This document shows, in pieces, positions 1 to 64,000 of a stretch of DNA of 64,000 nt. Under the pieces are notes generated by a model. That model did no database searches. It was given only the letters and a program-made list of their open reading frames with translations, and was not told where the DNA came from. Source of the stretch: a virus; the IMG/VR virus record IMGVR_UViG_3300030673_000004, positions 124,001-188,000 of that record. One strand, given 5' to 3'. How positions within the stretch are numbered: the first letter of the stretch is position 1; each line of letters begins with the position of its first letter. The translations under genes and the position numbers were made by a program.

Positions 1-341
1 TTGTTGCTGCTACGACTGCAAGCGTTACCTTCACCTATGTCTACAATCTGACTGCTGTTGAAGCTGACATTCTGTTTAAGAATGCTCCTATTGGCTCCAA
101 TGCTTCCTCTGTCTGGGGAACTGCTACAGTTGCTGTTGGCTTCGGTGAGATCAGCACAGATCAGTATGATACCACTAAGGATTACACCGTTGCCGGTACT
201 TTGCGTGTTGGCGCTGCTGGTGTAATCACTCTGGATACCGCTGGTACTGGAACAGCCACTGCAATTCCTGGTGGTCGCGTTATCAAGGCCCCGACCTCTG
301 ATGATCCGCTGCTCACTATCGGTTTCAACTTCGCTGGCTGA
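1..341 (+). CDS. Partial virion protein upstream of the major capsid gene (5' end missing)
   Basis: An open frame (codons from base 3) runs from the window edge to a TGA at 339-341, about 112 residues. It is rich in Ala, Thr, Gly and Val and reads as beta-strand sequence, with alternating small and hydrophobic residues and a Gly-rich C-terminus ending in TIGFNFAG. It lies 39 nt upstream of the major capsid gene, on the same strand. In tailed phages this position often holds a head decoration, head fibre or prohead protein. That role is inferred from position and composition only. The start and any N-terminal domain lie outside the window. Confidence 0.6.
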   Translation, partial: VAATTASVTFTYVYNLTAVEADILFKNAPIGSNASSVWGTATVAVGFGEISTDQYDTTKDYTVAGTLRVGAAGVITLDTAGTGTATAIPGGRVIKAPTSDDPLLTIGFNFAG

Positions 342-380
342 TAATAACCTGAGCAAAAATTCACCAAGGAGAATATTACA

Positions 381-1496
381 ATGAAAAAGACATGGATTGC
401 TACTAAGAATCAGGCCCCTGTATCGGGCAATGCGGCGTTTTCGCCTGAAAGTATTGCTCGCGCTGTTGGCGCTGAGGGTACTTGGTCGGCGGAAGCTGCT
501 GTCGCTAATGATGGCGAGTTGAATGCTGGCAGCAAGCAGGAGCTTATGCGCCTTGCTGGCTTGCTTGCACAGGCAGCCGGTGCCGGTGTGGCTCAGGCTC
601 ACGTAGAAGAAGATACTTCTGCCGACGAAGCAAAGCAAGCAATTGCTTCTGCTTTCTCCGATAAGGAAGGCCATCAGTGGCAGGCAGTTGGTGAGTATCT
701 TGGTGACCAGGTCGAACAGACTCTTGGTCGTGTTGGATTTACTCGTCGTCTTCTGCAGTTCAAGCAGTTGGCTAAGGGTGAAGTGCCCCGTGTTCGCTTC
801 CGTGAGCGTGACTCTGATGTGTACTTCTTGACCGATGACCCAACTGTTGTGGCTTCACAGCCTCGTCAGCAGTTTGAGTTCCCGCCCATTTTCAAGTTGG
901 CCTTCCGCGCTAACATTGATGTGCAAGAAATTGCTCTTGATCCGGGTGACATCCTGGAAGATCGTTACAATGACGGTCTTGAGCAGTTGATGGTTGGTGA
1001 AGACCGTGCATTCAAGCGCTTGGCTGATACCGTTGCTCCTATGTACAACCCTTACGTGTTCTTCCCCTCATTGACTCCTGCAGTCTTCATGGGAATGAAG
1101 AACGAAGTTGAGAAGTGGGGTGGACTTCCTGTGACCAATACTCTTCTGAGCATTGATCTGTGGAATGATATCACAACTGATCAGGAGTTTGTATCATGGT
1201 GGTCCGAGATCTCGAAGCACGAGATCAACTTGGAAGGTAACTTGGGTCGTATCGGTGGTGTTGAGATCATCACTGATGGCTGGCGCAACAAGCGTTTCCA
1301 GGTGTTGAACAGCGGCGAAATCTATATGCTTTCGCACCCGAAGACCCTTGGTATGATCCTTCAGTTGGATCAGTTGGATGTTCAGTCCACCAATGGCTTC
1401 AACCTGGGACAGACATGGAAGGGCTGGCTGATGACTCAGATGGAGTCTATCGTCCTCCCCAACCCGTATGGTATCATTCGCGGTCAGCGCACCTGA
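381..1496 (+). CDS. Major capsid protein, HK97-fold candidate
   Basis: This 371-residue protein probably forms the icosahedral head shell. The first 100 or so residues are Ala/Glu-rich and helical, like the delta or scaffold segment of HK97-type capsid proteins. The rest is mixed alpha/beta with many Trp, Phe and Pro residues. The C-terminal part (IGGVEIITDGW, then a segment ending LPNPYGIIRGQRT) resembles the P-domain and terminal strands of large-phage capsid proteins. A good ribosome site (AAGGAG) precedes the ATG. Base composition is more GC-rich and codon choice more uniform than in flanking genes, as expected for a very highly expressed gene. A strong terminator follows. No protease gene is visible nearby. 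The family call rests on sequence character and position. Confidence 0.72.
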   Translation: MKKTWIATKNQAPVSGNAAFSPESIARAVGAEGTWSAEAAVANDGELNAGSKQELMRLAGLLAQAAGAGVAQAHVEEDTSADEAKQAIASAFSDKEGHQWQAVGEYLGDQVEQTLGRVGFTRRLLQFKQLAKGEVPRVRFRERDSDVYFLTDDPTVVASQPRQQFEFPPIFKLAFRANIDVQEIALDPGDILEDRYNDGLEQLMVGEDRAFKRLADTVAPMYNPYVFFPSLTPAVFMGMKNEVEKWGGLPVTNTLLSIDLWNDITTDQEFVSWWSEISKHEINLEGNLGRIGGVEIITDGWRNKRFQVLNSGEIYMLSHPKTLGMILQLDQLDVQSTNGFNLGQTWKGWLMTQMESIVLPNPYGIIRGQRT

Positions 1497-1521
1497 TATT
1501 AAGTTTGATATTTTTTACAAG

Positions 1522-1556
1522 GGGCATTTGGGAAACCAAATGTCCTTTTTTGTTTT
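1522..1556 (+). terminator. Intrinsic terminator after the major capsid gene
   Basis: The arms GGGCATTTGG (1522-1531) and CCAAATGTCC (1536-1545) form a 10-bp stem with a GAAA loop, followed by TTTTTTGTTTT. It is the strongest hairpin-plus-U-tract in this part of the window. It probably sets the 3' end of the abundant capsid mRNA, with partial read-through to the genes downstream. Confidence 0.9.
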
Positions 1557-1590
1557 CACTTCTATTGGAAAACATATGTGAGGATTTGCC

Positions 1591-1890
1591 ATGGTTACAG
1601 AACGTGATATTTGTGTTCTTACAACGTATCTTAAAGATGCCGGTTGTTCTGACGTAGCTTTAGCTATGGAAATGGCTTTGTTCTCAGAAGAGTCTGCTGA
1701 TCTTGGTGAGGGTGTTACTGAGGCTGCTGCCGATACATCTGACGTGTCTTTAGGTTCTTTATCTTTAAGAATACCCCAGATATCTAGTGAGACAAAAGAT
1801 AGTTATCGTGTTATTGCGTCATCTCTGTTAAAAAACAGTAGTGTTGATGTACAGAAGCGTGCTCGTACTCTCTTGAAGGTTCTTGGTTAA
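1591..1890 (+). CDS. Hypothetical small protein, 99 aa
   Basis: Not recognised. A GAGGA ribosome site lies 7 nt before the ATG. The protein is acidic in its middle and helical at both ends. The N-terminal third (TERDICVLTTYLKDAG) and the C-terminal third (SYRVIASSLLKNSSVDVQKRARTLL) look like helices joined by a Ser/Thr/Asp-rich linker. The stop overlaps the ribosome-binding region of the next gene, so the two are probably translated together. It sits in the head-gene block just behind the capsid terminator, so a virion or head-assembly role is possible. Confidence 0.6.
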   Translation: MVTERDICVLTTYLKDAGCSDVALAMEMALFSEESADLGEGVTEAAADTSDVSLGSLSLRIPQISSETKDSYRVIASSLLKNSSVDVQKRARTLLKVLG

Positions 1891-1891
1891 T

Positions 1892-2422
1892 ATGGCAGGT
1901 CGTGGCTTTAGTGGATCTGTTCCTGTAGGTACTCCTGTATTTGTAAATGTTACAGGTACTAAAACTACATCTTTACTTGATTCTTATGGTAAACGAAATG
2001 CGGCTGAAAGTATTGATATTGTTGATAGTTCTGGGATAAGTCGTACTATAATAGGGCCTTATCAGATACCATCCGATGCAACGAAATCTTGGTATCTAGA
2101 TGTTTGGGATGGTGAAGCTAAAGTTTATCGTACTCTGTTAATACCCTCCAGTACTATATTTGACGTAACTGATTGGTCACCATCTTCTCAAACAACACAA
2201 CTTAATGTTATAACAAATGAGCCACCTGCTGGTGTTATCAATGGCACTAATAGGGCTTTTAGCCTAGCAAATTCACCTATAGCAAATTCTGTTGTTGTGT
2301 CTATCAATGGTATGCAGCTACAGCCAGGGCAGGCTAATGATTATACGTTAGTGTCAAAGACTATAATATTTGCAGTTGCTCCGACACCTGGTGACATCAT
2401 TCTTGTTGATTATTGTAGGTAA
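1892..2422 (+). CDS. Virion protein with C-terminal beta-sandwich module, 176 aa
   Basis: The ATG at 1892 is preferred over an in-frame TTG at 1883 because of its spacing from the GAAGG ribosome site. Residues ~105-176 carry a pattern common in tailed-phage structural proteins: NGTNRAFSLANSPIA, then a V-V-S-I-N-G-M-Q-L strand, then DYTL and a final PTPGDIILVDY. In the phage families where I know this module it occurs in tail-fibre, baseplate and head-associated proteins as a small beta-sandwich. The N-terminal 100 residues are also beta-rich. Its place among the head genes suggests a decoration or neck role; this is inference. Confidence 0.62.
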   Translation: MAGRGFSGSVPVGTPVFVNVTGTKTTSLLDSYGKRNAAESIDIVDSSGISRTIIGPYQIPSDATKSWYLDVWDGEAKVYRTLLIPSSTIFDVTDWSPSSQTTQLNVITNEPPAGVINGTNRAFSLANSPIANSVVVSINGMQLQPGQANDYTLVSKTIIFAVAPTPGDIILVDYCR

Positions 2423-2495
2423 TTGTTGATAACATGTTACTAAAATGTGCATACATGCGTAAATATAGGTATGTACACTTTCTAGGGAGTTAGTT

Positions 2496-3143
2496 ATGCC
2501 TGCTAAATACTATTTGCTGAAGCGTCCGGAGCCTCGTTTTGATGGTCGGATGACTACTGTTATTGATAAAGAAACACGTAGGGTGGTAGATACTATTCCT
2601 GATCTTACTCAGGGTGTGTACCGATCTGCTTGGGCTACCTATGAGTTAGCGCTTCAGTCTGTAACTCGTGGCGCTGATATCTTGACCGTTTTGCAGTTGC
2701 GTAAGAAGCTGCAAGATGCCGCTGATCCAGAAGATGCTAATTATGATTCTAAGTTTTTAGTTGTTACAGATGCTGAACATAAACTGATCATTGATGCTGT
2801 TCGCAACTTTGATTGGACATTTTCATCAGATAAGGGTAGTTTAGGAAGTTCGTTCTTTGTTACTTGGACTGAATTGTTTGAAACTGTTCTTGATCCGGAC
2901 AGTGCAAATTATGGCTTTTCTGATTATGATATTTCTCGTCCGTCAGATGCCTATGTCGCAGATGCATCTGCTTTTGATGCTAGGAAGTCCTTAGTTGCTG
3001 AAAGGTTCCGTCAGGCTAAAGAGCGATATGCTGCATCTAAGACTAATCAAGATGCTCCCTTTGCTGATGCTGTAGAACCCACGGAACCTGCACTTCTAGA
3101 TGTGTCAGGTTCCATTGGGGATGGAGAACTTGCTGCTGTGTGA
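2496..3143 (+). CDS. Hypothetical head-block protein, 215 aa
   Basis: Not recognised. The ATG has an AGGGAG ribosome site. The sequence has a mixed alpha/beta core (residues ~1-160) and a charged, probably disordered C-terminal tail rich in Ala, Pro and Asp (~160-215), a common layout for virion-associated or assembly proteins. The 73-nt upstream gap is AT-rich and may hold a late promoter, but I cannot define one with confidence. An intrinsic terminator begins 8 nt after the stop. Confidence 0.6.
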   Translation: MPAKYYLLKRPEPRFDGRMTTVIDKETRRVVDTIPDLTQGVYRSAWATYELALQSVTRGADILTVLQLRKKLQDAADPEDANYDSKFLVVTDAEHKLIIDAVRNFDWTFSSDKGSLGSSFFVTWTELFETVLDPDSANYGFSDYDISRPSDAYVADASAFDARKSLVAERFRQAKERYAASKTNQDAPFADAVEPTEPALLDVSGSIGDGELAAV

Positions 3144-3151
3144 TTTATGTA

Positions 3152-3174
3152 GGGCCGAAAGGCCCTTTTATTTT
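3152..3174 (+). terminator. Compact intrinsic terminator inside the head operon
   Basis: GGGCC (3152-3156), a GAAA loop and GGCCC (3161-3165) form a GC-only stem followed by TTTTATTTT. The ribosome site of the next gene (GGAG, 3175-3178) starts immediately after the U-tract, so there is no room for a promoter between them. Confidence 0.85.
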
Positions 3175-3184
3175 GGAGTTTTAT

Positions 3185-3622
3185 ATGCATGATTTTGATA
3201 GCTTAACTGATGTTCTTAATAATTTAATAGATATGTCATCAGATATGATGTCTACGCCTGTTGCTTCCTCCGAGGACTCAGGTGAGTCTGTTGATAGCAT
3301 TGCTTTTATTTTATCTGCTTTAGTTGACGATATGCTTGTTCGGAGTGCCTATGATGAGTTGGATTGGGTTTTAACTTCTTTACGTGATACCAATTTAGAG
3401 AGTACATCGTGTTTAGTCTTGTCTGCTTTACTCTTAACTTGTGACTACTCATCAGTTAAGCGTGATATTTTGAGTGATTGGTATCTTAAGTGGATTAGTC
3501 AAAATAGGAGTGAGATGGCTGCGTTTTATTTAGCGCAATTGCTTGCTCCCAAGGAACCCGAAAATGAACATCATACAGCATCTTCTTCCGGACAATCAGC
3601 ATCTTCCCACAAAGACAACTAA
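3185..3622 (+). CDS. Hypothetical acidic helical protein, 145 aa
   Basis: The ATG at 3185 is chosen because GGAG precedes it by 6 nt; an upstream in-frame start at 3140 would span the terminator hairpin. The protein is acidic and mainly helical. It has a Ser/Asp-rich stretch near residues 20-40, a Leu-rich helical middle, and a polar Ser/His/Asn C-terminus. Its last 59 bases overlap the start of the amidase gene in another frame, so the pair is probably translationally coupled. No family recognised. Confidence 0.55.
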   Translation: MHDFDSLTDVLNNLIDMSSDMMSTPVASSEDSGESVDSIAFILSALVDDMLVRSAYDELDWVLTSLRDTNLESTSCLVLSALLLTCDYSSVKRDILSDWYLKWISQNRSEMAAFYLAQLLAPKEPENEHHTASSSGQSASSHKDN

Positions 3623-4226
3623 GCATCAAGTTGTTATTCATCATACTGCGGGTAACAGCGACCCTATTCAGGTTATTGACGGCTGGTCTGCCGATACAGC
3701 TCGCATAGCGACTCCTTACATAATTGGTGGTAAATCTTCAGCGGGTGACACTAAATATGAGGGTGCTATAGTAAAGGCATTTGATCCTGAGTGGGATGCC
3801 TATCATTTAGGTCAAGTTCCTGGTGATCCTAAGAATATCACGAGAACCTCCTTTGGCATTGAAATCTGTAACTGGGGGTATTTGACTGTAAAAAATGGCC
3901 AGTATTACAATTATGTAAATAAGGTTGTTCCTTTAGCTCAGGTTATTGATCTTGGGTTCAAGTTTCGTGGTTATCAGTTCTGGCATGCTTACACTGATGC
4001 TCAGGTTGCAGCTCTACATGATCTTCTAATTGCACTGATTAAGAATAGGTTTCATTGGACGTACCAAGCTAAGACATGGGATGCAAAATCGTTTGATTTT
4101 AATCCAGCAGCTTTTGCTGATGATAGCATTGGTACACATGCTAATTATAGGACAGACAAGTGGGACTGTAGTCCACAACCAAAATTGATAGAAATGCTTA
4201 ATGGGTTAAACTCGGAGTTAGTCTAA
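3564..4226 (+). CDS. Endolysin: N-acetylmuramoyl-L-alanine amidase, PGRP/Amidase_2 type
   Basis: This zinc amidase should cleave the bond between N-acetylmuramic acid and the L-Ala of the peptide stem at lysis. The family signature HHTAG is at residues 26-30, where a His is the first zinc ligand. The C-terminal zinc pair is visible as H192 (GTHANYR) and C202 (WDCSP), the arrangement of T7 lysozyme-like amidases. A Tyr/Trp-rich middle fits the substrate groove. At 220 residues it is a single-domain enzyme without signal peptide or wall-binding repeats. The ATG at 3564 has AAGGA 9 nt upstream; the upstream TTG is less likely. The stop overlaps the next ATG (TAATG), coupling the amidase to the first amidoligase-type gene. 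Confidence 0.85.
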   Translation: MNIIQHLLPDNQHLPTKTTKHQVVIHHTAGNSDPIQVIDGWSADTARIATPYIIGGKSSAGDTKYEGAIVKAFDPEWDAYHLGQVPGDPKNITRTSFGIEICNWGYLTVKNGQYYNYVNKVVPLAQVIDLGFKFRGYQFWHAYTDAQVAALHDLLIALIKNRFHWTYQAKTWDAKSFDFNPAAFADDSIGTHANYRTDKWDCSPQPKLIEMLNGLNSELV

Positions 4227-6946
4227 TGTCTAGTGAAGTTGTAGCTGCTACCCCAAAGTTAGATCGTTTCTCTTTGTGGAAGTCTGATTCTGACTTGGCT
4301 GGTATACCTTTTGGCTTTGAGTTTGAGTTTGCTTCACGTTTGGGCCGTGAAGATTTTGCGTCTGAGCTTAGTGACTCCTTAAATATATCTACTGATCATA
4401 TTGCTACATACGATGGGTACCACAGCAGTGATGAGGACGATAAGGACTATACTCTCTGGAATGTTGAAGGTGACTCTTCTATACATACTAGAGGAAACGA
4501 GACAGATATTGAGTTGGTGACACCTCCTCGTAACATTGCGTATTGGTCTTCACATTTGGAGACTGTCCTAGATTTGATTAAGGAACATGGGCGTACTGTA
4601 AAAGGTACAGGTGCTCATATTACTTTTTCTTATAGAGATTTGGATAATATTGACCCTATAAAGTTTGCTCTTCTTATTAATGACATTAGCATAGCAGATA
4701 CGTTTGGTAGGGCTCTGCATCATTATGCTGCTTTGTATCTAGCCAATGTGCGTAAGTATGTTTTTGACCACTATGAAATATCTGGTAAGAATATACCAGA
4801 CATACTTGAAGATATCTGCTCTGAAAAGCCTTCTGAGATATACGAGACAGAAAAATTTACATCTATTAACTTATCTAAGTTAGATAATGATCCACCCTTG
4901 ATTGAAGTTCGCAGTCCCGGTGGCTATGACTATGAGAATAAAGGATCTGATTTTTTACGTGTGTGTCGTATAATAGCTAGTGCTTTGATAGTAGCGTGTG
5001 ACAATGCTGCTTACCCTGACGTTTATGCTCACAAATTTGGTAAGTTGCTCGCTGTCGGTCAGTTTGATACGCCATTAGTTTCTAATGGTGTTCCAGATCA
5101 ATTAGGTTCCCGTTCACAGTTATGGCAGTATCAGTGGTCTGTGTCACTAGGTAATACTTCTTACACTATGCGCGCTCGGTTGGGTTTTTCTTCAGCTATT
5201 GACTATGTAATTAGTGCTGATATGGCTTTGTGTGTTTTATATGATCCGGATGAACCTACAATACGCTTAGATTGTGATCATGCTGATATAAATCAAGCAT
5301 CTCGTAACATGAAAACGCTGTTTCCTATTGCTAAATTAATTCAGTTGATCAGGCTAACACCTGTTGGTAGCTATCTCCCTGGTGTACCTGCGGATATAAT
5401 AGATAAGTGCAACCAAAGTGCTGCTACACTTGGTGATGAAAATACTAAGATATCTGATTATTTTGGTAAGAAGCCTTCTGCTAAGGTACATACATCTAAT
5501 AACATAAGTATGTTACTTAGTATTTTTGTTAAGCCAACAGCTACATCTATGATTAAAGCTGCTCGCTTGGCTGCTCTTCGGACTGCTGCTACATATCAAA
5601 TTGAGTACCTAAATAAGTTTGTTGGTGCTCTTGCTGATAATGCTTCATCCTATATTGAAAATCATTTCAAAGATGCTCAACAGTTGTATGAAGCATCTCC
5701 CGAGATACTAGGGAACTTAGCTAAGTACGCCGGTAAGCAGGATGACCCATCAGCGTTGCACAATATATTTCGTGCTGTTGGTTCAGATTTGATTAAACTA
5801 CCGTCTAGCATGTATACAGAACTTGCAAGGGATTTTGTTGCGTCTGTGCCCTTAGAGTCTGATAAAGTGTTAGATATTCTAAGTGGTGCTGTGTCCTCGA
5901 TAGGTTCGTCCAATTTACCTGCTCCTATTAAGTTATCCATGTCTGCTCAGTTGCAGACACGGGTAGACGAGTATATAGAACAAGCACCCGAGCCGGAGTT
6001 GCTTAGAGGTCTGTATTTAAGCATAGCAAATGCAAGCAAAGATAGGACAGAACTTCAGAAATTGTGCATCCTTTGTTGTCAAAAGCCGAAACTTAAAGCA
6101 CTCCTGCTTGGTCAAGTTTTAGGTAATTTTGATTATTTCATCCATGCTTTATCTTCTAAACCCGTAGATCTTTGTAACCTTATTTGGGTAGTTGATGACT
6201 TAGACATACCAGATACTGAAAAGTTGCTACTCTGGCGTTCTCAACATAATTCAACACCAAGGAATCAGTTACTAAAGCTTGCTGATTCTAGGGATACAGA
6301 ACCTTTAATAAAGTGGGATTTAGCTGCTGGTGTTGATGAGGAGTCTAGAACTCAGACACGTAAGGACCATGCTGTTATTTTGTTTGCTGCTATGCTCAAG
6401 AGTGGCTCTGTTGCTCTAAGTGCTTATGACGGCATTATGACTATGTATGCATCACTTCCCGAGAATTTACGTATGGGTTGTACTCGGTATGTATTCTCGC
6501 AGTTAACTGGCTTTTTATCTTCTCCCCGTACAAAGTTGTGGTTGGTTTTAAGTGGTTATTTGCTAAGTATGGTTGATGGTCTAGCCACCTGCACCGAATC
6601 AGACACAGCCTTAGTTCGTCGGGCACATACGTTGCCTAAGTTTACAGAAGATGTTGACTTATACCTCGGTGAGGGTTCGCAGTTCTGGCGGAAAGATCGC
6701 CCACAACACTGTGGTAAACTGCACTCTATTTTACAACAGTCCTTGTTTATTGATGATACTCCTGTGACACTACAGCAGTTAGCTACTAACAATTTTACTC
6801 TTGGTGCTGGTACTCCTGGTGTTGTGTCTTATATGTTTGGTGGAGAGAAGAAGCAGTTAGCTGAGTTTAACATCAGTCTTCTGCAGAACTACGCTCGTGC
6901 TCTGATACGGGTAGAGGCAACTATAAAAGACCGGCCCACTGCGTAG
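4226..6946 (+). CDS. Amidoligase-type protein, paralogue 1 (906 aa)
   Basis: The N-terminal ~260 residues match the predicted amidoligase family (Pfam Amidoligase_2, related to the glutamine synthetase/glutamate-cysteine ligase fold), which joins a carboxyl and an amine using ATP. Motifs in order: GFEFEF (30-35), EGDSSI (81-86), IELVTPP (95-101), TGAHITFS (128-135), TSINLSKL (212-219) and IEVRSPGG followed by DYENK (226-238). The acidic residues and H131 are the likely metal, ATP and substrate ligands by analogy. The remaining ~640 residues are mostly helical and Leu-rich, with no domain I recognise. The ATG overlaps the amidase stop (TAATG), so it is probably made late. Substrate unknown; the enzymatic role is predicted from motifs. 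Confidence 0.72.
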   Translation: MSSEVVAATPKLDRFSLWKSDSDLAGIPFGFEFEFASRLGREDFASELSDSLNISTDHIATYDGYHSSDEDDKDYTLWNVEGDSSIHTRGNETDIELVTPPRNIAYWSSHLETVLDLIKEHGRTVKGTGAHITFSYRDLDNIDPIKFALLINDISIADTFGRALHHYAALYLANVRKYVFDHYEISGKNIPDILEDICSEKPSEIYETEKFTSINLSKLDNDPPLIEVRSPGGYDYENKGSDFLRVCRIIASALIVACDNAAYPDVYAHKFGKLLAVGQFDTPLVSNGVPDQLGSRSQLWQYQWSVSLGNTSYTMRARLGFSSAIDYVISADMALCVLYDPDEPTIRLDCDHADINQASRNMKTLFPIAKLIQLIRLTPVGSYLPGVPADIIDKCNQSAATLGDENTKISDYFGKKPSAKVHTSNNISMLLSIFVKPTATSMIKAARLAALRTAATYQIEYLNKFVGALADNASSYIENHFKDAQQLYEASPEILGNLAKYAGKQDDPSALHNIFRAVGSDLIKLPSSMYTELARDFVASVPLESDKVLDILSGAVSSIGSSNLPAPIKLSMSAQLQTRVDEYIEQAPEPELLRGLYLSIANASKDRTELQKLCILCCQKPKLKALLLGQVLGNFDYFIHALSSKPVDLCNLIWVVDDLDIPDTEKLLLWRSQHNSTPRNQLLKLADSRDTEPLIKWDLAAGVDEESRTQTRKDHAVILFAAMLKSGSVALSAYDGIMTMYASLPENLRMGCTRYVFSQLTGFLSSPRTKLWLVLSGYLLSMVDGLATCTESDTALVRRAHTLPKFTEDVDLYLGEGSQFWRKDRPQHCGKLHSILQQSLFIDDTPVTLQQLATNNFTLGAGTPGVVSYMFGGEKKQLAEFNISLLQNYARALIRVEATIKDRPTA

Positions 6947-6953
6947 TTTGTAG

Positions 6954-6982
6954 TTGACAGATTTGACAGGCATACTTATATT
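6954..6982 (+). promoter_or_regulatory. Sigma70-type promoter giving a leaderless mRNA for amidoligase paralogue 2
   Basis: TTGACA (6954-6959), a 17-bp spacer and TATATT (6977-6982) match the consensus. The gene's ATG begins at 6989, 6 nt after the -10, where transcription should start. A second TTGACA overlaps the spacer at 6963. Unlike most promoters here, the spacer lacks the ATACA-N7-TGTAT dyad. Confidence 0.8.
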
Positions 6983-6988
6983 AAAGGT

Positions 6989-9739
6989 ATGCCACGTCTT
7001 ACTGTTCGGGATAGTGTCGGTGTTTCTCTACAGAGTGTTACTTTCACTAAAAGCATGGTAGAGGATTTACTGCGTTGTGGTGATCATGAATCCGTTGCAT
7101 CGTACATAGGTAAGACTATAGCTGCTCATTATAGGGAGCAGTTATTTTTGCCTGAGTTCTGTCATTGTGTGGATGATCCTGTGGTGGTGCCTGATGACTT
7201 CCTCATGGGCTATGAGTTTGAGTTTATTTCTGCCGTATCACGTGAGTTTGCCGCTGAAATTTTTACGCATGTCTTGTCTAGTGTGTATAACCCGTGCTGT
7301 GATGCCGCCCGTTTCCATGTCACAGCTTGCTCTGGCTACCATGCAGTAGAACGTTCTAAGGGGATTTGGATCTTTGAGCATGATGGTTCGGTTAAGCCTA
7401 CAGACGCATACCCATCGGTCATTGAGCTTATAACACCCCCTATGAAGGCAGACGCTTGTTTTGCTTTTTTACCGTTAATCTTTAGCTTTATTTCTGCTAT
7501 CGGTCAGACCAATGCTTCTTGCGGTCTCCACTTTACTGTTGGTAGCCCAAAATTACGTTCTTGCTTGGACGGGTTAGAGTTTTTTACTCGGTTTTCTTCA
7601 AGTAACGTTCTATCTGAGTTTAATCGTGAGGATAATCACTACTGTGCTCCTGTGACTATTAATCGGGACTGGTTCAAGCGAGCATCGCTGGAGAAACATG
7701 CCGTATCTCGTGACCTTGATATAAGTATGGTTGAGGATCGGGAGAAGTACCGTTCTATCAATTTTTCTAAATTAGGTAGGGGCCTTATTGAGCTACGTGC
7801 CATGGGTGGAGCTCAGTATGAGTCAAAACTGAAATCAGTTCTATCTGTAAGTAAGCATTTTTTAGATACTGCCTGTCGTGCTACGTGTTTTAGTTATAAA
7901 GACAAGTCGCACAATTACCGATATTTGGCTCGTGAGCTTGGAATTCCTCATGTAGATGGCGCTGGGATTTCCGCTCAGAAGCCTCCAGATTTGCTGTCGC
8001 AAGCAGTTCCTATTATCAGAGAACTAGGTCTTCAGCTTTTTGCTGGATGTGCTCAGCGTGATCCGGACGTAGCTTTTTTTGCTGGTACTCGGGATACAAA
8101 GACTGATAAGCCTTGGTTACATATTCTTACAGTTTTCCAGTACTTTGCAGCGCAGTTTTCGTTCAAGGGCTATATTGTAAATCTACGAGCTTACATTAAT
8201 CCTTTTGGAACTCTTGTTTTTGCTGTATCTAGGGCTCTTCCTGATAGCGGTAAGTTTCAGCAAAGATCCTTGTTGTGTAGAACTATTAGCTATCTAGCAG
8301 AGCATCTACCTAGGATGCTTGGTTTTGCTTGTTTTGTGTCTTGGGATTCCAGTGATGCGGTTTCTTTTGTTTCTAAGCTACGTCAAACGAGTAGCATCTT
8401 TGTTAATTTGCGCAAAAGTCTAGCTTTGCGAGATCCAAATCACATAGCTATAAGTCCACGAACTCCTTTTGTAGGCTACCCGCAATCTACTGTAAGACTG
8501 CAAGAGCTTTTTGGAACGTCAATTGAACCGTTAACTGCGTTGCATAATAATGTTCCCTACGTGCAGAGTTCTGAGTTCCTGTTTCAGTATTTAGTTCATT
8601 TGCGTTCTGCTTATCTGTTACACATGGAAAATCCTACAACGAATGAGTTTGGGTCTACTTTTGTTAAATGCTTAGCTGCGGCTGTGCAGGACGGTGTTCC
8701 AGATATTAAACTTTTGCAAGAGGTTTATTTGCTTTCTTCGTATACTAGCGGACGGAGGCATAGTTTATATTATCATAAATATACCTCTGACTCAAGTATA
8801 AGAAGTAGTAAAGTAAATGCTCTGTTGCTTTTATCTCTAGCTCGTCAGTACGCTTTTCGGGTACGACCCTTTGTGTCTGAATTAAGTGGCACGGAATTGT
8901 CGGGTATCATTAGGGAACTCGTATCGTTGTGGGAGATTCAGGCTGCTGTTGCTGTAGAAGCACAGTGTGCTACGTCTGTATCCTGTGATATTTTAATTGT
9001 TATTAGGCTATGTATAGAAATGCACCCATCAGCTATCAGTTTTATTATTGATGCCTTAACAGATATTGCTAGTTGTCCGTCGCCGGTTGCTTCTGATAGT
9101 AGTAAGAGGGACTATCTTGTATGTTTGGTTGAGTCGTTACTGTCTAACATGTCTGTACCACTAGCTACTCGTAGATTCTTTTTTGAAGCTATCTTTTGTG
9201 GTAGCCGTTCTGTAGTAGAACATAATACTTACTCACTAAGCTCTCCTTGTATTCCTAACGTGAAAGCCCTGCTAGTTGATATTATGCAGGATTATTTGTG
9301 TACCGGAAATCTTCGTTTGCTTCGTATTCTCGTTTATGCTGGTCGTGGCTTTTGTAATACTGCTGATACTAAAACGGGAAAGTGTATTGTCACATCTGCT
9401 CTTTGGACAGCATTGGGTCCTGTTAGTTGCGGTTTCTCTTCATTGCATGATTTAATTCGTATCACACATGAGATTAGTGATACTTGCAGTAGTGATACGT
9501 ACACAGGTATTAAGAATGCTCTTGTGCGTGCTTGGGGTAGAATTAAATCGTTGTGTAAGTACCCAACAGGTACCAAATTTTGCAGTTCCGTTGACGTGTG
9601 TGCTCGATACCTTCGTTATTCTCTTTGGCGTTCTACTTTTAAGGAACTCCTTTATAATAAGCCTGCGTACTTCAAAAGCCGCATGATTGTGGCCTCTCGT
9701 ATTGAGGCTCTTTTTATGCTTCAGGATAAAATAAACTAG
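6989..9739 (+). CDS. Amidoligase-type protein, paralogue 2 (916 aa), leaderless start
   Basis: The second copy has a ~65-residue N-terminal extension before its catalytic-type domain. Motifs in order: GYEFEF (~74-79), EHDGSV, IELITPPM, ASCGLHFTVG, YRSINFSKL and LIELRAMGG with QYESK. The set is equivalent to paralogue 1, so the active site looks intact. The ~600 residues that follow are helical, with scattered Cys and no known domain. The ATG lies 6 nt after the -10 of a strong promoter and has no ribosome site, so translation probably starts on a leaderless mRNA. It can therefore be expressed separately from the endolysin and paralogue 1 upstream. Sequence divergence from paralogue 1 suggests an old duplication. 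Confidence 0.7.
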   Translation: MPRLTVRDSVGVSLQSVTFTKSMVEDLLRCGDHESVASYIGKTIAAHYREQLFLPEFCHCVDDPVVVPDDFLMGYEFEFISAVSREFAAEIFTHVLSSVYNPCCDAARFHVTACSGYHAVERSKGIWIFEHDGSVKPTDAYPSVIELITPPMKADACFAFLPLIFSFISAIGQTNASCGLHFTVGSPKLRSCLDGLEFFTRFSSSNVLSEFNREDNHYCAPVTINRDWFKRASLEKHAVSRDLDISMVEDREKYRSINFSKLGRGLIELRAMGGAQYESKLKSVLSVSKHFLDTACRATCFSYKDKSHNYRYLARELGIPHVDGAGISAQKPPDLLSQAVPIIRELGLQLFAGCAQRDPDVAFFAGTRDTKTDKPWLHILTVFQYFAAQFSFKGYIVNLRAYINPFGTLVFAVSRALPDSGKFQQRSLLCRTISYLAEHLPRMLGFACFVSWDSSDAVSFVSKLRQTSSIFVNLRKSLALRDPNHIAISPRTPFVGYPQSTVRLQELFGTSIEPLTALHNNVPYVQSSEFLFQYLVHLRSAYLLHMENPTTNEFGSTFVKCLAAAVQDGVPDIKLLQEVYLLSSYTSGRRHSLYYHKYTSDSSIRSSKVNALLLLSLARQYAFRVRPFVSELSGTELSGIIRELVSLWEIQAAVAVEAQCATSVSCDILIVIRLCIEMHPSAISFIIDALTDIASCPSPVASDSSKRDYLVCLVESLLSNMSVPLATRRFFFEAIFCGSRSVVEHNTYSLSSPCIPNVKALLVDIMQDYLCTGNLRLLRILVYAGRGFCNTADTKTGKCIVTSALWTALGPVSCGFSSLHDLIRITHEISDTCSSDTYTGIKNALVRAWGRIKSLCKYPTGTKFCSSVDVCARYLRYSLWRSTFKELLYNKPAYFKSRMIVASRIEALFMLQDKIN

Positions 9740-9823
9740 AGACTTCTTCCAGTTCTCTGCGGTAAATGGTAAGGATACTGCTGGTGACAGCAACTGCATT
9801 TACTACAGAGATCTTGTTAGGAG
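9738..9823 (+). promoter_or_regulatory. Structured RNA leader of the B12-dependent ribonucleotide reductase gene
   Basis: Three nested perfect stems can be drawn in the 93-nt gap before the reductase gene. P1 pairs TCTCTG (9754-9759) with CAGAGA (9806-9811). P2 pairs GTAAATG (9762-9768) with CATTTAC (9797-9803). P3 pairs TGCTG (9779-9783) with CAGCA (9788-9792) around a GTGA tetraloop. AGAGA at 9738-9742 could instead pair with TCTCT (9754-9758), which would compete with P1. The ribosome site AGGAG (9819-9823) follows P1. An nrdJ RNA motif has been described upstream of class II reductase genes; whether this matches its consensus needs a covariance search. No cobalamin-riboswitch core was seen. 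Confidence 0.5.
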
Positions 9824-9832
9824 TATCTAGAA

Positions 9833-12238
9833 ATGAGTTTTGCCCTTCCTTCTGCATATCAAGAGTTCATCGCTAAGTCCCGTTATTCTCGCTGGTTGGA
9901 GAATGAGAATCGTCGTGAGACTTGGGATGAGACAATTGATAGGTATCTTAATTTCTTCTTTGATCACCATAAGCCTACAGCATCTGCTTTTCTATCCCTA
10001 GATGATCAGGGTGCTGGTCTAAAGCAAGACTTACGCAATGCTATGCTTCATTTAGAGGCTCTACCAGCTATGCGTTGTTTGATGACAGCCGGACCTGCCT
10101 TAGATCGTGATAATGTTGCTGGTTACAACTGCTCGTATGTTGCCATTGATCACATCAAAGCCTTTTCTGAGGCGATGTACGTACTTATGTGCGGTGCAGG
10201 CGCAGGATTTTCTGTAGAGCGTCAGTTTGTATCTAAGTTACCTGAAATAGCCGAGTCATTTCATCCATCGGATACTGTTATTATTGTAGAGGATAGTCGG
10301 ATTGGGTGGGCAAAAGCCCTAGATGAGCTTCTTTACTTGCTTTATGGTGGCCAAATTCCTCGTTGGGATGTTTCTCGTGTGCGTCCTGCGGGATCCCGTC
10401 TTAAGATCTTTGGCGGTCGTGCTTCTGGTCCTGAACCCTTGGAGAAACTATTTAAGTTTGCTGTTGCTTTGTTCCAAAAAGCTGCTGGGCGTAAGCTGGA
10501 GTCAATTGAGTGCCATGATCTCATGTGCAAAATTGCAGATATTGTTGTCGTTGGTGGTGTTCGTAGAGCTGCACTTCTATCCCTATCGAACTTGTCTGAT
10601 TTAAGGATGCGTGATGCTAAGTCAGGATCCTGGTGGGATTACGCTCCTCATCGGAAGCTTGCTAATAATTCTGTTGCCTATACGGAGCGTCCTGATATTG
10701 GGCACTTTATGGAGGAGTGGGTATCTTTGTATAAATCCTACTCTGGTGAACGTGGCATCTTCAACAGAGAAGCTGCCCGAAAGCTCGCTGCTCGTTACGG
10801 TAAGAGAGACCCGAATCAGCAGTTTGGGTGTAATCCGTGCTGCTTTACTGGTGATACTTTGATTGCTGTTGCTGATGGTAGGAATGCTGTCAGCATTCAT
10901 GATTTAGCTGAACAGAGTGCTGGTTCAGTTCCTTTTCTTGTTTACAGTGCTCGGCTGAATCGTCGTGGTGACAAGGTTAATTCTTGGGTTACTGAGATAA
11001 AGTCGGCTGTAGCTAAGAAGACAGGCACAAAGCCTGTTGTTCTTGTAACATTATCTAATGGTTCTTCCTTCCGTTGTACTGATGACCATTTATTGGCTAC
11101 TCCTGCTGGAACTTATGTGATGGCTAAAGACGCCTTAGGTGCTGTACTCGTGTCTTATACGGATAATTCCTCTGATATTACTGTTGTATCTATTGAGGAT
11201 GCGGGTATCGAAGATATCTTTGATTTGACTGTTGAGGATAATCACAATTTTTATATTATTACATCTACAGAGGATGCTTCTTATAATAATTGTGAAGGTA
11301 TTCTGGTTCATAACTCAGAGATCATTCTTCGATCCATGCAGTTCTGCAATCTATCTACTATTGTTTTGCGTCCTGATGATACAAAAGATGACATTCGTAA
11401 GAAGATTCGCCTAGCTGCTATTTTTGGAACTATGCAGTCAACGTTGACTAATTTTCGGTATCTGCGGAAAAAGTGGCGGCAGAACACTGAGGAGGAAGCT
11501 CTTATCGGTGTATCCATGACAGGCATCTTTGATCATCCTCTCATGGGTGCCGTATCGTCAGAAGAGCGTGATACATTCCTGCAGGAGCTTCGTCTTATTG
11601 TGGAGAGTGTTAATAAGGAATTTGCTGAGATCTTTCATGTGAGTCCTGCGGCTGCTGGGACTTGCATTAAACCAGAAGGCACCGTTTCTGAGTTGGTTGG
11701 GTCGGCTTCAGGCATCCACCCGCGATTCTCTAAGTATTATATCCGGTCTGTTCGCGGTGACAACAAGGATCCTCTAACTAGTTTCTTGAAGACCACAGGT
11801 GTTAAGTGGGAACCCGAGATTGGTAAAGAAGATTCTACCACAGTGTTTTACTTCCCTGTTAAAGCTCCTGATGTTTGTGTAACCCGAGATGATCTTACGG
11901 CTATTGATCAGTTGAAGATCTGGAAGGCATATCAAGATCACTACTGTGAGCATAAGCCATCTATTACGGTATATGTTCGTGAGAATGAGTGGCTTGAAGT
12001 GGGTGCTTGGGTTTGGGATAACTTTGATATGATGTCTGGTGTTTCATTCTTGCCTTATGACAATGGTGTGTATCAGCAAGCACCCTATACCGTATGTACA
12101 GAGGAAGAGTACCTGGCTTTGAAGGAGAAGACCCCTGTAATTGATTGGGCCGCTCTTGAAGCTGTGGAGACCGATGACGCTGCTGTTGCCGGTATTCGTG
12201 AGTATGCTTGCACAGGTGGGGGTTGTGAGCTCCGTTAA
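9833..12238 (+). CDS. nrdJ: Adenosylcobalamin-dependent ribonucleotide reductase (class II) with intein
   Basis: Reduces ribonucleotides to deoxyribonucleotides for phage DNA synthesis using adenosylcobalamin as radical source. It resembles the monomeric ribonucleoside-triphosphate reductases. Visible features are AGYNCSYV near residue 100 (N-terminal redox Cys), VGGVRRAALLS, the thiyl-radical Cys in CNPC/SEIIL split by an intein at residues 337-494, CIKPEGTVSELVG, and the C-terminal Cys pair CTGGGCE that accepts reducing equivalents. The mature protein would be about 643 residues, shorter than the Lactobacillus enzyme. It depends on splicing and on B12 supplied by the host. AGGAG lies 9 nt before the ATG, and a structured leader precedes it. 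A terminator follows. Confidence 0.9.
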   Translation: MSFALPSAYQEFIAKSRYSRWLENENRRETWDETIDRYLNFFFDHHKPTASAFLSLDDQGAGLKQDLRNAMLHLEALPAMRCLMTAGPALDRDNVAGYNCSYVAIDHIKAFSEAMYVLMCGAGAGFSVERQFVSKLPEIAESFHPSDTVIIVEDSRIGWAKALDELLYLLYGGQIPRWDVSRVRPAGSRLKIFGGRASGPEPLEKLFKFAVALFQKAAGRKLESIECHDLMCKIADIVVVGGVRRAALLSLSNLSDLRMRDAKSGSWWDYAPHRKLANNSVAYTERPDIGHFMEEWVSLYKSYSGERGIFNREAARKLAARYGKRDPNQQFGCNPCCFTGDTLIAVADGRNAVSIHDLAEQSAGSVPFLVYSARLNRRGDKVNSWVTEIKSAVAKKTGTKPVVLVTLSNGSSFRCTDDHLLATPAGTYVMAKDALGAVLVSYTDNSSDITVVSIEDAGIEDIFDLTVEDNHNFYIITSTEDASYNNCEGILVHNSEIILRSMQFCNLSTIVLRPDDTKDDIRKKIRLAAIFGTMQSTLTNFRYLRKKWRQNTEEEALIGVSMTGIFDHPLMGAVSSEERDTFLQELRLIVESVNKEFAEIFHVSPAAAGTCIKPEGTVSELVGSASGIHPRFSKYYIRSVRGDNKDPLTSFLKTTGVKWEPEIGKEDSTTVFYFPVKAPDVCVTRDDLTAIDQLKIWKAYQDHYCEHKPSITVYVRENEWLEVGAWVWDNFDMMSGVSFLPYDNGVYQQAPYTVCTEEEYLALKEKTPVIDWAALEAVETDDAAVAGIREYACTGGGCELR
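10841..11314 (+). mobile_element. Mini-intein in the reductase active-site motif (158 aa)
   Basis: In-frame insertion between CNPC and SEI. It starts with Cys (CFTGDTLI, block A), contains the block B pattern RCTDDHLLATPAG with the conserved T-x-x-H, block F (DIFDLTVEDNHNFYI), and ends GILVHN followed by Ser+1. These are the residues needed for canonical protein splicing. At 158 residues there is no room for a LAGLIDADG or HNH homing endonuclease, so this is a splicing-only mini-intein. It interrupts the codons of the catalytic loop, where loss is only tolerated by exact deletion. Confidence 0.93.
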
Positions 12239-12260
12239 TCTTTGCTAGAAGATTGATAAG

Positions 12261-12290
12261 GCCCAGTCTTTATAGGCTGGGCTTTTTTAT
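12261..12290 (+). terminator. Intrinsic terminator after the reductase gene
   Basis: GCCCAGTCT (12261-12269) pairs with AGGCTGGGC (12274-12282), with one G-T pair, followed by TTTTTTATT. It separates the reductase from the tail genes. The next ATG is only 16 nt beyond the U-tract. Confidence 0.9.
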
Positions 12291-12305
12291 TACCCACTTC
12301 TTTGT

Positions 12306-13319
12306 ATGGCCGTAGACTACAATGTAACGAATCTTAGCCCCAGACCTGTTGCTGTATCTCCGTCTGAGGCAGCAAAGATTACAGCACCGACTCATATTAA
12401 GATGCTGGCTAAGAATGCTATTCAGACGTATCTGGAAAGGTTCTTTTCTGAGCGTGGTGACTTGCGTGAGATTGTAGCGAATCTATTTCCCGAAGGTACC
12501 AAGTACATTACAGATAAATCGTTTAATTTTGATGAAGATCAAACAAAAGTGAGTTTGAAGTTATCAAAGTTTTATGAAGAGATGCAAGCAAGTATTCCGT
12601 GTATTGTTATAGCAGATACCGGGATGTCTAGTAAACGTCAGGGGCTTGGATATCACTCGGGCATGCAACGAGATAATAATGGGGACACTGTTAGGCACTT
12701 TCATATTATACGAGAGGTGCAGATTACCATATCCGTAGCAACATTTGATCAAGATTCAACAAATGGCTTTATGGATTTACTCGGCTTGGCTTTTGGTGAT
12801 ATGAACGGCGTTTTATCTGGTAGCTATTTGTATCCAGAGGATCCTGTACAATCTTGGGAACTTCGGTTTCCTATGAACATTGAATTGGGTACTACTGAGA
12901 AAATGGCCCGGCAGGATGACCCTAAGAATCAAATATGGATGTCGCTACTAACTATACCTGTAACTTTTGAGCATTTGTTCTGCATGCGTGTGCTTCGTCC
13001 TATGAATGCTGATGTGGCTATGGCTACACCATACAATGTGCCAACGACGGCATTCGTTAATTTTTCAGATACAGTTCGTGTTGGTTCAAAAGTGCATGGC
13101 TTTGTTTCAGGTATGCCTGTAGGTGCTACTTTAATTAGCAGTGATCCATCAAGAGCACTCATAAGTCGTGGGACTATGCCTACTGAATATGTATTAACAA
13201 TACGTTCTCCCGGTACGTTTTATTTAAGACTCGTTTCAGATCATACCGTTCAGGGTGTCCCCGGCGAAGGTGTGACGCATCAAATTCTATTAGAAAAGAA
13301 GATAACAGCGACATACTAG
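12306..13319 (+). CDS. Tail-completion or neck candidate, 337 aa
   Basis: Not firmly recognised. It lies directly upstream of the tail sheath and downstream of a terminator, and the ATG has no evident ribosome site. Residues 1-230 are mixed alpha/beta, with a segment (QITISVATFDQDSTNGFMDLLG) of the kind seen in proteins that cap or join tail parts. Residues ~245-337 form a beta-rich, Ig-like tail domain (VRVGSKVHGFVSG, then YVLTIRSPGTFYLRLVSD). A tail terminator, sheath terminator or neck protein would fit the position. The assignment is inference from context and fold character. Confidence 0.5.
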   Translation: MAVDYNVTNLSPRPVAVSPSEAAKITAPTHIKMLAKNAIQTYLERFFSERGDLREIVANLFPEGTKYITDKSFNFDEDQTKVSLKLSKFYEEMQASIPCIVIADTGMSSKRQGLGYHSGMQRDNNGDTVRHFHIIREVQITISVATFDQDSTNGFMDLLGLAFGDMNGVLSGSYLYPEDPVQSWELRFPMNIELGTTEKMARQDDPKNQIWMSLLTIPVTFEHLFCMRVLRPMNADVAMATPYNVPTTAFVNFSDTVRVGSKVHGFVSGMPVGATLISSDPSRALISRGTMPTEYVLTIRSPGTFYLRLVSDHTVQGVPGEGVTHQILLEKKITATY

Positions 13320-13421
13320 TTACAAAACTAGTGCATTTTGTCACTTTTATCTGTTAATAACATTGAAATCTCTTCTTAGAAGATACACCGTAATTACCAA
13401 AAAAGAATAGAAGGAATATCC

Positions 13422-16400
13422 ATGGCAACATCACTGAATCCGGGTCGTTATGTACCAGTAGGTGCGTACACTTCGGAAATCGTTCAGGCTTCGGGTACAA
13501 ATCTGGATACGGCTACCCGTATTCCTACTTATATTGGTGTCGGTAGCCGACTGATCAATCAAGCGAATCTTCAGATCAGCCGCGCTTATATCAACGATGC
13601 ACCTCTGACTTTTACTGCTACTAGCCCACATACAGCAGCTCTTTCGCCTTTGGCCGTATGCAATAAGAGCATGACGACTATCGTTGATTCAAAGGCAGTA
13701 GCTGTTCGTAGTGACCTTTGGTACTTCAATAGCGACGGATCTACTGTTGTTATTGCTGATGCTGCCTACAGATCTGGTGAAGTTTATACGATTTCATATC
13801 AATCTGCCGATGCTTCTATTGGTGATGCCATGCCGTATGCAGGCATTCGTGAAATAACATCTGTTGGTACTTTTGCTAGTCAATCGCAGTTTGAGCGTAA
13901 CACAGATTTTTATCTGTCAACATCTGTTGGTTCTGTTGGTGCTAAGATCGACTCATCTACAGGTGAATATGTTCAGTATACTAATAGTGCTGCTACGTTT
14001 ACGGCTGTTACCCATACATCGGGTGCTGGATCGGCCAAAGTAGCTCTAGACGCATACACTGAATTCAATCATAACTACAGTCGTTCCTATACACTTCAGG
14101 TGACAGCAAGCTCAAGCACTGCTTATACGTTTGCTTGGACAGCAACACCTATTGCTTCTGGTAATGATGCGGCTCCTTCTGTGCCCTTAACATCTGCTGT
14201 AGCTGCACCGACATTTTTGGTGGATTCTACTTTAGTCCAGACTCAAACGGTCACTCTAGAATATGGTGTGAAGGTTGATTTTGACTTCTCCGGTAGTACT
14301 TCATTTGTTGTTGGTGACACTTACACATTCAGTGCTTATGCTCCGGCTCTTATTGAGCCCCATTCTGCATTTGCCAATAAAAATCAGTATGCTGTTGCAA
14401 CTGATGTGATTGCTGCTGATGATAATACAGGTGTTGGTTCCCTTGTAGCTGACGTAGATGGTTACACAGGAACTACAAATCTAAATGTTCAGTTGAACGT
14501 TGTTTCTGTAGATCCCGCTATCAGTGCAGCCTCTGTTCCGACGGGTACTGTTACATTGACAGGTACTCCTGTAGATGGGCAGGCTTTTGTTATCAGCAAT
14601 GGACTTGCTGGTACCAAGAAGGTAACACGTACTTTTGAGTTTGATACCGATGGTGTTCGCTCTGTTGCGGATTCTACTTTGGTACCCGTGTCTACCGTTG
14701 CTGCTACCTATTCTGTAGGTGGTATTGCTTTTGGAACTGCTAGCGCTCCTGTTATCCCGGCAGACGGCGATGTCTTAGTGCTGAATGATGGTTCTAGCAC
14801 TTATACATTTGAGTTTGATTCCGACAATAACTTGACAAACCGTAGTGCTATTCGTGTTGTAATTGATACAACATCTCTGCTAACGGCTGCTAATTTAGCA
14901 TCTGCTATCAATAGCTCGGCTGTGCGCCTAACGGCTGCTAATGATGTGTCCTCTACTTATGGTAAGATCACACTTACTAATAAAGTTGCTGGAACAATTG
15001 GTAACGCTGCTAATTCCTATACAGGATCGGCTGCTGTTATTCTTACGCAGCCCACAAACGGAACAGATGCCTCGGTTAATCTTAGTGCAACTACCACAGC
15101 GTTGATCTCTGCGCTTAATAGTGCAAGCACCGCTTTGGGCATGGTCGCTACTTCAGATGATTCTACTGTAGGTTTAGTGCATCTTACCTATGGTGCTCAG
15201 TTTACGTTGACCGCTCTTCCAACGGCTGCTGACACGGTAACTGTTGCTTTGGGATCCACAACCAACGTGTTTACCTTCCGTGCTCTTGCGGATGCTACAG
15301 GAGCTACAGATGTAGCTATCGGTACTACCGTAGCAGCTACTGTTGCTAATTTGGCAGCAAAGCTAAGTGCTGAGGTGTCTTACTTAGTGGCCCATACAGA
15401 TGTAACCGTAACTGTTGCTCATGCTTATGGTAGATCTCTTACTCTGAGTAAGACTTCTTCTGTTGTAACAATTCTTTCTAGCGTTGTTGATAATGCTTCG
15501 GCTAGTTCTGTCGGGAATGTGGCAATCACAGCAGTCAGCACTCTTTCTAATGTTACTTTGGCTGGAATGTCTGGCGGTGTTGTTGCTGCTGATGCACCCG
15601 ATCACCTGACATTTGCTTGGGGTGTTGGTGGTGATATCTTTGCAGGTGGTACATTCACGGTTGCTGAAACAGATAAAGCAACTAAGGAGTTTACTCTTGT
15701 TCGTGGTATCAAGGTGAAGCTGAGTCAGGCCATTGCTTCTCATGCTGCCGGATCTGTCGTTTTTCATTCCCAACCTGCTGTTGCAGATCTTCTGACTGTT
15801 ACCGATGGCTTGGGTGAGTCAGCTCATGTTTTTGAGTTCAGCACGACAGGAACAGTTACTTCTGGTCATACGGCTGTTCTGATTGGTAGTTCTATTGCAA
15901 CAACCGCTGCTAATCTAGTAGCTACTGTGAATGCTGCTACTACAGCTCTAGCAATAACTGCTTCGCTGTCCGGAAGTACCGTTACATTGGTAAACGATAA
16001 GACAGGCACAGGCTCGTCTAATGCTTACAATACAGCGATCACTACAACAAGTACACATCTAGCCACAACAGGATTTGCTGGTGGTAAGGAGAACTACGCT
16101 GTTGGTGATGTATACACATTCACGGTTAAGGCTCCTCGTAAGTTTCCTACTGCTTATGATAGCCGAACTGTAGAATTTACTGTGTCTCAGGTTGGACTTA
16201 CTGGTAGTGGTGTTACAACGGATAACGGTTATGTAGCGTTTACCTATTCGTCGTCTACTCCCGAGGGTGGCTTTGGGAGTGTTACTGCGGCTACATCCAG
16301 CTACGGTTACTTCTCTCTACCTGGCCAGCTTACCTATGCTGCACGTAATACAATCCCGACGGTGTCTGGTGCTAACCGATTCGCAGTAGGTGATAAGTTC

Positions 16401-17849
16401 ACAACTAAGTTTGTGAACAATGAGGTCATCTATTGGGATTTGGATACTAAAGTATCTGAGTCTTTTACTGCTGATGACATTTTAGTTGATCGTAGTGGTG
16501 CCGTGACAGGATCTATTGGTGCTCTATATATTGCTTTGGAGTCCACACCAGTAACAAAGTATGGTGTCAAAGCTACTATGAGTGGAGTAACTTTTGCCGA
16601 TTATACATTGTCTGGAAATCAGATTCTGTTGACAGCAACGTCTACTGCGTCAATCAGTGGTACCCTAGTTTTCAATTATGTATCTGTCGGTTCAGAGCCT
16701 TCTCTAGGATCAACTTACTACATCTCTGGCAACTACAAGAGACCTGCTAGTAAGTATAATACGCTTCTTACGTATTCTACTTATGAAGATGCTCGTGATG
16801 CTCTGGCCCCCATGACTGCCAGTAATAACTTGGCAATCATGAATGAGCTGGCTTGGTCTCAGTCCTATACGCCGGTTAAGGTAGGCTTCATTCAGATTCA
16901 AGATTCGGATGATGATGGTGTGATCAGTACAGATGACGTGACCAACGCTTTGGAAGCAGCCGCATCTGTATCAGGCATTACTGAGGTTACCCCTATCGGT
17001 TTGTCATCCTTCTTAAGTAAGATTATGGCTTTTGATGAGAAGGGTCAGGATCCATTTGAGAAGCGTGAGCATATCACCTGGTACGGATTCCCTATTGGAA
17101 CTGCTGTTGGAGATTCCAATACAGTAGGTACCCTTGTGTATTATGCCCAGAACACGTTGAAGAGCTACGGGTCCGCGCTAACACACGGTCGTCGTGTAAT
17201 GATAGGTCACACTAAGGCTACCATGACGATAACTCTGTACGATGGAACAGATACTTCGGTAACGTTGGATGGTTCATTCATCAATGGTGCTGCTTGTGCT
17301 CTTTGGGCTGCTCGTCCGAATAACTCTACAACGCTATTGAAGAAAAATCTTCTTGGCTTTGATACCATTGATACCTATTCGGATACCGATAACAACACTC
17401 TTGGTGCCGCAAGCATCATCTGGTTGAAGCCTAATGGGGCGGGTGTTTATCAGTTCATGGAAGATATCACTATTGATAATTCCGATGCTACTTTCCAGAG
17501 CTTGCTTGCTACTGGTACTAAGTTGGATGCTGAGCGTGTTGTTCGTAGAGAGATGGATGCTGGTCTTGTTGGTGTTGTTGCCGATACACCGGAATCTGGT
17601 GTAGCTCTGGTTCGGACTAAGTTGGTAACTATCCTTTCCGGTTTAGTGTCCCAGGGACTCATTGCTCCCTACCAGACATCGGATGGATCACCTCGTGCTA
17701 TCTCGTCTGCTGATATTTTAGTCTATGTGGATTCGTCGGATCCAACTCTTTACAATTTCTTCTACGTCATCTACTCGCGCACTGTGATCAAGAGACTGTA
17801 CGGTATGTATTCCGTAAACAAAAATCTCTTTACCTCCTCTGCGTCGTAA
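13422..17849 (+). CDS. Giant contractile tail sheath protein (1475 aa)
   Basis: The C-terminal ~330 residues look like the conserved sheath core: WYGFPIG, then LTHGRRVMIGH, INGAACALWAARPNNSTT, NGAGVYQFMEDITIDN, and a final strand region VIYSRTVIKRLYGMYSVNKN that links neighbouring subunits. The N-terminus (NPGRYVPVGAYTSEIVQASG) is the usual sheath arm. Between them lie about 900 residues of beta-rich Thr/Ala/Gly-rich modules; related phage sheaths are usually 450-700 residues in total. One module type (YTFAW ... VGDTYTFSAYAP, ~225-310) recurs at ~725-905 with another module (TVTDG ... TAANL ... VTLVNDKTG) inserted inside it. An EF-hand-like loop, D-S-D-D-D-G-V-I-S-T-D-D, is at 1161-1172. Ribosome site GAAGGA. 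Confidence 0.87.
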   Translation: MATSLNPGRYVPVGAYTSEIVQASGTNLDTATRIPTYIGVGSRLINQANLQISRAYINDAPLTFTATSPHTAALSPLAVCNKSMTTIVDSKAVAVRSDLWYFNSDGSTVVIADAAYRSGEVYTISYQSADASIGDAMPYAGIREITSVGTFASQSQFERNTDFYLSTSVGSVGAKIDSSTGEYVQYTNSAATFTAVTHTSGAGSAKVALDAYTEFNHNYSRSYTLQVTASSSTAYTFAWTATPIASGNDAAPSVPLTSAVAAPTFLVDSTLVQTQTVTLEYGVKVDFDFSGSTSFVVGDTYTFSAYAPALIEPHSAFANKNQYAVATDVIAADDNTGVGSLVADVDGYTGTTNLNVQLNVVSVDPAISAASVPTGTVTLTGTPVDGQAFVISNGLAGTKKVTRTFEFDTDGVRSVADSTLVPVSTVAATYSVGGIAFGTASAPVIPADGDVLVLNDGSSTYTFEFDSDNNLTNRSAIRVVIDTTSLLTAANLASAINSSAVRLTAANDVSSTYGKITLTNKVAGTIGNAANSYTGSAAVILTQPTNGTDASVNLSATTTALISALNSASTALGMVATSDDSTVGLVHLTYGAQFTLTALPTAADTVTVALGSTTNVFTFRALADATGATDVAIGTTVAATVANLAAKLSAEVSYLVAHTDVTVTVAHAYGRSLTLSKTSSVVTILSSVVDNASASSVGNVAITAVSTLSNVTLAGMSGGVVAADAPDHLTFAWGVGGDIFAGGTFTVAETDKATKEFTLVRGIKVKLSQAIASHAAGSVVFHSQPAVADLLTVTDGLGESAHVFEFSTTGTVTSGHTAVLIGSSIATTAANLVATVNAATTALAITASLSGSTVTLVNDKTGTGSSNAYNTAITTTSTHLATTGFAGGKENYAVGDVYTFTVKAPRKFPTAYDSRTVEFTVSQVGLTGSGVTTDNGYVAFTYSSSTPEGGFGSVTAATSSYGYFSLPGQLTYAARNTIPTVSGANRFAVGDKFTTKFVNNEVIYWDLDTKVSESFTADDILVDRSGAVTGSIGALYIALESTPVTKYGVKATMSGVTFADYTLSGNQILLTATSTASISGTLVFNYVSVGSEPSLGSTYYISGNYKRPASKYNTLLTYSTYEDARDALAPMTASNNLAIMNELAWSQSYTPVKVGFIQIQDSDDDGVISTDDVTNALEAAASVSGITEVTPIGLSSFLSKIMAFDEKGQDPFEKREHITWYGFPIGTAVGDSNTVGTLVYYAQNTLKSYGSALTHGRRVMIGHTKATMTITLYDGTDTSVTLDGSFINGAACALWAARPNNSTTLLKKNLLGFDTIDTYSDTDNNTLGAASIIWLKPNGAGVYQFMEDITIDNSDATFQSLLATGTKLDAERVVRREMDAGLVGVVADTPESGVALVRTKLVTILSGLVSQGLIAPYQTSDGSPRAISSADILVYVDSSDPTLYNFFYVIYSRTVIKRLYGMYSVNKNLFTSSAS

Positions 17850-17902
17850 GTGAAGTTTTGAAATTCACAGATCACACCGATTTATACTCAAAGTAGGACT
17901 CC

Positions 17903-18391
17903 GTGAAAGTAATTAGACGACCAACTCTGTTTGAAATTACAGCAGCTCTTGCCAAGTCCGGTTATATGGATATGGCAACAGATCTGGCTGCTAAAGCAGG
18001 TGTTGACGTTGATGATTTGCTTACTTCTCGTTTGAACAAACTTGTTAAACCCAAGTATGTTCGTGAGAAAGTTAAGTCTGCTTATTTGTATCCAAAGCAA
18101 GCGGGCTTAACTGAGCAAGAGCAGAAAGATTTGCTTATCTCTTTTATTGAGAATTTGCAGAAATCCCCGAAGTATGCATTGCTTCCGAGTCTTGATGAGG
18201 CTGCTGGGAATTTTCTCCGGGTAGTTCTTCCTGGTAATCATCCAATTTGGTCCTATAAGATCTCTTTGGGTGATTACCGCTCTTTGGGTTTGGATCAGGT
18301 TGTTTCGGAATCTTCATTGATTGGAGCTTATGTCCGTAAGCCGCGTGCTGACGTACAAGACAAGCTCAGTGATTCATCTAATCACAATTAA
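17903..18391 (+). CDS. Hypothetical virion protein between sheath and tube, 162 aa
   Basis: Not recognised. GTG start, with AGGA about 7 nt upstream. The protein is basic and mainly helical (residues 1-110), with KxxKxxYLYPKQAGLTEQEQKDLLISFIENL in the middle, then a short beta segment. Lying between sheath and tube genes, it is probably co-expressed with them as a tail component or assembly factor. No motif points to an enzyme. Confidence 0.6.
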   Translation: MKVIRRPTLFEITAALAKSGYMDMATDLAAKAGVDVDDLLTSRLNKLVKPKYVREKVKSAYLYPKQAGLTEQEQKDLLISFIENLQKSPKYALLPSLDEAAGNFLRVVLPGNHPIWSYKISLGDYRSLGLDQVVSESSLIGAYVRKPRADVQDKLSDSSNHN

Positions 18392-18414
18392 ACATCAGAA
18401 CTGAGGTAAACTCT

Positions 18415-19050
18415 ATGAGCGGTAGCTACAGTAATCTTACAGGAGGTCTTGGGTACGGAAATACAGGTATCCAGACCGATAATTCTATAATTAATAGTGA
18501 TAATGGTCATTTTTCGTGGGACTCTACACACGCCCCCTATCAGCCAACAACCATGGTTTATCATGGTATGTCTATTGCAGTAACGCCTCCAGGTGGCACT
18601 ACAACGGAAATTGGACGTGTGCAGTCGTGGAATCCACAAGGTATGACACGTCAGGTTACACACAAAAGTGAGATATCCAAGACAGACTGGGGTCGTCCTG
18701 TGGATATCATTCCCGGCAAGGCTGACGGCTATACGATCAGCATGTCTAGGATTGAAGTTTGGAATAATGAGCTGGAAATTGTTCTTGGTTACTCGGAGCC
18801 TTGGCGTGATCTGATGGATCAGCAGTTCCCTGTGGATTTCTATGAATTCCTGTATAAAGGTAATAAGCTGTATCGTTGCTGGGTATATCCAAATGCTTGG
18901 TGCCAGTCATATTCACGACAGGATATATCAGCAGACGGTGATGGTATTGTATCTGTTAACGCAGACTTTGCTCATATGCCTAAGCTTCTGCTACCTGGCG
19001 TAGATACAATCTTCTCTGCTGGTAGTAACCCCTTAACGGCTGTCGGCTAA
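18415..19050 (+). CDS. Tail tube protein candidate, 211 aa
   Basis: Just downstream of the sheath gene, the usual place for the tube protein, and of typical size. It has a Gly/Ser/Asn-rich N-terminus and a beta-rich core with V-TPPGGTTTEIGRVQSWNPQG, DGYTISMSRIEVWNNE and LYRCWVYPNAWCQSYSRQDISADGDGIV. This alternation of strands around a central helix is what the hexamer-forming tube fold needs. AGGTAAA lies upstream of the ATG. The call combines position, size and strand pattern; I see no single diagnostic motif. Confidence 0.65.
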   Translation: MSGSYSNLTGGLGYGNTGIQTDNSIINSDNGHFSWDSTHAPYQPTTMVYHGMSIAVTPPGGTTTEIGRVQSWNPQGMTRQVTHKSEISKTDWGRPVDIIPGKADGYTISMSRIEVWNNELEIVLGYSEPWRDLMDQQFPVDFYEFLYKGNKLYRCWVYPNAWCQSYSRQDISADGDGIVSVNADFAHMPKLLLPGVDTIFSAGSNPLTAVG

Positions 19051-19089
19051 CCCCTAACCACCTAGATACACTAAACAAAGGAAATTACA

Positions 19090-19869
19090 ATGGGAATGTC
19101 AATGTTCAATAATAACATCGGGCTGGCTATCGGCAAGTCGCTCGCAAATGATCAGAAGCAGAAGCTGGGCTATCGTGGAGATATGTACTTCGCTGATGCT
19201 CTTCCTCTGAATCGTTCGGAGGCTAAGGTTATGATTGGTTATGATCGTAGCTTAGGTCGCCCATCTCTGAATCAGGTTAGCAGTTTTGTGCTGGCTAAGT
19301 TTGACGGTGAAGTGGATCCCAAGTTGGCTTCAGTTCAGTACCACGAGAAGGGTTTTCAGCATGCAGTTACTGTTGCTGGTGTCTTGATGAGCAAGCGTTT
19401 GCCCGCTGAAGAGAGCAAGCAGATGGAGGCTTTATCCTCTACTATGTTCTTGGATACTACTCTAGGAGAGACTTGGGAAATCAAGGCCGATAACGGTCAT
19501 GATTATCTTGAGTGTGTACGTGATGAAGATATTGGTTCTATACTTAAAGCCGCCCGTGGAAAGCATGTTGTATCTGCTTCTTGCAGTTTTGCTAGTGTAG
19601 CTACGGGTTCTGTTGAGTTCAATGTAGGTGATACTGTTGAATTTATCGGTAACGGTATTCTGCGTGTAGGTGTTGTCAAGTCTAAGACTGACAGCAAGGT
19701 TACTATTTCGTCTGATGATCAGTCCCTGATTGTTGATGCTGAATCTGTTATCAAGGTTGTTGAACTAAGCCCAAAGAGTGCTGAAGAGCAGCGTAAGGTT
19801 GTGTTTGACTACTTTAAGCAGGTTTATGGTCCCGAGCACGCTCGTGAGTTTGTTAAAGAGATGAAGTAA
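19090..19869 (+). CDS. Hypothetical tail-block protein with KOW-like C-terminal beta domain, 259 aa
   Basis: Strong ribosome site (AAAGGAAA). Codon use is GC-richer and highly adapted, like the capsid gene, so it is probably abundant. Residues 1-170 are mixed alpha/beta. Residues ~178-225 (VGDTVEFIGNGILRVGVV, then VTISSDDQSLIVDAESVIKVV) read like a small SH3/KOW-type barrel. The last 30 residues are helical. It is the last gene before the terminator that ends the tail operon. A virion or assembly role fits the context; function unknown. Confidence 0.6.
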   Translation: MGMSMFNNNIGLAIGKSLANDQKQKLGYRGDMYFADALPLNRSEAKVMIGYDRSLGRPSLNQVSSFVLAKFDGEVDPKLASVQYHEKGFQHAVTVAGVLMSKRLPAEESKQMEALSSTMFLDTTLGETWEIKADNGHDYLECVRDEDIGSILKAARGKHVVSASCSFASVATGSVEFNVGDTVEFIGNGILRVGVVKSKTDSKVTISSDDQSLIVDAESVIKVVELSPKSAEEQRKVVFDYFKQVYGPEHAREFVKEMK

Positions 19870-19895
19870 GTTAGAATTAATCGCTGTATTACTCT

Positions 19896-19923
19896 AAGGC
19901 TAATTTCGGTTAGCCTTTTTTGT
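19896..19923 (+). terminator. Intrinsic terminator ending the sheath/tube operon
   Basis: AAGGCTAA (19896-19903) pairs with TTAGCCTT (19910-19917) around TTTCGG, followed by a T-run. It marks the left border of the small-gene island that follows. Confidence 0.9.
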
Positions 19924-19933
19924 GCTCTTCCTG

Positions 19934-19962
19934 TTGACAAGCATACAAAATTAATGTATATT
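19934..19962 (+). promoter_or_regulatory. Sigma70-type promoter with dyad operator
   Basis: TTGACA (19934-19939), 17 bp, TATATT (19957-19962). The spacer carries ATACA and the -10 overlaps TGTAT, making the dyad ATACA-N7-TGTAT. The following leader (to 19994) is nearly identical to that of the promoter at 21281. Confidence 0.88.
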
Positions 19963-19994
19963 TGTTCTTGTCACCTCAATAGCAAGGATTACAA

Positions 19995-20180
19995 ATGAAG
20001 ATCACTGAACTAACAGACGCTCAATGCAAGAAGATTGCTCAGCATAATCCTGATTGGATGGCTAAGAATCGTCCTGCTTGGATAGCTGAAAATCGCCCTT
20101 ATTGGATGGCTAAACATTGCCCGGAAGTAATGGCAAAGTATACTTTTGATGTTCCTGCAGATATTCTTAAATATCTGTGA
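19995..20180 (+). CDS. Small octapeptide-repeat protein, 61 aa
   Basis: First gene of the small-gene island, with its own promoter and an AAGGA ribosome site. Residues 17-48 are four tandem octapeptides: HNPDWMAK, NRPAWIAE, NRPYWMAK, HCPEVMAK. The register is Asn/His-x-Pro-x-Trp-x-Ala-x. The N-terminal 16 residues are helical (MKITELTDAQCKKIAQ). The repeated Pro/Trp units suggest a compact helical hairpin repeat for protein or nucleic acid contact. I do not know a function for this kind of protein. Its strong dedicated promoter suggests early expression. Confidence 0.72.
   Translation: MKITELTDAQCKKIAQHNPDWMAKNRPAWIAENRPYWMAKHCPEVMAKYTFDVPADILKYL
20043..20138 (+). repeat. Four tandem 24-bp units encoding the octapeptide repeats
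   Basis: The coding units are 24 bp, in frame. The first three are clearly related at the DNA level (each with a CCT or close variant, then TGG-ATG/ATA-GCT); the fourth has drifted. This supports expansion by slippage or unequal exchange. Confidence 0.75.
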
Positions 20181-20187
20181 GATACTA

Positions 20188-20216
20188 TTGACATTCATAC
20201 AAAATTAATGTATATT
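20188..20216 (+). promoter_or_regulatory. Sigma70-type promoter with dyad operator; leaderless start
   Basis: TTGACA (20188-20193), 17 bp, TATATT (20211-20216), with the ATACA-N7-TGTAT dyad across spacer and -10. The ATG of the next gene is at 20223, 6 nt after the -10. Confidence 0.88.
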
Positions 20217-20222
20217 GTGTTT

Positions 20223-20540
20223 ATGAAAATCGGACCTGCTTCTGCAACTGGAAATACTTATCCCCACCGTCAGATTCTATTGGCGACGGGGTGGCAGTGG
20301 AATGGGCAGCTTCGTTGCTGGCAGAAAGCACGCTACGAGGAAGGGAGTTTGACTCTTTCCGGCGTAACAATCACAGTACACTGGGATCTTGTAGATCACC
20401 TTACGCAGATGATTGCGGATCTGAAGCGTCCTGTTGAGTTTAAGAATTCACATACGTATGCTCGTTCTATGTCACAGAAGAGTCAACTTCCTGACTTGGA
20501 GAGAGAGTTGCGTTGTGAGCTGGCTTTGCGTAACAACTGA
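20223..20540 (+). CDS. Hypothetical protein with leaderless start, 105 aa
   Basis: The ATG at 20223 lies at the predicted transcription start. An upstream in-frame ATG at 20208 falls inside the -10 and cannot be translated from this promoter. Residues ~15-60 show repeated aromatic residues (GWQWNGQLRCWQKARY) and a strand pair, reading as a small alpha/beta domain. The C-terminus is helical and charged. Not recognised. It sits in the island of short cassettes and is likely an early accessory gene acting on the host. Confidence 0.65.
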   Translation: MKIGPASATGNTYPHRQILLATGWQWNGQLRCWQKARYEEGSLTLSGVTITVHWDLVDHLTQMIADLKRPVEFKNSHTYARSMSQKSQLPDLERELRCELALRNN

Positions 20541-20562
20541 ATCCTAAAAGGAGTACACGTTT

Positions 20563-20886
20563 ATGTTTCACATTCATTCTTTCAGCGCATCCTCTGTGAC
20601 TGGTGCTACTGTTACTCAGCATGTAGATAAGTACTGGTACCCGGAGGTGCATACGCATCAAGTATGTGCCTGTGGTGTGTCAAAGGTTCGTGTTACGAAG
20701 CTGCCTTTCGTCCTTACAGAGTCTCTGGCATGGCGTTCTGTAGTCGCCTACCTTAGAATTGTTGCTTCACAGAATCCAAAGCATACCCTGATCGTGGCTA
20801 TGGCTGAGTTGAATGTCCTGTTCGATCAGTATGCTGAAAAAGTTGCAGCTAAGGAAGCGCAAGCAAACGTTCCAAAGGGTTCGTAG
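20563..20886 (+). CDS. Hypothetical protein, 107 aa, with Cys/His motif
   Basis: AAAGGAG lies before the ATG. Residues ~28-42 contain H-x-H-x-x-x-C-x-C (VHTHQVCACG), a possible metal site, and the N-terminus is also His-rich (FHIHSF). The rest is helical with a Lys/Ala-rich tail. It follows the leaderless gene by 22 nt and is probably on the same transcript. No family recognised. Confidence 0.6.
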   Translation: MFHIHSFSASSVTGATVTQHVDKYWYPEVHTHQVCACGVSKVRVTKLPFVLTESLAWRSVVAYLRIVASQNPKHTLIVAMAELNVLFDQYAEKVAAKEAQANVPKGS

Positions 20887-21011
20887 CTGCTCTGGTGTTA
20901 GTAATCAGCAAAAAGCTAATATTGATGCTGCCGTTGCTATAGTTTCAAATAAAGGCGCAGCATTGATATTCTTTCTGACTATAAAGATCTTTAACTTAGG
21001 AGGCTGTGTTT

Positions 21012-21275
21012 ATGTTTGGGGATGTAACTATGTTTATTTTCTGTTTTGGTGGTGTGCTGCTCATCTGTACTTTGTGGTTCCTTGTTAAGCCATCAGTGTC
21101 AACTAAGAATAAGGATCTGGTATTTTGCTTTGCTGTTGCCTGTGCATTCTTAGCTGGTGGTTTATTCGGACTACACATTTTTCAAAGCTTCTTAGCTTTG
21201 GGTATTTCGTTGTTGATCTTGATAAAGTGTAGAGTTTCCCGATTTAATTCTTGGCTTGAGCGATATCGTAAATAA
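21012..21275 (+). CDS. Small membrane protein, 87 aa
   Basis: TAGGAGG lies 8 nt before the ATG at 21012. Hydrophobic segments at ~6-26, ~37-55 and ~58-72 predict two or three membrane helices, ending in a short basic tail (RVSRFNSWLERYRK) expected in the cytoplasm. The 125-nt gap upstream has no gene I can support. Small inner-membrane proteins in phage accessory islands are often superinfection-exclusion or holin-like factors. Nothing here decides between these. Confidence 0.6.
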   Translation: MFGDVTMFIFCFGGVLLICTLWFLVKPSVSTKNKDLVFCFAVACAFLAGGLFGLHIFQSFLALGISLLILIKCRVSRFNSWLERYRK

Positions 21276-21280
21276 TTTAG

Positions 21281-21309
21281 TTGACAAGCATACAAATTGA
21301 ATGTATATT
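21281..21309 (+). promoter_or_regulatory. Sigma70-type promoter with dyad operator (near copy of 19934)
   Basis: TTGACA (21281-21286), 17 bp, TATATT (21304-21309), dyad ATACA-N7-TGTAT. The promoter and first ~20 nt of leader are almost identical to those at 19934, which suggests a duplicated expression cassette. Confidence 0.88.
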
Positions 21310-21339
21310 TGTTCTTGTCACCTCAACACGGAGTTCAAC

Positions 21340-21753
21340 ATGAGTCACCCTACTGTTACTGAAGCCGCTGATAAGTTTCGCGCTGCCGTGGAAGCTGCAC
21401 CTGATGTCACTGTGGCTGTAATGTCTATTCAGTTGGAGCAGATGACTGAGCAGCAGGAACATTTTCGTAGTATTACGAAGGATCTTGAGCATCTTCCTTA
21501 TGCAGATTTTGGTGTCATCTTTGAGGATGCTGTAAACCGTGTTGTTGTCGTGGAAGATATCATTGCTGGTCGCAAGGGGGAGTACAAGTATACTTCTGCT
21601 CTTCATGACGGTAAGCGTTGGCGTTGGCGTTGCGCCTCTTCCTACTGGGATAAGGTGGAGCTTGCTTATATGCAGGGCATCGCTGAGCAGCGGCTCGGTC
21701 TGAACAATCAGTTTGTTCTGTTCGCTGATCGCATGCTCACACCTGAGAAGTAA
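21340..21753 (+). CDS. Hypothetical protein, 137 aa
   Basis: The ATG at 21340 follows a CGGAG ribosome site and lies downstream of its own promoter; the open frame extends 5' into the promoter but that part cannot be translated. The first 70 residues are helical and acidic. A beta-rich part (VNRVVVVEDIIAGRKGEYKYTSALHDGKRWRWRC) and a C-terminal helix follow. Not recognised. Codon use is well adapted, suggesting good expression. Confidence 0.65.
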   Translation: MSHPTVTEAADKFRAAVEAAPDVTVAVMSIQLEQMTEQQEHFRSITKDLEHLPYADFGVIFEDAVNRVVVVEDIIAGRKGEYKYTSALHDGKRWRWRCASSYWDKVELAYMQGIAEQRLGLNNQFVLFADRMLTPEK

Positions 21754-21776
21754 ACAAAGTATCAATAGGAGTTTCT

Positions 21777-21977
21777 ATGTGGACACTACTTGTTTTTGTA
21801 CATGTCATGACGCCTTATGGGGCGTCGGATCCGGCTGCATCGTCACTTGAGATTCGTGGTTTCTCTTCTGAGCAGAATTGCCTGTCGCAGGGACCGAAAG
21901 CAGTTAAAACTGCAGTTCGTGCCAATCCCGGTTCTGCTCGGATCAGTGCCACCTTCACTTGCCTTGAAGTGCGTTAA
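21777..21977 (+). CDS. Hypothetical small protein, 66 aa, signal-like N-terminus
   Basis: AATAGGAG lies before the ATG. The N-terminus (MWTLLVFVHVMTPYGAS) is a short hydrophobic stretch that could be a weak signal peptide or membrane anchor. The rest is polar with Cys at ~35 and ~62, which could form a disulfide if exported. It follows the 137-aa gene by 23 nt, probably on the same mRNA. Function unknown. Confidence 0.5.
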   Translation: MWTLLVFVHVMTPYGASDPAASSLEIRGFSSEQNCLSQGPKAVKTAVRANPGSARISATFTCLEVR

Positions 21978-21982
21978 TTGCT

Positions 21983-22207
21983 ATGCTGAGCCTTTCTGTG
22001 GAACGCTATAATAGGCTAACAGCGCCGCCTGCTGTCGGTAGGCATGTAGTTATTATACACAGCACACCGACAGGTCCTGTTGCCGGTCGTAGAGGCTGCG
22101 TTGCTCGATTAAAGAATAGGTATGCTGGGGGCTTTTGTGAAGTAGATGCGCTGGTTGAACTCACAGACGGTACTTGTGAGTTCTGGTGGAACTGTGCTTA
22201 CGCTTAA
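21983..22207 (+). CDS. Hypothetical SH3-like small protein, 74 aa
   Basis: Starts 5 nt after the previous stop. The pattern GRHVVIIHSTPTGPVAGRRGCVARL, then a run ending EVDALVELTDGTCEFWW, is the strand-turn-strand spacing of a small SH3/KOW-like barrel. No catalytic motif. It is the last complete cassette gene before the terminator-like hairpin that ends the island. Assignment limited to fold character. Confidence 0.5.
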   Translation: MLSLSVERYNRLTAPPAVGRHVVIIHSTPTGPVAGRRGCVARLKNRYAGGFCEVDALVELTDGTCEFWWNCAYA

Positions 22208-22233
22208 ACTGCATAAAAGTATGTATGCGAATT

Positions 22234-22266
22234 AACCTCTAGTAAAGATATCTCTAGAGGTTTTTC
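22234..22266 (+). terminator. Terminator hairpin that also hides a ribosome site
   Basis: AACCTCTAG (22234-22242) pairs with CTAGAGGTT (22254-22262), followed by TTTCT. It ends the small-gene island. The right arm includes AGAGG (22256-22260), the only ribosome site available for the ATG at 22268, so read-through RNA would have that site paired. Confidence 0.75.
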
Positions 22267-22267
22267 T

Positions 22268-22405
22268 ATGCCTGATGCTGAGCAGCCCTTACGCTATGTT
22301 GACTTTGACGGCAAGATACGAGAAGTATCTGCTGCTGTTTTAGATAACTTGGACGATTATATTCCTCAAGAAGCGTCGGCTGCCTCTGAGAGGGAGCTTA
22401 ACTAA
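22268..22405 (+). CDS. Short acidic leader peptide gene upstream of the amidoligase cluster, 45 aa
   Basis: The ATG lies 7 nt after AGAGG in the terminator stem. The frame encodes 45 residues (MPDAEQPLRYVDFDG at the start, SASERELN-like acidic end) and its TAA overlaps the ATG of amidoligase paralogue 3 (TAATG). It therefore looks like a coupled small gene whose translation delivers ribosomes to the large downstream gene. The product is acidic and helical with no recognised domain. Confidence 0.55.
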   Translation: MPDAEQPLRYVDFDGKIREVSAAVLDNLDDYIPQEASAASERELN

Positions 22406-25400
22406 TGCTGTTTGCCCTGGGTGCTCAGTTTGAAAAAGATTCTAATCATTTAGATGAATCCATTGTGAGCAATATTCGCTGTGGTTTTGAAGCTGAGTTC
22501 GCATCTGAAGTATCTTACGATACTTGTGGTGAATACTTAGAAGAAAACCTACAAGATAGAACAGGTGCTGTTATTATAGCTAAGAGTTATGGGGCGTCTC
22601 ATAATAGTTCTTATGAGGATTGGTCTGTAGAATCTGATAGCTCTATCCCAACAGCAATACAGTATCCTAACCAGGTTGAAATTGTATCTCCGATTCAAGA
22701 TGTAGAAAAGACTATAGATGACCTTGGTGTTGTTTTTGAACTGATTAAGAGTCATGGCAAGACAGCGCAGGCTACGGGTCTTCACATGACATTTAGCATT
22801 AAAGATGTTAATTTATATGAGGATAAATTTGACCATTTGAAGTTTTTGTTTCTTGTTGGTGAGAGCTATTACGCTAAGTTTTTTGGACGTGTTGCTTATG
22901 GCTATGCTCTGGAGTTTTTAACAGTATTCAAGCAAAAACTTCTTGCTTATTTGTATCAGGTTGACAAAGTAACTATAACGCCTTCTGATTGTGCTGAGTT
23001 TGTACGAATACATGCAAGTCAGCCTTTTGCTGGGTTTTCTGAGAATATCAAAGCTGTAGGTGAAGATAATAAAGGTCTTTACACACTATTCGCTGCATAT
23101 AAAGAAGCTAGTGCTAATTTATCTGATCGGTACCAATCAGTTAATACTCAGCATCTAACTAAAGACGCTTCTCGTATTGAGTTTCGGCTTCCTGGTGGGG
23201 CTGGGTATGAGAATAAGTTTGAGCAGTGCTCTAGGCTAATGCGTGTTCTGGCTAATGCTCTATGGGTATCTCGTGCTGGGATGACTCAATATAATGATTA
23301 TTATATTAAGAAACTGACTCGTTTAGTGCTGGCGGCACAAGAAGAGGCACGCTCTGATAAGGCTACTCTTAATCAGACTGATACAAATAGAACATTTCGT
23401 ATTCAAACTACACAAGAGGGTCGTAATACTGTACATCAGTTAATGCGGTTTGAAAAGACACGTATGCAAAAGCCTACAGCTACGGCTGTTGCTTCTTTTG
23501 TATTTTCGGGGAGTGATGTTAAGCACATCGGCGTGCATCGTGCTATCAATGGTGATGCAAATGAAGCTTTTTTTGACTGTGTGAGGAAATTTTCTGAAGC
23601 GCAGTTGTGGTCTATTGCCGGTGCAGTTCACTGCATTGAAGGGCAGGAAGCTGTGTGTGATGGTTTAGATCGTCCTGAGTTGAATACTCTTGTTTTAGCT
23701 ATTCAAGCAAGACCAACGTTAGATTTTCCTGATATTAGATCTAATGATCCACAAGACTGGTCTATTGTACCTCGTATCGTAGAAAAGATCGGTCAGTTAT
23801 CTGGGAAGTCTCGTGTGTGGGCGTCTGCTTTTGCTCTTAATTATGTTGTTATGGGTTGCTTACAGTTTGCTCATAACATTGGTAGCTTTCCTACGTCGGA
23901 TACTGAGTTCAAATCTATTGGACAGCTTGTTATATGGGCTAAGTCTGCACTATCTCCTGAGAGTCTTGTTTACTTTAAGTTTTGGGTATGGGCGAAGCTA
24001 GATTCAAACTATGATTATTCTGCCGATAATGCTCTTGATGATCTCACTTCTGGGTTTATGCTGGCCCACATTGGTAGTACTGCAGTGCTAAAACGTACAT
24101 CTATGGGCTATATGAGTTTTGGTACTGTGCTCAGTTTAGCTCGTTATCGTAAACTAAGTAATTCTCTATCTAAGGATATTCTTAATGTCTTCCCTTCGAC
24201 AACTAATGTGTCGTTTATCATTAAGGGTATAATTTCCTTAAAGGCTGTGTCCAATCCTTTAGATTGTGCTGGTTTAATTGTATTATTAAAGGATTGCATA
24301 CAGTCAAAGCCTGCAGTTTCTGAGTGTCAATCTGTTTTGTACATAGTGTACAAAACTTATGGTCTGACTACATTTACAGAGCTGCTTTTTAAGTGTACAA
24401 GACAGCTCGCTACTTTTGATGGTAGCGCTGCTGCCGATGGCGACAGTTCTTACATACTGGAAGATATACTAAGCCCTATAACATCTTCAGATATCCCAGA
24501 TTCAGCCAAATTAGATATAGAAAAAGCTATAGCAACTACTGTAAACTCTGAGTTGCGTAAAGGTAGTGAAAAAATTAGTGTTTATGATATTCTGTTGGAA
24601 GCTGAGTCTCGGGATACATTGTCTATACCTGATACGTTGCATATTCTAGATAGCGCTACAGAAAGTGATCTTGAAACTTTCAGAAGTAGCTCCGTTGTTG
24701 CTTTTAAGCTAGCAAGAGCAGCTTGGCTTTTGAATAGATCTGGATTAAAACTTCCAGTAAATAAAGCTCTTGCTGTGATATACTTAAAAAATCCTGTTTG
24801 GTTCGGTGCTCTTGCTGCTGTAGCACTTATACCAAACTCAAACATGTATAATCATGACTACACGTGGCTTTTTGGTATTAAGCCTACAGCTTTTCTTCGA
24901 GATCTTTTCACTAAGGCTGATACTCTTTTTCCGTACATTAAGCGGACTATGTCTGCTGCAAGTCACATAGATTTCTGTTCTTTATTGCAGCATGTACCTG
25001 TCGTAGATAAGCACTTGGCGTTTGGTAAGGATGCTTTGAATTTTCTGCTCAAGTCTCTAGCTTTAGGTCTCATGAAATATCCTTGGGATAATAAATCTGT
25101 TTTTTACGAGTTTCCTTCTTATGAGACACGAGAGTATACAGGTACTCTACTTCCTGTTTTGGATTATCTTGCAGGTCAAGAGACCAAGCACCGCAGGACA
25201 ACAATACGATTAGCTAGCCTGAATTTTATACCACTAGACTTCCGTGTTGGTGATGCTTACGAAGGGACAGAGCCCGGTCCTTATTTTAATCTTAAGGTAT
25301 CTCGCACGGATGTTCAGACATGGCGCTCATCCTTTGCCGAAAAGTTGAGTGAAAAGGAACCGTTTGATTATCCTGTAGAAAAACCTGTATCTGACACAGG

Positions 25401-26214
25401 TGTAGTTTCAGAAGATAAATCTGTACCTCCGGAGGTTTTATACAAGGTCCGGAAGTATAGCATTACAGATAATTACGATCTGACAAGAGAAGATGTAAGG
25501 TCATTTATTGATAATGCCTCAAAAGATGATTTGCTTAAATTCTTTACGTCTATTTTTGCGGATCCTGCTCTTATCTATAGAGACTTTGTCGAATTTAATA
25601 GTATTCGTGATACAGCTAGAGTAAGTACAAACCCAGCAGTATGGCAGGCTATTCATGAGTTTGTTTTAGGCTATTCTTCAGTAAATCGTGGAGTGATTGC
25701 CATTGCTGATTGGCTGATGTATGTATTTGCTGCTCATCGTACAGATGCTGATGAAACAGTGCCTTCTACTTTATATGGTGCGTCATATTCACAAGTTTTA
25801 TATGATACCTTAACTATGGTAGCAGACGGCAGTAACGTTGCTTATATACCATATTCATTACTTAGTACATACACGTTTGCCCTTGCTCTTAAAGATAGCA
25901 ACCCGGATATTTATAGGATGCTAACTAGTAATCTTGCTATTAAGGCTATTAAGCAAAATGTACGTAAACATGTTAATACACGTCTGCGTACATTACCGGA
26001 TGCTGCGATTGACACGTACAACAGCAAGCATGTAGTGTCGGCTAGCATTACTCCGATATTATACACGGAGGATAGAACACCTTTGGGTGATTATTTACTT
26101 CAGTTAGTAGGTCGTAGTAAAGTAGCTTCTGAAGTGTATAAACTTCATCAGGAGCATCAGCTAGATAGCACAAAACCAGAGCCTGTCTATCCTTGGCGTT
26201 CGGCCTTCGCGTAG
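22405..26214 (+). CDS. Amidoligase-type protein, paralogue 3 (1269 aa)
   Basis: First of four tandem copies. The N-terminal ~310 residues carry all family motifs: RCGFEAEF (25-32), SYGASH, WSVESDSSI, VEIVSPI, ATGLHMTFS, YQSVNTQHL and RIEFRLPGG with GYENK. The two motif carboxylates, the His of TGLH and the E-x-R pair are present. Most of the remaining ~950 residues are helical, with repeated Leu/Ala/Ser segments that could form a solenoid; no domain recognised. Start is fixed by TAATG coupling to the short upstream gene. The short N-terminal signature AQFEKD before the domain is shared with paralogues 4 and 5 (QFDRDL), indicating common descent. Confidence 0.72.
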   Translation: MLFALGAQFEKDSNHLDESIVSNIRCGFEAEFASEVSYDTCGEYLEENLQDRTGAVIIAKSYGASHNSSYEDWSVESDSSIPTAIQYPNQVEIVSPIQDVEKTIDDLGVVFELIKSHGKTAQATGLHMTFSIKDVNLYEDKFDHLKFLFLVGESYYAKFFGRVAYGYALEFLTVFKQKLLAYLYQVDKVTITPSDCAEFVRIHASQPFAGFSENIKAVGEDNKGLYTLFAAYKEASANLSDRYQSVNTQHLTKDASRIEFRLPGGAGYENKFEQCSRLMRVLANALWVSRAGMTQYNDYYIKKLTRLVLAAQEEARSDKATLNQTDTNRTFRIQTTQEGRNTVHQLMRFEKTRMQKPTATAVASFVFSGSDVKHIGVHRAINGDANEAFFDCVRKFSEAQLWSIAGAVHCIEGQEAVCDGLDRPELNTLVLAIQARPTLDFPDIRSNDPQDWSIVPRIVEKIGQLSGKSRVWASAFALNYVVMGCLQFAHNIGSFPTSDTEFKSIGQLVIWAKSALSPESLVYFKFWVWAKLDSNYDYSADNALDDLTSGFMLAHIGSTAVLKRTSMGYMSFGTVLSLARYRKLSNSLSKDILNVFPSTTNVSFIIKGIISLKAVSNPLDCAGLIVLLKDCIQSKPAVSECQSVLYIVYKTYGLTTFTELLFKCTRQLATFDGSAAADGDSSYILEDILSPITSSDIPDSAKLDIEKAIATTVNSELRKGSEKISVYDILLEAESRDTLSIPDTLHILDSATESDLETFRSSSVVAFKLARAAWLLNRSGLKLPVNKALAVIYLKNPVWFGALAAVALIPNSNMYNHDYTWLFGIKPTAFLRDLFTKADTLFPYIKRTMSAASHIDFCSLLQHVPVVDKHLAFGKDALNFLLKSLALGLMKYPWDNKSVFYEFPSYETREYTGTLLPVLDYLAGQETKHRRTTIRLASLNFIPLDFRVGDAYEGTEPGPYFNLKVSRTDVQTWRSSFAEKLSEKEPFDYPVEKPVSDTGVVSEDKSVPPEVLYKVRKYSITDNYDLTREDVRSFIDNASKDDLLKFFTSIFADPALIYRDFVEFNSIRDTARVSTNPAVWQAIHEFVLGYSSVNRGVIAIADWLMYVFAAHRTDADETVPSTLYGASYSQVLYDTLTMVADGSNVAYIPYSLLSTYTFALALKDSNPDIYRMLTSNLAIKAIKQNVRKHVNTRLRTLPDAAIDTYNSKHVVSASITPILYTEDRTPLGDYLLQLVGRSKVASEVYKLHQEHQLDSTKPEPVYPWRSAFA

Positions 26215-26227
26215 ACCACTTCTTGAT

Positions 26228-29200
26228 ATGGACATTGTAACTGCTGCTCAATTTGATAGAGATCTGAGTAAAAATCTGTCTAGTCTTCCTGTTCGTTGCG
26301 GCTTTGAGGCTGAGTTTGCTTCTGCCTTGCCTCATGATCGTATCCCTACAATACTTGAAGCGTTTCTGCAGAATCCGGGGAAGACGGATATTGAAGGCAT
26401 ACCAGAGCGTCTTGGCCCTCGCCCTGGTATTGAAGTAAACAATAGCTATGGTGCGTCTCATGGTGGTTCCTACAAATCTTGGTCTGTAGAAACTGATAGT
26501 ACTATTCATGTTGATAATCATCATTCCTATCGCATTGAGCTTGTTAGTCCTATTTTGACTCTCCCTGATATGATTCACGGGCTCAAGGCTGTAATGGCTA
26601 TGCTCCGTAGTAATGTTGAATTACCTTCAGAGTATGTAGATCAAGACGTTGTATCTTTAGGTGAGACAGATAAAGAAACAGGTTGTCATCTTACGTTCTC
26701 TATTAAAGATATAGACTTATCTAAAGTTGACGTACTTAAGCTAGCGGTCCTGCTCGGGGAGGATCATTGGGGTGATGTATTCGGTCGCCATAATAATGGT
26801 TGGGCTGAAGAGGCGTTAGATCATTTCAAGAATTGGGTTACGACAAAAGAGATTAAGGATCCCAGAGATTTAGCCGCCGCTGTGTCAGATCTATGCAATA
26901 GATCTGCATTAGATGTCCAGGATTCGGAATTATTTAAGTGGTTGGATAACAGGATGGAGAAGTATCGCTCTATTAACATGAGTAAAACTCGTCAAGGTGT
27001 TTTAGAGTTCCGATTACCTGGTGGTAAGGATTATCAGTATAAAGATGATAAGCTAGCTATCGTTGCGGAACGTTTCGCTTATGCTTTTTATGCCTCGGCG
27101 GACCCTACCGCTTATGCTGATTACTACAAACAGAAACTTGTACGTATTGCTTTGAAGTTTATGGCTACACCTGAAGCACAGCAGCGTAGCGCTACACAGA
27201 TATACGATGAATCTAAAGTTTTTATGCGTGTTCGTTCTACTGGTGGTAGTTCTTATTTATGTTTGATGCCTGATGATAAACCCTTGTCCGCACCTGCTAT
27301 GGCTTTTGCTCTTAAATCTCTTGGCGAGGGTGCCTACAGTATTGAGCAAGATGTCCCAGAGCAGCAGAGTTTTAGATCTATCACGGGTACTATTAATTTG
27401 GTTAAGACTAACTCAATCTTGGGATATGTTAGTTATGCTTTGATTAATACTAAGTTCAAATTAAGTGATACTGTTGTATCCTCCCTATTAAGGTCATTTC
27501 TCTTACCACGCAGCGTACCAGATACACGCTCGGTGCAGCATTATATCTATCTGCCCCATACGTCTGTAGATGAATTATCTGTTTCAAAGTTTGCTACTAC
27601 TACAATTGACGTGAATTGGCCTGAGTCCATAAAAGAGGCTGTTCAAAAAGAAAAAGATGCGAGTAGTGAGTGGCTGGCCCCTGGTGGTTCGTTATATTTG
27701 AGCCGAATAGTAGCTGCTATACGGAATTCTAAGGCATCAGACATCATTAAGTTACATGCTCAGTATAATGATCAATTAAATACATTGATTTATGGTGATT
27801 TTCGCGGTGTTCATTTAGACCAGTTAGCTGGTGATCCGTTAGCTAAGAATAAGTTTGATCTTATGCACACGGTTGAAGCTCCTGCTGCTGACATAGCTAA
27901 TTACCTAAACTCCTCAGACTATCAACGTGAGGTACAAACAGCGTGGGGAGAACGGTTTAATGGTAATAGGCCGATACCATTTATAATACTTAGTTCGTTA
28001 TCTCAACTAGATGAGTCTTTTGTAGCTCGTTTGAAAACTCACTATTGGTTATTTGCTGAGTGTTTCCCTGGGACAGTTAAGAGCTACGCTGACGCGATTG
28101 ACCCTGACGAGGTTTCTTTCTATTTAGATGTCTTGCGTTTATTACCCGAAGAGAAGAAAGAATCTTTAATTGTTCCCGTTAGTGCCTATATAGGTAGGCA
28201 GCTAGCTGGCACACTTAATGCTGATGCTCTTTCAGATGATATTTTTGTAAAAGAGCTTAATGTTCTATTAGAGCATGTATCGGATATTGCTGATACAGGT
28301 GCCAAAGATACTACAGAGGTAGAACTCCCTACTGTGCTTAGTACGGTTTCTACTAGAATAATTCTAAATATGCAGGGTATGGCTGCCCAGGCCATAAGTC
28401 CTGTATTGGGTATAATTTTCCCTAAGTTGCCTAATTTTGTTAAGTACATGGAGACCATGCATGCACATGCGCTGGTTGATTCTCTCACAGATGATATGTT
28501 ATTAAATTATGATGGTACTGATTTTTCAAATAAGCTTCCTCCATTAACTATAAAAATATTTCTCTCAAATACAGCAAAACAGTTAGAGTCAGCCGGTGCT
28601 TATACCGGTACTGACGTTTCTGAGATAGCCACTGCTTTTGTTTTAGCTTATGCTAAGGGTATCATAGATACGATACCCAAGCAGCTAGACTCTACTGTAG
28701 TCTCACAGGCCGCTGTTCATTGTGTCTTAAACATGAAAAATGCTGCTATGGAGGGCAATGATGAACTCTATGTGAAACTTAATGTTTTTGTAGATCAAGG
28801 AACCCGGATTTTAGACATTGCACCTAAGCTTAAATCTGAATTGTATCGTGCTTACTTACACGACATGAGTAAAGAGAAAGAGACAGAAGATAGCTTAAAA
28901 GAAAAAGGTGCCTTGACATTAGCCGCCTTGATAGCTATCGGGTACGGTACTTATGGTGCTCAAGCTTTAGGTGCAGGATCGGCTACTTGTTTTAATGCTG
29001 CTGTAAAACATTATCGTGGTGCATGGACGAGTTCTGTAACAGATGATTTTTTACACCACATGAATGCGTTGTGTAATTTATCTCGCCCTCTGCCCGCGTG
29101 TTCTTTGTTTGATGCTATAAGTAAGCTGATCTCTACATACCCTACTACCGGGGATCCTGCGGCGGACAGTCTTAGGGGTATATTTTCAGATTATCAAGTG

Positions 29201-30076
29201 GCATCTACTAAAATAACAACTCAAAAAGATTTAATTGTTACATATCCTAAAATGCACATTGAGTTGCAGGATGCGCCTGTGGTACCGTATCCTGCTGATT
29301 TCTCTGCTCAGTATAGATTGACACCTAAGCAATTAGCTTCTTTCTTTGGCTCTCCTAGTGGTGAAGAGGTGGATCGTGCTTCTCTGGCACCCCTGCCGTT
29401 CAAAGCATCACATCTACTGATTACTAATCTGAATGCTTACACAGTTAAGCAGCTTGATGAGCTGTACTCTTGCCCGGCACCTAGTGCGGAGGCACAATCA
29501 TTCGGTGATTCTTTGGCAAGGACTATATTTGCTGCTACTAAGTCTGGACCTTGTCCTGCTTCCTTGCTGACATCAAACATAGCACGTGCTTATATGACAT
29601 CTACATCACCGGGTATGGGAACATTCTTGTTTCAGTATATAGAATCTATTTTAATACCTGACGATGATTTTCGTAGATTTAATATGTTTACTGGTGGTAC
29701 GAGTAATCCTGAATTGGGGTCTGTTCTGTTCTCCTCGTTGCTACCTTTCTATTCTATTTATGCTTCTATTACCCATGTGGGTAGGCAACATGTTTCATTT
29801 GTTGATTTATTGGACGCCTTTATAGGTGATCATGCAGTATCTCCAGAAGCTTTCTGCTCTAAGGAATTTGTTGCTCTGTATAAATTCTGTGTTCATGTTG
29901 GTATTGTTAATAAGATTAGCTCTGATTCTTTACCTGATGCATTATTTGAGGTATATACGGGCCTTAAATTGCATACGCATGTTGCTTTGATTGATGCTTT
30001 GATACATGAGCATAAGAAATCCCATAAAGTAACATCACTATTTCCTATGTATGGGTACCCTTATTATGGCGACTGA
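26228..30076 (+). CDS. Amidoligase-type protein, paralogue 4 (1282 aa)
   Basis: Largest of the six. Motifs: AQFDRDL (7-13), RCGFEAEF (23-30), SYGASH, WSVETDSTI, RIELVSPIL, ETGCHLTFS, YRSINMSKT and LEFRLPGG with DYQYK. The linker between the third and fourth motifs is longer than in paralogues 3 and 5. The ~950-residue C-terminal region is helical and unassigned. The ATG is 13 nt after the upstream stop with no clear ribosome site, so it probably relies on coupling. The next gene begins inside its last codons. Conservation of the whole motif set argues that the catalytic-type domain is under selection. Confidence 0.72.
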   Translation: MDIVTAAQFDRDLSKNLSSLPVRCGFEAEFASALPHDRIPTILEAFLQNPGKTDIEGIPERLGPRPGIEVNNSYGASHGGSYKSWSVETDSTIHVDNHHSYRIELVSPILTLPDMIHGLKAVMAMLRSNVELPSEYVDQDVVSLGETDKETGCHLTFSIKDIDLSKVDVLKLAVLLGEDHWGDVFGRHNNGWAEEALDHFKNWVTTKEIKDPRDLAAAVSDLCNRSALDVQDSELFKWLDNRMEKYRSINMSKTRQGVLEFRLPGGKDYQYKDDKLAIVAERFAYAFYASADPTAYADYYKQKLVRIALKFMATPEAQQRSATQIYDESKVFMRVRSTGGSSYLCLMPDDKPLSAPAMAFALKSLGEGAYSIEQDVPEQQSFRSITGTINLVKTNSILGYVSYALINTKFKLSDTVVSSLLRSFLLPRSVPDTRSVQHYIYLPHTSVDELSVSKFATTTIDVNWPESIKEAVQKEKDASSEWLAPGGSLYLSRIVAAIRNSKASDIIKLHAQYNDQLNTLIYGDFRGVHLDQLAGDPLAKNKFDLMHTVEAPAADIANYLNSSDYQREVQTAWGERFNGNRPIPFIILSSLSQLDESFVARLKTHYWLFAECFPGTVKSYADAIDPDEVSFYLDVLRLLPEEKKESLIVPVSAYIGRQLAGTLNADALSDDIFVKELNVLLEHVSDIADTGAKDTTEVELPTVLSTVSTRIILNMQGMAAQAISPVLGIIFPKLPNFVKYMETMHAHALVDSLTDDMLLNYDGTDFSNKLPPLTIKIFLSNTAKQLESAGAYTGTDVSEIATAFVLAYAKGIIDTIPKQLDSTVVSQAAVHCVLNMKNAAMEGNDELYVKLNVFVDQGTRILDIAPKLKSELYRAYLHDMSKEKETEDSLKEKGALTLAALIAIGYGTYGAQALGAGSATCFNAAVKHYRGAWTSSVTDDFLHHMNALCNLSRPLPACSLFDAISKLISTYPTTGDPAADSLRGIFSDYQVASTKITTQKDLIVTYPKMHIELQDAPVVPYPADFSAQYRLTPKQLASFFGSPSGEEVDRASLAPLPFKASHLLITNLNAYTVKQLDELYSCPAPSAEAQSFGDSLARTIFAATKSGPCPASLLTSNIARAYMTSTSPGMGTFLFQYIESILIPDDDFRRFNMFTGGTSNPELGSVLFSSLLPFYSIYASITHVGRQHVSFVDLLDAFIGDHAVSPEAFCSKEFVALYKFCVHVGIVNKISSDSLPDALFEVYTGLKLHTHVALIDALIHEHKKSHKVTSLFPMYGYPYYGD

Positions 30077-33000
30077 TTATACTGTTGTAACGGCATCTCA
30101 GTTCGATAGAGATCTTCATAGTATTAGTTCTGACTGGTCTAAGTATAAGGGTCCTGCTGTTCGCTGCGGCTTTGAAGCTGAAATGGCTTCTGCTTTATGG
30201 TGGTCTGATTTTGCAGATAAGTTACAATTGGCTCTAGGCATCAATAGGAGTAGCATAGTTGTAAGTGAGCGTTACGGCGCATCTCATGATGGGGATTACC
30301 GCTATTGGTCGGTAGAGTCAGACACATCAATTCAGGTTGATCCGGAGCACCAGTGTCAGATTGAAGTAGTCTCCCCGATACTTGGAATAGATGCTATGCT
30401 GGGGTCTTTGGAGAAGGTCTGCTCGTTGATGGCAACTAAGCAGAGTGGTAAGGCTCTAGCTATTTCAAATAACTCTACTGGATTGCATATAACATTCAGT
30501 CTAGAGGATACTAACCTAACTAAGGTCAATGTTGCTAAGCTGTACCTGTTGCTGGGTGAGGATTACTGGAGATTGGTTTTTGGGCGTAATGATACAAGCT
30601 ATGCAAAATCTGTAAAGCCTGCTTTGCTCGCTATGGTAGCTGAATTGTCTCGTTCTTCTGGCATGAAGAGCATGCAACAGTTTGATCTTGATAAGTTCTA
30701 TCAAGAGATGCGCAGTGATGACATTGGTCGCTATGGTACTATTAATATTTCCAATATAGTTAGCCAGAAAGACTTCCCCGATAAGCAGCGTATCGAGTTT
30801 AGGTTGCCTGGTGGTGCTGGTTATGAGCACAAGTTTTCATTATTAGCACGTGTAGCTCGTAGGTTTGCTTATGCTTTGTACGCATCAACCTGTGATGCTT
30901 ATGATGATGTTTTTGCACTTAAATTGTACAAGTTCCTAGATAAGTATAAAGAAGCTACTCATGAGGATGACCATCGTGTTAAAGCTATAGCAAATACCCA
31001 TGGATTCTCTTTAGTAGATTTTCCTGCAAATATGGATCAGAGTCGTGTTCGGTTATTTAGTTTCATTTATACTGGAAGTAGCCTTACGCACATAGAGGCG
31101 GATAATCCTGCTGCTGGATTCTCATCTGAGATAGAGAGTCAGATAGAGGCGTTGGCTGAGAAGTATGGTGGTCGAAGCATTTCTCTCGGGAGTCACGAGT
31201 TCAGCTTAAAGCCGGAAGTCTTGCTAACGCTGGACCATGGATCTTCGCAGAGATTGGCTTACGGTAAGTATACTGAAACATTGTTACATCTATTTGGGTT
31301 AACTACGAGCGTGCAGCTTTCTCAGTTTACTATGCAGGCTCTTGCAGAAAATTCAAATTGTACAGATATACTGTTTTCCATTATTTCTACTATGGCTGTA
31401 GGACCTCGGGGTGCTGCTGGTTGTTCATATGCTAACTTAGGTTTCTTCTTATCTCAACATGGTGGTGATTCAGATCCTTATGTAATCTATAATAAAGATT
31501 ACTTTCTTGATCATCCTGTTTATTTAGATTACTTCCTTGCTGGTTTTGGTGTAGAACCTAAAGACGGTATCTCTGATTCTTATTTGAGTGCTCTTCGTGG
31601 TATCTTGCAGTATGGTATGATACCGTCTGGTATTACCTCTAGTTTTGTTGGTAAGATAGCTGAAGCCGCTTTTGTGGCGAGTGACTCAGTAGATGCTAAG
31701 ATGCTGCTAAGTTCTTTAGCTACGAAGGGTTATTTAGTAAATGCGTCACAGGCTAGCCATGCTTTTGTACAAGAAGTACTGTCTGATACAGCTAAAGTTG
31801 ATGCATTATTCATGAGAAGAGATGTGGCAGAAATGAACCTTGGTTTTATTTATGGTGTAATAAATAAACTGGGTTTTGCTTCTGAGGTGCGTCCTGCTTT
31901 AATTCAGATAATCAAAGATCACGGCGGTTGGCGTGCATCCGAGACGTTTCCTCGTAATGCCTTAACGTTAGATTTATCTAACGCAGAACTGAACGAGATA
32001 GGTATAACAAATATACCTGGTATTAATCTGCATCCTGATATGCACACGATAAATGAGATACTCGTTGGACTTAAGAATCAGAACTATCCTAGAGACAGCA
32101 TTTCTGCTTTTTTTAATGGTCCCGACGTATTGAGTTATATTAAAACAGAAGATTTTATTGATGATGATGATTTCTGCATAAAATTAGTATCTGGTTGGCT
32201 TGCTAATTATGAAAACGTTCACGGTTCCCTTGTTGAGAATGAGATACTGCATAATGCGGGTATCGCATTTTGGTTTACATCCGCGCTGCATGAATTTGAC
32301 AAACACTTGTTATCTGTTCTTAGCTGGGGTGACGTAGATACTATTTATACCACAGTATTACATAGTAGTTATGCTAACGAGTTATTCCATAAGATTTTAT
32401 CTAGTAGTGCTGCGTCTAAAGAGTTGCCAGCATTTATGCGTGCCTACTTAACTTATGTGAGTTCTGCCAGTAGTGGTGGTATCACTAATGGTGCAATGGA
32501 TGCTCCTCCAAGTATCTATGTACCTTTGTTGAATGAGGCAGGTGTTAAAATACTAACTGCGTTTTTTGAGAAAGGCTTTATTTTTGAGCCTACGTTTAAG
32601 GCGTTGGCAATGACAGTAGACGCCTTTGTAGCATCTTCCTACATAACCGAGATAGCGCCACACTGTTTATTGCTGGATAAAGTGTTCTCAACCTATAAGA
32701 GTAAGTCTGTTGACCCTACTAATGAGAATGGCTTTTTGACTAATCGCATTGAGTCTCTTAGACGTGCGGGTTTTGATGTGCGTGATGTGGCACCAATAGC
32801 TACTAAAGAGTTACAGCATGAGACAGCACCCTATGTTCATGAGTTCTCTGCACCCTTTCAACCATCTCGTGGTGAGCGTAGATCTGTAGAAGATACAATT
32901 TCTTATATTGCAAACCCTCCGTTTCATAAATCTGACTTCTTTGGTGCTGTTGAAGCTATGCCTGCTGAAGATATGCCTGATCTTTTTGTGAAGATACAGT

Positions 33001-33593
33001 CGGGAGCACCCGTTGTTAAAGCTATGGGTTTTGGTCTGTTGACATCTGCGTCTATATACCCGATGGATGATCAGGGGAATCGCTTGATTAAACCTGAGGT
33101 ACTATTAGAGGGTCTTAAATACCCAGATTTTACTACCAACTTAGTGCTTGCTCTGGTGTCAGACGCTAAAGCAGAGACACACAGTTCTAGTACGACACAT
33201 AGAGTGTACGGTTATACTTGGAGTGATTTTTTCTATTTGCTGTTATCTCCTGATACTAAGCTAGGTCCTGTGACCTTTGATACTAAAGATTACTTAGTGA
33301 TGCTTGGTTATTTTGCAGCTTTTGTTAATCCATCTATCCTGTTATCTGAGAGATCTTTGGGATTTTATAAAACATTAGTAAATGAGATACCAGGAAGGTA
33401 TGCTGATCCTAGGACAGAGTCTTCTATTAAGCTTCTGTTGCATAAATTTGCCCGAGGTCTTGTTGAGTTTGATCCTGTTAATCACGTGCGTGTTTTAGAT
33501 CCCAATATGCCTTATCCGTTGCTTCGCTATGTGGCTAAGAATCTGTCAACAACCGCATACCTGCATAATTTCTTTGAAAACTTTTGTAAGTAG
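30066..33593 (+). CDS. Amidoligase-type protein, paralogue 5 (1175 aa)
   Basis: The ATG at 30066 (MATDYTVVTASQFDRDL) is preferred over the in-frame ATG at 30051 because it aligns with paralogue 4's start; both overlap the upstream stop. Motifs: RCGFEAEM (33-40), RYGASH, WSVESDTSI, IEVVSPI, STGLHITFS, YGTINISNI and RIEFRLPGG with GYEHK. The nearest relative by motif wording is paralogue 3 or 4. The ~880-residue C-terminal part is helical with occasional Gly/Pro breaks. Whether the C-terminal regions of paralogues 3-5 align with each other needs a pairwise profile comparison. Same predicted activity, unknown substrate. Confidence 0.72.
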   Translation: MATDYTVVTASQFDRDLHSISSDWSKYKGPAVRCGFEAEMASALWWSDFADKLQLALGINRSSIVVSERYGASHDGDYRYWSVESDTSIQVDPEHQCQIEVVSPILGIDAMLGSLEKVCSLMATKQSGKALAISNNSTGLHITFSLEDTNLTKVNVAKLYLLLGEDYWRLVFGRNDTSYAKSVKPALLAMVAELSRSSGMKSMQQFDLDKFYQEMRSDDIGRYGTINISNIVSQKDFPDKQRIEFRLPGGAGYEHKFSLLARVARRFAYALYASTCDAYDDVFALKLYKFLDKYKEATHEDDHRVKAIANTHGFSLVDFPANMDQSRVRLFSFIYTGSSLTHIEADNPAAGFSSEIESQIEALAEKYGGRSISLGSHEFSLKPEVLLTLDHGSSQRLAYGKYTETLLHLFGLTTSVQLSQFTMQALAENSNCTDILFSIISTMAVGPRGAAGCSYANLGFFLSQHGGDSDPYVIYNKDYFLDHPVYLDYFLAGFGVEPKDGISDSYLSALRGILQYGMIPSGITSSFVGKIAEAAFVASDSVDAKMLLSSLATKGYLVNASQASHAFVQEVLSDTAKVDALFMRRDVAEMNLGFIYGVINKLGFASEVRPALIQIIKDHGGWRASETFPRNALTLDLSNAELNEIGITNIPGINLHPDMHTINEILVGLKNQNYPRDSISAFFNGPDVLSYIKTEDFIDDDDFCIKLVSGWLANYENVHGSLVENEILHNAGIAFWFTSALHEFDKHLLSVLSWGDVDTIYTTVLHSSYANELFHKILSSSAASKELPAFMRAYLTYVSSASSGGITNGAMDAPPSIYVPLLNEAGVKILTAFFEKGFIFEPTFKALAMTVDAFVASSYITEIAPHCLLLDKVFSTYKSKSVDPTNENGFLTNRIESLRRAGFDVRDVAPIATKELQHETAPYVHEFSAPFQPSRGERRSVEDTISYIANPPFHKSDFFGAVEAMPAEDMPDLFVKIQSGAPVVKAMGFGLLTSASIYPMDDQGNRLIKPEVLLEGLKYPDFTTNLVLALVSDAKAETHSSSTTHRVYGYTWSDFFYLLLSPDTKLGPVTFDTKDYLVMLGYFAAFVNPSILLSERSLGFYKTLVNEIPGRYADPRTESSIKLLLHKFARGLVEFDPVNHVRVLDPNMPYPLLRYVAKNLSTTAYLHNFFENFCK

Positions 33594-33610
33594 CTAGGAA
33601 TAATTATCCT

Positions 33611-35410
33611 ATGAATACAAAGCCTGTTAAACTAGGTCATACACGTATGGGGTTTGAAGCTGAGTGTTTCTTAGATACGCGCAAATTGCAGTCTGTTCAT
33701 TTGGATGTAGGTACAGCCTTATCTAAATTCGTAGGACATCATAGTCGTATCAATGATCAGCTCGGTGAGGGTAAACTTCAACATCCTAATTACTCTTACT
33801 GGAATTTAACAGATGACAGTACCATACAAATACCCAATACGTCTGCCCAGGGCGTTGAGGTTGTATCTCCTATATTATCGTACCCGCAGTTCAGTTCTTC
33901 TGTTGAACATGTTTTTGATTTTATAGATGCCTTTGGTGGAACTAATGAAAGCTGCGGTTTTCATATTGGTGTTAGCTTGGATGGTGTAGATCTGTCTGAG
34001 ACTCTTGATGTCTTAAAACTGGTTGTGTTTATTGGCGAAGCTCATATAGCTCAGATGTTTGCTCGCTTTGACAATGACTATGCTCAGCGTCTAGAGCCTT
34101 TTGTATCTGATTATTTGAGTTCTTTTCATGACGTTACAGATCAGATAAAAGAGCTAGTAAAAAGACCTTTGTATCCTGTATCTAGCAGTACGGAGCATGT
34201 TATTCCGTGGGATAAGTATTTTAGCTTTAATTTTACAAAGATAAAATCTAAAAACTATATTGAATTTAGATTAATTGGTGGTGCTGACTACCATAAAAAA
34301 GCTAAGGATGTTTTGGTAGTTGCTCGGAGACTGGCTTGGGCGGTATCTGTTGCATGCGATCCAGAAGCCCTGAAAAGTGACTATGTGAATAAGCTACTGA
34401 GGATAGCTAGTTTGAGTCCTATTAGCTCTGTGTCTACCCATGTTCGTTTGAAGTTGGATGGAAATCAATGCCATATTGACGTTCCTCCCCCTTCCGATGC
34501 TTATGCAAGAACAGCGCTGCGTGATCATTTAACGCTCTCAGCCACTAAGTCTAATGCCGGCAGCTATGCGATCACGGCATGCTCTACAGATGATTTATCC
34601 GGTATTTACCGCGACTCTTTGTATGCGTTGCTAACGACAGGTGTGGGTGGTAACTTTAAGTTTACTATCTCGCCTAAAGCTGATCGTAATGTCTTTTGGA
34701 TAGTATTCTCGCTGTTGGATTTAGTTTCTTCTAATAAGGCTTTGTTGTATCTGCTTACAGCATGTCCCTCTGTATTTTATGTACTGGCTTCCGATGTTAC
34801 ATCTAAGGCTGTGGGTCGTGTTTTAGCATTATCGCATGATGCTTCAACTGCAATAGCTCTGCGCAGAGCGTTAGCGAAATGTAATCTAGCTGATGTAATA
34901 TCTGTGTATACTGCCCTGCATATGGTACCAACGCATATGGATCCTTCTGAGTTCTTAGGTGCCCTAGTAGACACTGGTGTTGATATTTTAGATTTGCCCG
35001 ACTACGCTAAGTATGTTCCTACTGTTTTTGACTCTGCACTAGAGTCGTTCTCTTATTTGGATCTTGTTGCACATAAATATCGTGATCTTGGTGTTATTCT
35101 GCAGATTCTAACATCACTGAATCCTGTGTTGCTTATGAACTCAGATCTGTTTCCTGTGGATAGCTCAAGTTCTTTAGCTCGTATGCTTTTAGAGCAGTGC
35201 CCCTCTGACTTTGACCCGTCCTATGCTGTTTCGTATCTACCTACTCTAGTCAGTATTCTCCAGCAGTATACAACAGAAGATCTTCCTATCTTCTTTCATT
35301 TGTTCGATATAGGCGTTGCTTTTGAGCGTCCTTATATTTTTGGATTGATCACAGCGCTAAAAAGCTACAATGTGGATAAGTCGTGGACAAAATGTTTACA
35401 GTTGCCTTGA
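33611..35410 (+). CDS. Amidoligase-type protein, paralogue 6, short form (599 aa)
   Basis: The shortest copy starts almost directly with the domain: RMGFEAEC (12-19), then W-N-L-T-D-D-S-T-I, VEVVSPIL, ESCGFHIGVS, FSFNFTKI and YIEFRLIGG with DYHKK. It keeps the E-x-R-x-x-GG-x-x-Y-x-x-K ending that all six share. Its C-terminal helical region is ~330 residues, a third to half of the others. CTAGGA precedes the ATG by about 9 nt. It may be the minimal functional unit or a truncated duplicate. The 20-nt gap after it leads to a helical protein of unknown function, not to more of the same frame. Confidence 0.7.
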   Translation: MNTKPVKLGHTRMGFEAECFLDTRKLQSVHLDVGTALSKFVGHHSRINDQLGEGKLQHPNYSYWNLTDDSTIQIPNTSAQGVEVVSPILSYPQFSSSVEHVFDFIDAFGGTNESCGFHIGVSLDGVDLSETLDVLKLVVFIGEAHIAQMFARFDNDYAQRLEPFVSDYLSSFHDVTDQIKELVKRPLYPVSSSTEHVIPWDKYFSFNFTKIKSKNYIEFRLIGGADYHKKAKDVLVVARRLAWAVSVACDPEALKSDYVNKLLRIASLSPISSVSTHVRLKLDGNQCHIDVPPPSDAYARTALRDHLTLSATKSNAGSYAITACSTDDLSGIYRDSLYALLTTGVGGNFKFTISPKADRNVFWIVFSLLDLVSSNKALLYLLTACPSVFYVLASDVTSKAVGRVLALSHDASTAIALRRALAKCNLADVISVYTALHMVPTHMDPSEFLGALVDTGVDILDLPDYAKYVPTVFDSALESFSYLDLVAHKYRDLGVILQILTSLNPVLLMNSDLFPVDSSSSLARMLLEQCPSDFDPSYAVSYLPTLVSILQQYTTEDLPIFFHLFDIGVAFERPYIFGLITALKSYNVDKSWTKCLQLP

Positions 35411-35430
35411 AATCACTGTAAATATAGTTC

Positions 35431-36174
35431 ATGAGCCGTGAGGAATTACTAAAGTTACTTCTTAGCATTGTAGCTATGCTTCGTTTGGGTAAGGCTAAAC
35501 GAGCCTCGTTGCTTGTTGCTGAGTTATCTTTATATATTCCGGAGTCTCTTAAAGAGGGTCAGGTATTTCTACAGGCGTGTAAGGATATCCGGTTAGGGAA
35601 GCAGAATAATCTGCCTAAAAGTCAGTTTATGGATCTTATTGGACAGGCTTATGCTTTTGCTCAAGAATTACTTCCTTCTGTTCGCGTCCCTGACGATGTT
35701 GTGCTCCCTAGTAAACGTGCTCGGCGCATATGTATTGGTAACTCTTTTGATGCTTTGAGGATTCTTCAAAAAGAGGATCTACTTAAGAATCTTAGATACA
35801 TACACGCTCTGGCTTATGACGATGTTTACGCTCTGCGCATGATTAGAACTATAGATGCTGTGCGCGTACAAGATTCTACTCTGAGATATCAACCTATTAT
35901 TCTTAGTAATTCATACATAGCTGATGATGCTATTGCTCAGTATGCTACAGACTTAGGTATGCAGCTAATTCTACGTAGGTATATTCTGCTGACACGAGCA
36001 CCTATCCTAACATCCGATATCAGAGATTACTTTAGATGTTCTGATGTGCCCGATGGATTTAAGCCAATAGGGCATGCTCAACGGATTGAGGGGTCTACCT
36101 ATGGTATTTTGTATCTACCGGAAGCTCTGCTTCAGCATCCAGGAACATCAATAAGGAAATGGTCTGTCGTATGA
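35431..36174 (+). CDS. Hypothetical protein after the amidoligase cluster, 247 aa
   Basis: Not recognised. Residues 1-85 are helical and basic (SREELLKLLLSIVAMLRLGKAKR). Residues ~95-247 are alpha/beta with strands RRICIGNSF, QPIILSNSYI and LQLILRRYILLTR-like segments, resembling a Rossmann-like layout, but I see no nucleotide-binding motif. It begins 20 nt after paralogue 6 with no SD I can be sure of, and overlaps the next short frame (ATGA). Location suggests a partner or accessory of the amidoligase-type proteins; that is inference. Confidence 0.6.
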   Translation: MSREELLKLLLSIVAMLRLGKAKRASLLVAELSLYIPESLKEGQVFLQACKDIRLGKQNNLPKSQFMDLIGQAYAFAQELLPSVRVPDDVVLPSKRARRICIGNSFDALRILQKEDLLKNLRYIHALAYDDVYALRMIRTIDAVRVQDSTLRYQPIILSNSYIADDAIAQYATDLGMQLILRRYILLTRAPILTSDIRDYFRCSDVPDGFKPIGHAQRIEGSTYGILYLPEALLQHPGTSIRKWSVV

Positions 36175-36227
36175 AAGATAATCTAATAAGTCTGTATGAT
36201 TGTTTTGACCTATCTGAGGAGATTGAA

Positions 36228-36308
36228 ATGACTAAGTCTTTACTCGGTCCATCTTTTGCTGTATTGATTTTGCTTGTTTATACAGTTATTGTGTCTATCA
36301 GCATATGA
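36228..36308 (+). CDS. Single-pass membrane micropeptide, 26 aa (or 45 aa from 36171)
   Basis: The ATG at 36228 has GAGGA 7 nt upstream and encodes 26 residues that are nearly all one membrane helix (GPSFAVLILLVYTVIVSISI). An in-frame ATG at 36171, overlapping the previous stop, would add 19 polar residues. The stop overlaps the next ATG (ATGA at 36305), coupling it to a second membrane protein. Paired tiny membrane proteins before the tail genes could be lysis or exclusion factors. Too short for a family call. Confidence 0.45.
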   Translation: MTKSLLGPSFAVLILLVYTVIVSISI

Positions 36309-36628
36309 TACTTATCGCTATTTTAGCTTATATAGCTTTGCTGTTATTAGATGATGGCACAGATACTAACATGCTCCTTTATATTCTACCAAGGTGGATA
36401 TTTCGTTTAGTTATATCCTGTTCTTTGGTTCTTGTAGTTATTTATACTCTATCTGTTAAATACACAGTTGAAGCCACTTCTTTTAGGCAAGTTTATTTTA
36501 CCGTGCATGATAGATATTTAACTACAGCACAAACTCTTGATTCAAGTTCTAGGACTTCCCTACAGGTTGAGTCAATTCAACCAGCGTCTCAGGACGATGT
36601 TTCTATAATACCACATTCAACAAAATAA
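36305..36628 (+). CDS. Small membrane protein with polar C-terminal tail, 107 aa
   Basis: Two hydrophobic helices (residues ~2-16 and ~31-50) are followed by a ~55-residue Ser/Thr/Gln-rich tail. The ATG overlaps the stop of the micropeptide gene. The order and spacing of two short membrane genes in tandem resembles holin/antiholin or spanin pairs, but there is no coiled coil or lipobox in the tail. Function unassigned. It ends 9 nt before the tail-assembly chaperone gene. Confidence 0.55.
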   Translation: MILIAILAYIALLLLDDGTDTNMLLYILPRWIFRLVISCSLVLVVIYTLSVKYTVEATSFRQVYFTVHDRYLTTAQTLDSSSRTSLQVESIQPASQDDVSIIPHSTK

Positions 36629-36637
36629 AGGTGTATC

Positions 36638-37795
36638 ATGCCAAAGCCTAAGTCCAAGCGTCCTGATTTCGCACAGCCCCAGGGTGATCCTGATTCACAG
36701 TTGCTCGCAGAAGCTCTTCCAGGAATACCCGGAACTGAAGGAATGCGCCGACTGACTCCCGAGGAAGAGGCTACAGCTCTTCCTTTGCCTGTAAAGGAAC
36801 CTGCTGTGAAGAGGACAATTCCAAAGTGGCTTCCTCGTGAGTTAGATCTGACTGCTCTTCCTGAGGGAATGGAGGAGTATGTACACCCCGACCTCAAGTC
36901 CGCTATTGAGGAATCTCCGTTACAGACTGAAGGACTGGATGAGGTTCTTCGCGAAATTGAGAAGGAACAAGCCGTTGATTCACCTGTTCGTAGGCATTCT
37001 TCTTTTGCACAAGTACAGCCACCGGAAGTAACTGATGCTCCTGTGATTCCGCAGCAACTTCCTACCACACCAGTACCTCCTGTGCAACAATATCGACCTG
37101 CTGAGCCACCACGTCCTCCAGTTATGGCTTCTGGTGCTCGTCCCCCTGTAGCTACACGCCAAGCAGTTCCTACTAAGCCTCAGATTAAGCGACACCCTGT
37201 GTTTGATTCGCTTCTTCGGGATTTTGGTCTATCACAGGAATTGAAGTTTGAAGTCTATAAGGGGCATAAGTTTACCTTTCGACAGTACAATGCGGAACAA
37301 AATACTTTCTGTATTTCTTTGGCTGATACCCTGTCCACATCAGCGCTTGAGTATAACGAGAGGATACGCCAAAATTTAGTAGCTGTGTCTCTTGTTGCTG
37401 TTGATGACCAACCGATCTATGAGATCCTAGATTATAATCCACGAGATGCTGGGTTTGTTATGACGGATCCGTTTAATCTTCCAAGTAAGCTATCTATGCT
37501 GCTGGTTGAACATGTGCGTAAGTTGTTCTTAGAGCAGTTTGCTCCTGGCGTGATTATTGATTTGTGGTCTATTTATGACTCACTGTTTCCTGCTTCAGCC
37601 ATTAAAGATACAGCAGCTTCTCCTGATGAAGTTTGGCGGTTCAAGTGTCCTGTCACTGGATGCACTTATTCTGTAGATGCTGTGCCTGAATTTGATGGCC
37701 AGGGTTTGCCTAGAAAGCACTTCTGCCCAGAGCACGGTAACGAGTTGTCTATCATGGGGCAGGTAGCAGAGCTGGAGAATGTCCCTTTGGCATAA
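36638..37795 (+). CDS. Tail-assembly chaperone, zero-frame product (385 aa)
   Basis: The first of two overlapping-frame genes directly upstream of the tape measure, the classic place of lambda gpG/gpGT-type chaperones that load on the tape measure. Residues 1-190 are Pro/Glu-rich and disordered. Residues ~200-385 are folded, with a four-Cys/His ending: C-PVTG-C (~351-356), then HFCPEHG, likely a zinc ribbon. The last codons before TAA contain the slippery heptamer C-CCT-TTG (37783-37789), where a -1 shift extends the protein by ~170 residues. AAAGGTG lies upstream of the ATG. Role inferred from position and the frameshift signal. Confidence 0.7.
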   Translation: MPKPKSKRPDFAQPQGDPDSQLLAEALPGIPGTEGMRRLTPEEEATALPLPVKEPAVKRTIPKWLPRELDLTALPEGMEEYVHPDLKSAIEESPLQTEGLDEVLREIEKEQAVDSPVRRHSSFAQVQPPEVTDAPVIPQQLPTTPVPPVQQYRPAEPPRPPVMASGARPPVATRQAVPTKPQIKRHPVFDSLLRDFGLSQELKFEVYKGHKFTFRQYNAEQNTFCISLADTLSTSALEYNERIRQNLVAVSLVAVDDQPIYEILDYNPRDAGFVMTDPFNLPSKLSMLLVEHVRKLFLEQFAPGVIIDLWSIYDSLFPASAIKDTAASPDEVWRFKCPVTGCTYSVDAVPEFDGQGLPRKHFCPEHGNELSIMGQVAELENVPLA

Positions 37796-37831
37796 AGCTC
37801 ACGGAGGGCGTACCTGCTCTAGCTCTCCGTG
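37783..37831 (+). promoter_or_regulatory. Programmed -1 ribosomal frameshift site
   Basis: CCCTTTG (37783-37789) fits X-XXY-YYZ in the zero frame (gtC CCT TTG). Ten bases downstream CACGGAG (37800-37806) pairs with CTCCGTG (37825-37831), a stem at the distance typical of frameshift stimulators; a second hairpin GTAGG/CCTAC follows at 37837-37851. The -1 frame is open from the slip site through to 38304, with no stop codon. Confidence 0.82.
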
Positions 37832-38304
37832 GGCATGTAGGGGCTGCCTACAACCTCTTGCCCAATGATTCTACACTGCTCTTAGCTACAGAAGAGCAGC
37901 TTTTATTTGCTGATCACTATAAGCGTGTTCAAATGGACATGATGTTTGATCGTTTGGCGAAACTTCTAGGAGTGAAGTATTCGGCTCTTGACCTACAAGA
38001 ACTTGTTCGTGCTCTTGCTAACCCTAAACGGAAGGTACGTAAGGGTAAAGATGGAAAACCAGATCTACCTAAGGATTTATTCGTACCGCTAGCTCTACTT
38101 GTGAACCCGCAATCTATTGAGATTCTAAAGAATGCTGCTAAGGGGATGAAGCTTCGAGCTAGGGGTGATGGTGATCTATCTGGGATGGATAAGGATGCGT
38201 ACCAGGAACTGATGGAGAGATCTCTTCAGAAAACGATTAAAGATGCTGTTGCAGCACTGAATACTGAGGCTGACCATGATAAACCTATTCCTACGAAGAC
38301 ATAA
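37789..38304 (+). CDS. Tail-assembly chaperone extension read in the -1 frame
   Basis: This frame is open back to the slip site but has no ATG and no ribosome site; the first possible start is a TTG at 37858. It is therefore most likely translated only as a -1 fusion to the 385-residue upstream product, giving about 555 residues. The extension is helical and charged (EEQLLFADHYKRVQMDMMFDRLAKLLGV, KRKVRKGKDGKPDLPKDLF), as expected for the T part of G/GT-type chaperones. Its stop overlaps the tape measure start (TAATG). In annotations it may appear as an independent 148-residue gene from 37858. Confidence 0.72.
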   Translation, partial: GIKLTEGVPALALRGHVGAAYNLLPNDSTLLLATEEQLLFADHYKRVQMDMMFDRLAKLLGVKYSALDLQELVRALANPKRKVRKGKDGKPDLPKDLFVPLALLVNPQSIEILKNAAKGMKLRARGDGDLSGMDKDAYQELMERSLQKTIKDAVAALNTEADHDKPIPTKT

Positions 38305-41300
38305 TGCCTGAATCTATGTCTACAGGATCCGTTGTACCTGGAGCTCATGGTCCACATGTTGGTGTTAGTTCCTCCTCACAGCCATCGGGGCCGACAAGTC
38401 CTTTGATCTCGGGCAAGTCGGCCAATGATTACGCTTTCATGACTCGTGAGATGGAACGAGATAGAAAGCTGTATGATGCCGATTGGCAACGTCGCATAAA
38501 AGCTGAGAAGGCTCTATATGCGACAATGATTAAATCGCAGAAAGGCATGAACCAGAACATATCGGGTATCTCTACGGATTCCAAGGCATTCTGGGCTCGT
38601 ACCTCTGCTGAGTTTAATCGGACTATTCGTGGTATGGCGATCTCTATTAAGAGAGAGATGTCTGAAGTATCTAAGAATCTTGAGAGCTCTATGGACAAGA
38701 TGATAAGTCTGTCCATGCAGAGACAAAAGAAGGCTGATGATGCTCTTCGTGCTGCTGTTAAGCAGGGTGATCTGTATACATATCAATTAGCTTCTTACAA
38801 GGCGAAAAATGAGTCAAATCGTCTGAATCATGCAACAACATATAAGCGTAAGAATATAGAGTTGCAAGAAGCTTCGCGTGCTAAGACTGTTTATGAAACA
38901 AAGATGTCTCGTGGTGAAACATTATCACCTGAAGACTATCGTGCGTATGAACGCTTAACTGGTGAAATACGTGATCTTGAGCGTGAGATGAAGAAGCTAA
39001 ACATGGTTAATATGTTTTTAGCTAAAGGTATTACTGATGTAGAGCAGGCTATGCGAGCTGCTGACATAGAACTCGATTATGCTGAGAAGCACTTCAAATC
39101 TATGGAACAGCGTATGAGTGAGTGGAAAGTTAATTCCATGGAGGCTGCTAATCATACACTCACATTTGCTAACGCGCTTCATCATTTGGGTGAAGCTTTC
39201 CGTGTCCTGTACAAAGATTACGCATTATTCACAGATCAAGCTTACAAGATGAACGGTGTGATGGATTTGAATAATCTGTCATTTGCTACATTGGCAAAGA
39301 ATACAGTTTCTCTTGAGGTATCTAATGCTAAGCTTAGGTTATTTGCTGCCACTGCCGGTATATCCACTGAAGAGTTTGATCAATTGAATGGTAAGCTGTT
39401 TAATACTTATACTATGATGGATAAGTTTGGTAAGCTAGATAATCGCAAATATGAAATGATGGGTAGGGAACTACTTAGTTATAGTCGCCAAACGGGTGCC
39501 TCCTTAGATGAGACTATTGGGATACATGCTAAGCTGCGCATGCAATTTGGTAAGACTAATAGTGAAGCTATTCGTTCTATGCATTCTATCATAGCTGCAC
39601 AGAAAGAAACACAGTCCGCTACATCCAATGCTTTTGGTGACTTTGCTACGTTCAATGATGACTTTCAAAAGTCAATTGAATCTGTAATTGATGGTTACAG
39701 CGGTTTTAAGCTTGATATTTCTGGTGTGACATCGTTGTTCAAAGATCAGGTTCAAGTAGCTGCTAAATTGGGATATACGTATCAACAAAGTTTTGATATA
39801 GCTAAGAAGTTTACAGGTCTTCTGACTAAAAAGAATAGTAGCTATATGTCATATCATACAGGGCAGATAGTACTGTCTCAAGCAGAGGAGTTATTTGGTG
39901 GTGAGCAGGGGCTGAAATCTTTGCAGGATATGAAGCCTGATGAACGTGGAAAATATATTGAAAAAGTTCTGGGAACCGGGAAGGGTAAGGCGTCGGGATT
40001 TAAGACTAGCGATATTCAAGACTTATCTAATGCTGTAACAAATACTATGTACGGCCCGGCTGCCATTCAAGCTGCTGATATGCTTGAAGGGTCTACTCCT
40101 ATGATTGCTGCTAAACTTCAACAACTGGATACCATGCAGCAGCAGGGTCTGGGGTCTGGTCCTGCATTCAAGGCTATTATGGGTGAGCAGGGTGGCCCAG
40201 ATGCTATGCGTGAGTATCAGATGATGCAGGATATGCTAAAGAATCGTGGATCAAAGTCTTATACCCAGCTTGGTGCTGAGTTAAAAGCTACTAATGATAA
40301 GAATGGTGAGAAACAAGCTCCGGATAAGGCAGCTACCTTTTTGGATCCCACTAATTTGTGGAATCATTTCAAAGATTTTTGGGATAAATCGCCATTAGGC
40401 CAACTTGGTAAGTTTGCTGCCGTTCTTACCGGTGCTGTTGTGCTAAACACTATGGCACTCGGTGTGAATACTATTGCACTATTGGGGAATACTGGTGGTA
40501 AGGCTGCTGGCGTTTTAGGTTCTATTGGTAGAAAAATTCCGGGTATCCGTGGTATTCTAGGACCTGCAAAAATACCTGGAGGTGTTGCTGGTGAGGTAGA
40601 GTCCGGTGTACTGAAAAAGTCTAGTAGCTTAGGTAAAGTCGCTAAGGTTGCGAGTAAGTTTGGAACTCCCGGTAAGCTTCTTGCTGGGGCAGCTCTTGCT
40701 GCTGGTGGTATATGGGGTTTAACTAAGCTCTGGGATCATTATTCGAACAAGTCACCTCAGGATCAGTCAAAAGAGCAGCAGGCGGAGTTAGACGCCCAGA
40801 ATTTACTTGGCAATACCGGTGATCAGGTTGACGAGCAGAAGAAAACAAATGAGAAACTTGACAAGATAAGTGACAATTTGGGTAAGGGCGGTGCGGGTTC
40901 CGGTGGTGGCCTAATGGGCACTGTGGGCACTGTCGCCGCTGGTGCTACTGGGGTTGCTGGTGGTTTAGCTGCCTATTTTGGTATAAAGGGTTTACTCTCT
41001 AGCGGTGCTGATGACGCTGCTATAGCAGCCAAAGCTGCAGAAGCAGCCACGGGTGCTAAAACAGCCGAAGCTGTAGGCGAGGGGGCTAAAGCTGCATCTG
41101 CAGGCGCTAAGACTGTATCCAAGTTGACACCGTTTCTTGAGGCGCTAGGACCAATAGCAACTTATTTAACAACAGAAGGTCCTGATGGCCGCAAGATGGC
41201 TGCTGCTACAGGCGCTGCTCTTGGTGGAACAGCGGGATTGATAGGGGGTGGTGGCTTACTATCTGCTGTCTTGGGTACTGCTGGCATGATAGGTGGTGAG

Positions 41301-41708
41301 CATCTAGGTACAGGGATCTATGATACGTGGCTTGCGGATAAGACACTAATAAAAGGTAATGCTCATATGCCATCATTAGCAAAATCACCTACGGATTTTG
41401 ATGCTAATACTGTTGCTGGTGCTGTAGGGCAGTCTACTGCTGGTACTGGAGCCTCATCAGGTACTATTGGTTCTAATGGCAAGCCTGTATCTACCACAGG
41501 AACTCCTTCTGGTGTAGGTACTGGATCCTTTACTAATGTCGGAAGGGATGGTACTGCTGAATTGACGTTGAAAGTTAAAGTTGCAAATATGCACCACGCT
41601 GTCCGTACTGTTTTACGTGATGACTATAATACTCAACACTCTGATTCTGGGATGGCTCGCACTGCATGGGAGCCCTCAGTAATCGGTGGTGCCGTTCCAG
41701 GAACTTAA
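38304..41708 (+). CDS. Tail tape measure protein (1134 aa)
   Basis: Sets tail length and is ejected with the DNA. Residues ~40-320 are long charged coiled coils, and ~320-680 are a helical middle. Residues ~700-1060 contain several hydrophobic Gly/Ala segments (FAAVLTGAVVLNTMALGVNT, LLAGAALAAGGIWGL, VGTVAAGATGVAGGLAAYFG, ALGGTAGLIGGGGLL) that would cross the inner membrane. At about 0.15 nm per residue the tail would be near 170 nm. Starts by TAATG coupling to the chaperone fusion, which supports the assignment. No lysozyme or peptidase motif was noticed, so wall digestion probably lies in another tail protein. Confidence 0.87.
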   Translation: MPESMSTGSVVPGAHGPHVGVSSSSQPSGPTSPLISGKSANDYAFMTREMERDRKLYDADWQRRIKAEKALYATMIKSQKGMNQNISGISTDSKAFWARTSAEFNRTIRGMAISIKREMSEVSKNLESSMDKMISLSMQRQKKADDALRAAVKQGDLYTYQLASYKAKNESNRLNHATTYKRKNIELQEASRAKTVYETKMSRGETLSPEDYRAYERLTGEIRDLEREMKKLNMVNMFLAKGITDVEQAMRAADIELDYAEKHFKSMEQRMSEWKVNSMEAANHTLTFANALHHLGEAFRVLYKDYALFTDQAYKMNGVMDLNNLSFATLAKNTVSLEVSNAKLRLFAATAGISTEEFDQLNGKLFNTYTMMDKFGKLDNRKYEMMGRELLSYSRQTGASLDETIGIHAKLRMQFGKTNSEAIRSMHSIIAAQKETQSATSNAFGDFATFNDDFQKSIESVIDGYSGFKLDISGVTSLFKDQVQVAAKLGYTYQQSFDIAKKFTGLLTKKNSSYMSYHTGQIVLSQAEELFGGEQGLKSLQDMKPDERGKYIEKVLGTGKGKASGFKTSDIQDLSNAVTNTMYGPAAIQAADMLEGSTPMIAAKLQQLDTMQQQGLGSGPAFKAIMGEQGGPDAMREYQMMQDMLKNRGSKSYTQLGAELKATNDKNGEKQAPDKAATFLDPTNLWNHFKDFWDKSPLGQLGKFAAVLTGAVVLNTMALGVNTIALLGNTGGKAAGVLGSIGRKIPGIRGILGPAKIPGGVAGEVESGVLKKSSSLGKVAKVASKFGTPGKLLAGAALAAGGIWGLTKLWDHYSNKSPQDQSKEQQAELDAQNLLGNTGDQVDEQKKTNEKLDKISDNLGKGGAGSGGGLMGTVGTVAAGATGVAGGLAAYFGIKGLLSSGADDAAIAAKAAEAATGAKTAEAVGEGAKAASAGAKTVSKLTPFLEALGPIATYLTTEGPDGRKMAAATGAALGGTAGLIGGGGLLSAVLGTAGMIGGEHLGTGIYDTWLADKTLIKGNAHMPSLAKSPTDFDANTVAGAVGQSTAGTGASSGTIGSNGKPVSTTGTPSGVGTGSFTNVGRDGTAELTLKVKVANMHHAVRTVLRDDYNTQHSDSGMARTAWEPSVIGGAVPGT

Positions 41709-41712
41709 ATAC

Positions 41713-41934
41713 ATGCATATTCTTGAAATATCTGAACAGATTGGCTTTTTAGCTGTTGTTCGTTCTACAACAGGTGAAGTTGTTATATCAACTAATCCAC
41801 CTATTTTCTTATCTAATAATGCTCCTCGTATCTTAGCAGATAATAAAGAGACAGCATCTAAAATCATACATACAAGTAACATTAAATCTCTTGTAGATAA
41901 TAAACTTGTAACGGTACTCACACCAACTTGTTAA
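41713..41934 (+). CDS. Hypothetical small protein, 73 aa
   Basis: The ATG at 41713 lies 4 nt after the tape measure stop, with AGGA 10 nt upstream. Mixed alpha/beta (HILEISEQIGFLAVVRSTTGEVV, then SNNAPRILADNKETASKI). No motif. It is in the tail block and might be a small tail or baseplate component. Low-information sequence; function unknown. Confidence 0.55.
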   Translation: MHILEISEQIGFLAVVRSTTGEVVISTNPPIFLSNNAPRILADNKETASKIIHTSNIKSLVDNKLVTVLTPTC

Positions 41935-41945
41935 GGATGCACTAA

Positions 41946-42368
41946 ATGCTTCTATCCCTTTTAGTTTCTTTGTTGATATCAGCAGCACCTGTAGCTTACG
42001 ATTCTGGGTCAACTATTACAATGACCGTACCAACTATATGTATGGATAGGTCTGATTTTCAGTACTCTGTTGTAGGGTTAACGGATAGATCATCCTATGT
42101 TGGTATTGTAGAAGCACAAAATACGCTGATAAAGAGTTATCAGTCACAGATAGCTACATGTAGCTCTATTGTAGCTCAGAAGGACATAGTTATTTCTTCG
42201 GACTCTACTAGGTTGTCGTTAGTACAAGCACAGAAGGATATTGCTCGTGATAGTACTAAGGCGGCTATTAAGCAATCTTTTTGGCAGGGGTTCCGTTGGG
42301 GATCGGGTAGTGTTGTTGCTGCTGAGGCAGTAGCTATTATTGTTATCCTGGTGAAATATGCCTTATAG
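41946..42368 (+). CDS. Exported coiled-coil protein with C-terminal membrane helix, spanin-like (140 aa)
   Basis: N-terminal signal-like helix (MLLSLLVSLLISAAPVAY), a periplasmic middle with a coiled coil at ~70-110 (EAQNTLIKSYQSQIATC, VQAQKDIARDSTKAAIKQ), and a C-terminal membrane helix (VVAAEAVAIIVILVKYAL). A protein attached at both ends and coiled in between recalls unimolecular spanins, which fuse inner and outer membranes at lysis. However, there is no lipobox Cys at the N-terminus, so a plain membrane-anchored periplasmic protein is equally possible. The stop overlaps the next gene by 11 nt. Confidence 0.55.
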   Translation: MLLSLLVSLLISAAPVAYDSGSTITMTVPTICMDRSDFQYSVVGLTDRSSYVGIVEAQNTLIKSYQSQIATCSSIVAQKDIVISSDSTRLSLVQAQKDIARDSTKAAIKQSFWQGFRWGSGSVVAAEAVAIIVILVKYAL

Positions 42369-45279
42369 TCTTGAAACCTGTTACGTACCTGGTGACTCAT
42401 CTGCACAGTTTGCTGCTTTAGCTGATTCATTAGATGCGGCATCCACTGAAGCTCAAACAGCTATAGATAAGGTTCTTGCTGATCCTAAGTTAACTGCTGT
42501 TTTAGCTTCGTTTCAAGATGGTGTGACATCACATAATAGTGTGCTCACGTCTCCTGACGTATCTACTGTTGATGATCTATTAAACGATATTGGTGCCCTT
42601 GGTTTTACTGCCACAGATCGGGACTATCAAAAAGTAACAGAAGCTAAAGGTTTTATGTTTGTTGATAGTAATTTATACCTTGTTAATCAGTATGATGCTA
42701 ACTCAGTAACACAACATGCACCGTCATCCACATACTCTATTGCTGGATTAGGTAAAGGGGTTACAGATATTGATTTAGATTATTTAGGTGTTAAATCATC
42801 CTCGGATTATAATAAGAGTCTAGTACAAAAGTCTGGTTCCTATAATCAGACAGCTTATAAGGCAAATACAAAAACATCTTCATCTACAACAGGAACTGAG
42901 TATCAGACTGATGGTAATGTTTCTATTATGCGTGAGGCTTTGCGTGCTGCTGGTGGTGATATTGATAGTATGCGGTTAATTTTTGCTGCTGGTAAGAGTA
43001 AAGGTTATGCTGTAGTTTGGTCTGTTGTCTCTCAAGAGGAGGTCAGTGTTGATGATGCGGATACCGGTGATTATGATAAAATTCGTGAAAGACATGACTA
43101 TCCTTTATATGATGACCAAATAACATTTTATGCTTCTAAAAAAATAGCTATTGTTTCTCAGGAAACTTTTGTAGGTATAAACATATCAAAAGATTCTGCT
43201 GTTACTGCTGTTAAGGCTACCTATAAGAGTAAGCACGGTGTAGAGTTAGCATACGACCCATCGTTGTTTTGTCGCGTATTCAAATTTTGCTTAAATAATG
43301 TTATTAGCTCAGCTCCTTTATTTATTACCGCAGGTCTAGATGTATCTAAATTAAGTTCTACCAGTTATTCTTTAGGCATCTCTATATCTGGGTATGCTAT
43401 TGTAGTTGATGTAACAGGTGATCGGGGTACAGGCACAATTGGTACATATACAGCCCAGTCTGTAGCATCTTGTATTACAGCGCAGCTTGGGGATATATTA
43501 AGTGTACGTGTTTTTGGCAATGAAATTGTTTTTACAGCAAAAGTAAAAGGCTCATCTGCGTTTATTCAGTTTTTTGATACAACATACAGTGCCTCATCTG
43601 TTTTAGGGATAGACGGGTCTATCTATCAATTACAAACTATAGCTAAAACTAAATCTTCGGCCTCGTCTTTAAGAACTCTTAAGTCTCTTGTTGTTGGTGG
43701 TGGGGCATCTAATCTGGCAGATACTGCACTATCTGGGACACTTTACTCAGATTGCAGCCGTTATGGTTTTACAGATGAACAAAAGAAAGCGTTGATTAAT
43801 GGTGCATATTATTGGACTTCTTTGAATTCATACTCATCACGTTCTAAGGTTGCATTTACTGCAGTAGCTTCAGATCTAGCTGCTGTTACAACTACGATAA
43901 ATAAAACTAAATATATAAATGATACAAAAGATGCTATTGCTTTATTAGGGCAGGATACATTTTTTATGGAAATGCCTGAGATAGATGTCAGACTCTTAGA
44001 TTTGTTTATAGCGGAATTTGAGACTACTGGAGTTGTTTCTTTATTAGCTGAGCGGATTAATGTATATGATTTATCATTTAACATACCTGTATCTGTTGGT
44101 TTTTCTTACTTAGGTCAAGTAGTTGAGAAATCATCTTCATCTGGCGGCGTTAGTACAGTACAAACACAAGTTAGCTATATTACGGCCTTTCATGAGAATA
44201 TATCACCTGTTTGGAAACTCTATAATGAGATTGATTGGTTGGAGTCGCGTGCATCTGATCTTGATACAGATGATTTTATTTCAGAATTGGCTACAGATCT
44301 TGGATTAGCTGCAGGTGTTACGTATACAACATCATCTACTACCTCTGTTGGTGATTCCTCATCAAGTTCTACAAATGTTGGTGATTTTGACTTAGCCTTA
44401 CGCATGCAAGATCCTAATTGGGGAAATAGCATTCTAGATGCTATTGCTGCCGCTAGTGTAATTACAATACCACAGGCTTGGCTTAATAAACAGGAAGCTA
44501 AGGTAGATAAATATCTTACGGGTATTGAGAATGATATTACAGACTGGATGGATGACAAGATGTCATCTCTTCTCGGCACTTTAGGTCTTGACGATGACAT
44601 AGCTGAAGCTCTTCGTAATTATAAACGATTACTGAATGGGCTCAAGACTATTACTCGTGTGCTGAAAACAGCTACTGCTTTTGTACAGCGTCAGCAGCAA
44701 GTATATAAGAACATACTTAAAATACTAAACGCCGGTATTAATTTCACATCAAATATGTATGCTAATTTTGAGATCAATACAAAATATGTTAGTTGCTATG
44801 CGTCTGGTAGCGGTAGTGTTGCATTGTCCGCTGCTTTTCAGAAATTAGTTAACGTTTTGAATAAAATTCTTGAATATATTAACAATATGCTTATGAAATT
44901 AGCGAAAATCGTGGATAAGTTCTTTACAGCACTTAACTGTACTATACAGACACTGTTCTCGTTTTTCTCTGCAACACTCTCATACTCTACGACAGCAGCA
45001 GGTGCCTACTCTGTACTTGGGGTGTCTCTTACGGTCAGTACTCAATTACACTGTACTATTAGCCTAGGTTATACGCCAGATACAACATTGATAACTTTGC
45101 TTGGTCAGGTGCAAAATCAGATCAATGCTTTGATAGGATCGTTACACTTAAGCACGATTACCATACATACGCATGCTGACACGACAGACTCACTTAAGGC
45201 CAAGGTCGCGGGCATAGGTGTAGGGGACTTGATTTCTCAGTTTGAGCAGAAGTTGGCTGCTCTTAAGAACTGTATTTAG
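42358..45279 (+). CDS. Large tail/baseplate-associated protein (973 aa)
   Basis: Follows the tape measure and spanin-like gene. Residues ~1-200 are helical then Ser/Thr-rich. Residues ~330-430 hold a beta module (YAIVVDVTGDRGTGTIGTYT, TAQSVASCITAQLG, NEIVFTAKVKGSSAFIQFF, SASSVLGIDGS) of a type common in phage tail-fibre and baseplate proteins. Residues ~690-970 are strongly helical with runs of hydrophobic residues and a terminal Cys. No enzymatic motif recognised. Position and modules suggest a hub, fibre or ejected tail component. The high AT content of its third codon position contrasts with the capsid and tube-block genes, implying lower expression. Confidence 0.6.
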   Translation: MPYSLETCYVPGDSSAQFAALADSLDAASTEAQTAIDKVLADPKLTAVLASFQDGVTSHNSVLTSPDVSTVDDLLNDIGALGFTATDRDYQKVTEAKGFMFVDSNLYLVNQYDANSVTQHAPSSTYSIAGLGKGVTDIDLDYLGVKSSSDYNKSLVQKSGSYNQTAYKANTKTSSSTTGTEYQTDGNVSIMREALRAAGGDIDSMRLIFAAGKSKGYAVVWSVVSQEEVSVDDADTGDYDKIRERHDYPLYDDQITFYASKKIAIVSQETFVGINISKDSAVTAVKATYKSKHGVELAYDPSLFCRVFKFCLNNVISSAPLFITAGLDVSKLSSTSYSLGISISGYAIVVDVTGDRGTGTIGTYTAQSVASCITAQLGDILSVRVFGNEIVFTAKVKGSSAFIQFFDTTYSASSVLGIDGSIYQLQTIAKTKSSASSLRTLKSLVVGGGASNLADTALSGTLYSDCSRYGFTDEQKKALINGAYYWTSLNSYSSRSKVAFTAVASDLAAVTTTINKTKYINDTKDAIALLGQDTFFMEMPEIDVRLLDLFIAEFETTGVVSLLAERINVYDLSFNIPVSVGFSYLGQVVEKSSSSGGVSTVQTQVSYITAFHENISPVWKLYNEIDWLESRASDLDTDDFISELATDLGLAAGVTYTTSSTTSVGDSSSSSTNVGDFDLALRMQDPNWGNSILDAIAAASVITIPQAWLNKQEAKVDKYLTGIENDITDWMDDKMSSLLGTLGLDDDIAEALRNYKRLLNGLKTITRVLKTATAFVQRQQQVYKNILKILNAGINFTSNMYANFEINTKYVSCYASGSGSVALSAAFQKLVNVLNKILEYINNMLMKLAKIVDKFFTALNCTIQTLFSFFSATLSYSTTAAGAYSVLGVSLTVSTQLHCTISLGYTPDTTLITLLGQVQNQINALIGSLHLSTITIHTHADTTDSLKAKVAGIGVGDLISQFEQKLAALKNCI

Positions 45280-45282
45280 CAC

Positions 45283-45311
45283 TTGACAGAGGTACATACT
45301 TAGTGTAACTT
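45283..45311 (+). promoter_or_regulatory. Sigma70-type promoter
   Basis: TTGACA (45283-45288), 17 bp, TAACTT (45306-45311). GTACA in the spacer and TGTAA over the -10 form an imperfect version of the shared dyad (one mismatch). It starts 4 nt after the stop of the 973-aa gene and drives the small membrane genes. Confidence 0.72.
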
Positions 45312-45370
45312 TGCTCTGTGCCATGTTTTAGTCTTACTAACGCAACTCGGGTTTCAGGATAATCCATTCG

Positions 45371-45766
45371 ATGTCCTTATATGATCCCGATCTGGTAGAA
45401 AGTAGAAACTACTATTTAGCACTACTGCGTGATTGCTCAGACTCGGCTATCTCCCGTTGCTACGAGTTGGCTATTTTATCTGTTGTCTTGCCTTGTAGCG
45501 TCTTCTTCTTCCTTCTCTGCCTGTATCATGTGGCACTTATTTCATATCTGTGCTTTATGCTTCTATCCTGCGCGTGTCCCTTAGTGTGTTTACCCTTTGC
45601 TCGAAGTGCTGCAAAGTTTCAACAAAGGCAGGGTTTGTTCCTTCTCCAGGAACGTTCTGAGAACAGTTGGCCTGCATGGCGAGCTTCTGTGTATCGGGCT
45701 CGTAGTTCTGTTCTTTTGGCTTACAGGCGACGGTATTTTAGTTTCTTTAGGGGCTACTTTGGATAA
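45371..45766 (+). CDS. Small membrane protein A, 131 aa
   Basis: Two membrane helices at ~35-60 and ~60-80 (LPCSVFFFLLCLYHVALISY and following), many Cys, then a basic helical tail with QERSENSWPAWRAS. A 60-nt leader follows the promoter at 45283; the ribosome site (AGGA) is spaced rather far from the ATG. The architecture matches the next gene (TM-TM-acidic/Trp helix), so these look like tandem paralogues. Function unknown; possibly part of the membrane block with the SPFH protein. Confidence 0.55.
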   Translation: MSLYDPDLVESRNYYLALLRDCSDSAISRCYELAILSVVLPCSVFFFLLCLYHVALISYLCFMLLSCACPLVCLPFARSAAKFQQRQGLFLLQERSENSWPAWRASVYRARSSVLLAYRRRYFSFFRGYFG

Positions 45767-46118
45767 GTCTGTGTACTCAACATTGCTTCAGAAGTGCTTG
45801 AATAGGATTCTACTGCGACTTGCCTGTACTTTCGTTGCAAGCGTTGTTGGCATGTTTGCGGTTGCCTGCACTGGTTATATGTTGTTTCCTACTGGAAGTG
45901 CTCTGCTCCAGATACTCGGGATTATAATCAATAGTTCTGGTTGGTCTTGCTGTTTGTATTTTTTGTGGAGTCACTGTTCCGCTTTGCTGGTGGAGTATCG
46001 TGCTCTATCTCACGACCTTTTTGCTGAGCAGGAGGATCCATGGGAATCCTGTCTTGCGCTAGATATGGCATGTTTCTTCTTGCATAAGAACTACTTGTCT
46101 TTATCTAAGATAATTTGA
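45759..46118 (+). CDS. Small membrane protein B, ~119 aa
   Basis: The reading frame is +1 relative to protein A and open well upstream of it. The most likely start is TTG at 45759 (AGGGG 5-9 nt upstream), overlapping protein A's stop; GTG at 45771 is another choice. Two membrane helices are followed by FAEQEDPWESCLALD, echoing QERSENSWPAWRAS in protein A. The absence of an ATG and the frame overlap also allow a frameshifted fusion with protein A or a recently broken gene. Low certainty about the 5' end. Confidence 0.45.
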   Translation: MDKSVYSTLLQKCLNRILLRLACTFVASVVGMFAVACTGYMLFPTGSALLQILGIIINSSGWSCCLYFLWSHCSALLVEYRALSHDLFAEQEDPWESCLALDMACFFLHKNYLSLSKII

Positions 46119-46126
46119 CGTAGGGC

Positions 46127-46155
46127 TTGACAAGTATGCAAGTTAAGTGTATCTT
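46127..46155 (+). promoter_or_regulatory. Sigma70-type promoter with dyad
   Basis: TTGACA (46127-46132), 17 bp, TATCTT (46150-46155). The dyad is ATGCA-N7-TGTAT, one mismatch from consensus. The leader to the next ATG carries AAGGA. Confidence 0.8.
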
Positions 46156-46185
46156 TTACTAACACTCAACAGCATAAGGAAATCA

Positions 46186-46434
46186 ATGCCAACAGCTAGT
46201 TCTAGAGATGATAAGTCTCCTAATTTGATTCTTCGTCTTACTTTGGCTGCTGTAGCAGCTCTTGTGATCATCTTGTGGTTGGGGGTTGTTGGCCCTTACT
46301 GCATGTCGTCACGTAATGATACTTTGGTGATCGCTTGGCCGGTCGCTACCATCCTCGGTGTGCTTGCTGGAGCAATCTATGCAATTCACTGGGTTTCCAC
46401 CAACACAGAAAGAAAGGATAGTAATCATGAATAG
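46186..46434 (+). CDS. Small two-helix membrane protein upstream of the SPFH gene, 82 aa
   Basis: The ATG at 46186 has AAGGA 5 nt upstream and follows its own promoter. Hydrophobic helices at ~17-37 and ~50-70 flank a short loop; both ends are polar. The stop overlaps the SPFH gene start by 8 nt, so the pair is translationally coupled and probably acts together in the inner membrane. No family recognised. Confidence 0.65.
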   Translation: MPTASSRDDKSPNLILRLTLAAVAALVIILWLGVVGPYCMSSRNDTLVIAWPVATILGVLAGAIYAIHWVSTNTERKDSNHE

Positions 46435-47329
46435 GTCGTTGAAGGCAGACCTCATTGCGGGTATTGCGGGTATTGCCGCTCTTGTGGTCCTCTTGGGTTT
46501 GCTGTACGGAGGTATCATTCGAACTCCGAAGAATATCCCGCCAGGCAATGTTGGCATCGTCGTAGACAAGTACGGCTCGAATGCTGGTGTGGAAAAGAAC
46601 GTGGTGTACCCTGGCACGATCTGGCCGACTTTCAATCAGCATGTGTATCTGTATCCGACGTTCCGACAGACGAAGAACTTCGTGAAGTCTCCGGATGAGG
46701 ACAGTAAGACTGATGAGTCTTTTGTCTTCAAGTCTGCCGATGGTATTCAGTTCCGTGCTGATGTTGGTGTTTCGTATAACTTGGATCCTCGCTATGTGCC
46801 TCATCTGTTCCAGTTGTATCGTGGTGGTTTGAACGAGATCAATCAGCGGGTATTCCGCAATATCCTTCGTAAGGATCTGATCTATTACGGGGGTAAGGAT
46901 TCGGCTACTACTCTGATTGGTGCTGGTGTCTCTACTCTGTTTGACAGTATCCAGGCATCGCTTACTCGTCAGGTTGCTGGTCTTGGTGTGGTTCAGGTTG
47001 AGGTTTTTGTTCTTGGCGACTTGGCACCTACGGATGCTAAGTATGCTGAGTCTATCTCTAGCAAGGCTATTGAGGCACAGAAGGCTGCTGCTTCACAGGC
47101 TAAGATCCAGACGGCTCGTATGGATTCCAGTAGCAAGGTTATTGCAGCCGCAGGTGAGGCAGAATCCAATCGACGCATCGCTTCGTCCATCACACCTGAG
47201 CTCATTGACTACATCAAGGCCAATGCCTGGAATGGTGCCAATCCTCAGGTTGTATCTGGGGCTGGCGGCGGTGTGATTGTGCAGTTGCCAACTAGCGCTG
47301 CTGCAGCTTCAGGTAAGCATCACAAGTAG
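46427..47329 (+). CDS. SPFH/Band-7 (prohibitin-like) membrane scaffold protein (300 aa)
   Basis: An N-terminal membrane helix (~8-30, IAGIAGIAALVVLLGLLYGG) is followed by an SPFH domain: PPGNVGIVVDKYGSN, YPGTIWPTFNQHVYLYP, ADGIQFRADVGVSYNL, and a helical VFRNILRK region. A long Ala-rich coiled coil (~195-245, AIEAQKAAASQAKIQTARMDSSSKVIAAAGEAES) and a C-terminal Gly/Ala tail complete it. Cellular relatives form ring- or cage-like assemblies in membranes. The gene is GC-richer than neighbours, with optimised codons, so it is likely abundant. Phage SPFH proteins are known in large phages; the role here (membrane remodelling or exclusion) is inference. Confidence 0.85.
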   Translation: MNRSLKADLIAGIAGIAALVVLLGLLYGGIIRTPKNIPPGNVGIVVDKYGSNAGVEKNVVYPGTIWPTFNQHVYLYPTFRQTKNFVKSPDEDSKTDESFVFKSADGIQFRADVGVSYNLDPRYVPHLFQLYRGGLNEINQRVFRNILRKDLIYYGGKDSATTLIGAGVSTLFDSIQASLTRQVAGLGVVQVEVFVLGDLAPTDAKYAESISSKAIEAQKAAASQAKIQTARMDSSSKVIAAAGEAESNRRIASSITPELIDYIKANAWNGANPQVVSGAGGGVIVQLPTSAAAASGKHHK

Positions 47330-47343
47330 TTCTACCAAAGTGA

Positions 47344-47372
47344 TTGACAGTGCATCTATGTAATGCTATACT
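47344..47372 (+). promoter_or_regulatory. Sigma70-type promoter embedded in front of a terminator
   Basis: TTGACA (47344-47349), 17 bp, TATACT (47367-47372). The predicted start (~47378) falls inside the left arm of the terminator that follows, so transcripts from this promoter lack the full stem while read-through RNA from the SPFH gene has it. No dyad is seen. Confidence 0.8.
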
Positions 47373-47408
47373 AAGGATCTACCAATGTTGGTAGATCCTT
47401 TTTGGTTT
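47373..47408 (+). terminator. Intrinsic terminator after the SPFH gene
   Basis: AAGGATCTACC (47373-47383) pairs perfectly with GGTAGATCCTT (47390-47400) around AATGTT; the U-tract TTTGGTTT is interrupted. It should end the SPFH transcript. Confidence 0.82.
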
Positions 47409-47437
47409 ATACTTCTTGGGGTGATCAGGAGATACTG

Positions 47438-47800
47438 ATGAAGCTCTTAATTGTAGATGACAGCCTAGACATCCTTTCTGGCATTACAGAATACTTGTCC
47501 CTGGTTCATACAGTTACTGCTTTTGGTGATTCTAGTGAGGCTTTTGATTACATGCAACAACAGCATCTTATTGATCTCCTGATTACAGATTATGAAATGC
47601 CTGGTTACTCTGGGTTGCAGTTAGCTGAGGCTGCTTCTACACTGTTTCCAGCCGTGCCTGTAATTGTGATGACAGGTGCTTCGGATATCTCTTCACTTGA
47701 GAGGAGTCTTTATATTCAGCATATCTTACGCAAACCTTTTTCCCTTAGTAAGGTAGCAGCTATCGTTCAGAGATTTGCTGCTGAGTTAATGCTTGATTAA
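47438..47800 (+). CDS. Stand-alone response-regulator receiver domain (CheY-like), 120 aa
   Basis: A complete receiver domain with no output domain: acidic pair D7-D8, phospho-acceptor D51 (LLITDYEMPG), T79 (VMTGAS) and K99 (RKPF) at the canonical positions. The ATG at 47438 has AGGAG 6 nt upstream; upstream in-frame codons overlap the terminator. It could intercept a host phosphorelay or act as a phosphorylation sink; no histidine kinase gene is visible nearby. It is first in an operon with a coiled-coil protein, a BCS1-like AAA ATPase and a SLOG protein. Confidence 0.9.
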   Translation: MKLLIVDDSLDILSGITEYLSLVHTVTAFGDSSEAFDYMQQQHLIDLLITDYEMPGYSGLQLAEAASTLFPAVPVIVMTGASDISSLERSLYIQHILRKPFSLSKVAAIVQRFAAELMLD

Positions 47801-47817
47801 ATAATCGAGGTGCTCTT

Positions 47818-48348
47818 ATGTCAAAGAAGCGACCTCAAGAACCTGTTCTTGAGTTTTTTATTGTTAAGGCTGCTGATGGTAGATACTTCAAATCTCGTGG
47901 TAGCTTGGTGGATAAGAACTGGGTAACTGATATACATAATGCTCAAGTGTACTTAACTGCGGGACCCGCAAAAGCACAAGTTACTTGGCTTCTACATAAC
48001 TGTCCAGAGCTTGGCGTCCCTGAAGTCGTTGTTTTAGAGGCACGCTTGGCTGGTTCTATAAAAACTAAAGTTGGTGCAAAACTGTCGGCTGCTTATGAAC
48101 GATTGACCGAACGTTTGCAGTCTTATGATTCAGATATCCAAGATCTAGAGCTAGAAATTTCTGATTCTGATTCTGATATTGCGCGTAAATTGTTAGGGAA
48201 TCAGGTGGCCGACTTGAAGGCCAAACGTCGCAAGGTAGACCGTGATGCCTCTGTAATGCATAACCGTCTATCTCGTGTCAGAACTACGCTCAGGAGATCC
48301 GATGCAGATTTTGACTTCGAAAGACACTCTAGGGAAGACGCTAGTTAA
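47818..48348 (+). CDS. Hypothetical coiled-coil protein, 176 aa
   Basis: Residues 1-85 form a small alpha/beta domain (LEFFIVKAADGRYFKSRG, WVTDIHNAQVYLTAGPAKAQ), possibly a domain that binds a peptide or nucleotide. Residues ~95-165 form a charged coiled coil ending in Arg-rich turns. Ribosome site GAGGTG. The last 47 nt overlap the AAA ATPase gene, implying coupled translation. No family recognised; probably a cofactor of the ATPase. Confidence 0.62.
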   Translation: MSKKRPQEPVLEFFIVKAADGRYFKSRGSLVDKNWVTDIHNAQVYLTAGPAKAQVTWLLHNCPELGVPEVVVLEARLAGSIKTKVGAKLSAAYERLTERLQSYDSDIQDLELEISDSDSDIARKLLGNQVADLKAKRRKVDRDASVMHNRLSRVRTTLRRSDADFDFERHSREDAS

Positions 48349-49576
48349 GTCTCTCGCTTTTACTCTAGCTGCTGGTGCAACCACTTATATTTTGACTGAA
48401 TTGCGTCAGCAGCTTTTCCGTAAACTGACAACATCCTTCACTGCTAAACGGTCTGAGTCGGCTCTGGCTTACTCTTTAGTGGCTAAGTGGCTTGTTGATG
48501 ATCACATACTTGATGTAACAAGGCATTCAACTCTATCCTCCTTCTGGGAGGGGCATCGTTCGGGGTTTGAGGTAACTAGAAGATTGCCGCCTGCTGGGAC
48601 GTACTATGCTAAATATAGGGGTGTACACCTCAAGATTGAGTTGACTGATGCCGAGAAGAATTCTGATCGTAATCAGACTTCCGAACCCGTTATACAGGTT
48701 ACAGCTTTTCATGATGTTCATAAGGTTTTATCAAAAAAAGTGGCATCTCTATTTGCTGATGAGTTTGATACAGAGCGCTTACGAATTGAAGACGACCATA
48801 GTGATCAAATTATTCTTCGAGAGAAGCGTCCTCTGGACTCTGTTGTACTTGATCCAGAGGTGCGCGAGAAGCTTGTACATCACTTGGATTGGTGGAAAAA
48901 CGCTAAACCTTTGTATGCTAAACACGGTATCATCTACAAAACAGGTATTCTCTTAGAAGGTCCTCCCGGAACAGGCAAGACAAGTTTGGCACAAGCCATT
49001 GCTTCCTACTTGGATTTCCCTTTGATCTCTATGTCGGCTACAACATTAGCGTCTGGTAAGATAGATAGGGTTCGTAGCTGCATTCAGAAGAACTCTGTTG
49101 TTCTTATTGAAGATATTGATCGTGAGGGCCTAGGTAAAGCTAAGAAGTCTCAGCCGCACCGTGGAGATGAGGATGGGGAGGAAGCAGAAGACTTGGGTGA
49201 CGAGGAGGAGATGCCTAAATCTAGTGTTTTACCTCCTGCGTCATCTGATGGTGAGATTGGTAAATTGATGAAAACTGCCATCCTTGGTCCTCTTCTGGGC
49301 ATTTTAGATGGTATCGCCTCGCCTGAGGGGGTTGTTTTTATTATATCATCTAACAGAACAGAGGTTCTAGATCCTGCGCTTCTTCGTCCCGGTCGTATTG
49401 ATCTGCGCTTGTATTTAGACTATTTTACAGCAGAGAGTGCTGTAGAGCTCGGTGCTAAGTTTGGTGCTGATTTTGACACGGTTATGGATCTTGGTCGTAC
49501 TGTTTGGATGGAGCCGGGAAAGCTGCAGTTGGCGTTATTGCAGCTTGAGAAAGATAAAGATCAGACTCCTGTATGA
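48302..49576 (+). CDS. BCS1-like AAA ATPase with N-terminal membrane helix (424 aa)
   Basis: Residues ~10-30 (LVKSLAFTLAAGATTYILTEL) form a membrane anchor, and ~35-190 are a BCS1-type middle domain. The AAA core has Walker A GPPGTGKT (220-227), Walker B VVLIEDID (266-273), a sensor segment VFIISSNRTE and arginine-finger region LRPGRIDLRL (~360-368), wording typical of BCS1/AAA proteins. An acidic insert (~280-325, EDGEEAEDLGDEEE) between Walker B and the sensor is unusual. Start ATG 48302 has AGGAG and overlaps the upstream gene. BCS1 moves folded proteins across membranes; with the SPFH protein upstream this suggests a phage membrane-protein handling module. Confidence 0.85.
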   Translation: MQILTSKDTLGKTLVKSLAFTLAAGATTYILTELRQQLFRKLTTSFTAKRSESALAYSLVAKWLVDDHILDVTRHSTLSSFWEGHRSGFEVTRRLPPAGTYYAKYRGVHLKIELTDAEKNSDRNQTSEPVIQVTAFHDVHKVLSKKVASLFADEFDTERLRIEDDHSDQIILREKRPLDSVVLDPEVREKLVHHLDWWKNAKPLYAKHGIIYKTGILLEGPPGTGKTSLAQAIASYLDFPLISMSATTLASGKIDRVRSCIQKNSVVLIEDIDREGLGKAKKSQPHRGDEDGEEAEDLGDEEEMPKSSVLPPASSDGEIGKLMKTAILGPLLGILDGIASPEGVVFIISSNRTEVLDPALLRPGRIDLRLYLDYFTAESAVELGAKFGADFDTVMDLGRTVWMEPGKLQLALLQLEKDKDQTPV

Positions 49577-49959
49577 GAACGATCATAGCTGGAAGTCGTG
49601 ACATAACAGATATGTCAGAGCTAGAGATCGCTCTTCGTTCTTGTGGCTGGATACCGTCTACAGTTCTATGTGGCATGGCTAAAGGTGTAGATACCTTAGG
49701 TCGATTATGGGCCGTAGCACAAAGTATTCCTGTGGAAGAGTATCCTGCTGAGTGGCGTTCATCTGATGGCTCTTTAGATCGTCGTGCTGGAATTAGGCGT
49801 AATTGCGTTATGGGAGACCATGCAGACGCCTTATTAGCTCTTTGGGATGGCAAATCTCATGGAACGCGCCACATGATTAATTATGCTAAACAAAAAGGGC
49901 TGCACATTTTTGTTAGAATCGTGCAGCCCTCAATGCCCAGTATTTGTGATTTTCTATAG
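49573..49959 (+). CDS. SLOG-family protein (DUF2493/YspA-like), 128 aa
   Basis: Rossmann-like protein of the SLOG superfamily: N-terminal MRTIIAGSRDI, then VLCGMAKGVDTLGRLWA (nucleotide-loop motif), an RN pair at ~77 (RRNCVMGDHADALLALWDG), and GTRHMINYAKQKG. Family members bind nucleotides or nucleotide-derived ligands and are common in phages. The ATG overlaps the ATPase stop (ATGA). The C-terminal codons contain the leftward terminator of the convergent genes. Whether it is a sensor or a hydrolase cannot be told from sequence. Confidence 0.82.
   Translation: MRTIIAGSRDITDMSELEIALRSCGWIPSTVLCGMAKGVDTLGRLWAVAQSIPVEEYPAEWRSSDGSLDRRAGIRRNCVMGDHADALLALWDGKSHGTRHMINYAKQKGLHIFVRIVQPSMPSICDFL
49892..49929 (-). 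terminator. Leftward intrinsic terminator inside the SLOG gene 3' end
   Basis: GGGCTGCAC (49897-49905) pairs with GTGCAGCCC (49921-49929). Read leftward it is followed by TTTTT (49896-49892). It ends the transcript of the leftward membrane and HD genes. Confidence 0.8.
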
Positions 49960-49964
49960 CTAGG

Positions 49965-50243
49965 TTATCGACGATGACTTGCAAATGATCCTGGTGTCAA
50001 AACACCGTGTCGTTGAATTGCGACATCGTCTAGAAATTTCTGGTAACCCTCATTATCTAAATTGTTTAGGTGCTCAAACCACGGGCCATCCTCTTCTTCT
50101 TGCGCCATGCGCATCCTGTCAATGCCATCAAAGCTACGCATCCATCGGTAGAAAGTTCGGATACATAGGCACACAATAAGTATCCCCATGAGACCTGCAA
50201 AAAATACAGCGAGTGCAAAAAGAGTACTGTCGATGAATTCCAT
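49965..50243 (-). CDS. Single-pass membrane protein on the minus strand, 92 aa
   Basis: Start ATG at 50243 (leftward) with AGAGGT 7 nt upstream, and its own promoter at 50304-50276. A strong membrane helix at ~7-28 (LFALAVFFAGLMGILIVCLCI) is followed by a basic stop-transfer segment and an acidic cytoplasmic tail (MAQEEEDGPWFEHLNNLDNEGYQKF). Converges with the SLOG gene and ends before the leftward terminator. Not recognised; candidate exclusion or membrane adaptor protein. Confidence 0.72.
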   Translation of the reverse strand: MEFIDSTLFALAVFFAGLMGILIVCLCIRTFYRWMRSFDGIDRMRMAQEEEDGPWFEHLNNLDNEGYQKFLDDVAIQRHGVLTPGSFASHRR

Positions 50244-50275
50244 GGTTGTACCTCTTTCAGGAAGTTAGTACAGAC

Positions 50276-50304
50276 AATATACATTAATTTTGCATATTTG
50301 TCAA
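50276..50304 (-). promoter_or_regulatory. Leftward sigma70-type promoter with dyad
   Basis: On the minus strand: TTGACA (50304-50299), 17 bp, TATATT (50281-50276); dyad ATGCA-N7-TGTAT. It lies between the two leftward genes, so the membrane protein can be made without the HD protein. Confidence 0.87.
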
Positions 50305-50312
50305 TACGTATC

Positions 50313-50852
50313 TCATACCTTCTCGCCCGTAGGGAAGAGGACAGCCTCCAGATGATTCCACATATCATCGTGCTCGCCATTATACAGGGCTGTACGAAAA
50401 TCGTTGTATTCTGTTCTGTACATATCCATCTGGCGGGATCGTTCGCTAGCCGAGAATTCAGCATTCGTGATGCGATCAGCCAGCTTCACAATGATAGCAT
50501 CTTTGTTCTGACGGATCTTGGGATAAGTCTTTTCATGTCGCTCATGGCGATTACGGCCAATTTCATCTGTGACGCAGTAGACGATTTCAGCAACGCGCTC
50601 ACCAAATTCGGTGGCAATCTCGCGATACTTCACACCGGCATCTTCAACTGTGTCGTGTAGAAGAGCTCCCATGTGTTGATAGATGCCGTCGGTGGGGTCA
50701 GCAAGACAGATACCGAAGCGGGTGAGTACAGTAGACGCACTCAGAATATGCTGAGCATACGGGAGATTCCCATACTTCTGATCCTTATGTGCGCGGATAG
50801 CAAAGTTGAGAGCTTTTTGGTACCTGTGCGTGCAGTTGATTACAGTGTCCAC
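50313..50852 (-). CDS. HD-domain (p)ppGpp hydrolase-like protein (MESH1/SpoT-HD type), 179 aa
   Basis: Leftward GTG start at 50852 with AAGGAG 6 nt upstream. The metal-binding HD set is complete: H35 (PYAQHIL), H66-D67 and E70-D71 (GALLHDTVEDAG), and the later Asp of KLADRITNA, as in the hydrolase domain of SpoT and the single-domain MESH1 enzymes. No synthetase or TGS/ACT domains. Predicted to remove the 3' pyrophosphate of (p)ppGpp, which would blunt the host stringent response during infection or in alarmone-based defence. Own promoter at 50915-50887. Confidence 0.85.
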   Translation of the reverse strand: MDTVINCTHRYQKALNFAIRAHKDQKYGNLPYAQHILSASTVLTRFGICLADPTDGIYQHMGALLHDTVEDAGVKYREIATEFGERVAEIVYCVTDEIGRNRHERHEKTYPKIRQNKDAIIVKLADRITNAEFSASERSRQMDMYRTEYNDFRTALYNGEHDDMWNHLEAVLFPTGEKV

Positions 50853-50886
50853 TGTGTGCTCCTTTGTTGTTCTAGTTCACAATTAC

Positions 50887-50915
50887 AATATAGTTTCTAT
50901 TTGTATTTTTGTCAA
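50887..50915 (-). promoter_or_regulatory. Leftward sigma70-type promoter for the HD gene
   Basis: On the minus strand: TTGACA (50915-50910), 17 bp, TATATT (50892-50887). Only the ATACA half of the dyad is present in the spacer. Confidence 0.85.
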
Positions 50916-50946
50916 GTAGGATTGTTAACAACCTCTTTAAGGGCGT

Positions 50947-51951
50947 ATGTCAACAGTACATCTACTTTTTTTCTACGATTCTACTGGTAGGGCATCAGTA
51001 TATCGTGAAATGCTGCGAAGCCCGAGTGATGCTGTGGCTCTTGCACGTGTTGAAGATGCTCAGGATTGGCTTGTTTATTCAGGGGCACCTGATGTTTTGC
51101 GCTCTTTTGTTCAATTTGTGGGTTCCACTAAACAGCCAACTCGAAACACTATTGTAGCTGCTGCTACAACAACATTTCATGGTACGGTTAAATTGACAGT
51201 ACAGGCTTCTGACTTCCACGCATCTGCAGCACCACAGACACGTCCTGGTGCTGGTGTGTATCCTAAAAATATAAACCCTCAAGGTAAGATGCTTTGGGAT
51301 CGTCTTATGGCTATGCCTAGGGTTGCCGATAACTTAGCAGGCCAGCAAGATCGTGCTGCCTGGGCAATTGCGGTGCAGCTTTATTTTAATAAAGCATCTC
51401 ATGCTAATATTGTTCCGTTTTCAGAAGATACTCGTGTTTCTCGCTTACCTCAACATCAAAGTGAGCAGCCCTTAACTCAGAAGGGTATACAAGAAGGATA
51501 CCTAATTAGGTCCTTTGTTCAACAGTTACATAAAAATCTAAAAACATATAATTTCGTAAGTAGCGCATCATCCGACTGGTTTATTCGTGATGTTGTGTAT
51601 GCAAACAACAAGTATAACATTGCTATCTCGAAATCTGTTCCTATCAACAGGTCTGTCGAGGATCCTTTGGCTTCTATTAAGCGTTATCTGGTATCTCGTG
51701 AGGGTTTTGCTCCCTACCCGAGAATGCAGAACACCTTGGTGTACCGCTTATCAGGTACAGGTTATATGCTAGTATCTTTATCTGAAAATCCGTTGCATCT
51801 GCAGTTTATAACAATTTTGGCTTTCTCTCGATCATTTTTAGAAGGTGCTCTTGGGCTTCGTCCTAATGCTTTGAACAAAGATGATCTGTTAAAGAAGCTC
51901 CGAGACTATACTCGTGAACACCTCTTATCAGACGCTAACTATCACGTTTGA
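50947..51951 (+). CDS. Hypothetical protein, 334 aa
   Basis: Not recognised. Alpha/beta at the N-terminus (STVHLLFFYDSTGRASVYREM). The middle holds a probably exposed Pro/Gln/Thr loop, and the C-terminal half is mixed with a short RSFLEGALGLRPNALNKDDLL helix. First gene of the rightward block leading to the terminase. AAGGG lies close to the ATG. It begins 32 nt from the divergent HD promoter, so a rightward late promoter may lie in the gap, but I cannot define it. Virion or packaging-related role possible from context. Confidence 0.55.
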   Translation: MSTVHLLFFYDSTGRASVYREMLRSPSDAVALARVEDAQDWLVYSGAPDVLRSFVQFVGSTKQPTRNTIVAAATTTFHGTVKLTVQASDFHASAAPQTRPGAGVYPKNINPQGKMLWDRLMAMPRVADNLAGQQDRAAWAIAVQLYFNKASHANIVPFSEDTRVSRLPQHQSEQPLTQKGIQEGYLIRSFVQQLHKNLKTYNFVSSASSDWFIRDVVYANNKYNIAISKSVPINRSVEDPLASIKRYLVSREGFAPYPRMQNTLVYRLSGTGYMLVSLSENPLHLQFITILAFSRSFLEGALGLRPNALNKDDLLKKLRDYTREHLLSDANYHV

Positions 51952-51957
51952 GGTGGC

Positions 51958-52431
51958 ATGAGTAAGGACTTTTTAATTGTACATCCTATTACCTGTAAGA
52001 CGGTAACAAAGCCTATTAAGGATGTGGATATTCCGGTTGGTGCTATTATTCGTAGTACTAATATGGCGGAAGAGTACGTAGTTGTATCTCCTGATACACT
52101 GGTGGATACCCTTATAGCTGTAGATATAGATAAGCACCCTCATGCTATTAAGCGTAAACCTTCCGTTATAGCAACAAAAGAAGAGTTTACTACTATTGAG
52201 AGTAGGCTTAAATCCGCAATTTCTCAATATACAGATCTCCCCGTTGTTCGGCTAAAGAACATGAAGGTGATAAGAGATCTCGGGCTGGCTAGTACGTGGG
52301 GACATGCAGATACACCTGCTTGGTTACATAAAATCAATACTGAGATTGTAATTCATCCATCTCTTGTAGTAGAGCCCTTCTTAAAGGGTAATGAACGACA
52401 TCTTGGTCTAGTTTATCATCACTTGAGTTGA
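51958..52431 (+). CDS. Hypothetical protein, 157 aa
   Basis: GAGGTGG precedes the ATG; 6 nt from the previous gene. An N-terminal beta segment (DFLIVHPITCKTVTKPIKDVDIPVGAIIRS) resembles small barrel folds. The rest is mixed with a helical centre and a strand NTEIVIHPSLVVEPF. No motif. In a row of coupled genes before the terminase, so likely structural (neck, connector or tail-end protein). Unassigned. Confidence 0.57.
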   Translation: MSKDFLIVHPITCKTVTKPIKDVDIPVGAIIRSTNMAEEYVVVSPDTLVDTLIAVDIDKHPHAIKRKPSVIATKEEFTTIESRLKSAISQYTDLPVVRLKNMKVIRDLGLASTWGHADTPAWLHKINTEIVIHPSLVVEPFLKGNERHLGLVYHHLS

Positions 52432-52438
52432 GGGTACA

Positions 52439-52822
52439 ATGTATACAGTTCAGCTAAATCCTGCCGTATTTGATTCGGCATCGTCTCCATTTCCTGCATT
52501 TCTCAATGCTCCCGTTGAAGCTCGGAATAGAGTGCGTGTTCCTTTAGATACTATGGATGGAAATCCTTGTAACTATGAGTGGAGTCCTAAGCCTGTACCA
52601 CTCGGACCTGCTGATTCACCTATAGTACGTGAGCGTCGTGTTCTTTACATCGGATTGCAGCCAATACAATTGATAGATTCTATTGTAGAGACTGGTTGGA
52701 CGGCAAATAGCTATTTAGCTCGTTTGCTTGCTCATTATGTGGATACGGGACTTATCCTTGTTAAGAAAGACGGTACTGTAGTAACAACAGCAGCTTTGAT
52801 TGCATTTGCTAAGGATAACTAA
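52439..52822 (+). CDS. Hypothetical protein, 127 aa
   Basis: Weak upstream ribosome site (GAGGG). Pro/Asn-rich N-terminal half with exposed loops (NPAVFDSASSPFPAFLNAPV), then strands and a C-terminal helix. The stop overlaps the next ATG (TAATG). Composition fits a small virion protein. No family recognised. Confidence 0.57.
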   Translation: MYTVQLNPAVFDSASSPFPAFLNAPVEARNRVRVPLDTMDGNPCNYEWSPKPVPLGPADSPIVRERRVLYIGLQPIQLIDSIVETGWTANSYLARLLAHYVDTGLILVKKDGTVVTTAALIAFAKDN

Positions 52823-53142
52823 TGAGTTCCATATTTAATCCTATATCACCAAATGCTCGTTATGTATCACTTTGGGTGACATTGCTTGATAATTACATGC
52901 ATGAATTTCAAACAGTAGCAGATGATTGGGCACATTTTCGACGTGCTCTTACTAAGTACAGTATGGATAAAAAAGAATCCTTGGTTAAGCAGTTTATTGA
53001 GAAGAATGTGGCTGAGAAATTTGTATCCATTTATGGTAGTGGTGAAGTATCTGCTTCGGACATCGTACCTCGTGAGAGCATAGAGTCATTCTGCGAGATA
53101 ATTATGACACGTTTGGATCCGGAGACTCTTCAATATGTATAA
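52822..53142 (+). CDS. Hypothetical helical protein, 106 aa
   Basis: Coupled at both ends (TAATG upstream; overlaps the next gene by 8 nt). Mostly helical with Trp/Tyr-rich N-terminus (ARYVSLWVTLLDNYMHEFQTV) and charged middle. No motif. It is part of the compact pre-terminase operon and may be an assembly factor. Confidence 0.57.
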   Translation: MSSIFNPISPNARYVSLWVTLLDNYMHEFQTVADDWAHFRRALTKYSMDKKESLVKQFIEKNVAEKFVSIYGSGEVSASDIVPRESIESFCEIIMTRLDPETLQYV

Positions 53143-53653
53143 TGTTGAAATAGCAAAGAACGACAAGTTTCGTTTAGTGGCTGCGGGAGCATCTTGCACA
53201 GTAAGTATTCAAGATATTACTGTTGGTACAACAACAGAACTTAAGTACTATAGCAACGTATCCGCTGCTTGGGTAGCCCAATCGTCTTTGAATCCTATGG
53301 TTGTGTCATCTACAGATACATCTATATATTTTTATGTGTTTGATGCCTCTGTAATAGCAACTGCTGCAACTGCTCAGCAGTTCCTTATTTTAACACGGGA
53401 TAGCACAGGTTCCTTAATAGATGCTATGGTGTTATTTGTTGGGTCCTCTGCTCAAAATGCTGTAGCTCGTATCGGTTATGCTGTAGCACCATATAAGAAA
53501 ACGATTTCAAGAACAACAGATACTGAAATTACTGTAAGTTCATATTCAGATACTGCTGGTACCAAAGAAGTGCTTCGCTATGATATTCAGCAAGATACTT
53601 CAGGTAACCAACCAGAAGAAACTCAGATAGATACTTCAAGCTTGATAAGTTAA
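53135..53653 (+). CDS. Beta-rich virion protein candidate, 172 aa
   Basis: Strand-rich throughout (FRLVAAGASCTVSIQDITVG, TELKYYSNVSAAWVAQ, TSIYFYVFDASVIA, AQQFLILTRDSTG), with a Ser/Thr/Gln-rich C-terminal tail. Such all-beta proteins of this size in structural operons are often head decoration or tail-surface proteins. Starts within the previous gene's end and its stop overlaps the next ATG. Function inferred only from composition and place. Confidence 0.57.
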   Translation: MYNVEIAKNDKFRLVAAGASCTVSIQDITVGTTTELKYYSNVSAAWVAQSSLNPMVVSSTDTSIYFYVFDASVIATAATAQQFLILTRDSTGSLIDAMVLFVGSSAQNAVARIGYAVAPYKKTISRTTDTEITVSSYSDTAGTKEVLRYDIQQDTSGNQPEETQIDTSSLIS

Positions 53654-54813
53654 TGGGAGATTTTGATATGCCTCATGATAATGTTAACCGTGCATTAGCT
53701 GTGCTAACTAGCTATTTGGAGAAATCTGGGCATCAGCTTGCTACTGCGTCTAATGCTGATGACGTACTAAACGCTTTTGATGCCATGCGTCAGAATCTCA
53801 GAGAAGAAGCGTATCGAACTCTTCTTGAGAATAAGCAAAAGTTATTTAATGACTTGCGTAGTGTGACAACAAGTTTTGGGTTGACTATCCAGTCCATGGC
53901 TGCTCTTGGCCAGGATACAAAACTCATGCAAAAGCTACAAGGAACCATCACTAAGATCACAGCCGATCTGTCGTTTACCGGCGAGGACGATGTTAATCAG
54001 GATGGCATCCGGGATAGTGCTGATATTGAAGAGCAGCCCAATCCAGCAGCACAAGATTTAAGTGTAGATCCTGCGATACAGAAGTCCGATGAGTTGTTTC
54101 AGTCGTTGGCTCTTAATAGTCAAGCACCGGCTGTTCCTGCGGAAGATGCTGCAACAGATGCTTTGCAGCAGAATCAGGGTGGCTTTGCTGATGATGTGGA
54201 TACCGATGATATGGAGACATCAACCCCCGGTAGTGGTGGTCTTGCTGATGATTTAGATGAAACGAAATCTCTAGATCAAGCTGTGGAAGACGCTACTAAA
54301 GAAAAAGAAGCTCCCGCAGAGCAGTCTGAAGAACAACCTGCTGAAGGTGAGGACGGTAGTGATCCATTTGCGTCTGTACCTGAGGATGGTAATGCTGGCG
54401 GTTCTCCTTTTGATGGTACCTCTAATGATGATACCGGAAATGTTGGTAGTGGTGGTACTCCTGTTGCTGACGAGGGTGGAGCTCCATCTGATGATCAACT
54501 CAATGACTTGTTCAATCAGGAGTTTCCTCCTGCAAAGAAGGCAGCACCTGCTGCACAACAAGCACAGTCTAGCGTAGCTTTAACATCTTTTGATGGCTTG
54601 TCTGCTATTAAGAAAATTCCGCTTCTGGTAGCAACGGCTGCTGATGGTACAACAGCTTTTTATAAGGCGGCTGCTTCCTATATGGATGGTGACACCGAAA
54701 CTGTAGCTTCAATGTTAGCTCAGATTAAAGAACAGCGAGGTGCCACAGCGGCTGTTAAGTCGCTAGCTCGGCTTATCCAAGAGTCAAATCTGGTTGAGTC
54801 CTATCGTATATAA
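53653..54813 (+). CDS. Acidic, largely disordered protein with EF-hand-like loop (386 aa), scaffold candidate
   Basis: Residues 1-105 are helical. An EF-hand/dockerin-like loop, D-V-N-Q-D-G-I-R-D-S-A-D, follows at ~113-124. Residues ~130-300 are low-complexity, rich in Asp, Glu, Gly, Pro and Gln, and residues ~305-386 are helical with basic patches. Strong acidity, disorder and a helical C-terminus are the usual signs of a scaffolding protein that binds the capsid shell through its end; a scaffold is otherwise missing from the window. A calcium-binding linker protein is the other option. Terminator follows. Confidence 0.6.
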   Translation: MGDFDMPHDNVNRALAVLTSYLEKSGHQLATASNADDVLNAFDAMRQNLREEAYRTLLENKQKLFNDLRSVTTSFGLTIQSMAALGQDTKLMQKLQGTITKITADLSFTGEDDVNQDGIRDSADIEEQPNPAAQDLSVDPAIQKSDELFQSLALNSQAPAVPAEDAATDALQQNQGGFADDVDTDDMETSTPGSGGLADDLDETKSLDQAVEDATKEKEAPAEQSEEQPAEGEDGSDPFASVPEDGNAGGSPFDGTSNDDTGNVGSGGTPVADEGGAPSDDQLNDLFNQEFPPAKKAAPAAQQAQSSVALTSFDGLSAIKKIPLLVATAADGTTAFYKAAASYMDGDTETVASMLAQIKEQRGATAAVKSLARLIQESNLVESYRI

Positions 54814-54838
54814 TGTGAAATTAGGCAGATAAATGAAT

Positions 54839-54867
54839 AAAAGCACGTATTTGCGTGCTTTTATTTT
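54839..54867 (+). terminator. Intrinsic terminator before the terminase gene
   Basis: AAAAGCACG (54839-54847) pairs with CGTGCTTTT (54854-54862) around TATTTG, followed by ATTTTG. Symmetric enough to act in both directions. It splits the terminase from the pre-terminase operon. Confidence 0.85.
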
Positions 54868-54930
54868 GTATGATATGCAAATTTTTAACATTTGAGTATG
54901 AATTGTTATATAACATCTATAGGGGATGTT

Positions 54931-54951
54931 AATTAAATTACCAATTTAATT
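54931..54951 (+). repeat. Inverted repeat just before the terminase ribosome site
   Basis: AATTAAATT (54931-54939) and AATTTAATT (54943-54951) are perfect inverted repeats with a 3-nt centre. The ribosome site GGAG (54952-54955) follows directly. It could be a protein-binding operator or a weak hairpin that leaves the ribosome site at its foot. Confidence 0.5.
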
Positions 54952-54962
54952 GGAGTTGCCTT

Positions 54963-57107
54963 ATGGCTGCACGAAAGAAATCAGCTACCAGAATAGTAAG
55001 TTCTGAGTTTGAAAATCTACGGGCTTATTCGCAAGCAGAAGCTGTCGGAAGTGATTTTGATCCGGATGATTTGGTTACCCAAGCAATCAGTGCTGATCTA
55101 GACTCATCTGTATTTGAAGCTTTGGATGAGCGAGAGATACCAAGAGCACGAAATGTATTTGAGTTTTGTACGGGTCGTCAGTTTATGAATTCGACACCAT
55201 TCCCTCGTCAGATTCAGATACTTACTCATTTATTTGGTGATGCCTGTTATGACTGTAGTGATCAAGATCTGTTGTATGATATGTATGATCAGGATCTTGG
55301 AGAGATTCAAGATAGGATTCAATTTTTGGATCACGGTAGATGCCCTAAGTGCGGGAAAACTAGATTAGACTTCTATAAGTCTAATGACTGGAAATTTCCA
55401 CAAGCTGCTGCTCTACTGTGCGGTCAGCGTTCAGGCAAAAACGTAGCTCTTGTATTTGCTGCACATTATCAAAATCATCGTTACTTAACACTAGAGCGTA
55501 ATGGTTATCGTGTATCTCCATCCAAGTTTTTTGGTTTAACTCCGACATTCCTTCGTATGAGTTTTACAGCTATCACTTTGGAACAGGCTACGCAGAATAT
55601 CTGGGAGCAGTTCATTGCGAACCGTAATGAATCTCCATGGTATCGTGAATATCATGATTTTCTACGAGATGCTGGTAAGCGTATGGGTATTGAGTTGTTT
55701 ACGTCTAATGCTACGTATACAACATACCACCATAAAAACTTAGGTATCTCTTGTGCTGTTCCTGATTGTCGTAAGTTACGTGGGCGCACACGGTATTTTA
55801 CATCAGTCGATGAGATTGGCTGGTTTGACTCTAAAATTGATGTAACTCAGGCTAAGAAACTGGGTGATGCCGAAGAAGTTTGGCAGTCTTTGAATAATAG
55901 TTTAGCTACTATTCGTAATGCTGCTACAAAGTTATTTGAGGGTGGTGAGTATGATACCCCTATGGGTATTGCATTTGATATCAGTAGTCCTTCTGACATT
56001 AATGATGTCATGTGTCGTACTATTCGTAAATCTCGTAATGAACCACGTATTTTCACAGGTCACTGGGCTACATGGGAGTTCAATCCCAACTACAGTAGAG
56101 ACTCCGAGTTTATTAGACTAGAGTTTGCAAAGAACTATGACAATGCCCTGCGTGATTACGGTGCTATACCACCAGTAGCCGATTCACCCTGGATGCCCGA
56201 CCCAAAACCCATTATTGCTTGTGTTCGAACGAAATCCGACAAGCCTGTTATTTCTGTGAAGAAAGAAATATCCACTGATAACTTTGGTCAAACATCTGTT
56301 TGGTATTCATTAAACAAAGCGTTTGATCCGTATACTCCTAGAATCATGTCTTTTGACTACGGTCTTAACAATAACGGTTTTGGTTGTATTCTTGCATCGG
56401 CTACACCTGCAGGGGAGTTAAAGATAGACCATTGTATGTATCTGAAACCTGAGAAGGATCAGCAGATTAATTTAGGTAAGATGTTTAGAGATTTCATTTT
56501 GCCTTTAGCTACACAGACAACGACTGCTTTAGTGGCCTTTGACCAATGGAATTCTATTGGTGACGTGCAAGAATTACGCGATGCTAATATCGAGGCGCAT
56601 AAGTACTCATTGAAGCCCTTAGACTTTATTCAAATCAAACAAGATATCATGAACATGAAAGTAAGCTTACCTCCATCAGAGGTGAGTTTGGACGTATTTG
56701 TGAACAGATCAACAGAAGATGATCTTGTAGAACAGTCGTTTTTGAAGAATAATTTCGCATTAATCCTGCAGATCATGACAGTGCGTGATATTTCTGGCAA
56801 GTTACTAAAACCAAAGTATGGTGATGATGACCTATTCCGTGCCTTCTGCTTGGCTGTTCACTTTTATCAAGACCCCCGTGTTTTGCAAAAGTTACGCAAC
56901 GCTGGTCTGGGCTCAGGAAGACTCGGTGGCGCTGGTGTTGCTGTGCTTGGGTGTTTCTCTGGTGCAAGCACTAACCCTATAGAAGCGTACCAACGGTATC
57001 TAGATAGAGGAAATCCTAACACAGCTAAGTCTAGAATTACATCCGCAGGCTACTCAACACCTAGGAAGTTGAGCTTGTTTGCTGATGATAATGGTCCCGG
57101 TTATTAA
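54963..57107 (+). CDS. terL: Large terminase subunit (TerL), 714 aa
   Basis: DNA-packaging motor and headful/cos nuclease. ATPase half: FPRQIQIL near residue 79, an inserted four-Cys zinc element (CYDC ... CPKCGK, ~93-133), Walker A CGQRSGKN (153-160), and Walker B with D283-E284 (FTSVDEIGWF). Nuclease half: acidic motifs in IMSFDYGLNN (~460), ALVAFDQWNS (~525) and KYGDDDLFRA (~618). The zinc insert is not seen in the classical lambda or T4 enzymes. A GGAG ribosome site follows an AT-rich inverted repeat. The small subunit and portal are not in this window. Confidence 0.9.
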   Translation: MAARKKSATRIVSSEFENLRAYSQAEAVGSDFDPDDLVTQAISADLDSSVFEALDEREIPRARNVFEFCTGRQFMNSTPFPRQIQILTHLFGDACYDCSDQDLLYDMYDQDLGEIQDRIQFLDHGRCPKCGKTRLDFYKSNDWKFPQAAALLCGQRSGKNVALVFAAHYQNHRYLTLERNGYRVSPSKFFGLTPTFLRMSFTAITLEQATQNIWEQFIANRNESPWYREYHDFLRDAGKRMGIELFTSNATYTTYHHKNLGISCAVPDCRKLRGRTRYFTSVDEIGWFDSKIDVTQAKKLGDAEEVWQSLNNSLATIRNAATKLFEGGEYDTPMGIAFDISSPSDINDVMCRTIRKSRNEPRIFTGHWATWEFNPNYSRDSEFIRLEFAKNYDNALRDYGAIPPVADSPWMPDPKPIIACVRTKSDKPVISVKKEISTDNFGQTSVWYSLNKAFDPYTPRIMSFDYGLNNNGFGCILASATPAGELKIDHCMYLKPEKDQQINLGKMFRDFILPLATQTTTALVAFDQWNSIGDVQELRDANIEAHKYSLKPLDFIQIKQDIMNMKVSLPPSEVSLDVFVNRSTEDDLVEQSFLKNNFALILQIMTVRDISGKLLKPKYGDDDLFRAFCLAVHFYQDPRVLQKLRNAGLGSGRLGGAGVAVLGCFSGASTNPIEAYQRYLDRGNPNTAKSRITSAGYSTPRKLSLFADDNGPGY

Positions 57108-57113
57108 AACTAG

Positions 57114-57142
57114 TTGACAAATTTACATAAATAATGTAAATT
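57114..57142 (+). promoter_or_regulatory. Sigma70-type promoter with dyad; leaderless start
   Basis: TTGACA (57114-57119), 17 bp, TAAATT (57137-57142), with an extended dyad TTTACAT-N5-ATGTAAA. The next ATG (57149) begins 6 nt after the -10. Confidence 0.85.
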
Positions 57143-57148
57143 TGACTC

Positions 57149-57424
57149 ATGGTTTACTCCTGTACGACTTGGGTCTGTTTTGACTGCATGACCGTAGCTC
57201 GCAGGCGCTGCCAGGGTAGCGGTGCTGTGTGCCCCACTTGTCATAAGAGCATGGTTTCTTTAGGTACACGTTGGCGTGTTCCGAAGAGATCTCGTATGTC
57301 TTGGAAAAAGTTTCAGGAAATGCTTTTCGGCGTGTCCCTTTTATTAAGGAACGCTATTAAGGAACGCTATCATGAAACACTTGGTAGGTTATTAAATACA
57401 AAGGAGATCACAACTAATGGTTAA
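57149..57424 (+). CDS. Zinc-ribbon small protein with leaderless start, 91 aa
   Basis: Residues ~9-33 hold C-F-D-C, an Arg-rich linker and C-P-T-C, a four-Cys zinc ribbon, followed by basic GTRWRVPKR and a helical C-terminus. Small zinc-ribbon proteins with a GTRWRVPK-like ending occur in other phages but have no firm function; a nucleic acid or RNA polymerase-binding role would fit. No ribosome site; the ATG coincides with the predicted transcription start. Overlaps the next gene by 8 nt. Confidence 0.72.
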   Translation: MVYSCTTWVCFDCMTVARRRCQGSGAVCPTCHKSMVSLGTRWRVPKRSRMSWKKFQEMLFGVSLLLRNAIKERYHETLGRLLNTKEITTNG

Positions 57425-57854
57425 AAATAATCTTCCGGACTTGCTTCTTTCTATGCAGAAGGATCACGTTCCTTTCTATAAACTGCTCCAGACAATGATT
57501 ACTCTCAGTAAGGTTATCTTTAGGGGTGTCCCTGTGCATGGACAGGCCATCTGGCTGGCAGCTCTGATTGAACAGGCTACTGCGGGTACTGTATCGGCTG
57601 ACGCATGGAGTATCCAGCTAGTAGAAAGAAATCTGTTCCTCTTGAATTTTCTTCCGAAGACATCTTTGGGTACGTTTACCATTTCTCTTGTGGTTGTATC
57701 CTCTTTGGACAACCCTGGGATGTTTCTCAATGTTGAGAATGTGAACAGTCCAGAAGAGTCAACATTAACTTTGATCTCAGACTGGCACTCTTCTTTGGAT
57801 CAGATTCTGTTTTCTTTTCTACGTACTCGAAGTGATATAGAGGAACTTGTCTGA
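57417..57854 (+). CDS. Hypothetical protein, 145 aa
   Basis: Overlaps the zinc-ribbon gene and has AAGGAGA before the ATG. Hydrophobic helical middle (LLQTMITLSKVIFRGVPVHGQAIWLAAL), then strand-rich (GTFTISLVVVSSLD). Probably cytosolic. No motif. Likely co-transcribed from the 57114 promoter as an early accessory gene. Confidence 0.6.
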   Translation: MVKNNLPDLLLSMQKDHVPFYKLLQTMITLSKVIFRGVPVHGQAIWLAALIEQATAGTVSADAWSIQLVERNLFLLNFLPKTSLGTFTISLVVVSSLDNPGMFLNVENVNSPEESTLTLISDWHSSLDQILFSFLRTRSDIEELV

Positions 57855-57881
57855 TGTCTACTGCAACTGGGGAGTAGCTAT

Positions 57882-58361
57882 ATGAAAAAAATAACATCTG
57901 TAGATGTTCTGGCGTCCTTTCATGTTGGTGGTGATGTAGCTGATCCTGATATGGATAGGCTGCTGGAGAGCATCATGGGACCTATGTGTGTTCCTAAGGA
58001 TACGCATGATCCATACCTCCTAGCTATGATTAAGGTTCCCTGCGGTTCTAACGGACCCCTTCAATGGGATATCGTTTTAGAGCCGTATAACGCTAAATTT
58101 TACATTGGTGTGATCACTGTTTGGGGGCAGTTGCGCGACTGCTCTCAGGAGATTCTTGGTGAGTGGTTTAAGAATACTTTGACAGAATTAAGTGCTCATG
58201 GTCTTGTATTCAATGCTGTCTGCTCTGTGACGCTTAAGTCTAGCGAACCGTCTACGGGTGGTGTTATATTCAATGCTGTTTGCTCTACTACTGGATTCGC
58301 AAAACCTCATATAGTCACATCCATATGGTTGGATGATGCGGGAGATACTAATGCTGCTTGA
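57882..58361 (+). CDS. Hypothetical protein with internal 20-residue duplication, 159 aa
   Basis: GGGGAG before the ATG. Mixed alpha/beta; near the C-terminus the segment VFNAVCSVTLKSSEPSTGG is followed by IFNAVCSTTGF, a duplication of a 20-residue unit visible also in DNA (58208-58286). The last 11 nt overlap the start of the ADP-ribosylglycohydrolase gene, so the two are coupled. No family recognised. Confidence 0.6.
   Translation: MKKITSVDVLASFHVGGDVADPDMDRLLESIMGPMCVPKDTHDPYLLAMIKVPCGSNGPLQWDIVLEPYNAKFYIGVITVWGQLRDCSQEILGEWFKNTLTELSAHGLVFNAVCSVTLKSSEPSTGGVIFNAVCSTTGFAKPHIVTSIWLDDAGDTNAA
58208..58286 (+). repeat. Direct repeat pair, 60-bp period
   Basis: The 19-bp unit ATTCAATGCTGTCTGCTCT at 58208-58226 recurs at 58268-58286 with one change (C to T). 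It is in frame and duplicates 20 codons. Confidence 0.85.
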
Positions 58362-59229
58362 CATTGCTATTGGCGACGCATACGGAGCAGGGTTTGAGTT
58401 TGCTCCCCAAGATGAAGTCAATCAGCTTAATACAGTAACTGAATACCGTAGGCACCATCTCGGCGGTGACCATGCTCTTCCTTTGGGCTGCTACACTGAT
58501 GATACCCAAATGTCTATCGCTGTTGCAGAGCTTTTGCTCACTGGTGGTCCGTACACGCGAGAAGCTTTTGCTGATGCTTTTGTAACTACATTTAGGCGTG
58601 ATCCCCGACGCGGGTATGCTGAACGCTTCTATGATTTATTGGTGACCTGTGAAAACGGTGCAGATCTGCTGTCTAGGATCCAACCTAACAGCATTCGTAA
58701 TGGTGCGTTAATGCGTTCTGTGCCTCTTGGGTTGCTTCATGATGCTGCTACTGTTTTGCGAGTTGCCGATATCCAGGCATCAGTTACACATGATACGTTC
58801 ATAGGGCGGCTATCATCTCAGGTTGTTGGTTTGATGTCTCACGCTCTGCTTCAGGGTGAGAAGATTGAGAGTCTACCAAAGATTGTTTGGAACGATCTTC
58901 ACTATGCTCTGGTACTGCGCAGTGCGGATGCCGGTCGTGTAGCCTGTGATGCTGAGCAGACCATCCAAGCAGTTTGGACAGCACTCTCTGGAAATCATAC
59001 GGCTGTAGACATGTTGAAGCAGGCTATTTCTTTCGGGGGTGATACTGATTCCGTTGCTGCTGTTGCCTTGGGGCTGGCATCTCTGACTGATGAAGTTGAG
59101 AGCTTCTATCCTACATTTTTGCTGACTGGGTTGGAAGCTAAAGCAGATAATCTAAATTTCGGTTTAGAGTTTCTCAATACCTTGGACATCAAACTGTTAT
59201 CCTTGAGGATTTTTCAGCATGAAATCTAA
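58351..59229 (+). CDS. ADP-ribosylglycohydrolase (DraG-like), 292 aa
   Basis: Removes ADP-ribose from a target, typically Arg or other acceptors. Magnesium-site motifs: GDAYGAGFEF (8-17), YTDDTQM with D50-D51, an NGALMRSVPLGL segment and the C-terminal FGGDTDSVAAV. These match the DraG family in order and spacing. The ATG at 58351 has GGGAG 5 nt upstream; earlier Met codons at 58333 and 58336 overlap the previous gene further. In a phage it may reverse ADP-ribosylation by a host toxin or defence enzyme, or undo its own modification of host proteins; no ADP-ribosyltransferase gene is in the window. Confidence 0.88.
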   Translation: MLLDIAIGDAYGAGFEFAPQDEVNQLNTVTEYRRHHLGGDHALPLGCYTDDTQMSIAVAELLLTGGPYTREAFADAFVTTFRRDPRRGYAERFYDLLVTCENGADLLSRIQPNSIRNGALMRSVPLGLLHDAATVLRVADIQASVTHDTFIGRLSSQVVGLMSHALLQGEKIESLPKIVWNDLHYALVLRSADAGRVACDAEQTIQAVWTALSGNHTAVDMLKQAISFGGDTDSVAAVALGLASLTDEVESFYPTFLLTGLEAKADNLNFGLEFLNTLDIKLLSLRIFQHEI

Positions 59230-59716
59230 TCATACTTTTGTGCTTTGCGCTGAGACCTATCGTACAAAAGAGCAGTCCTATGACGCAGATGACTACGTTG
59301 TAGATGGTATTAAGCTGGTCTATTTTCCATTTAGTGCCGGTGAGGTCAAAAATTTGCAGGAGTCCTCTGGTGGTGAAAATCGCACAGAGGTTCTCTCAAA
59401 GCTTTTGCAGTCAACATTGAAGTTGTTCACTGAGCAATTGAAAAATCCTCTTGCTGCATCCCAGATGGCAAAAACATTTCCGAGGTTTGATTCTCTTCGT
59501 CAGTCTGAGCACGGGTATTGGTACCACATTACTACGAACGCTGACTTGGCAAAGCGGCCCAAGGAATTTAATTCCAATGCTTTTACGGAGGAACAGCTCT
59601 TGGGTGTCTCCGAGGAAGAGAATGATCTGGAGAACGTTTCTTTCTACTTCAACAGTGATGGCGATTTAATTGAAGGTCCTCCGGATAAGTTTATGCTATC
59701 TTTGGGCGCTGCTTGA
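59219..59716 (+). CDS. Hypothetical protein, 165 aa
   Basis: Overlaps the glycohydrolase stop by 11 nt. The first half is beta-rich (HTFVLCAETYRTKEQSYDADDYVVDGIKLVYFPF), the second helical and acidic with EEENDLENVSFYFNSDGDL. No motif. Tight coupling to the glycohydrolase suggests related use, for example as a substrate adaptor, but this is only inference. Confidence 0.6.
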   Translation: MKSNHTFVLCAETYRTKEQSYDADDYVVDGIKLVYFPFSAGEVKNLQESSGGENRTEVLSKLLQSTLKLFTEQLKNPLAASQMAKTFPRFDSLRQSEHGYWYHITTNADLAKRPKEFNSNAFTEEQLLGVSEEENDLENVSFYFNSDGDLIEGPPDKFMLSLGAA

Positions 59717-59799
59717 CTTTAGGTGCCCACTACTTGGCATAGTAGATTTCTGGGACTACCTTAGGTTGGCCACCTCCTTTTTGATATGCTCTTGTGACG

Positions 59800-59844
59800 C
59801 TCCTAAGCATCTGTTGTCATGGAAGTGTGATTGGTGCTTAGGGG
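59800..59844 (+). ncRNA. Long-loop hairpin in a 152-bp gap (unassigned)
   Basis: CCTAAGCA (59802-59809) and TGCTTAGG (59835-59842) form an 8-bp perfect stem (10 bp with one G-T pair) around a 25-nt loop. The gap 59717-59868 otherwise holds no gene I can support. It could be a processing or regulatory structure; no U-tract follows directly, so it is not a normal terminator. Confidence 0.3.
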
Positions 59845-59868
59845 CTATTTTCTAGAATAGGTAACTTA

Positions 59869-60171
59869 ATGTTTTTCAAAAAGCTATTGGCTGCTCTCTG
59901 TAATGTACGCTTTACCCAAGAGCCTCTAGATACTTTTACTTTTGTATTGTATCTGTCGCCTGAAGATAGGGCTTTGTGGCCCAAAGCTTTAGCTGATCTG
60001 AATGATCTGCTAGTTTTAACAGGCACGAAATCTTCGGAACCTCATCTTGGTATTGCGTGCCGTTTGGATCCTTGGTGCAATAGCATTTCTGGTAAATGTA
60101 CTCACGAGTTATTGTATCAGGTTGTGTCCTGGTCTTTTGAACATGGTTTTCACATAAACACGGCAATTTAG
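59869..60171 (+). CDS. Hypothetical protein, 100 aa
   Basis: Helical N-terminus (FFKKLLAALCNVRFTQEPLD), then alpha/beta with two Cys-containing segments (GIACRLDPWCNSISGKCTHEL) that could bind a metal. Weak ribosome site (TAGG). Starts after the long-loop hairpin. Not recognised; probable accessory gene. Confidence 0.5.
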   Translation: MFFKKLLAALCNVRFTQEPLDTFTFVLYLSPEDRALWPKALADLNDLLVLTGTKSSEPHLGIACRLDPWCNSISGKCTHELLYQVVSWSFEHGFHINTAI

Positions 60172-60173
60172 CT

Positions 60174-60323
60174 ATGTCATCAATTGAAATACAGTTAGAG
60201 ATCGCTAATTCAACTATAGCCGCACTCAAATCTGTTATTGCTGATCTGCAGCGGGAGATTGTTGGGTTGCGTAGTTCTAACGTTCCTACTGATGTATTAC
60301 CTATAATACACCAGCAGGGCTAA
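60174..60323 (+). CDS. Coiled-coil micro-protein, 49 aa
   Basis: The ATG starts 2 nt after the previous stop. Residues 3-36 form a heptad-patterned helix (IEIQLEIANSTIAALKSVIA, then LQREIVGLR), a likely dimeric coiled coil, and the end is short and polar. No clear ribosome site, so translation would be coupled. Its regular heptads make a real product more likely than chance. Confidence 0.5.
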   Translation: MSSIEIQLEIANSTIAALKSVIADLQREIVGLRSSNVPTDVLPIIHQQG

Positions 60324-60364
60324 GGTAGAAAGTATGTTAATTTTTACTTGGAGGAAATACTCGT

Positions 60365-60697
60365 ATGTCTAAGTTGTTTTCTTTCTTTGCGTTTTGTCTG
60401 CTCTTAAGTCTTGGTGGCTGTTTCGGTTACGGATTTAAGGTTTCAGGCCAGGTATCTTTTCAGGAGGTCTATCGTGTAAACTACTATAGTCCTTTGTTAG
60501 GGGATGATTTTATTACCATAGACTTCTGTGGTCCCTTGAATCGTTCTGTCATTTCAGCAAAAGATCTTGAGCTTATCAAAGCTGGTCCTTGTACTGTTAC
60601 TTCCGCGAATAGAAGGCTTGCTTCTATATTTCAACCAGATGATACTATTGTTAGCGTGATACCCGTTACGTCGAGGGACGTTCCAAATGCCAGATAA
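60365..60697 (+). CDS. Lipoprotein, 110 aa
   Basis: Signal peptide with lipobox: MSKLFSFFAFCLLLSLGGC, the Cys at residue 19 being the expected lipidation site. The mature part is beta-rich with two further Cys (DFCGP ... GPCTV) that may form a disulfide. GGAGG lies 11 nt before the ATG. Phage lipoproteins of this size are often superinfection-exclusion proteins that block receptor or DNA entry in the periplasm, or outer-membrane spanins; there is no Pro-rich stretch typical of the latter. Overlaps the next gene by 11 nt. Confidence 0.72.
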   Translation: MSKLFSFFAFCLLLSLGGCFGYGFKVSGQVSFQEVYRVNYYSPLLGDDFITIDFCGPLNRSVISAKDLELIKAGPCTVTSANRRLASIFQPDDTIVSVIPVTSRDVPNAR

Positions 60698-61520
60698 GTC
60701 CATTGAAGGTTGTTTTAAGCGTCTTTCTCGTGCTTTAGGTGATGAGAATCTCGCATCAGATCTTGATACCATTAAGCAACATGTTGAGCTGCTTGAAGAG
60801 AAGAATATCTTTTCTGCATCTGATGACTTGGTCCGGGATATAGTTTCTTCTAAGAACTGGGACGAGGGCTTCCCTGGATCTGCCGCACAGCATTTCGGTG
60901 AGAATACTATAGCTCTTCTTGAGTTCCCCGGTGATACTGCATTTATTCGGGAACTTGACGAGAATTATGTTACTGTCAACTGTCGCATGGTTGATCCTGC
61001 TCGGGATCATCTTTTATCTTTTAAGGATACTAAGAATCAGTATTTAGATCGTACTGCTACGTTGCCTACGCTTCATTCAAAATACTATGTTGTTGCCCAT
61101 AATGCACCAGGTGTTGGGTGGGTTGGTGGTGAGTATCAACTACTTGAGGATACGTCATGTATTTATTTAGATGCAACAAAAGCTATTAGGTGCTGGGTAT
61201 TTCGTACATCCGGTACTAATAATGTGCTTCGTACCAGTTTGCTGCGGCAGATCTCGCGGCTAAAACATGAGCTAACTAATCTGCAGGAGAGTTCCCGGAT
61301 AAAGAATCTGGAGCTTGATGCCCTTCACCATGTTTGGTGTACTGGCTTGTGTTCTGGTGGTCAGCATAGGCATACCCCAAATGATTTGACTCCTGAGATG
61401 CTGCGATCTGCTATTTATCAAGTATCGGCTATGGTATCCCGTGGTCCTGCAGGAGAGCTTCGGAAGCAGTGGTATAAAACTTTAGCTGGTTGGAAGATTG
61501 AGGTTCAAAATGAAGATTAA
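60687..61520 (+). CDS. Hypothetical protein, 277 aa
   Basis: Not recognised. Residues 1-60 are helical, and ~60-190 are alpha/beta with several strands (ENTIALLEFPGDTAFIRELDENYVTVNCRM). A coiled segment at ~190-215 is followed by a C-terminal part with HHVWCTGLCSGGQHRHTP, whose Cys/His residues could bind metal. Coupled to the lipoprotein gene and to the next small gene. Ribosome site not obvious. Possibly cytosolic partner of the lipoprotein; inference. Confidence 0.55.
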   Translation: MPDKSIEGCFKRLSRALGDENLASDLDTIKQHVELLEEKNIFSASDDLVRDIVSSKNWDEGFPGSAAQHFGENTIALLEFPGDTAFIRELDENYVTVNCRMVDPARDHLLSFKDTKNQYLDRTATLPTLHSKYYVVAHNAPGVGWVGGEYQLLEDTSCIYLDATKAIRCWVFRTSGTNNVLRTSLLRQISRLKHELTNLQESSRIKNLELDALHHVWCTGLCSGGQHRHTPNDLTPEMLRSAIYQVSAMVSRGPAGELRKQWYKTLAGWKIEVQNED

Positions 61521-61704
61521 AACGCCTGATGGTATGGCAACATTGCTTGAAACATATTTACCTACACGTGAAGAGAAGCGTCCTTATGGTCTACCTCCTA
61601 TGGTTGTTCCAAGTGGCCCTGCTATGAGCCGTGTTCGCTTCTCTAGCGGTGAGGAGCGTGAGTACGCTGTAAAAGACTGCCAAGTACAGAAAGGCTTGCA
61701 GTGA
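61510..61704 (+). CDS. Hypothetical small protein, 64 aa
   Basis: ATG 61510 overlaps the previous stop by 11 nt. Basic, Pro-rich centre (REEKRPYGLPPMVVPSGPAMSRVRFSSGEEREYAV), likely a single small beta domain. No motif. Ends the compact operon before the AT-rich DenV segment. Confidence 0.5.
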   Translation: MKIKTPDGMATLLETYLPTREEKRPYGLPPMVVPSGPAMSRVRFSSGEEREYAVKDCQVQKGLQ

Positions 61705-61767
61705 TTTCATTAATACGGGAGAACTATGAATGAAAGTATGTATGTACACTTCTAATATGCTTAATTA

Positions 61768-62145
61768 ATGACTAGGATTAATGTAGGAATTAAGCCGAAG
61801 GAATTGCCCAATAAATTACTATTGGCGGAACATAGGGAAATAAAAAGAATTCCTAATATGGTTAGATCTGGTAGGACTAATATGCAAAATATCCCTACTA
61901 AGTTCACTTTAGGGACGGGCCATGTGAAATTCTTCTATAACAAGTTAGGGTACCTTAAGAAAAGGTATACTGAAATATATCTTGAATGCATTAGCAGATC
62001 ATTAAATGTCACATGCTATAATGATTCATTTGATGGAATATCTGACGAATTAATGAACGACTATGAAGAATCTTTGAATGATAGGAATATCTTATTAGCT
62101 AGGATTAATTCAAAAGGTTTTAAGTTACTAAACCAACAATGCTGA
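61768..62145 (+). CDS. denV: Pyrimidine-dimer DNA glycosylase, T4 DenV-like (125 aa)
   Basis: UV-damage repair glycosylase/AP lyase. T2 (the catalytic amine in T4 DenV after Met removal) is in MTRIN, followed by the AEHRE segment with E24 matching the catalytic Glu, and TLGTGHVKFFYNKLGYLKKR close to the T4 wording. It lacks the aromatic C-terminus (WYKYYG in T4) that contacts DNA, ending at ...NQQC, and is 125 rather than 138 residues. Codon use is AT-rich with many AGG/AGA Arg, unlike the neighbours, which mostly use CGT, so it looks acquired. The flanks (61705-61767, 62146-62255) are AT-rich and gene-poor; a 9-codon frame with a good ribosome site at 61726-61755 may be a remnant of a disrupted gene. 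Confidence 0.85.
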   Translation: MTRINVGIKPKELPNKLLLAEHREIKRIPNMVRSGRTNMQNIPTKFTLGTGHVKFFYNKLGYLKKRYTEIYLECISRSLNVTCYNDSFDGISDELMNDYEESLNDRNILLARINSKGFKLLNQQC

Positions 62146-62255
62146 AGTTTATGTTAGATGACACACTAGGTCCATCAAGGGAGTCTTGGACGGCATCTTA
62201 AGATATAGGAAGTAGATTTTCAACCCACTAATCTTTGAGACTTCTTGAAAGTACC

Positions 62256-62284
62256 TTGACAAATATACACAAGTAGTGTATATT
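62256..62284 (+). promoter_or_regulatory. Sigma70-type promoter with dyad; leaderless start
   Basis: TTGACA (62256-62261), 17 bp, TATATT (62279-62284), with dyad ATACA-N7-TGTAT. The gene's ATG at 62291 is 6 nt after the -10. Confidence 0.87.
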
Positions 62285-62290
62285 TTAAGT

Positions 62291-62665
62291 ATGCCTGATA
62301 CTGAAATTTTTAACGCTTTGCTTAACGAACAGCTCGCACGAATCATTGATGCTACGAAGGCTCATCGTCTTAGCTGGCAGCAGTCTGCTACAAGTAACAA
62401 TACCTATAGGTTGGATTTTAAGGACATCTCTTTGCGCTTAGGGGATCTCCGTGCGTTTACGACAAATCGTGTCATTCTGGCAGTTAGGTATCGTGAACAA
62501 AGTTCTACAGGCAGTTTTAGTAGGACTATCATTTATAGTAGTATTGAATATCCAAAAATTATTGAGCTGCTGAATGTCATTATGGTGTATCTACCCGTGT
62601 TGGCTTCAGCGCCAGCTAATGTGTTTACCAGTGTTATCGACGCTCTAAGCTCTTTGTCAGACTAA
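62291..62665 (+). CDS. Hypothetical protein with leaderless start, 124 aa
   Basis: The ATG at 62291 coincides with the predicted start of transcription; a GTG further upstream lies in the promoter. Helical N-terminus, a strand segment (NNTYRLDFKDISLRLGDLR, VILAVRYREQ), then a helical C-terminus (YPKIIELLNVIMVYLPVLASAP). The next gene has a broadly similar strand-then-helix order and may be a distant duplicate. Not recognised. Confidence 0.62.
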   Translation: MPDTEIFNALLNEQLARIIDATKAHRLSWQQSATSNNTYRLDFKDISLRLGDLRAFTTNRVILAVRYREQSSTGSFSRTIIYSSIEYPKIIELLNVIMVYLPVLASAPANVFTSVIDALSSLSD

Positions 62666-62668
62666 CCC

Positions 62669-63064
62669 ATGATGCCTCAAGATATTCGTTTAGCTCTATC
62701 TGATATCATTTCTGGTACGTATAAGTATGATATCAAATGGTATAAGTCAGGTAATATCTATACTGCTAACAGGGGTGCTGTTAGGCTTGTACTTACAGAC
62801 GCTAGAGAAGTTTGTACTGTTTGTGGTGCCTTTCTTCCCGATTACGGTTACTGTGGCGCTACTGAATCAGATCATGTTCCTGGCTCCGTTCAACTTGTTG
62901 TGAAGTATCCGACGGAAGCCACACAATGTACTGTTGTTGTACCTGCCGATGACGAGCTAAAAGAAAGAGTTGCTGCTATAGTAACTCTACGTGCTCAAGA
63001 ATCTGTTAGGCACTGGCCTCCCTGCCGTTCCTTGACAGCAGCCCTCGCTCGTTTTCAATCTTAA
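62669..63064 (+). CDS. Hypothetical protein with possible zinc site, 131 aa
   Basis: ATG at 62669, 3 nt after the previous stop, no evident ribosome site. Residues ~48-63 hold C-T-V-C and a second Cys (DYGYCG) followed by a His, a possible zinc knuckle. Strands flank it (AVRLVLTDAR, VQLVVKYPTE, QCTVVVPADD) and a helix ends the protein. Probably co-transcribed from the promoter at 62256. Function unknown. Confidence 0.57.
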   Translation: MMPQDIRLALSDIISGTYKYDIKWYKSGNIYTANRGAVRLVLTDAREVCTVCGAFLPDYGYCGATESDHVPGSVQLVVKYPTEATQCTVVVPADDELKERVAAIVTLRAQESVRHWPPCRSLTAALARFQS

Positions 63065-63079
63065 GCAGAAAGTGTACTA

Positions 63080-63916
63080 ATGGAAATCCATAAGAATCGT
63101 GATCGTGCTCCTTACACGTTTGCCAACATCAATCTGTTGGGTCGCTGTAATGCTAATTGTTTTTTCTGCCTTGGAAAAGACATTGCAGACCAACTGGCTG
63201 GGTTGGATCAGATGTCTGTGCCATTCTCTGAGTGGGCAAACTTTGAGACATTTCTAACCCGCTGCACTGAATTGGGTGTGCATAAGCTGTACATGACTGG
63301 GCAGACGGCTGATGGTCTGCAATACAAGTACCTTGGGGAACTTGTGGATTATCTCCAGTCTCGTGACTTCACGGTGGGCTTGCGGTCTAACGGTCTTCTT
63401 GCTCTACAGAAGATGTCTATCATCAATAAGATGCAGGATGAGATTGCTTATTCCATTCATTCTCTGCGTCCGGAGGTGAACAAACTTATTGGTGCTCCCA
63501 TTCACCTGGACTGGGAGAAGATTATTCCTGCTAGTGGCGACAATGTTCGAGTGTCTATTGTGGTTAATAGGTATAATGCTGACGAGGTACTTGATGTCAT
63601 TAAGTATATCTCTCAGTTTAAGAATGTTCGCTACGTCCAAGTTCGTCGTATCTCGACGGATCTGCGGTTTGATCTTCTTAAGGAAGATGTTGAGGTCTAT
63701 GAGGGTTTGTATAACAACATTGCTACTCAGTATCCTAAGGTTGGTGAGTTTTACTTGTCTCAGGATCATATCATTCACGGTATGCACTGTTTCTTTTGGC
63801 GCACGGTGGAGACAAACATTAACAGTTTGAACTATTTTACCGATGGTACTTGCTCTGATGAATATTTTGTCGTAGAGGGCTATCTGAAGAACCGCGTACA
63901 GAAAGAAGTCATCTGA
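63080..63916 (+). CDS. Radical SAM enzyme, 278 aa
   Basis: The 4Fe-4S binding motif C-x3-C-x2-C is at C23, C27 and C30 (GRCNANCFFC), followed by the strand/helix repeats of a partial TIM barrel, with KLYMTGQTADGLQYKY-like (second motif region) and a conserved VGLRSNGLL strand. Uses S-adenosylmethionine for a radical reaction; the substrate is not evident. Two later Cys residues (MHCFFWR, GTCSDEYF) could bind an additional cluster. It overlaps the next gene (TGATG), likely a partner acting on the same substrate. Confidence 0.85.
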   Translation: MEIHKNRDRAPYTFANINLLGRCNANCFFCLGKDIADQLAGLDQMSVPFSEWANFETFLTRCTELGVHKLYMTGQTADGLQYKYLGELVDYLQSRDFTVGLRSNGLLALQKMSIINKMQDEIAYSIHSLRPEVNKLIGAPIHLDWEKIIPASGDNVRVSIVVNRYNADEVLDVIKYISQFKNVRYVQVRRISTDLRFDLLKEDVEVYEGLYNNIATQYPKVGEFYLSQDHIIHGMHCFFWRTVETNINSLNYFTDGTCSDEYFVVEGYLKNRVQKEVI

Positions 63917-64000
63917 TGCCTATTGAAGATTATATCAAGCAACTACATGACTACACATTGTTCGGTCGCTATAATTGGAAGTTTGATGAGTCTGTGTTTA
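63916..64000 (+). CDS. Partial gene coupled to the radical SAM gene
   Basis: ATG at 63916 overlaps the upstream stop (TGATG). Only 28 residues are visible (MPIEDYIKQLHDY ... ), mainly helical; the rest lies outside the window. The coupling suggests a partner or substrate of the radical SAM enzyme. No family can be assigned. Confidence 0.55.
   Translation, partial: MPIEDYIKQLHDYTLFGRYNWKFDESVF

Follow-up and report, generated by a model that had tools for sequence, protein, structure and literature searches.

An expanded family of sixteen diverged amidoligase-type genes in the genome of a large tailed phage

Introduction

Why should one virus carry gene after gene for the same type of predicted ligase? 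The question is raised by a DNA stretch of 64,000 bases (hereafter the window), which corresponds to bases 124,001–188,000 of a 375,537-base virus record (375.5 kb). An original prediction, made from the letters alone, had noticed there six giant paralogous genes with an N-terminal domain of amidoligase type and assumed that they encode several ligases directed to different targets by diverged C-terminal regions. The virus, which is uncultured, is a tailed phage, since the window encodes a major head protein and a terminase large subunit (Table 1), and the record also codes for a portal protein (~190.7 kb, here and below in record coordinates) and a head maturation protease (~120.7 kb). The head protein is about 28–32% identical to those of jumbo phages (Phage NCTB, Motura, Dickeya and Erwinia phages), and the terminase is ~30% identical to its counterparts in PaBG and Erwinia jumbo phages. 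A chimeric origin of the window was dismissed, as its GC content is even (0.40–0.44).

Results

The six genes of the window were found at the predicted places. All their frames are open and their sum, 18,474 bases or 28.9% of the window, agrees with the 18.5 kb and 29% given before. Only the start of the fifth gene needs correction: the gene is present, but the proposed position 30066 is an internal ATG of the frame 30051–33593, so that translation starts at 30051 or 30066. Assignment of the first ~300 residues to the amidoligase family was borne out by hmmscan, where PF12224 (Amidoligase_2) exceeded its curated cut-off of 22 bits in five of the six proteins, while the sixth, paralogue 2, which is the most diverged in the window, fell just below it with 18.3 bits. 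A profile built from the phage's own copies gave E-values of 1e-71 to 1e-97 for all six (3.5e-71 for paralogue 2), each of them being itself included in this profile. According to the aligned motif table, every motif listed in the original prediction is present in all six proteins: G-[FY]-E-x-E, W-x3-D-x-[ST]-[IV], E-x-x-[ST]-P and [TC]-G-x-H, as well as the N segment, E-x-R-x-x-G-G and Y-x-x-K. In paralogue 1 they read GFEFE, WNVEGDSSI, IELVTP, GTGAH and EVRSPGG, and in paralogue 2 GYEFE, WIFEHDGSV, IELITP, SCGLH and ELRAMGG. Chance motif matches as a source of this family were ruled out by the profile scores and by the pairwise identity of about 22–38%.

Table 1. Amidoligase-type genes and head and packaging genes of the phage (window coordinates unless record starts are indicated)
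Feature	Position	Strand	Evidence and remarks
Major head protein	381..1496	+	phrog_2522 E=1e-48; head module
Amidoligase paralogue 1, 906 aa	4226..6946	+	PF12224 E=5.6e-9; N-domain ~aa 20-310, C-terminal region ~590 aa
Amidoligase paralogue 2, 916 aa	6989..9739	+	PF12224 E=2.2e-3; N-domain ~aa 60-340
Amidoligase paralogue 3, 1269 aa	22405..26214	+	PF12224 E=2e-12, motifs; N-domain ~aa 15-330, C-terminal region ~940 aa
Amidoligase paralogue 4, 1282 aa	26228..30076	+	PF12224 E=2.1e-7, motifs; N-domain ~aa 10-320, C-terminal region ~960 aa
Amidoligase paralogue 5, 1180 aa	30051..33593	+	PF12224 E=3.9e-11; N-domain ~aa 30-320, C-terminal region ~860 aa
Amidoligase paralogue 6, 599 aa	33611..35410	+	PF12224 E=1.2e-7; N-domain ~aa 5-275, C-terminal region ~320 aa
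Terminase large subunit	54963..57107	+	phrog_17415 E=4e-116
Amidoligase copies outside the window	record starts about 76,661, 78,970, 80,253	-	own-copy profile
Amidoligase copies outside the window	record starts about 213,939, 216,882, 218,373, 221,417, 224,228, 225,241		own-copy profile
Amidoligase copy outside the window	record start about 313,963		own-copy profile

The number six, correct for the window, turned out to be only a part of the family, as the whole record carries 16 amidoligase genes in four clusters (Table 1). They encode proteins of 338 to 1282 aa, all 16 frames are open, and together they take up 35,928 coding bases (35.9 kb), which is 9.6% of the record's length. With PF12224, 14 matches above the cut-off were obtained over the whole record, lying within at most 14 of the 16 genes, and with the own-copy profile there were exactly 16. 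Since this profile was built from 15 of the 16 copies, their E-values are partly circular; the copy at 80,253, which was left out, scored E=2.2e-38 (18 bits with PF12224). In an all-versus-all comparison of 421 open reading frames (roughly 158 kb of the record) the amidoligases formed the only paralogue family with more than two members, the rest being two pairs, and no further members were found in the stretches of the record inspected. Assembly duplication or recent tandem copying was dismissed, because the closest pair is 48% identical and most are at 21–30%.

At this level of divergence G-x-E-x-E, W-x3-D, E-x-x-[ST]-P, H and E-x-R-x-x-G are nevertheless present in all 16 copies. A first alignment of 15 paralogues showed no substitution in G-x-E-x-E, W, D, E..P, H and E-x-R..G, and D, E, P, H, E-x-R and G remain invariant across 58 phage domains; of the ten copies located elsewhere in the record, most lack the Y-x-x-K tail. 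The E-x-E, G-x-H strand and E-x-R motifs resemble, by motif likeness, the metal, nucleotide and substrate ligands of glutamine synthetase. Thus, as far as predicted sites can tell, the suggestion that no copy looks dead holds for the entire set.

Structural models point in the same direction. For the N-domain of paralogue 5 (frame 30051) AlphaFold2 gave a model with pLDDT 85.7 and pTM 0.83, whose first 36 PDB matches were all glutamine synthetases or YbdK, and gamma-glutamylcysteine synthetase was also among its structural neighbours. The full-length model of paralogue 6 (33611), with pLDDT mostly 80–97 in the N-domain and mostly below 50 in the C-terminus, independently had glutamine synthetase and YbdK as best PDB matches of its N-domain, and gamma-glutamyl-methylamide synthetase as one of the neighbours. 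The best PDB matches of the two models had E-values of 2e-4 and 7e-4. Full-length TM-scores to glutamine synthetase were low (0.26–0.37) and the rmsd high, so the two models support a fold of the glutamine synthetase superfamily rather than close relationship. Among viral models the best named matches were phage amidoligases, including that of Atu_ph07. The predicted GS/GCL-like fold was therefore recovered in both models, and the alternative under which the prediction would fail, i.e. absence of this fold or a broken ATP site in most copies, is opposed both by the fold match and by the retained site motifs. Neither PafA nor Dop appeared when PDB sequences were searched up to E=1, and weak clathrin matches in the sequence search of solved structures were judged to be due to chance. 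Altogether, identity of the proteins as amidoligase-type enzymes (PF12224, predicted glutamine synthetase fold) can be considered well supported.

Only the first ~300 residues are common to the copies, with the exception of 216,882, where the domain is C-terminal and preceded by ~180 other residues. The C-terminal regions (about 125–960 aa) were predicted to be diverged, and they proved to be so past detection: between copies there was no BLASTP match at E 0.1 and no hhalign probability above 6%, and Pfam gave no match. The sole model covering such a region, that of 33611, is helix-rich there and of low confidence. Close relatives of the whole giants were not found in IMG/VR, and hence the C-termini could not be aligned with orthologues. 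Their dissimilarity agrees with the view that each variable part has a partner of its own; it may also reflect fast evolution only.

A tree of the domains, which the original prediction had asked for, was informative in one part. Nine copies of the 76–82 kb and 214–227 kb clusters form one well-supported group, and the copies of the window together with 313,963 fall among the remaining rows. Placing all 16 in a single clade, from which the free tree departs by three label changes, was not rejected (AU p = 0.38), so that by the tree data a single origin is neither shown nor rejected. The end branches of the tree are long. Judging by their sequences, the copies are therefore old and diverged, though motif-intact.

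Genes located near the amidoligases were also considered. At 33 bp upstream of copy 313,963 there is a gene for a 1014-aa protein with a C-terminal gamma-glutamyl cyclotransferase (GGCT) domain (PHROG E = 6e-22, Pfam E = 7e-12), which has YGSN and the catalytic Glu (DRYEGH) and is fused to a ~780-aa N-terminal region. It is one of three GGCT (PF06094) domains in the genome, two of which have the catalytic Glu, and its gene alone adjoins an amidoligase. The second domain lies at 119.5 kb near the head protease gene; the third, GGCT-like one (261.1 kb), forms the C-terminus of a 424-aa protein (L118:8223-9497, record ~260.2–261.5 kb), has Leu in place of the catalytic Glu and is probably inactive or repurposed. 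By our estimate, one of three GGCT genes would fall beside an amidoligase with a chance of roughly 8% (about 14 slots, some 480 genes), and the argument for a functional link therefore rests on pairs in other phages. When phage regions were chosen by similarity to the fused GGCT alone, in seven of eight an amidoligase frame was found directly upstream of GGCT by the own-copy profile, although several of these regions belong to one related gut-phage group and do not make seven independent cases. In two gut phages a second frame weakly related to amidoligases was observed just upstream of the amidoligase–GGCT pair (L128:2143-2907, L133:1606-2421). Marine contigs show no tight linkage, since in the three amidoligase-bearing records with a nearby GGCT the distance is about 27 kb. 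Because GGCT pairs with amidoligase, gamma-glutamyl-amide chemistry is indicated, and gamma-glutamyl amides appear to be the likeliest product. The sole papain-like (C1) protease of the genome, with its Cys, His and Asn motifs, is encoded at 223.0 kb between two ligase genes inside the 214–227 kb cluster. One amidoligase cluster adjoins genes for a DNA exonuclease and a DNA ligase.

The window has other contents as well. A class II (B12-dependent type) ribonucleotide reductase gene (9833–12238) lies between two amidoligase groups and probably contains an intein, with an Intein_splicing match at aa 448–474 flanked on both sides by reductase matches. An ADP-ribosylglycohydrolase gene (58333–59229, Pfam E=1e-35) codes for another potential eraser of protein modification, and a radical SAM domain protein is encoded at 63080–63916. 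Three more giant frames (13422–17849, 38304–41708 and 42358–45279; 1475, 1134 and 973 aa) could not be assigned convincingly to any family and do not resemble the C-termini of the amidoligases.

Copy numbers in other phages were compared using Salicola phage SCTP-2, Atu_ph07, 24 IMG/VR and 105 GenBank records, and within this set the present family is the largest known. There are two tandem copies in SCTP-2 (440 kb) and a single one in Atu_ph07 (490 kb), found with the own-copy profile at E=8e-29 and E=2e-51, respectively. The tandem SCTP-2 genes (L014:14035-17795), annotated as hypothetical, are near a ClpP-like protease gene. Matches were found in 19 of the 24 IMG/VR records searched whole, 18 of which have one copy and one (L104) two tandem genes. 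A gut-phage amidoligase was matched at 130 places of 105 GenBank phage records, with at most two per record among the records listed. The claim of an unusual scale thus stands: 16 copies, compared with the one or two that were seen per record elsewhere in this set. Most single-copy IMG/VR amidoligases sit in very large proteins; contigs L022–L101, mostly marine as far as judged, have one domain in proteins of up to ~2,400 aa (e.g. L025:6741-13322), with a ~200-aa insertion after the first motif, and in a 2073-aa protein (L102:3462-9683) a cytidyltransferase-type match is combined with a C-terminal amidoligase domain. One scan of sequenced bacterial genomes gave no confirmed relatives, and none were found in plasmids. 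In the literature searched, no PF12224 enzyme was found to be characterised experimentally, and the papers found there call the function a predicted one.

Discussion

According to these data, the phage probably encodes an expanded set of active ligases with different targets. The reading that we prefer, with a probability of about 0.45, is that 16 full-length, probably active carboxylate-amine ligases of glutamine synthetase fold arose by old duplications and act on different targets through their C-termini, their products being trimmed by GGCT and perhaps cleaved by a protease. Starting from the observed family, motifs, fold match, copy number, divergence pattern and neighbourhoods, we infer that the enzymes are active, what they join and what their C-termini do, as follows. 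Mg-ATP would be bound by the N-terminal domain together with a carboxylate donor, for which the gamma-carboxyl group of glutamate or a glutamyl peptide is the likeliest candidate; the acyl-phosphate formed would then be joined to an acceptor amine. Each enzyme would be brought to an acceptor of its own by its long C-terminal region, which is unrelated to those of the other copies, and these acceptors are most likely various proteins of the host or the phage during infection. The gamma-glutamyl amides would be removed or trimmed by GGCT proteins, and the products may be cleaved by the lone protease of papain type.

The main rival, which we consider unlikely, is that the enzymes introduce unusual amide linkages into peptidoglycan stem peptides or surface polymers, blocking superinfection or lysis. 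A cell-wall role was proposed for phiEco32, LUZ24-type and PSA-HP1 phages, whose cassettes combine amidoligases with an ATP-grasp enzyme, GGCT and a glutamine amidotransferase (PMC5498523, PMC10580990), and a GGCT is encoded in the phage studied too. However, the class II glutamine amidotransferase GATase_6 had no match in the record, with positive controls recovered in 14 of 14 cases, and in the absence of this partner the cell-wall model fits less well. The ATP-grasp family R2K_3, the only one of its kind searched for, was not found either, the copies are spread over four clusters, and 16 copies with giant unrelated C-termini are hard to square with a single repeating substrate. Given the high copy number and the unrelated C-termini, different targets seem likelier than one polymer.

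Still less probable is that the family is carried in the particle or acts on it, with head and tail proteins being modified or crosslinked, or serves as a non-catalytic structural scaffold. The six copies of the window stand on the same strand between the head protein and terminase genes, the Atu_ph07 relative adjoins portal and prohead core genes, amidoligases of gut phages adjoin terminase and portal genes, and those of L104 are near a tail sheath gene; since this placement near head and packaging genes recurs, it suggests a virion-linked role. On the other hand, three copies lie on the opposite strand among DNA-repair-type genes, single-copy marine relatives adjoin DnaB helicase (as seen in one annotated marine-type neighbourhood), and the active-site motifs conserved in all 16 copies speak against a role that is structural only. 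The least probable option assumes gamma-glutamyl metabolites (glutathione-like, polyamine or amino-acid conjugates) or decorated modified DNA bases, with recycling by GGCT. It is built on the general preference of GGCTs for small gamma-glutamyl compounds, on the structural neighbours YbdK, gamma-glutamylcysteine synthetase and gamma-glutamyl-methylamide synthetase and on the cluster next to exonuclease and ligase genes, but for a metabolite pathway 16 diverged copies, enlarged by up to 960 residues, would not be needed.

Returning to ligases with different targets, the gene set suggests that the phage has a whole toolkit by which targets in the infected cell would be tagged chemically through the predicted reaction. 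A bolder and quite tentative version is combinatorial protein tagging, where ligases sharing a catalytic domain but each having its own docking region would put gamma-glutamyl or peptide tags on many proteins of host or virus, and cyclotransferases would act as erasers, together with a protease. If true, this would be a viral counterpart of the E3-ligase repertoire on the glutamine synthetase fold. Expenditure of about a tenth of the genome on 16 diverged, motif-intact copies would mean that the predicted activity is under strong selection and has been diversified. Amidoligases are common in phages. The 16 natural paralogues provide material for locating the part that sets substrate choice, and the role of the recurrent amidoligase–GGCT pair becomes directly testable.

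In domain profile and motifs the family is similar to the amidoligases of Atu_ph07 (AUZ94978, TM 0.67 to the model of the phage studied) and SCTP-2 (genes 124 and 125) and to BFVD phage amidoligases. In contrast to the 16 copies found here, the other phages examined have one or two per genome, of about 300–650 aa or inside proteins of ~1,500–2,400 aa (mainly marine contigs). In Heliusvirales gut phages (e.g. Blautia phage NatCom_24097) an amidoligase (own-copy profile E=1e-15 to 1e-20) directly adjoins GGCT, as at 313,963; their ligase is compact (~300 aa) and the pair stands beside terminase and portal genes, whereas here one of 16 ligases is paired and its GGCT is of the fused type. The phiEco32/LUZ24-like/PSA-HP1 peptidoglycan modification cassette (PMC5498523, PMC10580990, PMC3890496) also unites amidoligase and GGCT in one genome, but the phage studied differs from it in all the respects listed above, from the two partner families to the scattered giant ligases. 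Large expansions as such are already known, since Bacillus phage G has ~35 zinc-ribbon copies (PMC7824862, a survey of 224 jumbo phages, where amidoligases appear in the reference list only). Both are large lineage-specific gene families of jumbo phages, yet the zinc ribbons of phage G are small, proposed transcription factors or structural DNA-binding proteins, while the family described here consists of large enzymes resembling ATP-dependent ligases.
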